Source: Branchiostoma floridae (taxonomy: Eukaryota > Chordata > Leptocardii > Amphioxiformes > Branchiostomatidae). From it: 64,000 nt of DNA. The notes below the pieces were generated by a model, which was given only the letters and a program-made list of their open reading frames with translations, had not been told where the DNA came from and did not search any database. The position numbers and the translations under genes are program-made. The stretch lies in the NCBI RefSeq assembly GCF_000003815.2, contig NC_049981.1, forward strand, positions 16,726,885 through 16,790,884. Reading direction: 5' to 3'. This document shows, piece after piece, positions 1 to 64,000 of the stretch (position 1 is its first letter; every line of letters begins with the position of its first letter).

Positions 1-2082
1 TTAAAGTATGACGCGGCTGCACGAAACGGGACTTGTTATGTGTTCTTTGCTATCTTATGAGCAATTTGCATTCTCAGTGAGGTTAGCTTTCCTCATTTAT
101 TCCAAAATATGCATGATAAACAAAGTGTCTAATATGCGTATAGGGAATGCATGTGTAGGGTCTGCATGGGTTTACTGAGTGTCATATTGTTTTCCAAAAC
201 ACATATCGCGCAATTCATCCCAAGGTGAATTCCACAAAATTCGGCTGATTATACTATTCATTGACACATTATCTATTGGATAACACCACCCCCTTTTGGA
301 GTGGAATGCCCCTTTAAACGGTGTCACATATGTGGTGCCCTGGTAACCCCCATGCAGAGCCTTTTTCATTATGTGCGGCATACTAGATATACGCTGTGAA
401 TTTTAGTAAGGTATCTACTAAATGACGAAAAAGAGCAAAAGATTTGTAAAAAAATGTGTGAAATCAAGGTAATTCTTTTTCAGGTATCCGTATAACCCCC
501 ATGTAGAGCCTAAATTAACATTTCCAATCAATTATGATATTTTTCACAGTTAAGTATGATTTACAAGATGACAGGAGCAAAATCACGCGTCAGAGAACTT
601 GACTCTCTGCTGTTTTGGCTTGAAACATGACAGAGTACACCCTTAGCAACGGCCTTAGCAACAGTTTTGCTAACGATTCTGAAAGAAATGACGTAAAAAA
701 AACACATTTCTGCATCTGTTACATGTTAAACATTTTAACATGATTCCTTGTACTTCTACTGACGTAATCAGAGTAAAATGCTACAGAAAAGTAAGTTCTT
801 TGCATCAGTTTTGTTGTGGAGTACGATCTGAAACCTCCTTAACAACAGCCTTAGCAACGGCCTTAGCAACGATATTGTCACTATAAGCTGGCAGATGTGT
901 CATTCTTCACACATTCATATCTCCGGATTTCATTGATGGATTTCGATCATTTAAAGCTTAATATGCAGAGAAGGATACATACGGTAAGTCTAACTCATTA
1001 GGCAAGGCCCCATAGGTAATGTGAATAAATGAACGATATTGGAAAGTAAAGTATATATTTTTCACCAGAAAATCACCAAAAAATATGATTTTAGGCTGTC
1101 ATAATTTCGTGTTGAATCACAATATCAAAAATCAATTGATATTTTTATGATCCTCTTAGCAGGTTCTACCAGCCTGTGAATTTTCGTGGAAAAATATTGG
1201 TGTTTAATTTTTTGCCCCTCCCCCTTGTTGAAGACATGAAATTTCCAGATCATTTAGGTGGTGATAGGTTTGAAGGGTGATAGCCGGTAGAAAGCTACCA
1301 TACAAGAATGGCTATCACGTCAAAATATATGCCACAGGCCTTCTACTATTCAAAAATAACAAGGAGAATTTGCCACCTCGGAGGTACCGATTTTTCCTCT
1401 GGCCCATGGACTAATATTAAACACAAGGAATGGTGTGCTGGGAGGGGCAGACGTGAGAACTGCAGGCATTTCAGCCATCAAACTCTGTTTTGAGATCGGG
1501 TCCAGGGGAACAATTGAATTGCACCTTTCAGACAACAAAACCAGACTTGGAACACTGTTCAAGATAGTTAAGGCAAACCACCAGATTCTTTTTTGGACAT
1601 TAGCCTTCTAGCAATGTTGTGTCTTATGCTGCATGGAACGAGCGCTATAAGCCGCATTGGGAAGCAGACACGCTGGTGTACTTTCTATGAAATATAGCTT
1701 CTTTCAAACTCCAATGGTGATTTTGATAACTGGAAAAAACAAATATTGTGATTTTTAAATGTAAATAAGACAACTGCGCAATATAATGATTTTAAGGTAA
1801 TAGCAAACAACACTGTGCAATACTATTTATATACAACGTCCTGTGTAAGTCTGTTAATGTCCCCCCTGCATGTTCGGTCAGTAATGACCCACGTGACCTG
1901 GGGTATATGTAAATTTCTTTTTATCTCTGAATAAAGAATGATTTCTCACAATGAATTCACAGTCAGCAACCTTTTTCAGAATTCCACTTGTGATTTACGT
2001 GAGGTGTGCTTGCAAAACTCACTAAACCCATGCAGACCTACTCTCCAAGCAGAGGGTTAGGCTTCGGCCTGTTTTTTTTAGT
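1..2082. other. Non-genic or unidentified sequence
   Basis: No recognised gene. Contains direct repeats near 640-872 and inverted/direct copies of a CCCCCATGCAGAGCC-like word (about 157-173, 345-361, 493-510). One exon-like open frame lies at about 1363-1609 (see findings). A repeat fragment at 2038-2073 (TACTCTCCAAGCAGAG) recurs at about 13170. Confidence 0.5.
640..872. repeat. Dispersed CCTTAGCAACGG direct repeats
   Basis: CCTTAGCAACGGCCTTAGCAAC occurs at about 642-663 and again at about 848-869, each itself a doubled CCTTAGCAAC unit. Non-coding, origin unknown. Confidence 0.7.
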
Positions 2083-2655
2083 NNNNNNNNNNNNNNNNNN
2101 NNNNNNNNNNNNNNNNNNNNNNNNNNNNNNNNNNNNNNNNNNNNNNNNNNNNNNNNNNNNNNNNNNNNNNNNNNNNNNNNNNNNNNNNNNNNNNNNNNNN
2201 NNNNNNNNNNNNNNNNNNNNNNNNNNNNNNNNNNNNNNNNNNNNNNNNNNNNNNNNNNNNNNNNNNNNNNNNNNNNNNNNNNNNNNNNNNNNNNNNNNNN
2301 NNNNNNNNNNNNNNNNNNNNNNNNNNNNNNNNNNNNNNNNNNNNNNNNNNNNNNNNNNNNNNNNNNNNNNNNNNNNNNNNNNNNNNNNNNNNNNNNNNNN
2401 NNNNNNNNNNNNNNNNNNNNNNNNNNNNNNNNNNNNNNNNNNNNNNNNNNNNNNNNNNNNNNNNNNNNNNNNNNNNNNNNNNNNNNNNNNNNNNNNNNNN
2501 NNNNNNNNNNNNNNNNNNNNNNNNNNNNNNNNNNNNNNNNNNNNNNNNNNNNNNNNNNNNNNNNNNNNNNNNNNNNNNNNNNNNNNNNNNNNNNNNNNNN
2601 NNNNNNNNNNNNNNNNNNNNNNNNNNNNNNNNNNNNNNNNNNNNNNNNNNNNNNN
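2083..2655. other. Assembly gap (573 N)
   Basis: A run of N. Frames reported across it are artefacts. Confidence 1.
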
Positions 2656-4851
2656 GTGGCTACTATAGAGAAAGTGTTGACCATGAGCAAGCTACAAGTG
2701 ATTTCAGTTCCCATTAATCTTTCTCACCAAGTAACATTGTCTCGATTGGTAAATTCACCGACAATGACTTGCACTTTAATGCTCAAGGCATGCATACCTT
2801 CTGCTACCGCCAAAATGACACTGTCAGGAACTCTAAATCCTCGCAAACTACAATTTCAAACTCGGTGCAGGGTGACATAAGGCTGCAGTCTGGTTGCAAT
2901 AGGCAGTGTTTCTGTATCAACGGGACCGGATATCATGTGGCTGTGGCCGCGTTGGGCAGGTGGCCGCTAAGCCTATTTCTTAATCATTACAAATCCAAGG
3001 GACCGACAAAAAGTGGCCACTATGGCCAGGTGGCTGCTATGCAAAGGTGGCCGCTAATACAGGTTTGACTGTAGGTGAATCAAAACAACAAACAAAAATA
3101 TGCTCAGAGACCTTTCTTTGCTTCACGTGATATATTTTCCAGGAATGTTGCAATGATGAAATCACTTTGTAAGGCTTTTGCACAAATCTTACGACAACTA
3201 ATGGTGTAACGTTAACAGTCCAAATCAAATTCTCTTACATCTATTGAATTGGGAACAAAATGAAGCACCTGCAAATCGTGAACATGACGTAAATTACATG
3301 TATCAATGACATTTGCTCCAACAATAGATGACCTGCTTCAGGAGAACAGGTGTAGTAGTAAGGATAGAAACAAGGTTTTGCCAAGCCCTGGACTTCTTTC
3401 TGACATCTTGGAAAAAGGTGTGATTTGATTTATTATCTATCATATGATGAATTTTGTCTACCAAAGGAAGGGGATGACCATTATTCATTTGCAAAACAGA
3501 TTCTGTCAGATGACAGAAGCTGGGCAAAACCCTGGCTACACCTAACTTTGATACTGTTTGGATAAAAACTGCCTTTTAGTTAATTAAATTCAACATAATT
3601 ATACAGACAAGTCAGTTTACTTAGAAACGTCATATTACGCTGAAACTGCTCAACTATCACACATACCTCAATTTTCTAACAACACTACAGTTTTCACAGA
3701 GATGCAACTCAGAACAAAGATAATAATTTGAAGCATAATTCATATTAATATTATTTGTACAGTCTGGTACTTGAAGCATTAACTGTTGACAACTTTGTAC
3801 GGAACTAGTTGTAATACATACTTCTAGGCTACCCTCCTTCGTGGCCTTCCACAAGCACTGGCTGTTCTTATACAGCAAAGGTCATTTCTGCATATGTGAA
3901 TGGTGAAAGTGTTTTAATAGGGCTTTGAGGATGCCATAAGATCACAGGCCTTCTTGCGGGCACAGACATGCCCTTCGCTGCATAATCATATAAAAACCTG
4001 GCCCATATATTGACCCAACAGCTGCCAGCGCTTGTGAAAGGCTGTGGCATGAGAAAGGTTACTTCTAGGCAAGAAAATGTCTGATGTGATATGACTAATG
4101 ACAGCACCCCTTATATTATTTCTGAATGAACCACGGTCTACCCTTACAGCAAGATTCTCTGACATTAACAACAGAACCATCATTATGTACAAAAGATAAA
4201 ATATGTTCATCTTAATAATGCTGACCTCACCAGTTCAATAACCTGGTTTGCATACATGACATTGTACTTCATTGCCAAACTTTCCCAATCTCTTCTTTCA
4301 ACACAAACTTGATTTCATGACTAACATCCCTGTTCACACTGATATAAACTTGTTTTCTCCTGATATATAATATAAAGGAAACCCTCCCGCTAGTTTAAGA
4401 ATATGCAATACATGACAATACTTGCAATACACAATAATGTGAAAATAGAAAGGAGCGTTAAGAAATTCCTGTTGCAAAACCAGATCTATCTTTAGAAAAC
4501 ACCAAATCCATTGGTACTGGAGAATGCAGGCAACAAAATCAAGTTTGTATGCGATAATAGCAAAATATGCTATAATATATTCTAGTTTCAATCCTAGCCA
4601 CTTCCACTGAAAATTCTTGCATGTAACTTTTTCCTTCTCACAACTTGTGAAACAATTCACAATACTACAACAACAAATCTCTTGAAGATAAACAAGGGTG
4701 AACTACTTTCCTATGAACTCATCTCTCAAAAAAATAACCAAATTTGTTGCAATTTAAACCAGCAATGCAGTCTTTAAACTGGCATGGCCTTGTGCATAAC
4801 CCGACTATGCAACCCCCCACCTACCTCCAAACCAAACTACAATGTATGTCC
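2656..4851. other. Downstream flank of TMED gene, including its 3' UTR
   Basis: No coding exon recognised. The TMED 3' UTR should extend downward from 4851. The remainder is AT-rich with the repeat fragment at 2935-3072. Confidence 0.5.
2935..3072. repeat. GTGGCCGCTA-type repeat fragment
   Basis: Several close variants of AGGTGGCCGCTAA and GTGGCCACTATGG occur here; a truncated one adjoins the gap at 2656. Similar GACCACCT-rich stretches lie at about 16965-17100 and 58440-58480. They look like ends of an old dispersed DNA element but boundaries are not resolved. Confidence 0.4.
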
Positions 4852-7800
4852 TCAAATCCCTTGATGTTTTTTATTCTCCGTGAAAAAGCTACGTAATACA
4901 ACCACCTGGCCAATGCCTACAAGAATGAGGATAACTGTTTGGGCTATCGACCAGTAGTTGACACGCTCGTTGAGGCTTTCTGCAAAAGCACGCCCCTGCG
5001 CCTCTCGTAGCCTGAAGTGTGTCTGGTAGTCGATGACGAGCTTCAGGTTTTCGTGGGCTGTTACGCACGATGTTTCCATCTGAAAAAAATGGTACAATGT
5101 TAGTTTTTAATCTTGCGACACCAAATATACAGTTAAAGAATCTGTCATTAACATTGCACATATTTGGTCATACTTTGCATCTGAAAAATGTATACATTTT
5201 GACCTAGGCTATAAAGGAGTTGTTTTTAAAATACTGTATTGTCTCGCATCTTCCACAAACCTGCCACCACTACCACCAGTCCACAGTGCCACCTAGCAGC
5301 ATTGGCCAAACTGCACCACCTTTGCACCCCTAGCGGCACATGGGCAGTCAACACTCAAAACTTGCACAGAATTCTAGAAGGGCAGTTCTTTCAGTGACAG
5401 GGAAAGCCTGAAAGGGACGTTTTTTTGGGTGGTAGGTTTGAGTGTTGATGGCCCCTGTTGCCATGGCAACATGCCACGTACAAACGTTGCTGCCTCGTGC
5501 AGCCAGGGGACAGGTGGCCCTGGTGGTGGTGGTGACACGCGGGGGTCCTCCATTTCAAAACGCAGCCAGATCTTTTTGCTGGTCACAATGGAAAACTTGT
5601 TCAGGAAACAAATGACTACATCAGTCCCAGACTCTGATGTCCACTTGTGCTCGCCTGACGTAGAGCGCACGCGTTTGAGAATCGGCTTAGCCTCCTCAAA
5701 CACGACAACATCTACGTCGTAGTTACCTCCCGCTAAGACCTGCACCGCGTAAAGAAGAAAACAAACATAAACAACACAAACAAAAACAAGCGAAGGACTT
5801 CAACAGATAGCAGTGACAGCAAAAGTTCTGTTTCTTTCCTAAATAGTTTTTCTAAATCAAATGCAGCTTTTTTCAGACTTAAGGTAGAAACTGAAAATAG
5901 ATTTGTAACTTGTATAATGTAAGCTGGCTTTTTTCGCATTTATCCTTCTCACTACACCTTTTGGACCAAAATCTGTACCGATTGCAGGGGTGGTCGGGTT
6001 GACTTTCTAGAAAAAAAACTGCAAGGGGAAGCAATGCAATGGAGCAGAACAATTGGGTTGGAGTTGTAGTACACCCTTCCAGGGTGTGGCAGTTTTAGGA
6101 AATTCTAAAATTAAAATGGGGCATTCTAAGGGACCGTACGGCATTTAGCGAGGGGGGAGGGCCGGTCGCCAGGGGGGGAGGGCCAAGCAAAAAAATATTT
6201 TGCCAGGGGGAGGGCCTAGCAAAATTTTTTTTACTTGGGGGGAGGGCCAAGCAAAAAAAAATAGCTTGGTCTGCCAGCAAAATATGTCCCTTAAAATCCA
6301 AGAAACGGCGTTTCAGAGGGCCAAGATTTCAAAATTTTTCTGGACCTCTGCAAGGGATCGCCCGAGGTTGGCGCTCGGGACACAGTGAAAATGCGAAAGG
6401 GAGGGGGCGGGGCTTAGGCATGACGCCCTCGAAAACCCTCTTCACGTACAGAAATGTTATTAAACTCTGTATTAGTCTGCCATCAAAATTTACCCCTGTC
6501 TTATTGCCCTCAAAATGTAAGAAATGGCGTTTCAGAGCTCGAGGGTAAATATTTGCAAATTTCCCTGGATCCCTTTTGACGTGACCGGCCTCGCGCCTTT
6601 GATGACCGACATCGTGATAATGTGTTTGGGGGGGATTTAATTTTGTATTTCTAAATTGAAATGCTATTTAAGTTAGCTTTGTTTGTCAACATCGTGATAA
6701 TGTGTTTGGGGGGGATTTAATTTTGTATTTCTAAATTGAAATGCTATTAAAGTTGGCTTTGTTTGTCAGCAAAATATCTCCTCAAACTGAAGGAAATAGC
6801 TTTTAAGAGGGTCAAGATTTCAAAATTCTCCCGGACCTACCTTGCGATTCTTCGTGCCTTTGGCGCCGAACATGGTGTTCGGAACGTCGTTCTCAAAAAC
6901 TTGAAACCCTCGTATTTTTTTTCATAGAAATGTCATCTAACCAGCAAATTTTCCCACAAAAAAAGCAATGCAGGAAATCGTGGCAAAAAAAGCGTGGCAT
7001 TTCTAAAATATCTCCTGCAAGTCTGCGGTCTCACGCCCGCCGGCGACCGATCTTACCCCGCCGTGGGAAAATCAGCGTCACGCGTCGGCGCCCCCCTCCC
7101 CACTACAGTTNNNNNNNNNNNNNNNNNNNNNNNNNNNNNNNNNNNNNNNNNNNNNNNNNNNNNNNNNNNNNNNNNNNNNNNNNNNNNNNNNNNNNNNNNN
7201 NNNNNNNNNNCCCCCAAAGAATGAAAAAAAATTCAAAATATATGTAAATTGAAAATACTTTCCGTCAAGCCGCTCAGGCCCGCGAGCTTGCAATACGTAA
7301 ATTTAGGGAGCGGGGCGCGCGCCGCTTCGTGGCGCAAATCTACTAGAAATCCAGGTACAAATGCTTTTAAGGTGTTGTTTTAATATCAAAACAATGAAAT
7401 AGCTTCTATAAAGCAAATATTTATGCCTCTATTAAGCAGATATTTTGAGCCATTCTGTTTTCCTTTTTTTACTAGGGGTGAGAGATCTGCTTCTCGATGA
7501 AAATCATGAAAAAGTATGATGCAAAGGACATTTCCGAATGCGGGAGCGCAGTGTTTTATTGGCGTCTTGAATATTTTTTTTCAAAGTTGATAGGAGGGGG
7601 GAGGGCCAAGCAAAAATATTTTGTCTTGGGGGGAGGGCCTAGCAAAAAAAAATTTACCTGGGGGGAGGGCCATGCAAAAATTTTTTGACCCGACCCTCTG
7701 GCAACCGGCCCTCCCCCCTCACTAAACGCCGTACGGTCCCTAAGGCTTCTTGAGGCGCAAAGTTTAGGCAGCTCACAGTTGAAGACTGTGGCCACATGGT

Positions 7801-9572
7801 ATTATCAATACTATTAGCATCCATTGTCAATCAGAACTGTCTGCTTGCCAAAGAATCTAGGTAAGGGGCACATGGTCAGGGTATGGGGACAGTGTGTCCT
7901 TGTTCCCAAAAAAAGGCAATAGATTAAAATTTAGGCAGCAGGGAGAAGAACAAGTGAAAAAAAAAAGTTTCTGCAATCTTTTGTAGAACAAAACTTCTAA
8001 AGCTGTCACAACTTTCTGTGGAATCCTTCTCGCTTTTTTCTCTCCTAACCGACCTGTGTCAGAGCTGTATCGTGGTCCCCCATCTCGGGTATCAATGGAG
8101 GTTCCTCCCCCACCATAAAATCAAAGTACACGGTCTTGTGTGTAAAGGTGGAGAACTCGTTGCTGAAACAGAACTTGTAGACGCCCTTCTTCTCGGACGT
8201 CCAGGTGTAGGTGTCGTACTGTTTCTTGATCTCCTTGTACAAGACCTTCTCGTTCGGGTCTGATATCAAACAGTCCACGTCATAGTGGCCACCTGTTACT
8301 ACCTAGACATTTACAATAGCAGAGAAGAGTCAGTACCGTTCGTGGGTGGGGGGGAGAGATAACATGACATGTGTTAGGTAAAAATTGACATAACTAAAAT
8401 TGCAAAGAAGTTTTGTTCAGCACAAAAATAATTCCTCGTTTTGTCAGGTGCTGTATTAATTCTTATTGCTTTCATATCATTTCCATCCTAGTTTTGGAAA
8501 GCCTGGCATGTTTGTAAGTTGTAACTCAAACTTTTAACTGCAAGTCAACATTTACTGGCATTGACAAGCATAGAAAATGGATAAATTTAGAAACAGTCAT
8601 TGACATTTTGGAAGAGACTGTTTGTTTGTTCTGTCAGTAGAGAGTAACCTCAGCACTCCCTAATACCAACTCAACATATGAAGAAACTATCATCATCATG
8701 CAAAAATAAACAGATCTTTTGGCATGCCCCACCATACACTGTTTGTCAGCCATTTGTAATATGAGCATTGATAGGCCAAAACAAGCGAATCAAACAAATT
8801 TGATATTAATACACAGGGCACCCCAATACCAGGGGTACTGTTTATCTAACTCTCATAGTCTCAGGCTGCCTTTATGGCAGGGTTGATATCGATGATGATG
8901 ATAATATCGAAAGACATTTGTGTTGCTGTGGCCCTGCGTGAGAGGATGGAATCATATTGCAACATCTCTACTACTTCATGATAAACAAATCTATTCAGAG
9001 TTGTGTTTTTTTGGCAGCGTGACCAGTCAAGTGTCATGAATATTTACAAATTTTCACATCAATATTTTGAATATTTATGACATCATCTGTGCTTCGTATG
9101 TTGTCACCAAGTACCGTGTATCCAGTGGCGTTTTCTTCTATTAAACAGCTCCTTGCTTTGTCCACAGAAATAATGATTTCAATCGCACTTCTTACTTTAA
9201 GATAGCAGGGATAAAACACACGCGGCCTAAAACGCCCCCCTCCCCTTCTAAAGGGATGACATGGCAAAGGTGGGGAGGGGGGCACAAATCACGACGTCAC
9301 TAGATACTATCATATCCATTTCCAGTCACTTCTTACAGATTCAAGAAAGCTACATGAGTATAGAATTGTATTCTCTATACAAGTATGTGATTTTACGTTC
9401 AGAAAGATGAAAAAATCACCTGATATTCCAGTGTACATTTAACGCCGGCATCGACATCTTCGTAGAAGCACTGTCGGTCGTTGTCGGCTAACTCGAAAGT
9501 CAGTTCCCCGGCTAAACTCACAGCGACGTAGCAGGTCAGAACCACCAGCCCCGCAGTCCACGGACCCTCCAT
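4852..9572 (-). CDS. TMED7: TMED3/TMED7-type p24 cargo receptor (transmembrane emp24 domain protein)
   Basis: Three constitutive coding exons are placed at 9420-9572, 8054-8302 and 4852-5079. All junctions are phase 0 with GT-AG ends, and together they encode 209 residues (human TMED7 is about 224). Residues 1-22 form a signal peptide. The GOLD domain follows, with the paired cysteines in QCFYED and KFCFSNEFS and the family motif GGHYDVD. The last exon holds the coiled-coil ([13 protein letters not shown]), one transmembrane helix near residues 180-200 and a short tail with FF and KK, the usual COPII and COPI sorting signals; the KK is not exactly at the -3/-4 position. p24 proteins cycle between ER and Golgi as hetero-oligomers and recruit cargo such as GPI-anchored proteins. 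An upstream in-frame ATG at 9662 lacks a good signal peptide, so 9572 is preferred. The paralogue could equally be called TMED3; amphioxus probably has one gene for both. See the alternative exon at 5482-5739. Confidence 0.9.
5482..5739 (-). CDS. TMED7: Diverged duplicate of the TMED GOLD-domain exon (probable mutually exclusive exon)
   Basis: This 86-codon open frame lies between GOLD exon 8054-8302 and the last exon. It starts after a CAG acceptor with a pyrimidine-rich tract and ends at a GTACGT donor, phase 0 at both ends, exactly like the 83-codon exon it resembles. It begins [10 protein letters not shown] against [10 protein letters not shown], keeps KWTSE and the disulphide cysteine in ICFLNKFS, and ends HEAATF against HDTALTQ. 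It differs in a proline-rich loop (SPPPPGPP) and in the strand that normally reads THKTVYFDF. Overall identity is roughly a third by eye. Because phases match, it could replace the first copy or be added without a frameshift. No separate first exon was found nearby, so a shared promoter is the simplest reading. A relic exon is possible, but the absence of stops and the intact splice sites argue against it. Confidence 0.7.
6611..6770. repeat. 80-bp tandem duplication
   Basis: Two almost identical 80-bp units, each with ATCGTGATAATGTGTTTGGG, lie inside the Harbinger-like element. They are recent, with only a few mismatches, confined to the second half. Confidence 0.85.
7111..7210. other. Assembly gap (100 N, probably a placeholder size)
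   Basis: Exactly 100 N, a conventional unknown-length gap. It falls inside the G-rich Harbinger-like element, the likely cause of the break. Confidence 1.
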
Positions 9573-10163
9573 CGGAAACTCTAGCGCTCCCGCTACAAGC
9601 AAACCGCGGGGAAAGAAGGAAATATTGTAGGGAACCAAAGAGCGAGAGGAGATGTTGGCCACATGAAAGGTGTAACAACCTGACGTGGCAGGTCAGGGAA
9701 GTCCCGGATGGGTGACCCCACGGCGCAGCGTGCTGCAGGTCTGTAAATTATCGTTAGAGGTCGCTATTGCACGGAAACAGGGTCTGAGGTTTACACATTG
9801 GAATTGACATTATAGTACAGTTTAATAAAGTCTAGTCTAGCCAATGCTGGTCAGCATGACCTGGATTGCCACTATGTATGAGAGCATTCAAATTGGTTTA
9901 ACGTTTCGTCTCTCTGATCTTCTTGTTCTTTGATGTTAGATATCCTGTTACTCCAGAAAGAAAAAAAGGATTGTCAAACCAGTTTAACTGACACTGAAAG
10001 CTACTGATGATGATCCACTGGTTGTGACATTACAGTATTTAACTAAAAGGTTTGTTGGACCAGGGAAATTCCCATAGCTCTTTCCAGTAAGTATAATGAA
10101 CAGTAGAGCACAGCTAATCATCTGATCCTATAAAGGCTGATGTGTTGAGTGAGCAACAACTGC

Positions 10164-10232
10164 CAGGATTGCGACGCCCAACCTCTTGGGATCCCTTGGT
10201 CGAGAGGCAGGGTCGTTAACCGCTGGACTGTG
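10164..10232 (-). repeat. tRNA-derived SINE-like fragment
   Basis: Read on the minus strand this has a box-A-like segment (CAGCGGTTAACGACCC) and, about 35 bp on, a box-B-like segment (GTCGCAATCC). The same order and a shared GAGGCAGGGT word appear at 38965-39023. It cannot fold as a full tRNA. Confidence 0.4.
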
Positions 10233-10969
10233 CTTTCTCGTCTATAGATACAAAATGCACACACCAATTAATTTAAGCTCCTACACTAGCACACACATTA
10301 ACTGTAAAGGTTAATGCTGATGGACAGCTGAAAAGGTTCAGTCACTCGCACCCAAATACCCAAGAGTACACCTGCTTTTATTCCAGGCCAAACCAATGGA
10401 TCGGAAAAGACATGTTGGCATGAGAGAGGTGGCCCTTTCACACTGCATTAAACAGACTTGTTTTTCTTGACCTAAATATTAAGTAGTTGTTCATCCTTTG
10501 TACGTCGACCTTCTAAAACATGACATGTGTAACCATTGGTGGTTATCGACGGAACTGCCCCCAGTCAGCTTCTGTATTGAATAGACTCCAGGATGTGGAT
10601 TTACCTGGAAAGCTTGCCAGATCATAATTTGTTGTTCAAAGATGAATTAATTTACTGGATTTGTTTTCAGTTCCTTTTTCTTTTCATATATTGTGTAACG
10701 TTACATGTTAACATATACTGGAGACTAAATTTTGCAACGGGGAGAAAACATAGCATTCTGTATCTGTATCTATATAGCCGGTATAACCGCCCTTCGGCGT
10801 AACACACCAGCTTCGCAGGCGCGCGGCGCGGCAGCAGCTGGTTGATGGTCAGATTTCAAGTCCGCAGCCCAAATGCGGGATTAGGCTGCAGCAGACAACA
10901 ACATGTCTGCAGTATTGAAGGGGTTACCGCGGAAACTGCTAATATTGAACTTATAACCCGTGAAATTGC

Positions 10970-11380
10970 TAGCCTGGGTACCATCCGGATAGTAGTTCGC
11001 TCCTATGTTCACTTCTGCTACCCGTCTGGAGACTTGCACATTCAAACCGTTTGGTGCTAACGTCAGTTAATGAGCGAATCAAGGAATTGGTTCCAGAGCA
11101 CTCGTTCGATGACAACAGCCCTCCTGCAAGCAGATGGAGGGCTTGCCCGGTGTTGGACCGCCGGTTCGAACGATCGCTTGAACCCATTCCATAGTTCGCT
11201 CATATTTGGGGACCAATCAGCGCCTGCTTCCAAAATTTGGACGATTCCAGACTTTTAAATCGTTCGCGTTCCCAGACGGAAACACAGAGAAGCGACTGTT
11301 TATAGTGTATAATGAATGTCGGAGCTAGAAGCATATAATGAACGCCGGAGCGAACTACTTTCCGGATGGTACCCAGGCTA
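10970..11380. mobile_element. MITE with TAGCCTGGGTA termini and 9-bp target duplication
   Basis: Terminal inverted repeats of about 34 bp (TAGCCTGGGTACCATCCGG inwards) with one mismatch. The 9-bp direct repeat TGAAATTGC lies immediately outside both ends (10961-10969 and 11381-11389). Subterminal sequence is also partly palindromic. There is no coding capacity. A 9-bp duplication suggests mobilisation by a Mutator-like transposase; the superfamily is an inference. Confidence 0.85.
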
Positions 11381-13227
11381 TGAAATTGCAACATTTACAG
11401 GTGTTTATGTATCATTTTAATCTGTGGTATTCATGTATATTTTTGCTTTGGCTTTTTTCTTTATATTCTGCATGTGAAAATATAGAATAATATTCTTTTT
11501 TAAAATGTTCTATGAATAAGGAATGGATTTCATGCAAAAGAATAAAAAGACTATCTTTTGGTTGCATGTGTGTGCAACCGTACCTGTGGTTGGACTAAAA
11601 AGCTATGGATGGAATGCTATGTCATCTGGTAAGTTTCTAGATCTTCACCTCGCAATTTTTAACTTAAGGGTCATTGGGCCCCTTGATGGCTTCCCTTGGT
11701 ACTGCAGTAGCATGTCAGGTTACTGCACCTCAAGTTCTGCACATGCTATAGTCAAAATTTTCACCGGGCTTAATGACTGTAAGGATTGTTGCATGTTCCT
11801 ACCAACCAGTTGAATGGAACAAGAAGAAATCATTAGAAACGTGACAACACTTATGGAAATGTCAGCCACAAATCTAAAACTGTGGAGCCTTACAATAAAG
11901 CCTTTAGTTGTGAAGTTTCTCATCAGATCTGCATGAGATTCAATACAATATGGGTCAGCTTATTACTTATTTATGAAACTCATATGGATCTATCCCGAGA
12001 TAACCTCAATTTCTCACTTATATCAAAAGCAGTTGTGCACAAAGCCTAATCAATCATACTCTTAACGAGCTGCCAATGCATTGTTTACCATACACGAAGG
12101 TGCGTGTATGCCGGTAGTATAATTACCCTGTAAAATGGTGTACCAATAGATAACAAAGATGGAATTATCAAGAAGGCCTTAAAAATAATGGGTTCTGAGA
12201 AACGAGCTTTATGACCCAAGGCTAAGGACACACGATAGGAAAGTTGTAAACCAACATGCTTCTGCTGAAAATTATAGATATGTAGTTGCAATATTTGACG
12301 AGTCTTGGTTACAGTTTTGTGGGAATTGCATTTACTACAAAATATAGAAAAAAGTCTAATATAGTAGTACCTTTCCAAATAAATCAAGATAAATTGCATT
12401 TGCCAAATGAATCTTGTAGGGAATAATTCAATGTATTTGTAAACCATTTAAACTCACATTTGTATGTTTGTGGCGAAGGAAGCATCCAATGTGGGTCACT
12501 AACGTGAAGTTTGGGAGACTAACAGTACTTTTGCAGTGAAGGAGGCACTAACAGTTTGTGATTAAAACAATACAGTTAGTTTAACTGAATAATAAAGTGC
12601 CAGCATAAAAACACCACAAATATTTCATGATTTTCAGTATATTGTTCTCAAAGTCAATGTAATCACAAAGAAAAGAAACTCATCACAATGTCAGAATCCA
12701 CTTTGCAACTTTACTGCTCCATATACTGTGTATACAGTGCATCCAGTCAAAAATAATGGCTTTACACGAGCATGAATATCAAGTTGGTATCTCTGTATTG
12801 GCATTTTGGCAGACCCAGTCGCACACACCTCGTACACATCTTTAGGTACACATACTGGGTCGTACTCTGCCTATGCCTGTGTCGTACGAGATGCGTATTG
12901 CGCGTATGAAAAAAAGGCCAATACAGACCTCACATACACTCTCGCATCACTGCACCTTAAGGTATTCAATAATGCAGCATTGTTCTACAATCTATCTCCT
13001 ACAGCTAATAATGATATATCTACACCACTAGCAGCAAAAACTCGGAAAGATGTGTTCTAGCATGGCTTTGCTAGGTTAATTTTTTTGAAACACCTTTAAT
13101 TTTGCTAGAACAATGTACGACCATTTTACAGCTTAAGATATATCTGCATTGTATGTTGTAGACATGGATTACTCTCCAAGCAGAGGTTAGGCTTTGGCTG
13201 GTTTAAGCGTTTTTAATGGGCTTTCTA

Positions 13228-13287
13228 TTTTGTCAGGATTTCTTTTTGCCAGTTTGGCTGTCAAACAAAAAGAAAATCTGACAAAAT
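13228..13287. repeat. Hairpin-forming inverted repeat
   Basis: Arms of about 24 bp (TTTTGTCAGGATTTCTTTTTG and its near-complement ending TCTGACAAAATA) flank a loop of roughly 15 bases. Stem pairing is good apart from one or two bulges. No function is apparent. Confidence 0.6.
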
Positions 13288-14559
13288 AAATGCAGCATAA
13301 AAACATCTAAAAAAACTCCAAACCAAGCCCTTAACATTTTCTTAGAGAATAATCCATGGATAATCTGTACAGACAGTGTCACACTATCAAACAACATGGG
13401 GCTGAATTTGTGATCTTCAGTCATTAAATCTAAAATTCACCATGGAGTCAAGTTTCATTTCTCTTTGCCTGAAAGTCTCCTATCACTGAGAATGGGACAC
13501 AGAAACACAAGAATACAGAAATACAAGAATAATAATAGTTTTGTAACATAGAATTGTGGAAGACTTTTGATGACTGTGATATGTTTAGCAAAGAGTCACC
13601 ACTAGTACCCACTAGCACAATTTATCCTTTTGACATGTTTTAAACTAGAGTGGGAGATAGAGACATTGGCTTTATAATTGCAGGAAACGAAAGATATTAT
13701 GACCTACTTGTGTGAGGGGCAGTGTGATTTTGTTATTTTTGCTATCAAAACCTAACCTGTGTGTCAACCAATTTAGCTTACCAGGGTTCCGATGTGATAT
13801 CCTCTCCTCACCCTGCGCGCCCCAGTTAGCTTACTAGGATGACTAATCGAAACCATGAGATAACGTTATGTTTAAACGAATTTGCAAAGTTTTATACTGC
13901 TGAGAAAATATTTCCCAGACTTTACCATTTTCCAAAAGCAGGTATTTCATCAGCTAATGCTTCATATTCTGGCAATAAGCATTACACTTTTTCGCAATGG
14001 TTCATCAAGATAGAGACAACTTAGAGAATTTTTACTATTATTTGAATTGCTCCCAAATATTGAGGACATTTAACAGATTTTGCTTACTTTTTATTACAAA
14101 TGTTTAAGAACACAACGGAGTAGTCTGATGCCTACAAAACTTGAAACAAGGCTACTGCAATAAGTATCCAACATTGTCAGGATTAAGTACTAAATGTTAG
14201 TATGGTATATACACTCTAAATTCACACTGGCAACTTAAATAACAGAACACTGCGTATAGAACTCTTAAATCATCTGCTTAAAGCATCTCTTGTATAGATA
14301 TTTTTCAAGCTTTAAGCTTCCCTTTAAGCACATTTGGAGCAACACAAAGCTTTTTACAAAGAACTTAAATATCCCAGACAACATATGACTTTTTTCAAAG
14401 TCTGAACTTTTGTTCATCCATTTAAAATTCCAACCGAAATCCACCCATTTCTACAACTCAAATAGTACTTTATTGTTTGTATTCTTTCCATAAAAAGGAA
14501 ATTTTAGTATGATTTCCTACAGACCCATGTTGACTCATTCTCCATATGAATGAAGCAGG

Positions 14560-14740
14560 CATATTTGCTGACTGCCATGTTGGTGTTCTTTATTTGCATT
14601 CAATAAGTCTTCCTCATAAGCTGTAGATATGGCTATTTCAGAGGGTCTGATGATCTTAAATGTATGCAAAAGCACTTGAGCTATGGTTCATTAATATGCA
14701 AATGACAGACCAACATGGCGGCGACAGCGATAGCATTACG
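14560..14740. repeat. Old inverted repeat, possible MITE relic
   Basis: Imperfect arms of about 35 bp share GCCATGTTGGT and ATTTGCAT words in opposite orientation (left about 14562-14605, right about 14688-14728). Target duplications are no longer recognisable. Confidence 0.45.
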
Positions 14741-14946
14741 TTAAAATGCTCAAATGACAGTTTTTCTGCCCAGCTCCCAAAAGTGATATCTAGTTGTTTT
14801 CTGGCTCCAGGGTCTCGACAGATGTGCATCCCTATAGTGACAAAGAAAACAAAAAAAGAAATCAGTCATCATGTTCATAAAATGAAACTATGTCTTACTC
14901 TGAGGTACTGTGGCAACACAGAGAGAAATTTTACACAAGGTACAAG

Positions 14947-14962
14947 TGTGTGTGTGTGTGTG
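14947..14962. repeat. TG dinucleotide microsatellite
   Basis: A short run of TG repeats in the intergenic region downstream of CDO1. Confidence 0.9.
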
Positions 14963-15191
14963 AATGAATGTTTGTTATGTTGTAACATTTTTGCAGAGTG
15001 GCATTAACTATTTGTAACATATAGCACAGCACTCAGCACAAACACTGCAAGAAAAGCATGAGAAAAATATCAATAAGATAAAGGCAAAGCACCATGCTGC
15101 TCAGATGTTAAACCAAACAAAAGCAAGAGCAACAAGAACAATGCTGCAAGCAAGGGCTGTTAGAGAATGCTGCTACTACAGCAACTGTCAA

Positions 15192-18100
15192 TCAACCCAC
15201 CGTCCTAGCTACATCAGGTTGCTCTGTTGGTCCTTGATCAGGCTGGGTAGAGAGGTTAGGAAATAACGGCAAGTGAGAAACCAAAATAAAACTTTTACTA
15301 CAGTCTTGCAATGCTGATACTTAAATGCCATACTTAAAATGCCAGCTAAATTTTCATTCTCCTTTCCATGTTAAGAACAAAATGCTTGTGAGTAAAAATG
15401 GAATAAAAAAAGTTTCTGATCATTTTTCAATCCTTTATCAAAATAAGCTGCAGTGGTCTCTTTGTACATAACGAAGTAATAGCTAAATACTAACAATTCA
15501 CACAATTCTAACCCTGTCCCAGATATCATAGAAAGACTGTTTCAAAACACACAAAACGTTTAAGATTTCTCAATAAAATCATTTGGTATTGATATAGGTA
15601 CAAAAAACTTGAGTGTATTATTCCTCTTGTTCTAAGTCAGGACCCACAGTGAGCATATGGTTAAACATATCATATATAATACGTATGCAAACATCTCATA
15701 AATCATCGCTTCAAGTTAGTTGACTTGAATAACAATGTATCAAGTATAAAGTAAGTAAGTAGGTACTCACGAAGGGCGTCCGCTGGCCAAACTTGCTGTA
15801 GAAGGTGACGCGGACTTTCTTCCTGTGTCCGGTGCGCTGGTCGAAACACTCCACCATGTCAAAGGGTGGGGAGTAGAGGTGGAGGCTGACAGCAGTGTTG
15901 GTGTGACTGGTGTTCTCAACACGGTGCAGGCCCATGGAGTCTGGTAAACAGAGAGAAAATAGTCTTATTGTAATGGGGAAGATTTTTACTTACTCAACCT
16001 ACATAGTGTTAACCTACAGGACTGAGGCACCTGGTATAGCCTGCCATCAAGACATCACATTTCTTGTGAGATAGGGAAGAACAGACTAGAAACTGGATAG
16101 TGAGTGATTGAGTGGCTGGGTGGGTAGGTGGGTGAGTGAGAATTCCTACATCATGCCATGTACAACAAGTATCTAATCTATACTTAGTACACAGTATGTC
16201 ATATGTAAGTCTCAGTCTTCCAGAAGTAAAAACTGTTACTGTGAGGACAAGGAAATAATCCCCATGAAGTCCCTTACCATTGATGTATGCCACGCTGTCC
16301 TTTCCGTACGAGTGCGTCTCTGTTTTCTGGAGCTCCCGTTCATCCTCGGAGTCGGACGGCCACGAGTACATGGTCTCGTCCAGCTGGCCGTCCAGTACCT
16401 TCATGAAGCAGTGTGAGTCTGAGTGGCTGTGGATCCCACTGGAACACAAACACAGTGGTCAGCAGTAAACAAACACAAAAGATCTTTTTCCTTTTATACT
16501 GCAATACTGCATATTTTTTGAATACGTCAATCCTCAGTGTGAGTTCTGCTGCAATAATACAGTAAGCCTTTGTAAAAACCTAACAAAGATGACATGGTTG
16601 TACCAACCTTCCCTGGCCTTCTCCCCAGCACAGGACGATGAGGTTGAACTTGCCATTGCCCTGGTCCACCAGGTTACGGGTGTATCTGGGAAAACAAGAA
16701 AATTATGATCATCTTTCTGATTGAAAGGGATATTCATCACTGGGACAACAACGTATTATCAGGTATCATTCATCCTAGTTTTAACATAGTTTTAATGTAT
16801 GCTTTAAGACCATGTGTTTCTCACGTGGTATCACCAATTGTTTATGGCTCAGTGGGGGTTCCTTTATGTAAGACATTACAAAGCACAAAATATTATGAAA
16901 TCTACAAGTACAAAAGTTGATAACAACCTTGTACCATCCTCATTTAAGATTGTTAAACCAGTGACCACCTCAAAAAAAGAATCACCTGGCCGTTGATACA
17001 CAGTCAAATCCGTAGTGACCACCTCTATATAAAGACCACCTGCTCATTGATAATGATATACAACTACTAGTAAACCTGTACTAGTGACCACCTCTGCATA
17101 ATGAATGAATGAATGTGAGAAGACCTTTATAATTTATTGTACATTTTTGCCCATCTGAGCTAAGACAGGTCACATGTTAACAAAGTCAATCAAAATTTAC
17201 ATGAATACATCTGGGTATATACATCTTAATGTCTCACTTGAATTACTAGACTTAAGTCAAGTTAGATGTTAAGATGTATCTACATGTATCTAAATCTACA
17301 CAATTTCTTTCGATATAAGGGATACGTGGCCAATGTGACCACTCTTTCATGACACTGATCCTTAAATTCTGAACTATACTAATTGATAATGACTAGCCAT
17401 GGCGCATATCAATGGTAATGCAGTTGTCACCATTGTTAGATAAAGGTTGTGTGAACATTCCATGTAAACTAAGTTAGCATTTCACAATTGTATCTGCCCC
17501 CTGGGCAGTACTGGAGCCTGTATTTATTGTGGACTGAGTGTCCTGTTTTGAACATTTAAAGTTCCGGCTTGCTGTTTCAGAAGTGCCGCAATAAATGGCT
17601 TTCAACGAGACATCTGTATTTGAACAGGACTTGTCCGAGTGCTTGCACAATTCATGTAGGTGCTGACTGAGCCAAGTCAAAGGGTCACGTAACAAACGTA
17701 CATACTCATCACCCTGACCAATGGGATAATAGGATTCAACACAAGCTGACCAATCAAGAGAGAGGATCCCAGACACACCCACCATTAACTGGGCAGAGTA
17801 CAGCAGCATTTCTTGTCACTTTAGATCTCTGTGTTTGGTTTAACCAAGGAGGCTAAAATATGTCCTTGGTTTAACTAAAGAAATGCTGATGTGGCAGTTT
17901 TTTTTTGCTTTGAAGATAAAAACTAAAATGACCATACACATACACAACGAGTAAACAGTATTCTTCTGTGGCCGTCAAATTACCTGTTTGGAATAGAAAC
18001 AAATTTTGAAAACCTTTATAAATGAGTCCAAAAAAATTCCAATAACTTCTGCAGCAAATTTTCTTGTACTTTGAACATAAGACAGCTATAATACAACTAT

Positions 18101-19567
18101 AGATTATAGATTTTGATCATCTGGAACTTATAAAATAATGGATTATTTTGTATGAAATACTCCGTGTAAGCCTCCGTCTACCTTATATTTTCAATTAAGA
18201 CTCTTTAATCAGTTTTTGCCAAGCAAGTGACAAAAAAAGGTCATGTAGTTGAGAGAATGGAGTAATTACTAGTAACTACAGGGTCTTTACATAACCTCTT
18301 AAATAGGTCCTGAACTAAATACCTTTGTTTTCAAGACAAAAGGCGACACGTCTTGTGTCTGTCATAAGACCACCCCAGGGGTCCTCACGCTTTTGTGGAC
18401 GACCTAAATCACGAGTTTTATTTTCTCACTCATGTGTGGAAATAAGTAAAGACAGCAGTCTCCAGCTTTGAATTTCTTCCGTCCCAATCATAATGTGTAT
18501 GGTATCCAATGTTGTTTATTTCTGATATAAAATTTGTCATTTTGAGCTAAAGAAAATCTATTTTACACTGATTTAAGTTCACATTCTTACATTTACATTT
18601 TCAGCCTCAATTTAGGCCCGTACAAATTTCCATCCCAGGACGGAGGGACAGGTCCTGGAGACAGGCATACACTGAAACCATAGATTGTAGACTGGCTAGT
18701 GTCCAACCAGGAAATATATCAAGTACGAATTCATCATCCTCAGGTAACAAAGCCAAAAGATGCTTTTCTTGCCGAAGACTACTAAATTTCAGAAAGACAA
18801 TGATCAAGGCAGTTTTGTTGTCTTTTTTTGTGGTGGATTCTTCAACTGTATCTGAGGGCATCCTATAAGTATATTATTATATTTCTTGTCAGAACATAAA
18901 CTTTGCCAAGTATGAATAAAATTTTGGACTAATATTACCATCATATCATTATGACGTGCAAACTGTTACATAGAAAAAGTAACTAATAGAAAGGCACACA
19001 ATCTTAAGTCTCAGGGATACAAAAAAATTACTTCCTGTCTGATACAGCCATCCAATAGTAACACTACTGTCACTAGCACAGACTTCTGGCGTTCATGTCT
19101 CAACAGTGAAGATTAAAATAACAAATGTTTTTGGAACATTTCCAGAAAATCTAGAGAAACAGTAAGCAAACCTAAGTTGGCTTATACACTTCCACACTCG
19201 TACTTTTATTCTGAGTCCTCTAAATGGTCTAAATTCTAGAAAAGCCTAGTTAGAAAACCGCTTCATGTATATTAAATTCCTTGCTTGGTAGATTGTAAAA
19301 TTTTACCCTAAAATAGGAAGAGAGATGTTGATTTTACCTGTGATGGTCGAACTTGGCGTACTTGTACCACTCTCTCGGATTGCTCTTGTACTTGGACATG
19401 TACTCGTTCACCTCCTCCACGCTAATCTCGTTGTCCTGGAAGATAATCTTCAACCCCTGCACCAGATCATCCAAGGTTTCAGGTTCAGGGAGGGGGTTCT
19501 GATCGCGTTTCTTCTTCAACATCTCGTCGATGGCGTTCCCGCGCTTTTCCACGTCCATTTCTGCCAT
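15192..19567 (-). CDS. CDO1: Cysteine dioxygenase type 1
   Basis: Coding exons are 19338-19567, 16608-16685, 16278-16438, 15771-15940 and a likely terminal exon 15192-15242. They join in frame to about 229 residues (human 200; the extra length is mainly at the N terminus). CDO1 is a cytosolic cupin that oxidises L-cysteine to cysteine sulphinate with non-haem Fe(II). The iron-binding histidines are visible in [10 protein letters not shown] and GLHRVEN. The cysteine of SHC and the tyrosine of [10 protein letters not shown] can form the Cys-Tyr cofactor. The substrate arginine is in [14 protein letters not shown]. The first AUG (19567) is followed three codons later by a second possible start. 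The last exon is weakly supported: exon 4 ends at a good GTGAGT donor after RTPF, and the best phase-0 continuation encodes [16 protein letters not shown] and stop. Human CDO1 also has a short unconserved tail there. The first intron is about 2.65 kb. Confidence 0.93.
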
Positions 19568-20201
19568 TATTCACAGCTGAAAATGATTCGAAACAGTTCT
19601 GTGATTGTTCTGGGGATGATCTAAGGGGTGGGATCACGAGAAAACCGCTCCCACTACTCGTGACGATCCTTTCTAAGCGCGCTGCAGAATTTATGGTGAT
19701 GATGTTGTCCCCGGCCGACCGGTGCTTTCCGTGCTACGTCAGTGTTTAGGGTCAAAGTTCAACTATTTTGTGTCGTCAGTTGCAAAATCAATGATTTCGT
19801 TCGGATATTTATTGTTTATAACCAAGACATATATTTACATGGTTTTATGCTCATTTAGATTTGCAAGAAATATTATTCTAGAAAAAAAATTACTTGAAAA
19901 AATACTTTGGTCTAGTCCATTTTAGACTATAGGGGTATAGATTAATATATAACAAGTAATATTGTATACATAGATATCATTTTCTCAACGAAACAAAATC
20001 AGATCACGAAAATTAATTGTAAAAAATAATATATGTATTATCTTTTTCTACATTTTGCACTATTTTAGAAATAGATTTTCGTCGCCCCTATTTTTGTATT
20101 AGTTACGGCCTAGCTTGATGACGTCGCAACTTCGGAACAGAAAGGGGAGGGCGGAACTCCAAATTTCGACATATTTTTGGTTATTTTAGGTAGAATTCAA
20201 C
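19568..20201. promoter_or_regulatory. Divergent promoter region between CDO1 and AP3S
   Basis: The start codons of CDO1 (minus) and AP3S (plus) are 634 bp apart and point away from each other, so both promoters and 5' leaders must lie here unless there are distant non-coding exons. CRE-like sites are visible at 19735-19741 (TACGTCA) and 20119-20126 (TGACGTCG), one near each gene. No TATA box is convincing. In human, ATG12 sits between CDO1 and AP3S1; there is no room for it here and no ATG12-like frame is seen. Confidence 0.55.
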
Positions 20202-23200
20202 ATGATCAAAGCAATAGTAGTCTTCAACAACCACGGAAAGCCTAGACTGATCAAGTTTTTCCAGCATTATGTGAGTATATTCCTGTATATTTTGCCGTAA
20301 CTTGCGTTCAACTGTAGACTCAACAGTCCGAAGTCTGCAGCCAGCCCATAAGAATTATTTTAGAACTTTGTCCCGTTTTTTGCTTGCTGTAAGTATTTTC
20401 TTCAAAATCAAATAAAGACAAAATTATTCTATTGATTTATTAGTGTAATTATCTACAGGGCCTACAAGTGAACGTAATTCAGAACGTTCATGTTCATGTT
20501 GACAAAATATTTTTGTTGACAGAAACGTCACACATAAATCACATGATTGTCTTCGTTCTGTAAACCAAAGTCTTACATATTATTATCAGCACTGAAGGGA
20601 AAACCAAAACAACTTTTAGAAAAATAATTTGCAGAATATATAGCTTCAAAATGATCTGAAAATTCAACATCATTACTTGAGTCATACAATATTTTTTATG
20701 TATAGGAAAACTGTTTTAGGTTCAGAAAGTTTTTATGAATTAGCCTGAGTAGTACTAAGGAGGTTCCCCTTGGTAGTACCATCCTCCATAGTGACCGCTG
20801 GCTCACTACTTCCGCTTGCTAACCATGGAGGTTAGCAAGCAAAAGTAGTGAGCCAGCGGTCACTATGGAGGAAGATACTCAGGCTATTTACGAATACCAG
20901 TCAGAAAAGAAAAAAAATCTTGTTGCAGTTTTTTGCACAGGTTGTGTATGCAAGTAATATGAAATACTGACAGAAATGGCAGTATCATAGTCTGGGTGCC
21001 ATTTTAGTCTATCATATCAAGTCTCCCGTAAACCTAAATAATCAAGGCTCTCGTAAACTTAAGTGTGACTTATGTAAGCAAATTTTATTGAATTAAGCAA
21101 AGAAAATTTACCTGACATGCAACAGCAGATTGGTACACGAAAAGTTCCACCTGGTTTGTTTGTTTGTTTGTTTGTTTGCTTATTAAGCCCATCTCCTCTC
21201 CCCAGAATGAGGACATGCAGCAGCAGATCGTACGCGAGACATTCCACCTGGTTTGTTTGTTTGTTTGTTTGTTTATTAAAGTTAAAACCCATCTCCTCTC
21301 CCCAGAATGAGGACATGCAGCAGCAGATCGTACGCGAGACGTTCCACCTGGTTTGTTTGTTTGTTTGTTTATTAAACCCATCTCCTCTCCCCAGAATGAG
21401 GACATGCAGCAGCAGATCGTACGCGAGACGTTCCACCTGGTTTGTTTGTTTGTTTGTTTATTAAGCCCATCTCCTCTCCCCAGAATGAGGACATGCAGCA
21501 GCAGATCGTACGCGAGACGTTCCACCTGGTCTCCAAGCGTGACGAGAACGTGTGTAACTTCCTGGAGGGCGGCAGGTGGGCCTCGGGCAAGAACTCAGAC
21601 TCAGAGAAGTACCCATGCCTCGTACACACTCCCACCAATCACAGACCACCAACGGCTCATGCTTAAATCCATTGATTAAATCAATCAATCATAGTAAAAC
21701 TGATTTGGCAACATATACATGAGGGATCAAGCACGTCACCGGAACGTACTGCGCCTGCGCGAAATGTATAGACATGCTAAACCCCCGGTTTACTAAAGGG
21801 CTGCATTTAAGAAAGTACGTGCGTATATAAGGGTAAAACTCCGTGTACGTTTTACATGAAACCATGTCTCTAGCATATACTGTGCAACAAGCGGGATTTT
21901 AATGCAACGTTGACCAAACCAAGCCCCAAACTACCAGGGTTTGCGCAGGCGCAGTACGTTCCGGTGACGTGCTGAGGGATCACAGTGGCGGTTAATATTT
22001 GAATACATTGATCAAATCAGTCAATCACATGTAAATGTTTGTTACATCGGTTTGTTATAAATGGTTGTACCAGCTTTATAGATGCAGTTAAAAATACAGA
22101 CAGGCAAAGATGTTGGATAGTAATCTTTCTAATTTGAATGTTATTTAATAAACTAGTTTTCTAACGTTCTAATGTGTACAAGACACTGTGTACAAGACAC
22201 TGTGTACAAGATACAAAATTACCCGTTTGCAAGTTAAGTCCAAAAAGCCTTAATTGATCATGTCAAAGACTCAAACAATGTTACCAAAGTTCAAGCTCCA
22301 ATATGACTCAGAACAATGCAGCTGGACTCAGCCAAAAAGCTTTTGGTGATCTGTGACCAGTGCAAGAGCTTCACATCAATCACGATCAGATCAGATTCAG
22401 TTTGATAATGATAGCCTTTTGCACAATTTACACAATCATGCACAAGTTTCCATGACATCGTCACAAGTTTTTTTGACTCACGCACAAATCATTTTGCATG
22501 TAAAAGAACAGATTTCAGCTCTACCATTTCAATTCTGCCAATATAGTGCAAAATAGTGTTTGAAGCTCTTGTTGGTTGGGAAACTTTTTTTGAAAATATT
22601 TTACAATAAGTAGACATGGCATGGTCATTTTCCCATCTAATATCTTTTTACCAACACTCATCAGAGGACGGAGCTAGACATTGGAAATGTCATATTTTAT
22701 AAGAAAACTGTAACAATCTGTACATGTAAGTGAATGAGTGAATGAAGTTGTAAATTATTTCTGATTTTTGCGCCAAATTTGTACATCACTGTTGAGTAAT
22801 CCATAGATGATTTATTGCTTTGCCTTGAATATGCATGAGTATGCAAATGTGTGGCTTATGTGCCTTTCATGGGAATAGCATTCTAGATATTTTTTATTGA
22901 TTCCAAAGACCAAGGAGGCCCTCTTTCAACCTCCTTGCAAAGACAAATTAATCTGAAAGGCTTCATATGATATGCAAAATCACATTTCCATATAAATGCA
23001 AGTATAAAACAAGCAGGCTTACCATTAAGCATCCATACCAGCTATACATTTCAATTCTGAATTTATTATTGTAGTTCATGTACATGCAACCTACAGCACA
23101 ATTTTCTCTTTTTCCAGTTTGATTGGTGGTTCAGACTATAAGATTATCTACAGACACTACGCCACGCTGTACTTTGTGTTCTGTGTGGATTCCTCAGAGA

Positions 23201-26200
23201 GTGAACTGGGCATCCTGGACCTCATACAGGTTTGTGTGGCTCAAACATTGTTTTAGTTTCTCTACATTGAGGTGGTCTTCTGGTACAGAAGATGTTAAAA
23301 ATTAATTCAATCACTGGAACAATAATTTCCAAATCAATTTCCAGCTTTCTGAATGATCTTGTGAAGCAGGCTTTTAGCCAGGCATGCGTCAACGCGTCAT
23401 CTGGATGCACTTTTCTTAGAATAACAAGAAATTTGATGCCCCTGGATGCCTTATACTGGGGAGAAAATCCTCTGACAAGCATGAAATTCTGATTGACCAG
23501 GGATGCTACCAGGTCATCTGTGGTCACAGTCTTCTACTGTGACATCTGTAACAGTATTTTTGCCTCTTGGGATACCTTAGAATGCTTTATTTTAACTTAA
23601 AATCATCAAAAACTCTGCACCATGGAAGGTGGGTGCCCCCAGACCCCCCCTACAATAGTCACTTACCGCGACTCACCAATAAGTTTGGACTCCCTATAAA
23701 TATATAATAAAATCCTAGCTAAAAGCCTGTTGTTAAGGATGGACAAGCATAAAACCCAGAAAGTTTAAGTGCTCCTTGCTAAAACCAAAAAAAAAAAAAA
23801 TGATTGAAATGAAATATTTCTAATTAAGATAAATGTACAATGTGTTTGTTATTTGAAATCCAAGAACAACACACGAGTTTCCATTTTTACTGCATCTTAT
23901 AGGTCAAGGGTCATTACGGGCACTGCAAGCTGGGCTGAGTCAAGGCAATTGTTGCCAAAATAAGAATAGAAGCATTAATTGTGTATACTTGTTTGCATCT
24001 ATCAGGTGTTTGTGGAGACCTTGGACAAGGCGTTTGAGAATGTCTGTGAACTGGACCTGATATTCCATGTGGACAAGGTGAGAGAACTCTTCCCTTTCTG
24101 CTTACAAACAAACAATGTTAACAAAACCCATCTGTTTATAGAAGATATATTATATCATAACATGCATATTTACCAGGTACTTATAAAAATTATGTGCATG
24201 TCATAACATTATCATGGCGCAAAACATTTAGAATTTGCATGCTGAGAATCTTCTCTTTCATGAACAAGATGTTTGAAAAAATTGTTTTGACTGTGCATTA
24301 TGTGTTGTTGAATGTGCAGCTAGGTTCAGTAATGGTGCGTTATGTGTTGTTGAATATTCTGTTAGGTTCACTACATCCTGCAAGAACTGGTGATGGGCGG
24401 AATGGTACTAGAAACCAACATGACAGAGATCGTCACGAGGATAGAGGAACAGAGCAAACTGGAAAAATCTGAGGTCTGAGATATTTACTTGTTCTAATGA
24501 TAAATGTGTTACCATACCATGGCCCACAAGGCTCAAGCCTCGAAATTCATTTTGGGGAATTTCTAAGTATTGTCAACAGACAGAAGGCTTAAGCTTATAT
24601 CAGAGGATAGAAATTTATATCTCAACAACAGTTGAACTTCTCCAGCTGTTCTATGATATCAATATTCATGCCTGATTACAAACATCATGACTGCACATCT
24701 GTATACCACTCTTTTGCATGACTCCATGCTTTTTCATTCTTGCTTGCTTGATTTTTATTTTATTTTGACCAATTGATCAGCAGCATTTCTGTACTTAAAT
24801 TTACCACTCTTTCATCTTGCATGGAGGCTCCCTCTATAAAGTGAGTGGAGGATGCTTGATTTTTAGTTCAACTATAAAGCATGAAATTTAGGTCTGACAC
24901 TTGCAGTTTCATTCCCCAAGACTTCTTCAGTATGTATTTGGTGTTAGGCCTTTTTTTGGATTGACTATGTAGTCCCAAAGGAGGAGAAGGTTACAAAACA
25001 GTCTGTGGAATTGCAGTCTCATTGCAGTACCTATCAATAGCGAGACCACAACCTCCACAGCTGCAAGTCTTAACTGGGGTTCATTGCAGATGGAGATAGC
25101 TGAAGGTGCAAGAAGTTTTGGAAACATCTGGGGGCCTGCCCCCTCTAGAAATTTTGGCATGGCTTATCCTCTGAAATGCCATTTCCCACATTTTCAGAGC
25201 CAGTTTTAAATCACACTATTCCAGAGAGAAAACATATATGTACCACATGTATTGTTTTCAAGCACTTTTGTAGCTGAAGTAAACTGAACTCTTGGGAAAA
25301 AATTGTCGCCATTATGAGAAATATAGACATCCTAGAAACATTCATTGCAGAAAAGAAGAACGTCCAAAAGTGCCTGTCTGGTGGGAAAACAGTTCCAGAC
25401 TTTTCCCACATGACACAATAGAGATCTAACACCAAATACATGAACAATTCAAATCTTCATGCATGTAGACAAGCCTTACTCCTTCCAGCCCCCCTCCCAC
25501 CCTGCCCATGTTGCTGATCAGTTGGTAATGGTGCTGTTGTTTTTTGTTTCCTTTACCAGGCGGGTTTGACAGCAGTGCCAGAGAGAGCCGCCTCGGCCGT
25601 TAAGGTTTCTAGCCTTTCTATATAATCATGCTTTTTCCTTCACCTTCTTCATGAGTTTACTTCTGTGCAAATCTGCATTACACTTATTTGGTTAATGACA
25701 ATGTAGAATTGTGTATAGAGAGTCAGAGTACATACTGATTATCTATATCTAAAGTGAAAGAATCCTATATCTAACTCTCCCTACATTGATCTTCTATAGA
25801 AGGAAAAGGAAAAAAAATTCATTGTGCTTCTGATTTGTGAATGAAATTGATTTTGACATGATACTGAACAAATTATTGAATCTTTCATTTTAAATTTGTC
25901 AAATTTTGAAGCAAATTTTCATGATTGCATGATTTTTAGAGCAATGTTCTAGAAAATGCCATCATTCAATACTAAACAAGAATCAGGAATGTTTTGTTTC
26001 ATCAGCATTCAAACAATATAATTTCTTCCATTGCATGGCTAGCAAAATACCTGCAACATGCTTATACCTCCTTCAGCATGGCTGTTGTCAACAGTAAAGA
26101 GGGTCTGCATGGCCTTGTTTAATTCCCAATAGTTCATAAGGAAGCTGTTTTATTTTATGTAATTCATAGTAAGGATGGAAAATAAACTGAAAAGCGTAGC

Positions 26201-27152
26201 CAGTGCATTTCACGCAAAGCGTAATTGAGCCTCCCGGTCTCCCAATTTCTAAGTTGTAGTGGAGGCACCCGCAACTACCTGTTGGGTCATCCTCGTACCC
26301 AGGATTTCTGATACCAAACATCGGCACGAGAAAACCAATGACATAAGAGGGATTCTAGGTGGTTATTGGTCAGTTATACCAGGATGGCAGAAAAACATCT
26401 GAAGTCAATGTCAGTTGCATTTTTATTATCCTACACTTCTTTCCCCATCTCTGTTTGTCTAGTGTTATGTGTAGCATAATGTTTCATAGACTAGCAGTGG
26501 CAGGAATGGGGGGCTGAAAACTTTGTGTGTTGAAGTTTCACTAAACTTAGCTTGGTCTGTCAGCAAATTATACCCCTCAAAATAATGTCAAGATTTCAAA
26601 ATTTCCCCACCCCTGTATCCAACTAGGATTGCCACCACCACATGACAATTGCTGCGGCCTCACCTCTACAGTGTTGCCAGAATTTAGCATAAATTGTTGT
26701 TGGCCTTCCCAAATTTAGTGTCAAATGTTGTCAGTACCCCCCTCCCCTCATGCAGACCCTCAGTAAAGACAACCTTTAAACTTACCCATGCTACAGTAAG
26801 ACTACCTGAATCTGTCTATTCCTCCCTCCACTCTGTTCTCAGATATTTTCCAATGGCTAATGAACAACTCCTTCCTTCACAAATGCTCATTTCCCCAGCA
26901 CTGATCTTTTTCTCTCTCCCTCTGTTTCCTACAAGTTGCATGTGTAGGGATCCCATTGGCTGCATTCCCCACCCTCAGCACTACTGCAGGAGAAATTGTC
27001 CAATCACAGGTTGCCCTTTATACCATGTTTGTTTGTTGTTTCAGGCTGGATTGGCGGGGGCGCCAGCGAGGGTTGTGTCAGCGGCCAAGAACTTGGATCT
27101 GCCAAAACTCCCATCGAACATCCAGCTGCCAAATCTGCCCTCCTTCAGATGA
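20202..27152 (+). CDS. AP3S1: AP-3 adaptor complex subunit sigma
   Basis: Coding exons are 20202-20270, 21484-21575, 23118-23229, 24006-24077, 24366-24473 and 27045-27152, giving 186 residues, or 201 if the cassette exon 25560-25604 is included (human AP3S1 is 193). The protein starts MIKAIVVFNNHGKPRLIKFF and contains the longin-type sigma fold with RHYATLYFVFCVDSSESELG and HVDKVHYILQELVMGGMVLE. It ends in the AP-3-specific tail (AGLAGAPARVVSA ... LPNLPSFR). It is the small chain of the AP-3 complex, which sorts membrane proteins from endosomes to lysosomes and related organelles, recognising dileucine signals together with the delta subunit. Vertebrates have two copies (AP3S1 and AP3S2); this is most likely the single pre-duplication gene. 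Exon 2 is preceded by truncated copies of itself. The 3' UTR may run to an ATTAAA signal at 28801, close to the tail of CEP152. Confidence 0.95.
20741..20886. mobile_element. Short palindromic MITE related to the 10970 element
   Basis: Nearly the whole 146 bp is an inverted repeat, with ends TAGCCTGAGTA and TACTCAGGCTA. Flanks are tttatgaat (20732-20740) and tttacgaat (20887-20895), a 9-bp target duplication with one mismatch. It lies in AP3S intron 1. Confidence 0.85.
21112..21483 (+). repeat. Array of truncated AP3S exon 2 copies with TTTG microsatellite
   Basis: Upstream of the true exon 2 (21484) are three near-perfect copies of its first 46 bases at 21206-21251, 21306-21351 and 21395-21440, and one degenerate copy at about 21112-21154. 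Each good copy keeps the 18-bp pyrimidine-rich 3' splice site (ending CTCTCCCCAG) and the code for NEDMQQQIVRETFHL, then runs into a (TTTG)n tract instead of the rest of the exon. The last units are 89 bp apart and the earlier pair 100 bp. None has a proper donor. Confidence 0.9.
21730..21973. mobile_element. MITE with AGCACGTCACCGG termini and perfect 9-bp target duplication
   Basis: The 244-bp element has about 31-bp inverted ends (AGCACGTCACCGGAACGTAC inwards, then a GCGCCTGCGC block). The 9-bp GAGGGATCA is repeated exactly at 21721-21729 and 21974-21982. It lies in AP3S intron 2. No open frame. Confidence 0.88.
22173..22214. repeat. 14-bp tandem repeat, three copies
   Basis: TGTGTACAAGACAC is repeated three times, the third with one change, in AP3S intron 2. 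Confidence 0.9.
25560..25604 (+). CDS. AP3S1: AP3S in-frame 45-bp cassette exon, duplicate of the start of the last exon
   Basis: After a ttaccag acceptor, 15 codons encode AGLTAVPERAASAVK, followed by a GTTTCT donor. The last exon (27045) begins AGLAGAPARVVSAAK, so the two are clearly duplicates. Both ends are phase 0, so inclusion inserts 15 residues and skipping leaves the frame intact. The human proteins have only one such segment. The donor is weaker than the others in the gene, so partial inclusion is likely. It could not replace the last exon alone, since it lacks the stop and the LPNLPSF tail. Confidence 0.65.
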
Positions 27153-29563
27153 AGATCATTTTTCCTAAACTTCCATTTTTTCATGCCTTCTTTGTGTTAA
27201 GGTAGAATTTTGCATTTTCAAAAGAAACTGTTTTTTTTTTTTTTAAGAAAAGTGTTTTGTGGAAGCATTGCAAGGTTGTTGATTGGATAGTAATTGACCT
27301 CTTCACTTCCAAATCCATTCTTAACTTTAGAATACTGATATTGGTAAGAAATTGTAACCACTTTGTTTTACCAGAAGAATCACATTTAGGTCACCTATTT
27401 TTCAGGATAATTTCCTAGATACACCACCTGATCAGTTAGTCTATATCTCAACCACAAGGCTGGTCTATCGCAATTCTGGAAAAAGTAACAGCCATGAAAT
27501 TGTACCTGACAAAACATTCACCAGGCCCACAAACTTGATCACTTAGCAGTGCATGTATGCCACCAAGCAGTTCATGAACAAACTGCAGCCTAGCTGTCTT
27601 GCATTAGCCTCCTGTGCAGAAGGGAGCAGGTTTGGGAAGGGCTGTTGTTGTTATTTTTTTTGAAGTCTTTTAACTTTAAGAGGTAATTTCTACTAATAGT
27701 TATGTAGAGATTCACACATTCTAAGCATTATATTATGAATGTATTGTGTATATTCCAAAAACTTTTCTCTTACCTAGTATTTCTTGGGTTATAAAATTTA
27801 TTTGACCCCAGAATCCCTTATGGGAACATTATGTAATGCTGCAAGGAAGGAATCTGTAAACTGTTTCATGTACTTCCCTATTTTGGGAGTTGTAGAGTCC
27901 AGCTTTGTCATGGCTGTGCCTCTTTTCATGGATAAGTCCACTTAAAGAAGGGGTTGCTGGGTAAAAGTAATTAAGTTACTTAATGCTTTCAATCTGTGAC
28001 AAAACATTCTATGCCCATTGTATACCTTTCCGGCTGCCATCTGTAAACTCTGGTTTAACAACATTGGAGCAAAGAATCAAGTAAAATTTAGTAAAACAAC
28101 TTTGCTATTATGCCTAGCACTATCTTTATCTGGTTTATCCAACATATAAGATATACAATGTTTATACTACTTCTTTATGTCCCATGGTGTAATGGTTACA
28201 GGATTTAGGAGCAGTGGTTATGATGGCCCATAAGCACACAGCCTCTATATTTGTTCTTGTGGGCCACTGTAGAAACTGTAAGTTACCATGATGGCAGAAT
28301 GTAATGTATGAATGTCAGGGAAGAGATTTTGACAGGCATAATCAATGATTCTACCAGTTGAGGTGCCAGTCAGGGTCTCACAATCTGGGTCCCAGTAATA
28401 GGGTGGTCTCCCATTCATAAATTCATCCATTGATCTACAGTGATATGAATCAAAGAGTAAAGTTCAGTCTTTAAATGTCAGGACACCAATTAGGATTTCT
28501 TGTGTCTGTCCCTTTCCTCTTCTCTCGTAGCCTCAATGAAAATCCTCATGATTTGAGATTTTCATGATTAAACAAAGGTTCAAACAAAGCGAAAGGATCA
28601 CTACCCTGATGTCTGCATTGTACACAATTTACCAGCCTAATGATGTTTGAGGCACTCTGAAACCTCCTTGCCTTACTCGGTAGGGTTAGATAAATGTTGT
28701 ATTACAATTGTAATTTATCAAATATTATTATTCCAACTTTTTGCCTTTAAATCTTTTTGGTCAGTGATAGTGGAAATTATTGTCACGACCGTTACTGAAA
28801 ATTAAAACTTTGTTCACTGAAAAAAAGCTTGTCTGTGAAAGTGATTTTTTTCTTCACTCATTCATTTGTATAATACGAGTTTAAACATGTCCATAAAATT
28901 AAGGAAATATTTGCTCTCTTCATTAAGGATTTTCTTAGGCCAGGTATTTGCGTATTTGCACCCTATCTGTTCTAAATTCATGGCATAACTTTTAAAAGAA
29001 TACAAACTAAATTAGATGACATGAAAGTAGAATTTTATTTCATTCCATTCAACTCTGATTGAAACATTACTTAATTAAAAATTACATCCAATTACACTTT
29101 GTACAAAAACAGTCATTTTTTTCTGAGTACATGTCTGTAAAATATGCACAGCAAGTGTATAGATAACGGGCAAAAATAAATGATCTTATGTGCCACAATT
29201 CTGAATAATCTGAGAACAAAGATATGATTGTAATGATCCACTCTTTAGCTTTTAAATTGAAGGTAGCAGCCTTTTTGTGGTGGCAATGTAGAAGTACATG
29301 AAATACAAAATGTGTTTAAAATTCTCTGCTTTAAAGAGTCCACACAAAGAAGTAATAGCAATTTTGAGACATTTAACCATGTAAATTCATTGTATATTTT
29401 ATCCTGACACTAAGTAAAGGTATTATGATACAAATGATTTTATATACTATATGCTTCTACCTGACATTATCAAATAATATTTCAATTTTTTTTAAATTAT
29501 AAATTATAATACTACATTACATTATAATACTATTTACTAGATACAAACTTGGGTAAGTAACAA
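27153..29563. other. Tail-to-tail region between AP3S and CEP152 (3' UTRs)
   Basis: No coding sequence is recognised. The region should hold the 3' UTRs of the two convergent genes. Candidate poly(A) signals are ATTAAA at 28801-28806 for AP3S (plus) and TTTATT at 29034-29039, read as AATAAA on the minus strand, for CEP152. If both are used, the transcripts end about 230 bp apart. A poly-T run lies near 27230-27244. At 28181-28200 there is a short match to the 5' half of tRNA-Gln (see rejected items). Confidence 0.4.
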
Positions 29564-32462
29564 TCACTGTCCCCCATTTGAGGGGCTGTCGATGCCACTA
29601 TCCTGTTGCAACAGCCTCTGTATTCTCAGTGGATGTACAGAGCTGCCTGCACATTTTCTTACATCGACACTCTGCACATGTCTATCCTTGCCCACATGTG
29701 CTTTAGGATAGGATGAAACCTTTGCTGATTTGCTAGCAGTCTGAGGGGTGATATTTGTCCTACTGTGGGGTTTGGTTCTGTACAAGCCATTCTGGTCAGA
29801 ACTGGATACAACTGGAGTGTTCTGGCTGTAACTGGATTCTTCCGGTTGGAACTGGCTGTGAATGGTTTGATCTGGATGGTTTTCCTTTTCCCTGCTTTTG
29901 CCTGGTCTTGGTTTGTCAGACATAGCAAGTCTTGTAGGGAGTTCTATATACTCAGAGTCAATGGAAATATCAGAGGGTGCCGGGGATGGAGCCTGTGTAT
30001 GTCGTGTTACCAAGGGAATCGGTTTCTTTGGTGAAACAGACACCTCGGCTAGCATCACTTGCATCTCCTTGTTAGGGGGAGGAACTCTCATTGGTTGTCT
30101 CCTGTCAACTGACCTACTGTTCTCCTTTGTGATTGGCTGGTGCCTGTATTTTTCTTGACCAATAGAACCAGTTTGCCTGGTGGAGGATTTTCCAACATCC
30201 CTCTGCCTTCTCTTCTTGTCAGCTTGATCAGTCCTTTCTTCCACGGAGGTCTCACTACTCATGCTATCAGCTCTATCCCTCTCTCTCTTTTGTGACTGTG
30301 AACTGTTGTTGTATCTTCTGTCTCCGCTGGTTTTGAGACCAAAGGATTTCCCACCTGAGAGTGTAAGGTCTTCCAAAGAATGTGCGTGAGCAGAAAGAGG
30401 CTTAAACTGATCCCTTGCTCTCACCGTGATGTTCACAGGAGATGCCCTTCCAGACGTCGTCTCCCCTGCTGTGGTCGATAAACTTTCCATAGAATGGAAC
30501 TGCCTTGAATGTTCCAATGTTGTGGAATTTGGAGGGAACTTTGCCTTCTGATTAGAGCCTTCAAAGCCATTTCTTTCCTCTAAATAGCTGCCCATTGTAT
30601 CTTGTCGTTCAGACACTTTCTGAGTTGCATAGTCTGCGGTATCAGCACTTCTTTGTTTGCCAGAATCTTTATTCCTTGCCATATGCCTTCCAGATGTTGT
30701 ACTTGAAGCATTGCCAGTCCTACAATTTCTGACTTTCATACGTTCAGAAGCTCTTGGTTGGGACGATCTAATTTCTCCTCTTCTGGATGATGCTCTGTTA
30801 GCATTCCTTGAGCTGCCATTGGTTGATACCCCAGCATCGTTACCATCTGATTCCACGTGACGCGACCTTTGTCCACCTCTGGATTTCTCCTGGCTTGAGG
30901 TAGTAGAGTTGTCGTCCCTGTCAGAGTCCAGAGCTGACTCCAGAGTCTGAGCCATGATGGCCATCTTCCTGGCACTGTTCAAGGTGCTACTGTAAGGAAA
31001 AACAACATTAATCATTATCAGCACAAAAGAGTAATAACTATATAATATACAGATCGATATGAAGTTATACATTAATCCTTAACATGAATATGAAGAATTC
31101 AAAGTTTTGTAAAAGTCCTCGTTGAATAAGATAAAGCCAGTCGTAGTCAGTATGTCATGCTTAATCATTAAAATTTGTACACTGTACATCCCTAAATATA
31201 ATACCCAGTGCATTGCAGCTTTACTAGGGCTCGTGTTATCAGCCAAGACTACTTCATCCCTACGTATACGTGTCAATCAGTGTGTTGGGTTCTTTTAGAT
31301 GCAGTGGTTGAGGCATATGCAGGACTTACCCCCCTTCTAAAAGCACAATGCAGCCCTGAGTGGGGATTGAATGTCCAACTCCAACCTCCAAATCCATAGA
31401 TTTGATTTATCAAAGTAGCAGGGCATACTACTTGCTTACTGCTTGCATTCATAACAGGGTATACTCTGCCAGCAATGAAGCCAACCACCACCTACCCATG
31501 TCCCCCCTCCCTCTTCTCCTCCTCCAACAGTTGGTGAAGGCACTGCAGATAGTACCGCCTCAGCTTCCGTCCTGTCAGGTGCTTCTCTCTCGTCACCTCC
31601 TTCTTCAGGCTTTCCGCTGTCCGGGAGCGACTGGACTCCAAAAACTGTTTCACGTCATCTAGAGAAAGGAAATTAAAGGGGAATTTCAAATGCAAGCTGG
31701 TCCCTTGTTTTTAGAATGTTTGCGGTGCAAACTTATAGACACCCCGAAATTTCATTATTCATTACCCATTAGGTAGAAATTTTTCCTGTATCTCTTTCAG
31801 AGAATGAGGGTATCTTACTATTTTTCTTTTTTTCTTTGATGAAATGATGGGGCAGAACACACAAAAAAAGGACCATTTACATGTACCATCCAGCATATCT
31901 GCCTGTTATTACATTTCACATTCCATACAATCATGTACCTTTGATCTTGTTGACAGTAGTGAGATAGTGGTTCCTGAGTTCGTGCATACCCTCGCTGGCG
32001 TTCTCGGGCAAGGACTCCAAATCAAAGTCAGTCTACAGTACAAAGACAAGAATTAGAAACCAGTTAGTGCATTCAAACTATGGACTTCTGACTTGATGAC
32101 TACACATTATTCCACACCTAGGCTAAAGTAAAGCAAAAAGACAGATTCAGAAATAAGTCCAAAATCCCAAAACTAAACGAAAGTCAGATGGTACTTTCTG
32201 CTATATATGTACAAGCAGAAGGAGGAATGACATACAAAGTCAACAGTGAAAACATCTTTTTTTTTACTGTTTTTGTAATTACCTTGCTCTTTATCATTAA
32301 GTGATATGTCTTACCTGACAGGGTGTCTGTACCATGTCTTTCCTTTTCTCCGAGGGGTGTGGCTGGCTAGTTGCCATGGCAGCAGCCCGTTCCTTCTCAA
32401 GTTCCGAGATTCTGGTCTCCAAAGCAGATATCTCCTTGTTATATTTTCCCTCAAGTTTCATC
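29564..32462 (-). CDS. CEP152: CEP152 exons 29-32: C-terminal region
   Basis: Exons are 32315-32462, 31939-32032, 31496-31658 and 29564-30989. Exons 30-31 encode GMHELRNHYLTTVNKIK and GRKLRRYYLQCLHQLLEEEK, matching the most conserved C-terminal helices of the human protein (region of CEP63/CEP192-linked function). The last exon is 475 codons including the stop. It starts STLNSARKMAIMAQTLE, continues as a long Ser/Arg/Lys/Gln-rich disordered tail, and closes with the conserved RLLQQDSGIDSPSNGGQ. Confidence 0.9.
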
Positions 32463-35400
32463 CTGAGTTTAAAAAAAATTACTTTGTAGTGTATATAGTC
32501 TTCACAAATATGCAGTACTGGAATGACCTTGCAAATGAGTCATTAATGACAGATCCAGATGGAGATGCACTGTCCAGGCAACAAACATCAGGAGGAGCTA
32601 GACTGATGCTAGGCTCTCACCCTTCCCTCGGACCATCAAGGAGCGGAATGAACTTGAGCCTAGTGTGGCAGAGGCGAGGTCCCTCTCCCAGTTCAAAACT
32701 GAGCTAGGACGGGCTTCTCTGCACTGAGCTGCAACCCTACACAATTTACACAATACTTAAACCAACGATATATACTTGCCTGAGCTTTTCCTTTTCCCCT
32801 TGTAACGTTTCTTCCAACTTTCCTTTTTCTTTCAGAGCTCTTCTCAATTCTTCTGTCAATTCTGTCTTCTCTTCCTCTAGTCTGTCCATCAAGTCTTTCT
32901 GTTCAGCAGTCAGGTTCCTATGTTATAGACCAGATGTGGCTTAGTTTAGTTTAGGAAGAATCTTGTCCATAATGTCCATATAAACAAGATTTTATCAATC
33001 CCCTAAGTGGTCTTCTTGGACAAGTTTGACTGTATCCCAAAGAATGCTAAGCTAATCTCCAAGGAAGGCAATCGACAATGTTACCCATAAAAAAGTACAA
33101 TAAAAAAAATTACTTTTGCAGAAATTCCAGTTCCTTTTTGGACCTTTCTTCCAGCCGTTTTATCCTCGTCTCTGAGTGAGCCAGTTTGGACTCCAGACTG
33201 GCCCGTTCTCGTTCCCAGATCTCCTGCTGGCTGGCCTGGTCTTGTTCCCAGGTTTGCCTGTCTCTCTGGTGCTCAGTGGTCAGGTTACTTCTCAGGGCTT
33301 CAAGCTCTTTCTTCAGAAGAAGCTCCTTTCTCTTACACTGTTGTTCCAACTACAGAAAGATATGAAAATTTTCAGCATTACAGAAGAGCCAAATCTGTTT
33401 GCATCACATAACTGGTAATCTTTAGTAAACCAAACCAGTTTTGTACAAGCTGTGTCAGACAGGTAGGTCTGATCCACTCACACTATGATTGATCTACTCC
33501 TATTGATAAGTGTGATGGGTGCTTGAGGTGTGGCTCTCATCAAATACTGAACCTCGTCCTCAGGTGAATATGTGACAACATCCCTCACCGAAACTACACG
33601 TGAGTACTCATAACCACTTTGTTTGGCACAACATAGGACCTGCTAGGGATTTGAACACAGGACCATTAGATATTTGACTACCCTAACCTTAGGGCCACAA
33701 GATACAGAACATTTTGAAGAGAGTATGAATAAAAGCTGTGTATCAATTTACCTGCTCTATTCTATCTTTCAACCTCTCCTTCTCCACAACGATGGTCTCC
33801 AAGTCCACTTCATGATCTCTGTCCAACCGCTGCCTCTCCAAATCAATCTCACCCCTCCATCTGACCTCTAACCTCTCCAGCTCCTTCTGGTACTCCTGAA
33901 CTTTGCCCTCTGACCTCTCCAGCTGCTTGACATAGTCCTGTATCTTGTTCTGAAGTTCTTGTTTCTCCCAGTTCTCCTCCTGAGATTGTTCTTTCTCCCA
34001 TGCTGCACGAGCTGTGGATAACTCTTGTTGAATGACGTTATCTTGTTCTACTCGCAGTTTCTGCAGCTCCTTGGATCACAAAAAGATACACATTGGTCAG
34101 GAATCTGAGCCTTACTCTGACTTACTCTAGTCAGGAATCTGAGCCTTACTCTGACTTACTCTACTGGGTATTTGTGTTGATAAAAGCTATTAAGCATACA
34201 AGAAATAGAATTTGGTTACATAGAGGAAATCATGATGATGCATGAACTATGACAGAAAAAGAACAAAAAAACATTACACCAATTATTTTAAAGCACCAAG
34301 AGTAGAACTTTTGACCTTCCCTCTAACCGGCTACTTCACTGTGGTAAGGACAGCAGTTTCAGCACCAAGGACAGAACTTTCCTATTCAGCAAACAGCAGC
34401 TACAGCTAATTTTTGTCAATCTTTTTCAGCCTTGTAAATACAAATACTAAGCAACATGATATCCTCAATCTCTACCAAGATTCTACAAGGGAAAAGTTAT
34501 TGTGCTGGTTTCTACTAGAGAGTAATTGCAGTATGTACCTCCTGAAGGTTGTTTATTGTGCCCTGTAGTTGTTTCTCCCTGTCAGCCTCCATCCTCTGCT
34601 GGAGGTGCCTGGTGGCCTCCTGCACCGCCTGGGTCACAGCCAGCTCCTTCTGTTTCTTCTGTTCCTTTTCCCACTCCTGTCGGGCTGCCTTCAGGGCTAT
34701 GGACACCTGCATGCACAATTCATAATGAATACAACAGTAGTACTAGTAGTAGTATCCAGTGTTTGATTATACTGTTGAGTGGTCACTGAAACGGGTAGGC
34801 AGCAGTCAGCTAATCCTCACACTTCATTTCCAAGCAGCCCTGTCCAGCAGGTTCACATGGGCAAGTCTTCAATTTTAAAACTGTCACATTCATGCCTAAT
34901 ATGAAGAACTTGGCTGCACAAGAGGTTGCGATAGAATTTGCAGTGGTGCCGTACAGCTAAAGATGGGGCATAGAAAGATGTATTTGTTGGCCAGAATAGT
35001 TACGAGCCAAGTGGAATCCTCAATTCAGTCATGCTGCATAATGGTGAGATCTCAAAGCTTTTTCTGAGGCCACACACCAAATATAATAAAAAATCTATCC
35101 ACAGATTAAGTTATGCTGTTGATGTACATACAAACATACACAAAGTACCGAAAACCTTACCTTCTTGGTAAATGTACTAGTACCGGTAGCGTGTGTAACA
35201 AAGTGTACATCAGTGTACATTCTATCTAAAGCCAATGCCTTTAACATTGCCATTTATGTGTTTTCATACCTCTCTCTTAGTGTTCTCTTCCTGCTGTTCT
35301 AACTGTTCTTTCCTAAAGACCTCCATCTCCTGCCCATGTTTCTGTCGTTCCAGTGCCTGTTCAGACATCCACTTGCTCCGGGCAGCTGTAAGAGCCTGCT

Positions 35401-38400
35401 CAATCTGCCTGCCAACACTTTCCTAAGAACACATAAAAATAACAATTTTCAAAAGGTTTCAATACTGACTGAATGTAAAATATAATGCTATGGATAAGGT
35501 AGAGTGAATACATTAAGTGGGTGATCCAGTTTAACTCACTGAAGAGCTATTCTTCTACTGGTTGTACAGTGAACAGTTGACCTGTCCTTATTGTCTTAAA
35601 TGCAACCATTTCTGTGGCCAGTAGCATGCATGGCTGTTGAGTGACAACAGCCAATATTCAAACTTCCGATGCTTGATCCAGAGGAAGTTCACTTAAAACA
35701 CTGGACAACATAATGTACACACAACAAAGGTTGGAGATCTTAGAAACCAACCTGGTTCTTTGATATCCAGTCCACTTCAGCTGATTTAACAGCAGTTTGG
35801 ATGGCCTGAGCTCTCTCTGTAGCAGACTGGGTGGACCAAGCATCTTTCTCTGTAGCCAGGAGTCGATGAAACTCCTCCTCCTTATCATTAGACATAAGAG
35901 GTGTGGGGGTTAATAAATGATGGATGAGTTAAGGACAGAGTGAAATGAAGGACTGTGAATGAAACTGCACATGGCAGCACCTTTTGTTTGTATAGTATTT
36001 TTCTTTTTTAAGGCGTGCACAGCCAAGAGACTACTTCTGGGCACTGAACTTAGTTGGTGGGAGATAAACATGCAGGGATAAACAAGTCCACTAGCCCTAT
36101 AGTCCCGGGCAAGTGAAAATGCCAATCGGGCAAGTGCATGTCCTTCCCCACTTGCCCAATCGGACAAGTTAGCTTTTCTCCATTGAGTGAGATTTTGATG
36201 TACTTGCTACTTTTCAAAATCATGACATCAAGCATTGATTAACACAGAAAATAGAGCCAATAACAAAAATTCCATTGAAGGCCATGAATGTACATAGAAA
36301 AATATCATTTAGATTTCGGGCAAGTGAAAAGTTGGTTCGGGCAAGTAAATTTTTTAAGTACTTGCCCGATAGGACAAGTCAATTTTAGAAAACTTGTCCA
36401 ACCCTGAACATGTATATACCAGGAGATGGCAGTGAACATTACATCTGAAAGCTTGTGAGTGTATTCAAGAGGAAAACATGTCAGAAAGAGAATTGTGTAA
36501 TTTTTTAGTCCATGGAAGCTTTCTTACCCTGTTCTCAGCTGCCTCTTTGTCCCACTCTGCCTTAGCCCTGACCAGCGCCTCCCTGATGGCTGCCTCCTGC
36601 TGCACCTGCCACTGCTGTTTGGCTAGAATGTCCAAACAAAGAAACTTTAATACTCCAAATGTTGAATAATGGAGACAGGTGTTGAATGGCACCAAGACTG
36701 AATGCATTGACAGTGAGAGGAAAAATATTTCTTCTAGCACAATGCAGCCACATACTCTCAAACCAAATCTTTGGCCGTGAGGCATCATCAAAAGCAATAA
36801 TAAGTCACCTAATGCACATGGGGTTTTCACTCATCCTTTGCAATGTGTGAGGTAAAAGTGAAGTCAATGATGTGTCAAAGAATCCTAGATCGCATAGAAC
36901 AGCATTCATTAACAAGACAGTGTCATTTAAGTATATAATATGCTGTTAAACATTGAGTGGATTGAGTATCAGAATATCCTACATTCATTAGTAATTGAAC
37001 ATTACCACCAATAAGACTCAGTGTCTGAGACCTATGTGATTTTACCTTGTTGTAACCTTTCATCAAAGTCTCCCTCAGACTCGACCTCGTGCCGTGCCAG
37101 CCACTCCTGCTCTGCTGCCTTCACAGCAGCTTCGATGGCTGCCCTCCTCGCCTGGCTCTGTTCCTCTACCCACTCAACCTTCGCCATGGCAACCTGCAGG
37201 GAAAAAATCCAGTTTCTTATTACATCCAGGAAATAAGATACACAATCCAAATTAGAAGTTACTCAAACAACAGCAGAGATTCTGTAAACAGCCAGTCACA
37301 AATGGTCAGACGTTTAGTCGCTGACAGTCAGATGTTATAGTCGCTGACAGTCAGATGTTATAGTCGCTGACAGTCAGATGTTATAGTCGCTGACAGTCAG
37401 ATGTTATAGTCGCTGACAGTCAGATGTTATAGTCGCTGACAGTCAGATGTTATAGTCGCTGACAGTCAGATGTTATAGTCGCTGACAGTCAGATGTTATA
37501 GACAGAGTCCACTATCCTTTGTCTGTGAGTCAAGGAAGATAGCGGATTCTATCTGAAATGTCTGACCGTTTACAACCCTATCCATGTGCTTGAGTGACTG
37601 TTTTATTGTGCAGTTTCCTACTATCTTCATACTGACTTCTAAGCGACAGGTCTTTCCTTGACCAACAATTCCCCCTTAAATGCAACAAATTTTCTTTCTA
37701 CCTTTGTTTCTATTTCTCTTCTTGTCTCCTCTTCTTGCTCCCTGGACCACTTCTCCCTGACAGTTGCCATGGCAACCTTATGACTGTCCTCAAGGTCAAT
37801 CTTAAGACTCTCCAGGGCATCCCACTTTTCCCTCACACATTCCTTCTGAACCTGCAGACAGAAAATGTGTTTATGTGTTTGTTATTCTGTCTCTCTGATT
37901 ACCCTAAAAGTTAAACCAACCTGTGCAAGTTTTGTTCCATCTTTTACATAATGTTCTACATTGACCAATTGTATTACACTTGAAAACACAGGGAAAAATG
38001 CAGGGAATACTGACAATCAAAATTCTTCATAAGCCCATAATCTCCAAGCATATTGCTTTCTAACTACCCAACTTTACTCTGACAGTTGCAGTGACTGGCT
38101 GTCATTAGTAGCTGGGCAGTCAGAAATTGTCACAACCTTCCCCCTATCATTTGTAAGGGAGGTAATAATTCTATGCTTTTCTAGGTTTTCCAATACATTT
38201 CTAGGTCCATCAATACTTTTCTAGGTCTTTTCACAACTTTCTAGGTCTGAAAACATCATTTTGGAAAGCATGTACAAATTGTTTTCTCCTCAACTTTAAC
38301 CAAAACTGACCTGTGCAAGTTTCTGTTCCATCTCCTTCATATGTTCCTCTCTCAGTCTGTCTGTCAGTGAGTCCTTCTCTCCACACACCTGGATGTAGTC

Positions 38401-41400
38401 CTCCTTCACTCCATCAAGCTGCTTTAAGGCTTGGTCAAGCTCAGACCTTAAACATTAAAGGTATTGTGAGCTCTAGCGATAATTGCTATCTCGATTCATA
38501 GAAATGACCACTGTCTTTTCATTGGAATCTGCTGAAGGCAGACGACTGTAAATTGAAAAACATTTCATTTTTGTGTTGGAACAAATACATTGTACTAGCT
38601 GTTTACTGGAAAAAGACAGAAGTTGTATTCCACATTCTTCATTTAGAAGTAAATCAATTGAATACGCTTACTGGATGTCTGTGACCCTTTTCTCAAATGC
38701 CTGCAGATCAGTGTTCCTCTGCTCAGCATACTGCTGTTCTAGCTCCTCCCTCAGCTTGTGGCTGGAGTCTTCATGTAGCTGGAGACAGGCTTGCTGGGCT
38801 CTGATGGAATGAAAAATTATACAATCTTATACGATTGAACTTTTATGTCAAAATCACATACAGGTTCTAATCATTCCAATCATTAATCATAGCAGTAAGC
38901 ATTTGAAAAAAAAAACCTCAAGGTCCCTAACAATGGACAAATTCCAATGTCTTCTTATCATAACGGATTCTCACTCCCAACCATCATGGTCCAGAGGCAG
39001 GGTTGCTAACCTCTGTACTACACACACTACAGTGTAGAAATGACATGACTTACTTCTCTACAGCCTGAGTCTTGTCCTGGTCAAACTCAGTCACCATCTG
39101 TGCCATGTCCCTTTTCAGCTGCTGGTTCAGCTCATTCAGCTGTTCCTCACTCGAAGAAACCTCCTCCAGACGTAACTTCACATCCTGACGGAGATCACAA
39201 ATGTTACAGACACTTACATTCCCGAAAAAAGCACAAAAACTACAACACAAAATACACGTGTGGCACTGCGTGGCCTATAGGCTCTGAATGTGAAAGAGAT
39301 GATGTTATCTGGGAAAAGGCAACTTCCTCACTGTATCTATGGTGAAAGCAAGAACCATGCTTTGGCTATGGACATCCTTTCAAACGGGACGTACTGAAAG
39401 AATGCACATATGTTACAGCTGACACTTAAATTCTGGTGGATAATCTGGCTTCAGCTATGGATGTCCTTACAGATGATTCAACGTTGTTTGTTTCAGAGTA
39501 CAAGATTCTGAACTAAGCCTAAAACTAAAAGTATAAACAAACTTTATGGTAAAATAAAATATATCCTGTCCCTTTGGACAGGAATATACATTCAGACAGT
39601 TGTAAATAAATCTGTATGGTATGTTTCTGACCTCATACTCTAAGTCTAAGGTGTTGTACTGGTGTCGCAGGCCATCCAGCTCCTTCTGTAGTCTGTCCAA
39701 TCCTGCTGATGACCCGCCTGGTACAGACAGCTCCAGGTCACGCTCCAGACTCTTTATTTTCATCTGTCAGAGAAAATATGAAAGATATATTAAATCACTT
39801 TTTAATTTGCAGAGAATTAAGTTTAAGGAGAAGGCATTGGCATTCATTTTGTTTATTTATAGAGTTTGCAATGAGTTTAAATAACATAGTTAAGACATTC
39901 AGGGTGTGAGGGCTCAGTGTAAGAAAATTAAGTATAAAACCACAGTGAATATTTACAGGTTGATGGCAAAGAAAAGAAGATGTTACACCTAGCTCTACTG
40001 TTCATGTAAAAACATGTTATACTATGTTCATCCATACATCATTCAAGAATGACATCTTCAATATTCTTTGGATAAATTTGACATTCAAACAAACCAAAGA
40101 ATGGTTCAGAATCTCATTCAGCACCAAAATGATTCCAACCTTAGACTTACCTTAAGAAGTGACGACCTTAGAGACTGAATTTCAATAGTTTTTAACAACA
40201 GCTCAGCTTCATTTTCCGGTATGCTCTCATCTATGTCTATCTCATCCAACATTCTGCACTGGTCTTTTCGAAGTTCAATCTGACTCCTACCATGAAAATA
40301 TAGCAGTTCTCCTTTGCTTCCCCTTTTAAAAATTTTGCCTTTTTTTAAGTTTGTCAAACTGCTTGAGTAACTCAGAAGAGCTGTCCTGAGCAAAATATAC
40401 TCTACACAATTTGATTTAGAAAACCAAAAACTCCTTTTGAGGACTAAAGTAGGTAGATCTTGAGACTAGTAAAATTAATCAAGGCAAGAAGAGCATAAAA
40501 GTTATTTCAGAGGGACTGAACATTGAATAAACCACTGGACGGTTTTAGGGCGTTATTTAGCTTATTCAACACTGCCTACTGAATTACAGGTTTACAAAAC
40601 ACACCTTCTCTTGTTCAATGACATGGTTACACATTACAAGTTTGAACTGTCTTTAAAAGTGTTTCACAACTGGATAACAACAAACAGTTGCTTGTCATGG
40701 CTCCCTTAAGCCTGATTACACAAAACAAAACTGTCTAGACAAAGAATCCGACAACTGGCACACACGGGGCATAGATAAAGTATCTCTTAATTGTTTGTAA
40801 AGTCTTTAGACTGAACTTTGTAGGGGGTCATTTCCTGAGATTAGGCTGACATGAATAGCTGTAGGAATACCTGTGTTGCTAAATTCATGAACTGGGTTTA
40901 CTCAGGTTCAGTTTGGGAGAGCAGAAAGAGAATGTGAAAAGATTTAACTAATTTTACTCCCTACAGTCAGTGAAAGGTCCAAAGTGTCCAAAGTGTCCAA
41001 AGTGTCCAAAGTGTCCAAAGTGTCCTGCTGATGACATTTACCAAAGGGGTACAGTATATGATTTTTCCTAACAGTTATTTTTTTTCAAATAAGACCTTAC
41101 CTGCAGTTCACTGCCCCTTCTCTCAAATGACTGCCCAAATGAATCACATGTTTGCTGTATACATTTAAAGGAAGATTTGAGTTGCTGATTTTTTGTTCAA
41201 TCATCATCTCACCTCTAGGTCATTGCCCTTTCTCTCGGAGGTCTCCGCTCGAGCCTTCCAGGTCTCAAGGTCAGCCTTCATGGCGCGGAGGTCGCCCTGC
41301 AGCCTGGTCACCTGACCTCGCTTGGAGCGGTTGGTGCTGAGGGAACGCTCCAACTCTGCCTTCAGACCAACCACAACCTCCTCTGGGCTTAGGTTCTCAC

Positions 41401-44400
41401 AAACATTGGGTCTGGAGAAAAACAAACTTTTTAATTAACATGGTGGTACAAAGAAGTGTGTGCTCAAATGGCAAACTATGAAATAAGTTTTAGTATCTAA
41501 AGAGAGGACCAATTTTGGAAAAAAAAAAAGCAAAGTTATGGTAACATTGATCATTATTTTCATTTGGTACACTAACAAACAACTATAAAAAAAATACACG
41601 TTTGTTGAAGTTTGTCCTAAAGACAAAAACAAGTACTAGTATATCTGTGTATGTAACTCTATGGCAAAGCGCATAATACTACGTATTAGTATTACTAAAC
41701 TATATAAAGTATGTTTTTCTGTTTCACCTACAATGTAGTCCAAATAGAGGGTATGAATTACTTTATGTAGCTGAAAAGACACTATGGTATTATATTTCTG
41801 AAGCTATCAGCAATACAAAGGATCTGGCCTTTCTGTCTCATTTGCCTACATCTTCTATCTCAAAATCTGCACCTGTGAATCTTCGGAGTTTTCCAGTCCA
41901 GGTCCTTCTTGATGCCCAGTTGAACGTAAGAGTCAGAGTGGGAGTCATTAGGAGGGGTGGCAAAGACTCCAAACTGGGCAGCATTCTCATACATCTGCAG
42001 CTGCTCTTTCAGCTCTGTTAGCTCATCCTGTAACACATCGCAACATTCAGTTAGGTTGTGTTCACATCCTCCTCATACCTCAGCACATAGGTATGCCCAT
42101 CTTTCTGTTTCTGTAACACCTGCGCTACACAGTTATACAGCTTTAGCAGCTGTCTGCTGACAAATGTCACTGAAGTGGTTGTTAAGGCTAGTCTAAACCT
42201 ATGTCTATTCCTGACAGTCGCTATGTGCGGTAGCACACAGTAGACTCTCTCGCAAGTAGCAGTAAGTGCCATTTTTAAATACATTTTTGCTGGCCATCAT
42301 TATTGATGTTATTTAAGGGACAAAACATCAATAGCATATAAGCAAAATCTATTTTCAAAATTGTTACTTCCTACACACGAATCAACAATAGTTACCTGTA
42401 GAGCCTGGTACATTCCCTCACTCAGCGCCTTGCTGGTATTGGCCTGCTGAAGCTGGATCTTCAACTGGCCAATTTCCTGAACTGTTCCTAAAAAAACAAA
42501 CATCAATGACGCAATTAAATGATATATATAAGAAACATGAATAGCTTTGAGCTGATTTTAAGACTATCTTGTTGATTCTGTAAGTACCTTTGATATATCT
42601 TGGTCCACCTACTTGGATAGCCTTTCAGCACCACACAATGACCTACAACAAATGTGACCAAAACCATATCCAGTTGCTTGAGTAACTACTTCTTAGCGTA
42701 TCTTATTACCTGGATGTCTAACCTACATCGACGTGACTAAAGCAATGCTATACCACCATACATAGTTTCAGCACATTGGTTAATACTTGAACAGTCTTCT
42801 TTGGTACACAGCCTTCCTTTATTCTTCAGCAAACCTGTCTGTTGTTTTCATTAGTTGACAAGACAATGTTCTATATCATACCTGTTTGTAGTAGCTCTCT
42901 GCACTGTTTCTGACTGTCCTCCAGACTACGAGTCAGTCGGTTGATGACATCTGCCCTCTCAAACTGAGCCTCCTCAGATGCCATTCTGGTCTCCTGGATT
43001 TCTCTCTGCAGTTTCTCCACGTGCTCTCTCTAAACAAATCATAAACAACATTGACTTTATTTGTTATCCTTTATTTCTAAACATTAACACGATACAACAA
43101 GTGTCATTTTGGTCATGTACAATTTGCATGTGCATGTATGTATAATTCCAGTCTTTACAGTCACAGGCATTGCAAATTCCTCTTAGGAAACCCAGATTAT
43201 TTTCCTTCATTCCACTCACTATGCTGCTTCTGCCAATAGACTACAAAGCAGTACTTTCAAAAACAAGACTCCTTAAAACAGTACCTTGCCATTGTAGTGA
43301 TAATCATATTGACACATGACAGGATTGAAGTCTTTGTTTTTTGGAGAAAACGTTGTTTCACAAAAGGAGCAAGGGAGAGCAAAAGGAGAACAAACCTATT
43401 GAGAAGTGCAATCTTGCATGAATAAGGAAAGTATAAGATTGTTAAAAGATTCTGTAACTGTGACTTGCCTCTTGTTCCAAAGCTGCAGCTGTCTCGTCCA
43501 CTTTTTCCTTCAACTGTAGCACCTCCTGCTCGTAGCGCTGCTGTATTGTGGCGACCACGGCTTGGTGTTGGTCGCGTGCACGGCTCAGCGACTCCGACTG
43601 TCCTAGGTCCATCAGTTGCTGGTTCAAACTCTCGATGTTTGACTCAGCTGACTGAAGCTTCTTCAGCAACTACAAATAAAACAGACAAGAATTAGTGAAT
43701 TTATGAGAACCACTATTTTCATGTTTTGTCTGGAAATCTGAATAATTTCTATCAAGGAAATTGCTTTGTCAACAACTCATAATAAGAATACTGTAAATGC
43801 AGAAATGTTCGCGTTGAATTAATGTTCGCGGTTTTCGCGGCGACCGCTTCACTGCGAACTTAAATCCATCGCGAACATTTTTCTATTAAGGTATTAGACT
43901 GCAGTCGATGGTGTTACAAAATCAAAACCACCGCAAAAAGTCATTTTTCCCGCTACCGCGAAATTAAATCCCTGCAAACTTAAATGCATTTACAGTATAC
44001 TTATGCGGTCAAAAATCCAACATTCTTGTAGAAAGCATGAATGATACAGATCTTCTCTACAGAATGCAAAGTTAAAGGTTCTTTACCCAGCCTCTCAACT
44101 CTTGAAGTATCATGATATATTTTCTTTGTCTGATTTATAATGACATGATTGTGCAAATATGTCGAGATTACTATACTTTATCCGGCTTTAGATTTACTGT
44201 TTCTACCTCTGGGGTCCTGGGGGCCATTAATCCATTTCATTTTACGAAAATCTTACAATATAGGGGCTCTAACTAAAAAAAAAAAAAAAAAACAGCCTGA
44301 CCTCCCCCTTGCCTGTCTCCGCTGCCTGTGCCCATGTTTCTGCAGCAGACACCCTCCCCTGTAGGGTCTGTAGTTCATCCTTAGTTTCCTGTAGGAGCTG

Positions 44401-47400
44401 CTGACACTGCTGTAAGCTGGCCTGCATACCGTCCTTCTCACCTGCAGTATGGAAGGCAGAAGAATAAGCAACGATCAGCTTTTGTCTTTCTTTATTGAGG
44501 TCAGTGTCATGGCATTGGTGTGCCATATGCTATCTGCCCCCAAAGTTGTACCATTGGAAGAGGTACACAATTTTTGTTTGCAGTATATCATGCATTATGA
44601 AGATCCATGAAAAGCTTCTCAAGTTCTGCACAATCATATACATCTAAAAACTAAATAGTTCAACTGAAAACATCAACTTGAACTTCTTGATGAAGGTTGA
44701 ATTGCCTAACTACAGCTAAAAGCAAGTTAAAGTACCAAGAAATCCAAGGCATGTTTTGCCACCAAGTTGATGACTGAGCATCCTGCATACACTAGACATA
44801 CAAACAGCTATCAACCATCATTCTCTACTCAAATGGCTAAAAGCAACTGTTACAGTACAAAGAAATCCAGACCACCTTTAGCCAGAGCGAGTTGATGACT
44901 GAGCACTCTCTTCTCGCGAGCAGAGTCCTCCCGCAGCATGTCCAGCTGCTGAGTCAGCTCCTCCAGCTTCCTGCCTCTGGCCTTGTACAGGATCTGCAGC
45001 TGTGCCAGCTGTCTGCCATCTCCTGCACCTGACAGGGAAGACATTGGTAGTAAACTTATACAGTTATACTTGTAAAGGCCAAGACTGCAGACCATTCTCG
45101 AAAATAAGTCTGTAAAACGTTGCAGTTTTTAACTTTTCATTGAACTTTTAATTGTTTTTCAATTGGATCCTATCGGTCCTCTGAATTGTTGTCTTAGGCT
45201 TTACATGTAGCTGTATTTAGACTTACATGTATAAGCCTTAGGGTGTTTTTTTAATATAATAGTCTAGATTATAGAACACTATTCCTACTTTATTAGAAAC
45301 ATATCACACAGGATCTTATAACAAATCCAAGGAAGTTACTAGTATTTCTGTAGTGTTAAAAATGTTTCACACACAAGTGTGTAATAGGTTATATTGGTAA
45401 GAGTCAGAGCAAAGTTACAAAGAAATATTCCACCATCTGTAAAAGAGAATAATTGTTATAGACTGTCTTTACTAGCATGCAGATCAAATCAAGAAATTAT
45501 GCTGTCAAGGAGGAGGGAACAGCAAAAAATCTTCATGCCTCTGCAGAATCTTTGCCACCAATGTTAGACATATAAGTGTTATCCTCAATTACCTTCAGAG
45601 AACAGCTTTGGTGAGCCTAAGGTAAACAATAGAGTAAAATATCTTAAGTTGAACAATCATGTCACCTGCTTCATCAAACAAAGTCGAAGATAAGCTAAAA
45701 TCCAAGCTTAAAATGATTACTAGTATTAATTATCATACTTTTCAGTGACAGATTGTTACATGATTGTGTAATCTACTGACCAGAATCCAGGAATTCTTTC
45801 TGCATCCTGTCAAACTTGTCCTCCTGAACATCCACTCCGTTCTTTGGTGTCACATCATTCCCATCATGCTCCTCTCCCTGGTCATGAACTTTGCTGTACA
45901 CGACCTTGTAGTCTTCTAAGGAATGGGACTATGTTGGTGGGGGAAAAGTACAGTTAGAGACCCAGAGATTTCGAAATAAATCAAATGTCCAGCCTTTTTG
46001 AAACTGTAGGGTCAATGTCATCCCTTGCCTTCCACTGTCCTTTACTTCCCCTGCTTAAGTCAGGTACCCATTTTGCAAATGGGTGGAGTGAGGAAAGTCC
46101 CGTTAAGTGTGATTTATACTAAAATTTATAGGACATGATGCTTAGCCAACAATACCAGGAATTAAAAACTGTTAACCACTGTCAGAAATAAACTAGTCTC
46201 TTCTACAGAAAAAAAAAGGTTCAAAACACCACAAAGCTATCACTGAAGATTGTTGCACATGATTTACTGACACTCACTCAGTATCCAGTTTATCAGTTGC
46301 CATCAAGTCAACATTATTGTGCAAGCATGTCTAACCCTCACAAAATGGGGAACAACAGATCGTAAACTGGATAGTGAGTGTGAGTGTATGATGAGTGAAC
46401 AGAGGTAGGACCACTTACATCTTTCATCTGTCCTCCTGGGGACACCTCTCTCACTCCTTCTGGAGGGTACTTCTCCTGCCTGTAGGGGTAGCCGTAATCA
46501 GCATTCTCATAGCCCCCATGGTAGCCATTGAACTCCTGCGGGGCTGGCTGCCCGTCCCCGTTGTTGCCATGGTAATAGCCGTGACCGTAGTTCTGCTGTA
46601 AGTGGTACTGATCATTACCATGGTAGTGGCCATTTACGCTGCTGCAGTCGTCCGAGTTAGTGGCACCGTCGATTTCACCACGCTGCTGGTAATCAAAGGC
46701 TCCATGCTCATCCTGAAACATAACAGAAGATAGTAAGTAATATGAAAATCTCATGATCAGTGGAAGATTAAATCAATTAGAATCAACTGTACGTACATTA
46801 AGTTCATTGGACTGAATTGAGATCTTCACTTTGCCTTCACTGAACTTTACAACACTGCATAAACTTACAGCATGGCCGTACTGTCCTGGCTGTCCCTCAT
46901 ACTGCCCTTCCCAACCTGCCACTTGTGGGTAGCCGTTACCATGGGAACCATGTTCTATGTACTGTTGGGACGGGTAGCCTCCATTGCTATGGTAACTGTA
47001 CTGGTCGGGATGCTGGTACTGTCCTCCATTCATTCCAGTCTGTGACACAAAACACATAAGGTGAAAAATGTTAATTAAAAGTATTATGCAAGGATCATGA
47101 ATATCTCATTTGCAGTTATAAATGCTTCAAAGTGTCCAACAACTACCCTTGCAGTTCCAAAGAAAGTTGGCAGGGACCCCAACTTATATTACCGTACTTC
47201 TTCCTGAGTGCAACGGCTATATACTGTTAGTGCTTAAAATAAACCATGTATTAATAGCATGTGCAAAACATGCAATTACTAGGTTCAGACTAGGTCACTA
47301 TAGCTAGAACATAATTCACAACATTCAAGTTTTTATGATATTACATCTCATTGTTGCCATCTTATCCTCACCTGATAGTCCTGGATGCCCCCAGGGGTCT

Positions 47401-49523
47401 TGAGCGGAGGTGCGTTTGTCCCTACCATGGGGGTTGAGGTGTACAGCCCTCCCCCACCCTGCTGTATCCACTGCTGTTCAGCCTGCCATTGTTTAAGCCT
47501 GAAGTACATGTATAATACCACACAATGTAAAAAGACCTACACTAAGTCTTAAACCTTTTTCTAGATTTATAATTTAACATATATGCCTCCTAGTATAGAT
47601 TTACTGGAACACATTTTAGCCTTCACAGGGCTCAAAATACTGGGTGCATGTGCACCCAGGTGCACCCAAAATTGGAGCTGTGCACCCAATTTTTTTCTGT
47701 GGGTGCACAGGGTGCACCCAAATATTTTTGACGTTTATGTATGTAAAGATATCAAAGTATACTAGTATACATCATATTCTTGACATCTAAGTGTTAGAAA
47801 GATAATAAAAATGTCTGTCATGGTACTTGCTTAAGAACTTGATAGCTTGTAACTTTATTATTAGGTTATTACTTAAGTTTAAGTAGTGCACCCAAATTTT
47901 TTTTGGTGCGCCCAATTTTTCAGGCTACGTGCACCATTGCACCTAATCCCAAAAATGAATTTCGAGCCCTGCTTCAGAATACAAGACTATCCAAAGGTAG
48001 TTTGTACAAAATTGAATTTCTGAACCCTTTCAATACCTGAGGCTCTATGAAATATTCATGCAGATTATATTTTCTGTTTTTTTTCCCAACAAAATTGGCT
48101 GTAGATGACGTGTCTTGCTTTAAATGTTACTGGTTAGCTGGGCACACCTGGCCTGGTGAGTCTCACAGCCAAAGCGAAAAACAAATTAACAAACGTTATT
48201 GCCATAATATGATGTACAATACTGGTAATAAACTGTCACTGTCAGCTATTTTGAGAATAACAGACTGAGTTTATAATACAGGAAATCTCGAAATGTTTGG
48301 AACAGCTTTATTTCTGTGGTTTTCACCATGACCTCTCCTGCACAAATTCATCACGCTGCAAATATGCATTTCCATTGTATCACTTATAACTCACAGTACT
48401 ACGGAATTACTTCAACAGTAAAATTAGATTATGCAGCTGAGAAGCCTCTTCTTCTGCAAAATCAAGTCACCAAAAGAAGAAATACAGTTAACAGAACTTG
48501 AATAAAAAGTTTATGTGTGATAGTGGTTGACCTTTTCACAGATTTTTTAACTTGAAAAAGATCATAACTGACTAAAGAGCTTAATTTTGTGTATGAAAAC
48601 ACTGCATAAAATCTGCAGTCTTAATCATTAATGATTTTACAGTATATACCTTGGCCTTTTGTCTCTGAGCATGTCAGTGTCAGACATGCGCCCACTGTCT
48701 GAGAGACGTCCGCTATCTGACAGCGATGAAGCTGACGCGCTGTCATCGTCCAACAAGTCATCAGGGAGCTCTGCTGACAGGAGAGCTCTCAACTGCCAAA
48801 CAAGGGAAACATGAAAACTCAGACACAAATGCACAAGGAACAGTACATTTATGAGATTGAAAGAATAAACAGCAAAATTAACGTCATGGCAGAAATTACT
48901 AAATCTTAATGGTGCTATTTCCACTTCCGTCTAAAAGTACAAATTAAAGAAAATAATCTGCAAACATTAAAATAATAAGAATTTAGACAGTCAAAAATGT
49001 AAGCAGAACATGTTCTAAACATATGGTGTGACCAATAAAGTTGGCATTTAAACAATAAAAAAAATCAAATTACTGTTACAACAGTAGTATAGTTAATAGA
49101 TAGGGTCTTAAAGGGACTACAGGAAGAGGGTAGAAGACAAAGAAATATAAAAAAGATCTATATCAATTTAAAATACACTGACAACATTCATACCACACAC
49201 ACACACACACACACAGATTTACAGTACCTGATCTGCAAGTTTTGAAGTGACCCATTCTTCTGGTCATAGCAAACATTAATCTATAATTATCAAGCACCGC
49301 GTCAAGGGTGTCCATACCAAGGACTTCAAATTACAATGTGTGTCCTTGTCCATACCTTGTGAAGAAGTTCCTCAATCTCTTGTACCTCTTCCACTTCTAC
49401 AGGAACACTCTCTGTGCTCCCCGTGCTCTCCACGTCCGATTCACTGCCCATCACACATGGCCGCTCCACGGGCAGGCTCCCTGTGCTATCGCTGTCCAAC
49501 TCATCGCCCATCACACGCACCAT
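29564..49523 (-). CDS. CEP152: Centrosomal protein of 152 kDa (PLK4/CEP63 scaffold)
   Basis: Thirty-two coding exons can be joined with compatible phases and splice sites into 6216 bases, about 2071 residues (human CEP152 is about 1650-1710). Matches to the family run along the whole length. They include an acidic N terminus with AELPDDLLDDD, a central coiled-coil with QQLMDLGQSESLSRARDQH and NRLTRSLEDSQKQC, a C-terminal helical block with GRKLRRYYLQCLHQLLEE, and the final QQDSGIDSP. In animals CEP152 forms a ring at the proximal mother centriole with CEP63 and CEP192, binds the PLK4 polo boxes through its acidic N terminus, and starts centriole duplication. Exons are listed in the five block entries below. 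Two introns use GC donors. The start at 49523 is the first ATG of an acidic exon; an upstream non-coding exon is likely but not located. Splice choices for exons 14 and 15 are the least certain. Confidence 0.93.
32780..37193 (-). CDS. CEP152: CEP152 exons 21-28: tryptophan-repeat coiled-coil
   Basis: Exons are 37046-37193, 36528-36622, 35752-35880, 35270-35422, 34539-34706, 33752-34069, 33114-33349 and 32780-32917. Most carry one or two copies of a motif like A-x-x-x-W-x-x-E-Q: VEWVEEQ, QEWLARH, QQWQVQQ, AEWDKEA, DAWSTQS, VDWISKN, SKWMSEQ, QEWEKEQ, AAWEKEQ, QTWEQDQ, EIWERER. Human CEP152 has several such motifs in the equivalent place, which supports the model. Exon 28 ends at a second GC donor (CTCAG then GCAAGT). 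Confidence 0.85.
36073..36406. mobile_element. hAT-like non-autonomous element in a CEP152 intron
   Basis: The ends are CAGGGATAAACAAGT and, on the other strand, CAGGGTTGGACAAGT. The interior is rich in CGGGCAAGT and its complement. The six bases AACATG occur just outside each end. CAGGG termini are typical of hAT elements, though an 8-bp target repeat is not clean. No coding frame. Confidence 0.6.
37315..37498. repeat. 23-bp minisatellite, eight copies
   Basis: Eight perfect or near-perfect tandem copies of a 23-bp unit (TAGTCGCTGACAGTCAGATG plus TTA) lie in the CEP152 intron between exons 20 and 21. The low divergence implies recent expansion and likely length polymorphism. Confidence 0.95.
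37702..40279 (-). CDS. CEP152: CEP152 exons 15-20: second coiled-coil block
   Basis: Exons are 40151-40279, 39632-39763, 39054-39184, 38672-38800, 38311-38446 and 37702-37851. Recognisable family segments are RDMAQMVTEFDQDKTQAVEK (human QMRQMVQDFDHDKQEAVDR) and SELDQALKQLDGVKEDYIQV. The acceptor of exon 15 was chosen as CAG before ATTGAACTT because the alternative TAG one step upstream would break the frame. Exon 20 begins the series of tryptophan-containing repeats (REKWDALE, REKWSREQ) and contains a perfect GTTGCCATGGCAAC palindrome coding VAMA. Confidence 0.85.
38965..39023 (-). repeat. Second copy of the tRNA-derived SINE-like fragment
   Basis: The minus strand reads AGAGGTTAGCAACCCTGCCT then GGTTGGGAGTGAGAATCC, parallel to the copy at 10164-10232. 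It lies in the CEP152 intron between exons 17 and 18. Confidence 0.4.
40978..41022. repeat. 9-bp tandem repeat (TCCAAAGTG)x5
   Basis: Five consecutive TCCAAAGTG units, in the CEP152 intron just downstream (in transcription) of exon 14. Confidence 0.9.
41101..45928 (-). CDS. CEP152: CEP152 exons 6-14: first coiled-coil block
   Basis: Exons are 45781-45928, 44876-45028, 44302-44441, 43469-43669, 42882-43029, 42396-42487, 41873-42027, 41213-41411 and 41101-41154. They encode heptad-rich sequence that lines up with the human protein, including LAQLQILYKARGRKLEELTQ, the conserved QLMDLGQSESLSRARDQH, NRLTRSLEDSQKQCRELL and SYVQLGIKKDLDWKTPK. Exon 9 (43469-43669) ends at a GC donor (GAG then GCAAGT). 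Exon 14 is only 18 codons, and its end (FERRGSELQ) resembles the end of exon 13 (SERKGNDLE). Confidence 0.85.
43791..43995. mobile_element. MITE with CTGTAAATGCA termini and TA target site
   Basis: The 205-bp element has inverted ends CTGTAAATGCA and TGCATTTACAG, each flanked by TA, as in Tc1/mariner-type insertions. The inner part contains CG-rich words such as GTTCGCG and their complements. It lies between CEP152 exons 8 and 9. Confidence 0.75.
46419..49523 (-). CDS. CEP152: CEP152 exons 1-5: acidic PLK4-binding N terminus and Tyr/Gly-rich region
   Basis: Exons are 49356-49523, 48650-48792, 47372-47498, 46869-47039 and 46419-46712. Exon 1 has two related acidic segments (MGDELDSDSTGS and MGSESDVESTGS). 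Exon 2 carries the conserved AELPDDLLDDD and then a serine/aspartate-rich stretch with two close SDSGR repeats. By homology this is the part that binds the basic face of PLK4 polo boxes. Exons 4 and 5 (57 and 98 codons) are strongly enriched in Tyr, Gly, His, Asn and Gln, for example NYGHGYYHGNNGDGQ. The human protein is also Tyr/Gln/Asn-rich here but less extreme. Confidence 0.85.
47626..47971. mobile_element. hAT-like non-autonomous element with GTGCACCC repeats
   Basis: The ends are CAGGGCTCAAAATAC and, reversed, CAGGGCTCGAAATTC. Both subterminal regions repeat GTGCACCCA. The short direct repeat CTTCA flanks the ends (47621-47625 and 47972-47976), shorter than the 8 bp expected of hAT. It lies in the CEP152 intron between exons 2 and 3. 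A lone similar end (TTTCGAGCCCTG) occurs near 54561-54573. Confidence 0.6.
49194..49215. repeat. CA dinucleotide microsatellite
   Basis: (CA)11 between CEP152 exons 1 and 2. Confidence 0.95.
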
Positions 49524-51508
49524 GCTGGCGCCAGGTCATCGGGGCTCGACCTGGCCTCTAAATACCACGAAACTGGCCTACAAAACCAAAATCATCCTGC
49601 TTAACTATCATATATAATGTGACAGCTTTAAATACCACCTTTTTTAAATGCTGCTGGGTTGGGCTAGCTATTGGGACAAAACCGAAAAAACACAGACACC
49701 AGGTCATTCTAAACACCACGAAAGTCGACAACAAAATCGACATCATCCTGCATAGCTATTTGTGATGCCGTTTTGTAGCTTTACATGCCACCTTTTTTAA
49801 ATCGGACAAAACCACAAAAAATAAACCATGTTGACACCATGAAACCTACAAAACAAACAGCATGATCCTGTAACTACAACAGGTGGGCGTCATTGCAGGT
49901 AATCTGCTAGGTTTGGTTGAGGATAAAACCTCAAAACAACCCCTGGCCAGTGCATAACAAAGCATATTATACTACCTATAAATGCCCTTTAATATTTGGC
50001 AGCTAGTGTACTTTGCTGGATTTGGTTCTCGGGATCAAACCACAACAAATAGGTCAAACCACCACAAAGTATAAAGCAACTTAATGCTACCCCTCTCTAT
50101 GGTAGACCACCATGCCAAAGCTTCAATGGAATTGTCATGATCTATTTTTTATGACTAAATCAGGAGTAAATGCAACTTGACAAAGAAGCTAAGCTACCGT
50201 TTTCAAAACATTCTAGCTGTGAATGTCCTTTCATATATGGGTTATTAGAATGTTCATTGGACTCAGCATTCAAGATTGTTCGAAGTCCAACAAAGCCCTA
50301 TAAACTAAAACATGGCTGACGTGTTATTGATTTGTTTCCTATCATCAGCAACCATGCAAACAATGCTTAACTCTTTTACCACCATGACTGAGAAAGTTAC
50401 AAACCTACAACATGGCTGGTGCAACAAGCTATCCTCAAGCTGGCTGAAGTCATTTCAGTTAATTCCACCCAAGACCACATGATTTGTCTGAAAAAAAGCT
50501 CTAACATCTAAACAAGTCCATTGGTCAGCTGTGCACCAGTCTTTCCCTTGTAGGAATATCTGACTGAGATCTTGGATGCAGAGATAATGTTGCATTGATA
50601 TGCTAATCAGGGTAATTAGCTAATCAACTTTGTTCCTCCCTCAATGGCTGATATGTCAGATATTTAGCTTATATAACAGAGTATCAAATCTATTGTGAGT
50701 GCAACTAAAAAGCTTTAAAATTTCAAATCCAGCTTAATGTACCCTGTAAATAAAGGCAAAATGAAGATATCCTGAAAATATTGCTTGTACTTGAATACAA
50801 ATTGGTTTTCTAATGAATCAAAGCACTGAGAATTTGTTGTCCCTGGAGACTGTCTGCACACTGGTGTCATCCCAGTCCCTTACTGATAAGGTTTGGCTTC
50901 CTGTCTGGATTTTCCTGTTCTAAGGGACTTTACTTATATCAAAGAAATTCACACCATTAGTGATGAATCGTAAAGAAAAGGTGTTTTATCTATGATAAAT
51001 GACAGCTGATTTGGTTTGAGGACATCTCCTGACAACATGGGGATACAGGTACCATCTACCATTATGAAACTTTTCTGGGGGTTTTTTCCCACAACAACCA
51101 TAGATCTATCTGTGTGTCTGTGAACAGCAATGGATGGATCCTGATGATATTTGATAAGTGAAAAGGGGTCAGGAAAACGAAGGTCAAGTTTGATATTAGG
51201 CCCCTGGTATTGTGAATGCAACATACAACATACATGTACAAGAATGTAGCATATTTTTTGTATAGCAGAGGAGTAAAACACCTTTCAAAAGTGTCAATCA
51301 AACTATGAGGTACCTGGGCTGTACCAAACCAAAACCAGCTTTATCTGACCGAGAAAAAAATGGAAATCAAAGGTGTTAAATATGTTGATGAAAAGTACTC
51401 ACAGCATAGTATGCACCAAAGTCTGGCAGTCTGAACGCTTACTGTTTCAGTTAATAGCCTACGTCGGCGCAAACATAAGATCTTTATAGCGTACTTCAAC
51501 ACCAATTA

Positions 51509-51516
51509 TGACGTCA
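51509..51516. promoter_or_regulatory. Consensus cAMP response element, candidate CEP152 promoter
   Basis: The perfect palindrome TGACGTCA sits in a small CG-containing island in otherwise AT-rich DNA, 2 kb upstream of the CEP152 start codon. A similar context (TATGACGTCGTGGAC) recurs at about 59298. Role inferred from motif and position only. Confidence 0.3.
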
Positions 51517-51773
51517 TGGACCCCACTTAGCGCCCCCGTTTCCCATTATCACTAATGGAAATTGAACGAGTCAAACTTTTGATAAAGCCTACATAAAAAT
51601 CAAATAACAGCAATACCTTTAACACATTTAAAATACTAAATCTTCTACCAGTTTAAAATGTGTGAAAGCAAACAGCAGCACAGAAAAAAGGGGTGTAAAA
51701 CAACAATGGAAGGCAGCATTATCAAGGAAATTAATAGGTGAGATATACATGTAATCTTATCAATTGTGTCGCC

Positions 51774-52115
51774 AATTTAGGTGTAAAAGCTCTGGTGATC
51801 TTGAAGTAAAAAGGTCATCACTGTGGACTACATGTAAATGTCATTAATGATGCCTAGAGATCATAAGGGCTTAATCAAATAAACAAACATAATAAGTGTC
51901 AATTATATCAATATATGTGAAGAAATACTGTATGACATCAAATTACTCTAATTTAGGTGTAAAAGCTCTGGCGACCTTGAAGTAAAAAGGTCATCACTGT
52001 GGACTAGATGTCATCATTGTCGCCTAGAGATAATAATGGCTTAATTCAGATCAAATAAACAAACGGAAAAAGTGTCAATCATATATGAAGAAATACTGTA
52101 CAGACATCTTAAATT
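51774..52115. repeat. 176-bp tandem duplication
   Basis: Two units starting AATTTAGGTGTAAAAGCTCT at 51774 and 51950 share most of their length, including AAGGTCATCACTGTGGACTA and GAAGAAATACTGTA. They differ by small indels. Non-coding. Confidence 0.85.
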
Positions 52116-55100
52116 ACGTTGTAAAATTTACAGCACAAGTGGATCTCTAGGTTCAAATTATGTTCTGTTTTCTGCGGGCATTGGATTTCTTAGCGGGGAA
52201 ATCGCTATCTGACTACAATGCTGGTAGTGCAGCCCGCCCGCCAAGTCGACAACCAAGTCAATCAGCACACAGATAATCTCTGACAGGGTTGGGTTAGGTT
52301 ACAATGCTCCTTTTTTAGGGCTTTATGTACAAGTAAAAGAGGTGAACAAGTGTACTGTGACCTAATGCAATGGCAATGCTCCCCCTTACTCATATCTTCC
52401 AAACAAACCACACAGAATAAACATTTTTTTCAAAATCTAATTGTATTATAAACGTACCTCCCCCCAGAAAGTTTAGGGAATATTTCCAACACCTGCAACA
52501 AACGTTAAGTTGTGATTTACCTATGATGCTACTAGGTCACTTATGGCTACAGTCTGTAACCTGTCTGACAGTAATTTTGTCCTTTGAATGCCTTAGAAGA
52601 GGGACACCTCCTTCAATATATATACCATCCCCCCACTTGGTCGCTCTACTCTCTGGCAGTGCTCTTCCTTAGAAAAACCCAACTGTTTTTGAATGATTGA
52701 AGTATCATAATGCAAAATAATCTACACACGATCTATATTGGGAATATCATCCTTCGGAAAAAGCATAATGTATTAAAAAGAGTCACTGAAACTCAAAATG
52801 TGAGTGTAACCCACCTGATCAATGTGCACTGTCCACACAAACATCTCAACCAGTTAAGTAATACTTCTTGACTTAAGCAAAATTACATATTGTATGCAAC
52901 TATTAGTATAAAATGAAAAAATGCTAGCTCTTTACCTTGACTAGATGTATACCAACAGCAGTGGTCAAAGAACAATCTAGAAAAAGATACTAAAAACATT
53001 TTCTATGATCTGACTCCATGGTAACTTTCACTCCTTAAGACAATGTTTACTTAAGTCTTTGTACTACCTAAATCCAGCTTTGCACTGTACTTTCTCCAGC
53101 CGTATTGTCATTTTCTCACAAGTAGCACCAAACATAGTCATTTGTTCGGTTATTGGACAGCTTGTTTGGAAATTATGCTACAGTAACTGTTCAGAGTCAA
53201 AGATAAGCGATGGTAATCTAGGGAAAAGCTGGACCTTTGCACATGTTAGGAACATGTGAGTTTACCCAGGTGGCAAGTCTTCATTGTGTTCCCCTAATCC
53301 TTTATTAATCCTACTTAAGCCTTAAATTACCTCCTACAGCTAGGAGTAGAGAGAACTCCTTTGAAAACAACTACAAAATGTATGAGTCATTTTATATGAA
53401 ATGGAATAAGCACTACAGTATCAAAATTCAACTAAGACTATTTATGAGTTAGTTATAAAATAATGGTACTTGTTGAAAGAGAACCTGATACATTATATAT
53501 TATTACATATAAACAAGCAAAATAAGGGGAAAAGAACAAGTTATACTATTCTAAGCCCTCAGGTTTATCAGATGTACAATGTACAAGTGGTACAGCAGAT
53601 GTTTGTTATCCAGTTTCTAAATAGTACAGCATTGTCTTTACATGTATAATGCTTTAACACAGCAATGGTTTACAGGCCCAGAACATGAATCGGCTAACAA
53701 TTACAGAGACGTTGGAGTGGACTCTAGCAATAACTCAACTACAAAACCAGAGGTTATCACAATACAAATGAAAAATGTCATCGTGTTTAGTGCAATACTT
53801 ATAAAAAAATCTTCAACCTTTTACGGGATGTTGGATATCATTATGCATAGTTGTTACAAGTTTACACTGACCACACGTGTCAGGCTATTTCCTGGCCATG
53901 GGTGTTATGGATACTTCATAATGTAAAAGCTATGAGACTTATAAGTGTTCGTACAAGGTACAAAACAGCAAATGTATGCAGCAAATAGACAATAAACATT
54001 TGTCTGTATTTGTACAACCCCAAGCCAAGCAATGAAGTGCACTTCACTGCTGATACACAATAAAAGATAAGCAGAAAAAATCGAAATGTTTGCCAAACAT
54101 CGATGTTTAAGTTTGGTAGCATGAATGAAAAGGTCAGTGAGAAGTTATCTCTAACCAAACTTGGCTTCTGGTATCCTGCATTAGCTAGGGTATACATGTT
54201 TGATTGACACTGTTGGTAATATCTGAAATTATGTTTGTAACTAAATGTCATATTGAATATTATGTGGATAAAACATTTCTGTCAGACTACATATGGGCCA
54301 CTTGGCCAATATGACCGTCTTTGAAATGCAGCTTGGAGCTGTGCAGGTATTTCTGATCTCTACCTGCACCTAACCTGCACTAGTCCATGTACTGGGTTTG
54401 ATACATAAATGTCCTATGATGTAGATGTATATGGATTGCTATCAGCTGCATTGAAGTTGTTACCACCTATTAAGTATAAAAGAAAAAAACTACTAGTAAA
54501 GCAATGGTTTCTGAACAATTTTAGTATGATCCATGTATCCAGGTATGCAGAAAAAAATAATTTCGAGCCCTGGAGTATGTTACCTACGGTCACTAGTCTT
54601 GTTCGGATAGAAACTGAGAATTAATGCTTGACCTCCCTCTGTTCTTGTCGCAACATCCTTGTTGCTATTTTGTGTCCAATGTGGGTTTGCTTTTAATAAA
54701 AGTTTTATTGTTATTATAAGAACATTTTGTATATTGTGATAACATAGTTCAAAATTCATGTTTATTTTGCATCAATAATATTGTTTGAAAACAATGTCTC
54801 AGTGTATCTGTCACAGTCTTTTAACCAGAGGCTCTCTATATATCATGTTGGCATTTCAACTGGTTAAAGCAATAAGTGGTAGGACATTTCAATCGGACAA
54901 ACAAGTATACAACCTTACTTTTGGCTTTTTTATTTCTAATTCACGCATATAATAGTCTCCTAAGCATGCAATTTAAAAGATTACAATCATACGCCTGGCT
55001 TCCAATCAATCAAATACAGGATATGAAATGTTGATCAGGTATAGCTCCAGAACGAAACATCAGAACAAAAAGAACATCACTCAAGGCAGACGCAGCGTGA

Positions 55101-55639
55101 GTCTCGTTTTCACATTCCAGCTCTTTTTTATTTTAGACCTTTTTCTCTTAAGTAGTAGTACTATACTATCATTGCAGACCTGTAGAAGTTGCCTTATTAT
55201 GTCTTCCCCTATTGTTTTTGCTGGTATATTCTTCTTTTTCTGTGAGGTTTGCTACATAATGACAGAAACAGAAACATCCCAACGTTGCCTACATGCCAAT
55301 ACTTTGTGGTCTTTATTGCATAAAACACTTAAAAAATTCGGTTAGAATAGGATTTTACATGCATTTATTAATGTGTTGTAAATTATGAAATTGATCATAT
55401 TACAAAAATTGTATTGCGGACTCACAAGTTGAAAAAATTTCTTGTATTGCACACAATAAAAGCGGGTGAGACATAGTATAGTTTTGCAACAAAAGGTTAC
55501 AGGGGAAGATATTCTGCACTTTCGCAAAATTATTGTCTTTCTACTTCTAGTGACTTATGTTTTCAGTATTTGTTATTCATATTGTATGCTGGTTACTTTT
55601 TTCTTTCAGATTTTTATCCAGAGCTGTTGAGCTTGAATC

Positions 55640-57140
55640 ATGGGGAAGATATCTATTATTTGCATTGTTCTGCTGGGCATGGTGCATGGGTGAGTCAAAC
55701 AAACTCAATAGTTTAAGGTTGCAAGGTAGAATCTAAAAGTCCTGGGTTCTAATTTCAAGCAGACCCCAATGTTGGACCCTTGAGAAAGCAACTTAGTACA
55801 TGTATCTCTTCACTGGAATCAGAATACCCCTAGCTTTGGTACAACTCACTCATTTGTGCCTCCAATAGGAACTTTCTAGATGCAAGAACACGTTTTGCCA
55901 CTTCCTTGGAAGCAAAGCATCCTTTTTTCCTTCATAATCCTCCTAATAGGAGGAAGTTCCACACTGAGAGCTTCTTTCCTAGAACTACATCGCTATGGAA
56001 TAAGCTTCCACAGACTTGTCTTGCCGAAATTATCTTGCAGTCCAATCATCCTCAGCTTGTACCTCTAGTACAAAAAAACTGGTGTGTTACGCCTAATGGT
56101 GATTTACCAGTTTTAAACACGCAAATAAAATGTAACTGTATGAAGCAGAAAAGTTCATATATTTGTCTCTAATCAGGCTCGCAGCCCTGTCCTGTATCGT
56201 ATGCAGCGAAAGAGAATGTGAGAAACCAAGGGGCTGTAAGAAAGGTACCGCATTAGATGTGTGTGGTTGCTGCGAGGTCTGTGTTAAGGTAAGTCCTTTC
56301 TATATAGTTAAGTTGAAATCATTTCCTTTCTGCTGACTGCTAGTACCTTCTACAATACTTGTCATTCCAGTAGGTCATCTATTAGGTTTTTGATTAAGGC
56401 AAATTACGTTTGATGAAAATTGAAGTGTTTTGAGTCTCCCTTCTGCTTGTTAGTAAGTCACTGTTTAAAAAAAGGCATTGAAAATAAGTCTAACATTCAA
56501 AATATTGGTTAGGTTTGATATCTAATAGTAGTCAGATTAGGTCCAGGGTAAGCCTGAAGGTCTGGACCTGGAACTGAACCTAAACTTGAACTTAAACCTT
56601 ATAAAGCTAGAAATTAGAATATAAAGTGTCAGTTGTATTTTCTACTAATATGTCATACCTGGGTCGCAATAACGTTTGATACGGGTGTTCTGGCCGGGTG
56701 ATAACTTGGGGTGTCTACTTATATCACACATGCTTCCATCAAATAGAATAAACACACTTCATACACGCTGAGTGTGGCGCAGTTGAGAAATTCTAATACC
56801 TTGAATATTTTTCGTGAAAAATTTTCTCAACCTATGGCGCATTTTGCATTGAAGTATGCAATTTCTCAGGTGCGTATTACAAACTAAATACAACACATCC
56901 TGCGGGTCGGTACCTCAGGTGATACAAAATACACCGTGTTGTGTTGTATATTTACAGCTTGAGGGAGAGACCTGTGGTGGCCTTTGGGGTCTGGATGGCA
57001 CATGTGCCAAAGGATTGACATGTGTCATCGAAGAACCTGATGAAACTGATCCATTCATTTATCCCTTTGATGCCGGAATATGTCAAAAGGTAAAGAAAGA
57101 GAAGAAAGAGAAGAAAGAGAAGAAAGAGAAAGAGGAATGA
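55640..57140 (+). CDS. Secreted single IGFBP-type N-terminal (IB) domain protein
   Basis: Three exons, 55640-55689, 56177-56288 and 56958-57140, join in frame to 114 residues. Residues 1 to about 22 are a signal peptide ([17 protein letters not shown], continuing into exon 2). Twelve cysteines follow in the pattern of the IGFBP N-terminal domain, with the diagnostic VCGCCEVC and then [22 protein letters not shown]. No thyroglobulin, Kazal or Ig domain follows, so it resembles the single-IB-domain proteins of arthropods and molluscs rather than vertebrate IGFBPs. The C terminus is a Lys/Glu repeat ([12 protein letters not shown]) encoded by a purine microsatellite. A GTAAAG donor overlaps the start of this tail, so an additional downstream exon replacing it cannot be excluded. 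Whether it binds insulin-like ligands cannot be told from sequence. Confidence 0.8.
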
Positions 57141-57176
57141 GAGGAAAGAGAGAAGAAAGAGGAAGAAAGAGAGCCA
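57091..57176 (+). repeat. Purine microsatellite (AAGAAAGAG-type)
   Basis: Irregular repeats of AAGAAAGAG begin inside the last codons of the IB-domain gene and continue past its stop at 57140. The coding part gives alternating Lys/Lys/Glu. Confidence 0.85.
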
Positions 57177-57393
57177 AGCTTAAAGCTCTGAAATGCCTAC
57201 ATATACATAAGGCAATAATCTAGAAGTTGTAAGATGTCTGAGCACCTACTTTATTTATAAGGCATTGGAAAGAAGGTGTTATAAGACGTATTTAGGCAAC
57301 ATGCCAGAGCTTTTCATGAGGTAGTTGCTATAAAAAGCAATATGTCTCATTCAGTTTTAAATAGACGACAAGATGTTAAATCATGGTTCTAAT

Positions 57394-57869
57394 CAGGGGT
57401 GGGTACTGGTACATCGCACTGGACAGGTCCAGAAAAACAACAACAGAGGACCGGATTTGGACACAAAACTGACAGGCTGTATTTTTCACAGGTGTTCAAA
57501 TGTTTTGGGCTTACCTGAGTTAAATAAAATAATATTAGAGCAAAGTTGAGTGTATAGTAGCCTGATTAAATCTCGAATATAGCAGCCCGCCCAATATTCT
57601 CTGGCCTCGGACAGCAGAGTTTGTGTTACACAGACTAGAGTGTATAGTAATTTTGACCAACTTTCTACTGTCAAACATGGTCTAAGCAGGATGAAGGCAG
57701 GATTTTAATGCCAATGGGAGTTGGATACTCCATCCAACAGATTCCTTTGTAGTAAAATAGACCATTATGAGTTTTCACTGACAATCAGGTCCAGATTTAG
57801 GTCTGGACCTGATCCTCTCGACCTTAACCAGGACTTGTATCTGAAATTTCTGTACCATTACCCACCCTA
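57394..57869. mobile_element. hAT-like element with CAGGGGTGGGTA end
   Basis: The left end reads CAGGGGTGGGTACTGGTAC; the right end inverts to TAGGGTGGGTAATGGTAC. Subterminal ggtccag and ctggacc words face each other. Flanks GTTCTAAT and GTTGTTAT agree at 6 of 8 positions, compatible with an old 8-bp duplication. Related sequence occurs at 63380-63766 and as a fragment near 56535-56600. Confidence 0.5.
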
Positions 57870-60800
57870 GTTGTTATGTACCTGAAACTGTAAATGAATG
57901 CAGAGAAACAGACATAAAAATAAACTTCAGTGGAAATAAATTTAAGGTCTCTCTCAATTATTTTTCCTTCCTGATTTACAAAAAAGGTTGTTGCACTTTC
58001 TTTAAAGTTTACTTCTTAAGCAATTTGGTAGACTCTAGGATATCAGAGATGCATATATCTTTAAATGGCCTTCCTATGTCATGATTGTACATGTATTTAA
58101 ATTATAATTATAACAAAGCATAATCAGCATCAAGCTAGACCTCTACTGTAGCCAATTACAATAAAACAGGTTATTTCTGCTCTTTGAAAACTGTGATCAT
58201 GCCAAAAACATCAACAGCCAGCAAAAGCTATTGTCTTATAATATATAGGTGTGCTTCTGACAGATATAAACTAGCCAAGTACCTAACAGAAAGGAACTCA
58301 TGTAACAGTCAAAACTGCCCCAAAAGACCACTCAGGGGACCCTTAAAATCTGGCCTAATGAACAGGTTGACACTATAGATACTTAATGCTTGTGTCAATG
58401 GGAAAAATCATCTAAGGAACACAAAAAAGTCACATTTATAGAGGTGGTCATTATGCAGAGGCGACCACTTGCCTGTACAAAATGATGCAATCATGCCATA
58501 AAGACATATACTTGGTAATTGAACAACTACAAACACAGGGAATGGGTGTTAAATATCATTGCGACATTCTTGACTAGTATGAAGTCAGACTGTATAATAC
58601 ATAAAAGAAAGAACATTTTCATTATTCTACTTTTACACCACTCAGAAAAATTGAGTATGATGTAAACACTTTACCTGTCCAGTCTTACTTTGAAGTTACA
58701 AAGAGCTAAATTATCAATGAACATTTACACAAATAGAGGTAACAGTCATTACATGTACTTCAGTTCTACCCTTTTTATCAAGGATTACAGAATCATCTTT
58801 AAAATGTGCTAATTTGCACATTACAGCCATTATTTTTACATTGAGCGACGTGCAATCTTTCCCGCCAAACTCTGCAAGCTTATCGTGCCATTATCCCTAA
58901 TGCTACCAAGATCTTATACACGATAGAAAGAAAATCAAAGTAACTAGTTACAAACTTACCTCATCTTCCTAACAATACTCGTAGTAGACAGAAACTAAAG
59001 ATTCTATTCCATCTCCAGCTCTTTTCTTCAAAACTTTAGAGAAACCACCTGTTACACAAAGTAACTTCTCCAGGGTTGTACGGTGTGACCCCTTATTTGC
59101 TCAGCACCATTCACGAATAACACTCACCAATCCTGGGAGAACAATCACGAATTCCTGCGTATCAAAGCGCCCGGGACAAATAACATGACTATCATGGCAA
59201 CGCTACTGAAAGATTTCCGAACAATTGAGGCAGAGAAGTCAAACAATTAGGAAATCAAATTCCAGTTAGTAGTTAACGAGTCAGCTTGACAACCAGTATG
59301 ACGTCGTGGACATGGGAAGTTTTACAGACCAAAGCAAGAGTCATCAATCAACTGTACCAAAGGCAGTTTGTTCAACACAGAAGAGAGATATCAGTTTCAA
59401 CTCAATAACAAGATACTGCTTGAGTGTGTATCAACTTTTACAAATAAACCTGTCAGTTCTCACAATACATCAGTTAATTTGGATTGCACTTTTAGTCTAT
59501 TCTTGACTTTGGCTAAGAGGTTTCTTGACATGACCCTACTCCCTTAACACGCAAAAAGTTTGTTTACAGAATTCTTGTCATGTTTACCACTACAAGTACC
59601 ACAAGACTGCCACTTGAAACTGTAGAACATCCCATGAAAGATAACATTCATTTTCAAGATAAAGAAAGGTTGCTTGGCAACATCTTTAAAACAGAATTGG
59701 TGAGGTAAGGAAGGAAAGGAAGAACAAAAAACACCTTGACAAATGATGCCCAACAAATGGGACCAAAAGGCCATTATCATGATAGAAAATGGTAAACACT
59801 GTGTTTATTTGACAATAAAGGAACTTGATAACAGCTTTGTATCACCTGGCAACCAATTTGAGACCATCCTACTACATCTCTAGGTGACGTAACTTAAGCC
59901 CAAGTAGAAGTTGGATGGAAGATTATGATGCTTTTGACTACTGTGTTTCTTTCAATCTTTGACAGTCCTTCAGAGAAGCATATCTCTAACACCCACTTTC
60001 AAGTGAATGGAGACTATAAGTGCACTGCAATCACTCAGTGACGAAAAGATTTCACCAATTGCATAACAAATTTCAATGATAACAATTTTTTTCACATTTT
60101 TGTGCTTTCTTATGTTTTAAATTATACATTTACTTCTTACAACCTATTGCAATCATATAATTCAATGGTCAACCATATCCAATTTTGGTCACTAGTACGT
60201 TTTTCTACCAACCAACTACATGTATACTGGTTAAAGGGAGACCATTTTTCTGGAGACTTTGGCTACCAGTGCGGTTCTTCTGCCGTCTCATATATGAGGG
60301 GAAGCGGACTAAATTTCATGGCCAATTATTCGCCTTATTTTTGCCAATGTCTACTCTTCATACCCTGGTCTGATGGATGCTAAGGCCTCTCAAGGGGGCC
60401 AAACTTAAAACATCTAAAAGGAAACTGCCTGTCACTAGCATATGAAAACAGTTCAATAAGCCTGAGATAAACAACTGCAGCATAAGCGTCACCATGGCAA
60501 CAGAGATCAACAGAAAATGTTCCGCCTGACCAATAAAGGTGTGACCACTGCAAACCATGTTAGGACATGGACAGCTTATTTGTCATGGAGTGGATGCTTG
60601 TTTACAGTTTACCTCCCTAATCCTGCGTGAGTTTATTTGTTGGGAGGAACTGTTGACCACTCAAGCACCACTTACAGAAACAGGCAGCTCAAGCAGTATG
60701 TATGCTTTCTGTAGCCAGGATATCTTACAAACATTCAGTGTCTGCAAGATTTTATTTGTGGTGGAGAAACTATTGACACTCAAGCAGGTGAAACAGCTAG

Positions 60801-63220
60801 CATAAGAGTTTCTATCCCAAAACAACCAAATGTATATCCATGACAGCATCTTACGAACTGAAAAAAATTGTGCATTTTATGTAAGTTGACTGAGTCAAAA
60901 GAGGAGTTATTATTACTTAAGCATATTGTAACTTGACAAATTTATGGTTATTCTTATAGCCTAGATTTCCATTTTTACCATCAGATAACACTTTTTTCCT
61001 TTGAAGAACAGCACAGTTAAAGCAAGCTTTCTAAATAAACATCCTAATACAGTAAACTTCAAAAACAAGAAGACCTGAACCCATAGGGTCTTGATTACAG
61101 AGCTAACAAGACAGATGAAGAATGACCTCCAGTAAAAATGGGGTGTCAACAACTGATGTTTTCACACCTACAGGAAGCCTTGCTAATTAATTACCTCTCA
61201 TAAACAACTTTGACAGCAGCCAGGGTATTCTAGTAAATACTGATCTTATCACATCTACAAGAAGCCTCAATTGGGCTAATCAATTATCTCTCATAAACAA
61301 CTTAAATAGCTGTCATACAAGGTCTTATAATTAATGCAGGCCAAATTGCAAAACCAGTTGCTTCATTAAGATTTTAAGCACCCACCATGCTTTTTGAAAA
61401 GAAAAGGGTTGTTAAGAAATCTTCCTCACTCAGTCAATGCTTTGAAATTAAATCTCCTAAGGACCCGTTTGTTACCATTTGGACTTTGATTTCAAATTCA
61501 GGTATCTTTTGAGTCAAAGCCCCAATTTAAGGTGTTATAAAACACTTTAACTTTTATGGTATACGATGAAACTTTCCAGAGTCCAAAAACATCACGACAA
61601 CCCAATAACCAAAAATTCAGATAAATTTTTTCTAAAAGCTCCATCATTTGGATCTAACAACCAAATATTGAAATACAGAATCGACAATGTTCTTTCTAAA
61701 GTCACTGATAGTATCAGATAAGTGATACAGTTATGTTTTATAACATATATGCAGTGCTAGCTTTACTGTATTTTCAAGGAAAGAAAAGTTGTTTAACAAT
61801 GTCAAACAATTTTGAACAGACTTAGCTGTTTCCCTACAATAGAAACTAATGAAAGTATTCAAAGATATAACATTCTCCTAATCTGCATGTATCACATCAG
61901 TAGAGCAATATAGATTACATTCACAAGTTACTTTCACTGCTAGATTTCAACACAAGATAAACTCTGTACCTCAGAAGATCAGCAGCTAGATGTACAAGCT
62001 CCAATCATCACTAAAGCAATAGAATGAAAAAAAACATCTCTCTCCACACGTACGTGTCAACAGGGGATTTTCACCCCACTTGATTAAATGGTGTGTTTAA
62101 CTACCCCATTTCCTGTCAATAAGCCATGACCCCCCATAGAGGACAAACAAACTGTCCAGGTAAGGACAACACAACTTGTGCTTATCATCAGGTACATCAA
62201 CTTCGGAACTTGCATTGAGTACATCTGTCGCTGCGTTCAATAGGGGAATGCCCTTTTGACAGGAATAGACAACTAAGAGAAGTTTCATCCTAGCTTTGAC
62301 TTTATACACACCTGAAAATGGAGATCTTAAAAGATATATTCTTATTCATTTCCTTCAGTATTGCAAGTTATAAAAGATTTGGAAAAAATTCTTCTTTTAC
62401 CATTTTACCTAGTACTTGTGGACACTGCTAGAACACAAGCTTCAAACACAGTTTTATCTGAATCAATGTTTTGTTATTCACCCCATAATAAATCTATCTA
62501 CATCAGACCTTTTTTTTTTACATTTTCGAAATTGCAACTTTTAATCTCTACATTTCTATCTGTAACTCTAGAAATTTACAATTGAAAGGACATCTGAATC
62601 TTTTGAACTTTCTTCAAATTTTTCAGTGTTTCAAAATTCTAGTTCATAACATACCAAATCATAAAGATATGTTATTCATAATCAGAAAAAAAGTATTGTC
62701 AAACCTGAGCTTTTGTCCAGTCACAGTGTCTCTCACACTTTTATCCAGGAAAAAGACCATCCCACAATCTGGCTATAACCCTGAGTCCCTGAACATGTAG
62801 TGATCGTCCATTCTAACCAACAAACTTTGAAATGCTGTTAACAGTATACTGTTGACCTAGAGACCTGCGTCAACAACTAACACGTTTAGGTAGGAAATGA
62901 CAGCATAATTCTCCAGTGACACTGGAATGCACAGGTAAAGCAATATCTAGTAGTGAATACACTTCATGCTTTCATATGGACAATAGCTGCTACATGTATG
63001 TTGGGTATGTACATAAAATACTGAATAGAATTACGTACTTCACTAAGTGAAGAACAACATCATGTTAATTGACCATGACGGTATCTCAAAACGAAGGTCA
63101 TTTCTTGACGTTTGCTCAAGATTTTAATTAAATTTTTGTCTTTGAGGTATGACAGAAAACAACTTGAATGAGTAAAATCTTTTTTTTTCAGTGAGTTTGC
63201 ATTAGGCCATGTTGATTTGA
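57870..63220. other. Non-genic sequence downstream of the IB-domain gene
   Basis: No gene, RNA gene or intact transposon is recognised. It is AT-rich, with an 85-bp diverged direct repeat at 61167-61310 and a locally CG-richer stretch at about 59060-59310 that could be a promoter of a gene outside the window or an unrecognised one. Confidence 0.5.
61167..61310. repeat. Diverged direct repeat of about 85 bp
   Basis: Segments near 61167 and 61252 share CAC/CAT CTACA, GAAGCCT and TCTCATAAACAACTT in the same order. Non-coding. Confidence 0.6.
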
Positions 63221-64000
63221 TTATATGGATGACATCCTCTGGGAACTCCAAAACTGATGCGAGCGAGCGAATTAAAAAAAAGTTTGGCCAAAAAAAAAAA
63301 AGTTGCCTTCAGTATGAAATCAAAGTGGCCAGGAAGGTTGAACATAGGACTAAACACACATAGTATGGTATACCAACAGTTAGGTGTAGGGACCAGTACA
63401 TCATACGGGTGCAAAACATTTTTTTTCTTCTTGGACCAATCCGAAAAAAACAGACCTGAAAAAAAATCAGAGGAACAGGTTTCGCCCAGTGGGTTTCGCC
63501 AATTACAAAATGGACACACTATGTCGGCGGGCATTTGGGGTCTTACCGGGGGCCAAGAAGACAACAAGAGCGAAGTCAAAGGTACGGAGACAGTTAGCCC
63601 TTATTAATAATCCACCAAACAGATTCCTTTGTAGCAAAATTGACCAATTACCATTGTTTTGAGTATTGCCAGTTCTCAAGTTTCCACAGACAATCAGGTC
63701 GAGGTTCTGGTCCGGACCTGGAAATAATCCTCTGGACCTGAATTTTCTGTACTGATACCTCCCCCTACCAACAATAGTTTGTTTTTTTTTTCTGTCCTTT
63801 CACATCTTATTCTTTGAATTTAGATTTATTTAGGCATTCTATAGCATTAGTTATCTGATTTCTGATACTTTTTTTTTCAATCTACGGAATATTTGTGCTC
63901 ATTTTACAGCTGCTTTGCACAATTTATTGTGTGGTCGAAAACTTTTTCTTTTTTTGGAAACGGCCGAAAATTGGTGCGAGCGCGGATGTCATCCATATAA
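63221..64000. mobile_element. Inverted-repeat element reaching the window edge
   Basis: The first 17 bases (TTATATGGATGACATCC) recur perfectly inverted as the last 17 bases of the window (63984-64000), followed on both sides by GCGAGCG-type sequence. The true end may be a base or two beyond or inside, since target-site bases cannot be separated from TTA/TAA at the edge. It carries a second element inside it (63380-63766). No transposase is recognised. Confidence 0.65.
63380..63766. mobile_element. Nested hAT-like element
   Basis: Termini with inverted similarity (TAGGTGTAGGGACCAGTAC; the right end inverts to AGGGGGAGGTATCAGTAC) are flanked by ACCAACAG (63372-63379) and ACCAACAA (63767-63774), an 8-bp target duplication with one mismatch. 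Its right half resembles the right half of 57394-57869 (ccaaacagattcctttgtag). Confidence 0.55.

Follow-up and report, generated by a model that had tools for sequence, protein, structure and literature searches.

A lancelet TMED-CDO1-AP3S-CEP152 cluster with probable pre-vertebrate gene order and its relation to human 5q and 15q

Four genes of the lancelet Branchiostoma floridae lie in the order TMED(-), CDO1(-), AP3S(+), CEP152(-), and the linkage of the first three is not accidental. The phenomenon is of a well known kind, and its history is more complex than first claimed. It is probable that an ordinary lancelet chromosome has kept a gene order older than the vertebrates, that in the vertebrate line a fused C-L chromosome was copied to give the regions on human 5q and 15q, and that CDO1 and AP3S owe their tightness to a promoter held in common.

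The window, that is, the whole stretch of 64,000 nucleotides that was analysed, corresponds to C3:16726885-16790884. C3 is a 34.2-Mb chromosome in a genome of 513,431,437 bases and 431 contigs. Exons were placed by reading frame and splice site, and these, together with Pfam, PDB and tblastn matches, bear out the order and strands of the original prediction. The limits given there are also right, as the TMED stop codon ends at 4852 and the CEP152 start codon has its first base at 49523. The features are the following (a slash marks the exon border).

4852..5079, minus strand: TMED exon 3, with coiled coil, membrane span and tail; CAG/ acceptor, stop codon TGA
5482..5739, minus strand: TMED exon 2b, a diverged tandem copy of exon 2; CAG/ acceptor and T-rich tract
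8054..8302, minus strand: TMED exon 2a, the remainder of the GOLD domain; both borders in phase 0, TAG/ acceptor, CAG/GTCGGT donor
9420..9572, minus strand: exon 1 of the TMED3/7-like gene, with signal peptide and start of the GOLD domain; start codon, CAG/GTGATT donor
15771..19567, minus strand: CDO1, four exons (19340-19567, within 16583-16702, 16279-16440, 15771-15941)
19568..20201, no strand assigned: divergent gap of 634 bp separating the start codons of CDO1 and AP3S, a candidate bidirectional promoter
20202..27152, plus strand: AP3S (AP-3 sigma), exons 20202-20270, 21484-21573 (plus two bases), 23119-23229 (plus one base upstream), 24006-24077, 24366-24473 and 27045-27152
21114..21483, plus strand: partial copies of AP3S exon 2, three clean and one decayed, ahead of the full exon
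25560..25604, plus strand: diverged 45-nt duplicate of the first part of the last AP3S exon, in frame, with acceptor and AAG/GTTTCT donor
29567..49523, minus strand: CEP152, about 20 kb; its 3'-most open frame, 29567-31078, is placed by position only

The gene identities are based on domain and structure matches. The joined TMED product matches Pfam EMP24_GP25L (E=3.8e-52), and its exon 3, with E=2.9e-15, is the best of at least 22 TMED exon matches in the genome. The CDO1 product matches Pfam CDO_I (E=1.3e-66) and, as its best PDB match, cysteine dioxygenase type 1 (E=2.9e-77). The exon reading of the window did not reveal the last exon of this gene. The AP3S product matches Clat_adaptor_s (E=2.7e-49), with AP-3 sigma-1 as the best PDB match (E=1e-100). 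CEP152 is identified by six colinear tblastn pieces, obtained with a human sequence as query, and by Pfam CC_CEP63-bind_CEP152 (PF25770), whose match is divided between two frames; the larger piece has E=8.3e-9, and the smaller one, at 0.0015, falls below the cut-off. The best PDB match of its first two exons is CEP152 itself, a weak match at E=0.34.

Six-frame Pfam searches with an E limit of 0.1 revealed no additional domain gene in 49.5-64 kb or in 1-4.85 kb, where genes with very short exons could escape, and one match to a bacterial family was set aside as lying below its cut-off. Pfam coverage of 29.5-44.5 kb comprised two of the three minus frames. Rfam and tRNA scans gave no match. Two open frames on the plus strand are recorded here as side observations. 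The frame at 56853-57137 has a cysteine pattern resembling that in the second half of an IGFBP domain; its nearest PDB entry is IGFBP-5 (E=0.32), and it has no Pfam match. By eye, the frame at 55834-56169 ends much as the reverse-transcriptase frame of a LINE does at its 3' end.

The divergent gap between CDO1 and AP3S is rich in CpG. Its observed/expected ratio is 1.28 versus 0.41 for the whole window, and this value is reached by 1 of 614 N-free segments of the same size, taken in 100-base steps, which itself overlaps the gap. A single TATAAA is found, on the CDO1 strand at 19815; there is no TATAAA on the AP3S strand of the gap, nor a CCAAT on either strand. Measured between start codons, the two genes form a divergent pair with nearby starts, as expected of a bidirectional promoter. 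According to the portion of PMC6292497 at hand, 25% of neighbouring lancelet genes (3,950/15,884) are in bidirectional promoters, and the majority of 372 ancestral bidirectional promoters were lost in vertebrates. The sequence of the gap suggests that CDO1 and AP3S may have a common promoter within these 634 bp and, since such promoters are common in the lancelet, this is a likely reason why the two genes stayed together, as a promoter held in common would select against their separation. The pair is like the ancestral promoters lost in vertebrates in being 5' to 5', 634 bp apart and CpG-rich. It differs from them in its single TATAAA, on the CDO1 strand, and in that ATG12 lies between the two genes in human. 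ATG12 would have moved between CDO1 and AP3S in the vertebrate line, or would have left in the lancelet line. As far as a human fragment used as query can tell, ATG12 is absent from the window and from 80 kb on either side of it (best E 0.22; the left side includes 9,440 N).

For the human side, TMED7(-), CDO1(-) and AP3S1(+) are taken to lie on 5q in this order and on these strands, with ATG12 between CDO1 and AP3S1. TMED3 is presumably on 15q, and so is CEP152, which we take to be tens of Mb away from both TMED3 and AP3S2. With the human order and strands so taken, gene order and strand of TMED-CDO1-AP3S are common to lancelet and human 5q. The common location of the 5q genes and the placement of AP3S2 are on record. 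As far as the excerpt of PMC10379344 goes, 5q22.1q23.1 contains TMED7, CDO1, ATG12, AP3S1, FEM1C, TICAM2, SEMA6A, LVRN, TNFAIP8, DMXL1 and DTWD2, and an excerpt of PMC5485587 gives AP3S2, ANPEP and SLC28A1 for the interval 15q25.2q26.1. Paralogy between 5q and 15q has been published for TNFAIP8 (called SSC-S2), DMXL and others in the extract of PMC1215479. The passages available from PMC13143021 describe TRPM genes as surrounded by the TNFAIP, SEMA6, LMN and FBN families, naming the families and not chromosomes 5 and 15. Taken together with parts of PMC7269912, these sources attribute the vertebrate 5q-15q paralogon to duplication early in vertebrate evolution. No earlier report of the TMED-CDO1-AP3S-CEP152 block was found in the open-licence literature searched, a weak negative because genome-wide tables would contain it.

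The flanks were surveyed over 80 kb per side by a codon-usage scan and Pfam, and 5 of 10 flank pieces had no Pfam family at E up to 0.01. The left flank holds an ABC transporter, a leucine-rich-repeat gene, a metalloprotease whose nearest match is ADAM17 and, as judged by eye, a Kelch gene. The right flank holds a sodium-nucleoside transporter of the SLC28 type, about 25-32 kb beyond the window, and a PLAT-domain gene. Among these genes the SLC28-type gene alone adds to the 15q link. The metalloprotease was considered as ADAM10, which we take to be on human 15q21, and was dropped as support for 15q, its best PDB match being ADAM17 at a weak E of 7e-4; the Kelch gene as KLHL25/ENC1 was dropped by eye.

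It is highly improbable that the cluster is a product of misassembly. The window has two N runs, 2083-2655 and 7111-7210, and the second of these, 100 N in the TMED intron between exons 2a and 2b, is the sole gap within the four-gene cluster. However, 7211-64000 is N-free and carries TMED exons 1 and 2a, CDO1, AP3S and CEP152 on a single unbroken piece, which argues against misassembly, and the published assembly was verified by a meiotic map according to a section of PMC7269912, provided that it is the same assembly. Related GC-rich repeat units with a 32-base period (6098-7801) flank the N run on both sides and may be the reason for the assembly break there. A separate reading accepts the TMED-CDO1-AP3S linkage as old and real and takes the adjacency of CEP152 as chance, its 15q location being a coincidence of one arm; this we regard as rather improbable. 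The distance of human CEP152 from TMED3 and AP3S2 speaks for chance and ties CEP152 to 15q at the level of the arm only. Against chance stands the SLC28-type gene of the right flank, also on C3, one of whose human relatives is presumably at 15q21. Another is at 15q25 in the excerpt of PMC5485587. Chance is favoured again by the finding, in the part of PMC7269912 consulted, that gene order within linkage groups is mostly scrambled.

The original prediction had also held that the cluster is the unduplicated ancestor of a pair of regions made by the 2R duplications. This interpretation is supported in part. The published 5q-15q paralogy and the kept 5q order agree with it, whereas the position of two paralogon markers and the arm-level tie of CEP152 do not. 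In its simple version, in which one unduplicated block gave rise to both human regions directly and without fusion of two groups, the claim is unlikely. TMED and AP3S members are on both 5q and 15q, with CDO1 on 5q only and CEP152 on 15q only, in keeping with that version. In contrast, the published 5q-15q markers TNFAIP8 and DMXL, two of the two tested, are on C2 (one match for TNFAIP8; three exon matches at a single place for DMXL), apart from the cluster on C3. Thus none of the two other paralogon members tested is on the chromosome of the cluster, and either human region seems to have arisen by the fusion of two or more ancestral groups. The 5q-15q paralogon belongs to the extended MHC paralogon 1/5/6/9/15/19 (lancelet groups C and L), and the cluster is like it in having relatives of TMED3/7 and AP3S1/2 as well as CDO1 (5q) and CEP152 (15q); it differs from it in having the tested published markers on another lancelet chromosome.

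Given the published lancelet work, fusion is a better reading than a single block. The available parts of PMC7269912 describe chicken Z as a mix of linkage groups C and L, the C-L fusion as present in a paralogous pair, BFL2 as being of C and J ancestry, and BFL2, 3 and 4 as each coming from two groups. It is envisaged that the ancestral group of the cluster, probably linkage group L, would have fused in the vertebrate line with group C, which carried TNFAIP8 and DMXL. The second genome doubling would then have copied the fused chromosome to give the 5q and 15q regions. The 15q copy would have lost CDO1, and the 5q copy CEP152; CEP152 was probably in the same ancestral linkage group and would have survived on 15q.

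Trees and identities were used to examine the TMED and AP3S relationships. The lancelet genome, with at least 22 TMED exon matches, has one TMED3/7-like gene, on C3, and divergent gamma-like TMED genes on C1; fast-evolving TMED-like exons on C10 and C180 (L031, L034, L035) are perhaps lancelet-specific p24 genes. The tree rows were human TMED1, 2, 5 and 9 from PDB, human TMED3 and TMED7 as provisional sequences, and lancelet paralogues from the genome. The 12-row tree omits human TMED4, 6 and 10, together with the paralogues of C10, C180, C1:18408 and C1:21146, which are incomplete or have diverged strongly. In it the window gene falls in one group with TMED3, TMED7 and two divergent genes from C1, the branching within this group being unsettled (68/95). 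The 7-row tree, which additionally omits TMED1, TMED9, C4, C11 and C1:11034, puts TMED7 outside a group (95/97) made up of TMED3, the window gene and a very long branch from C1. Neither tree, with few rows and two of them provisional, recovers a TMED3-TMED7 pair. In identity, TMED3 and TMED7 are more alike (71.6%) than the lancelet protein is to TMED3 (64.1%) or to TMED7 (67.8%), both human sequences being provisional. AP3S1 is 83.9% identical to both AP3S2 (a provisional sequence) and lancelet AP3S, and lancelet AP3S is 79.6% identical to AP3S2. These small trees and identities neither prove nor refute that TMED3 and TMED7 are sisters; a literal reading of the 7-row tree would count against it.

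The TMED gene has a second version of its exon 2. Exons 2a and 2b are homologous and adjacent, and have a phase in common and splice sites of their own. They are 34% identical over 62 residues, and the GOLD cysteine is kept in 2b. Exon 2b has two candidate phase-0 donors, at 5538 (CGC/GTGTCA) and at 5481 (TTT/GTACGT), which give 67 aa and 86 aa, respectively, versus 83 aa for exon 2a. In its 67-aa form, exon 2b alone scores 26.9 bits against Pfam EMP24_GP25L, for which the cut-off is 25.9, and it also appears in the genome-wide TMED scan, last among the 22 matches listed. The window and 160 kb of flank contain no clear extra TMED exon 1 or exon 3 (best E 0.35 beyond the known exons), which makes it unlikely that exon 2b is a remnant of a second gene, with some room left by the 100-N gap. 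Exon 2b is probably an alternative exon, mutually exclusive with 2a and replacing half of the GOLD domain. The two are like known mutually exclusive tandem exons in phase, near-equal length (with the 5481 donor), adjacency, diverged coding sequence and splice sites; they differ in that the gap separates them and that the 5538 donor gives only 67 aa. The search of open-licence literature found no report of an alternative TMED exon in amphioxus, likewise a weak negative. A wider proposal is tentative and on the whole doubtful: the lancelet TMED3/7 gene may make two p24-gamma proteins by the choice between exons 2a and 2b, where vertebrates have TMED3 and TMED7 by genome doubling, and the CDO1-AP3S core may lie on a common promoter that was broken by ATG12 in vertebrates.

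AP3S contains partial copies of its own exons. Tandem Repeats Finder (TRF) reports an array at 21162-21530 with a period of 89, 4 copies and 92% matches. Its unit consists of the first 45 bases of exon 2, an acceptor and a GTTT-rich tail in which GTTTGT could act as a donor; the decayed copy is without an acceptor. The clean copies could in principle be in-frame mini-exons, perhaps with a variable copy number. The copy at 25560-25604 has 28/45 bases identical to 27045-27089. Two inverted repeats in AP3S introns, at 20775-20879 (50-nt arms, 92%, 5 nt apart) and 21730-21973 (34-nt arms, 97%, 176 nt apart), both look like small non-autonomous DNA elements.

As a relic from before the vertebrate genome doubling, the cluster is small and mostly expected. 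It provides, within a well-studied picture, a clear micro-example of local gene order held for more than half a billion years, and the two human regions concerned look like copies of a fused ancestral group and not of a single one. The gap between CDO1 and AP3S offers a testable reason for tight linkage. The second exon 2 of TMED offers a testable example of splicing variety in place of vertebrate duplicate genes; if true, a need for two p24-gamma proteins would have been met by splicing in the lancelet and by gene duplication in vertebrates.
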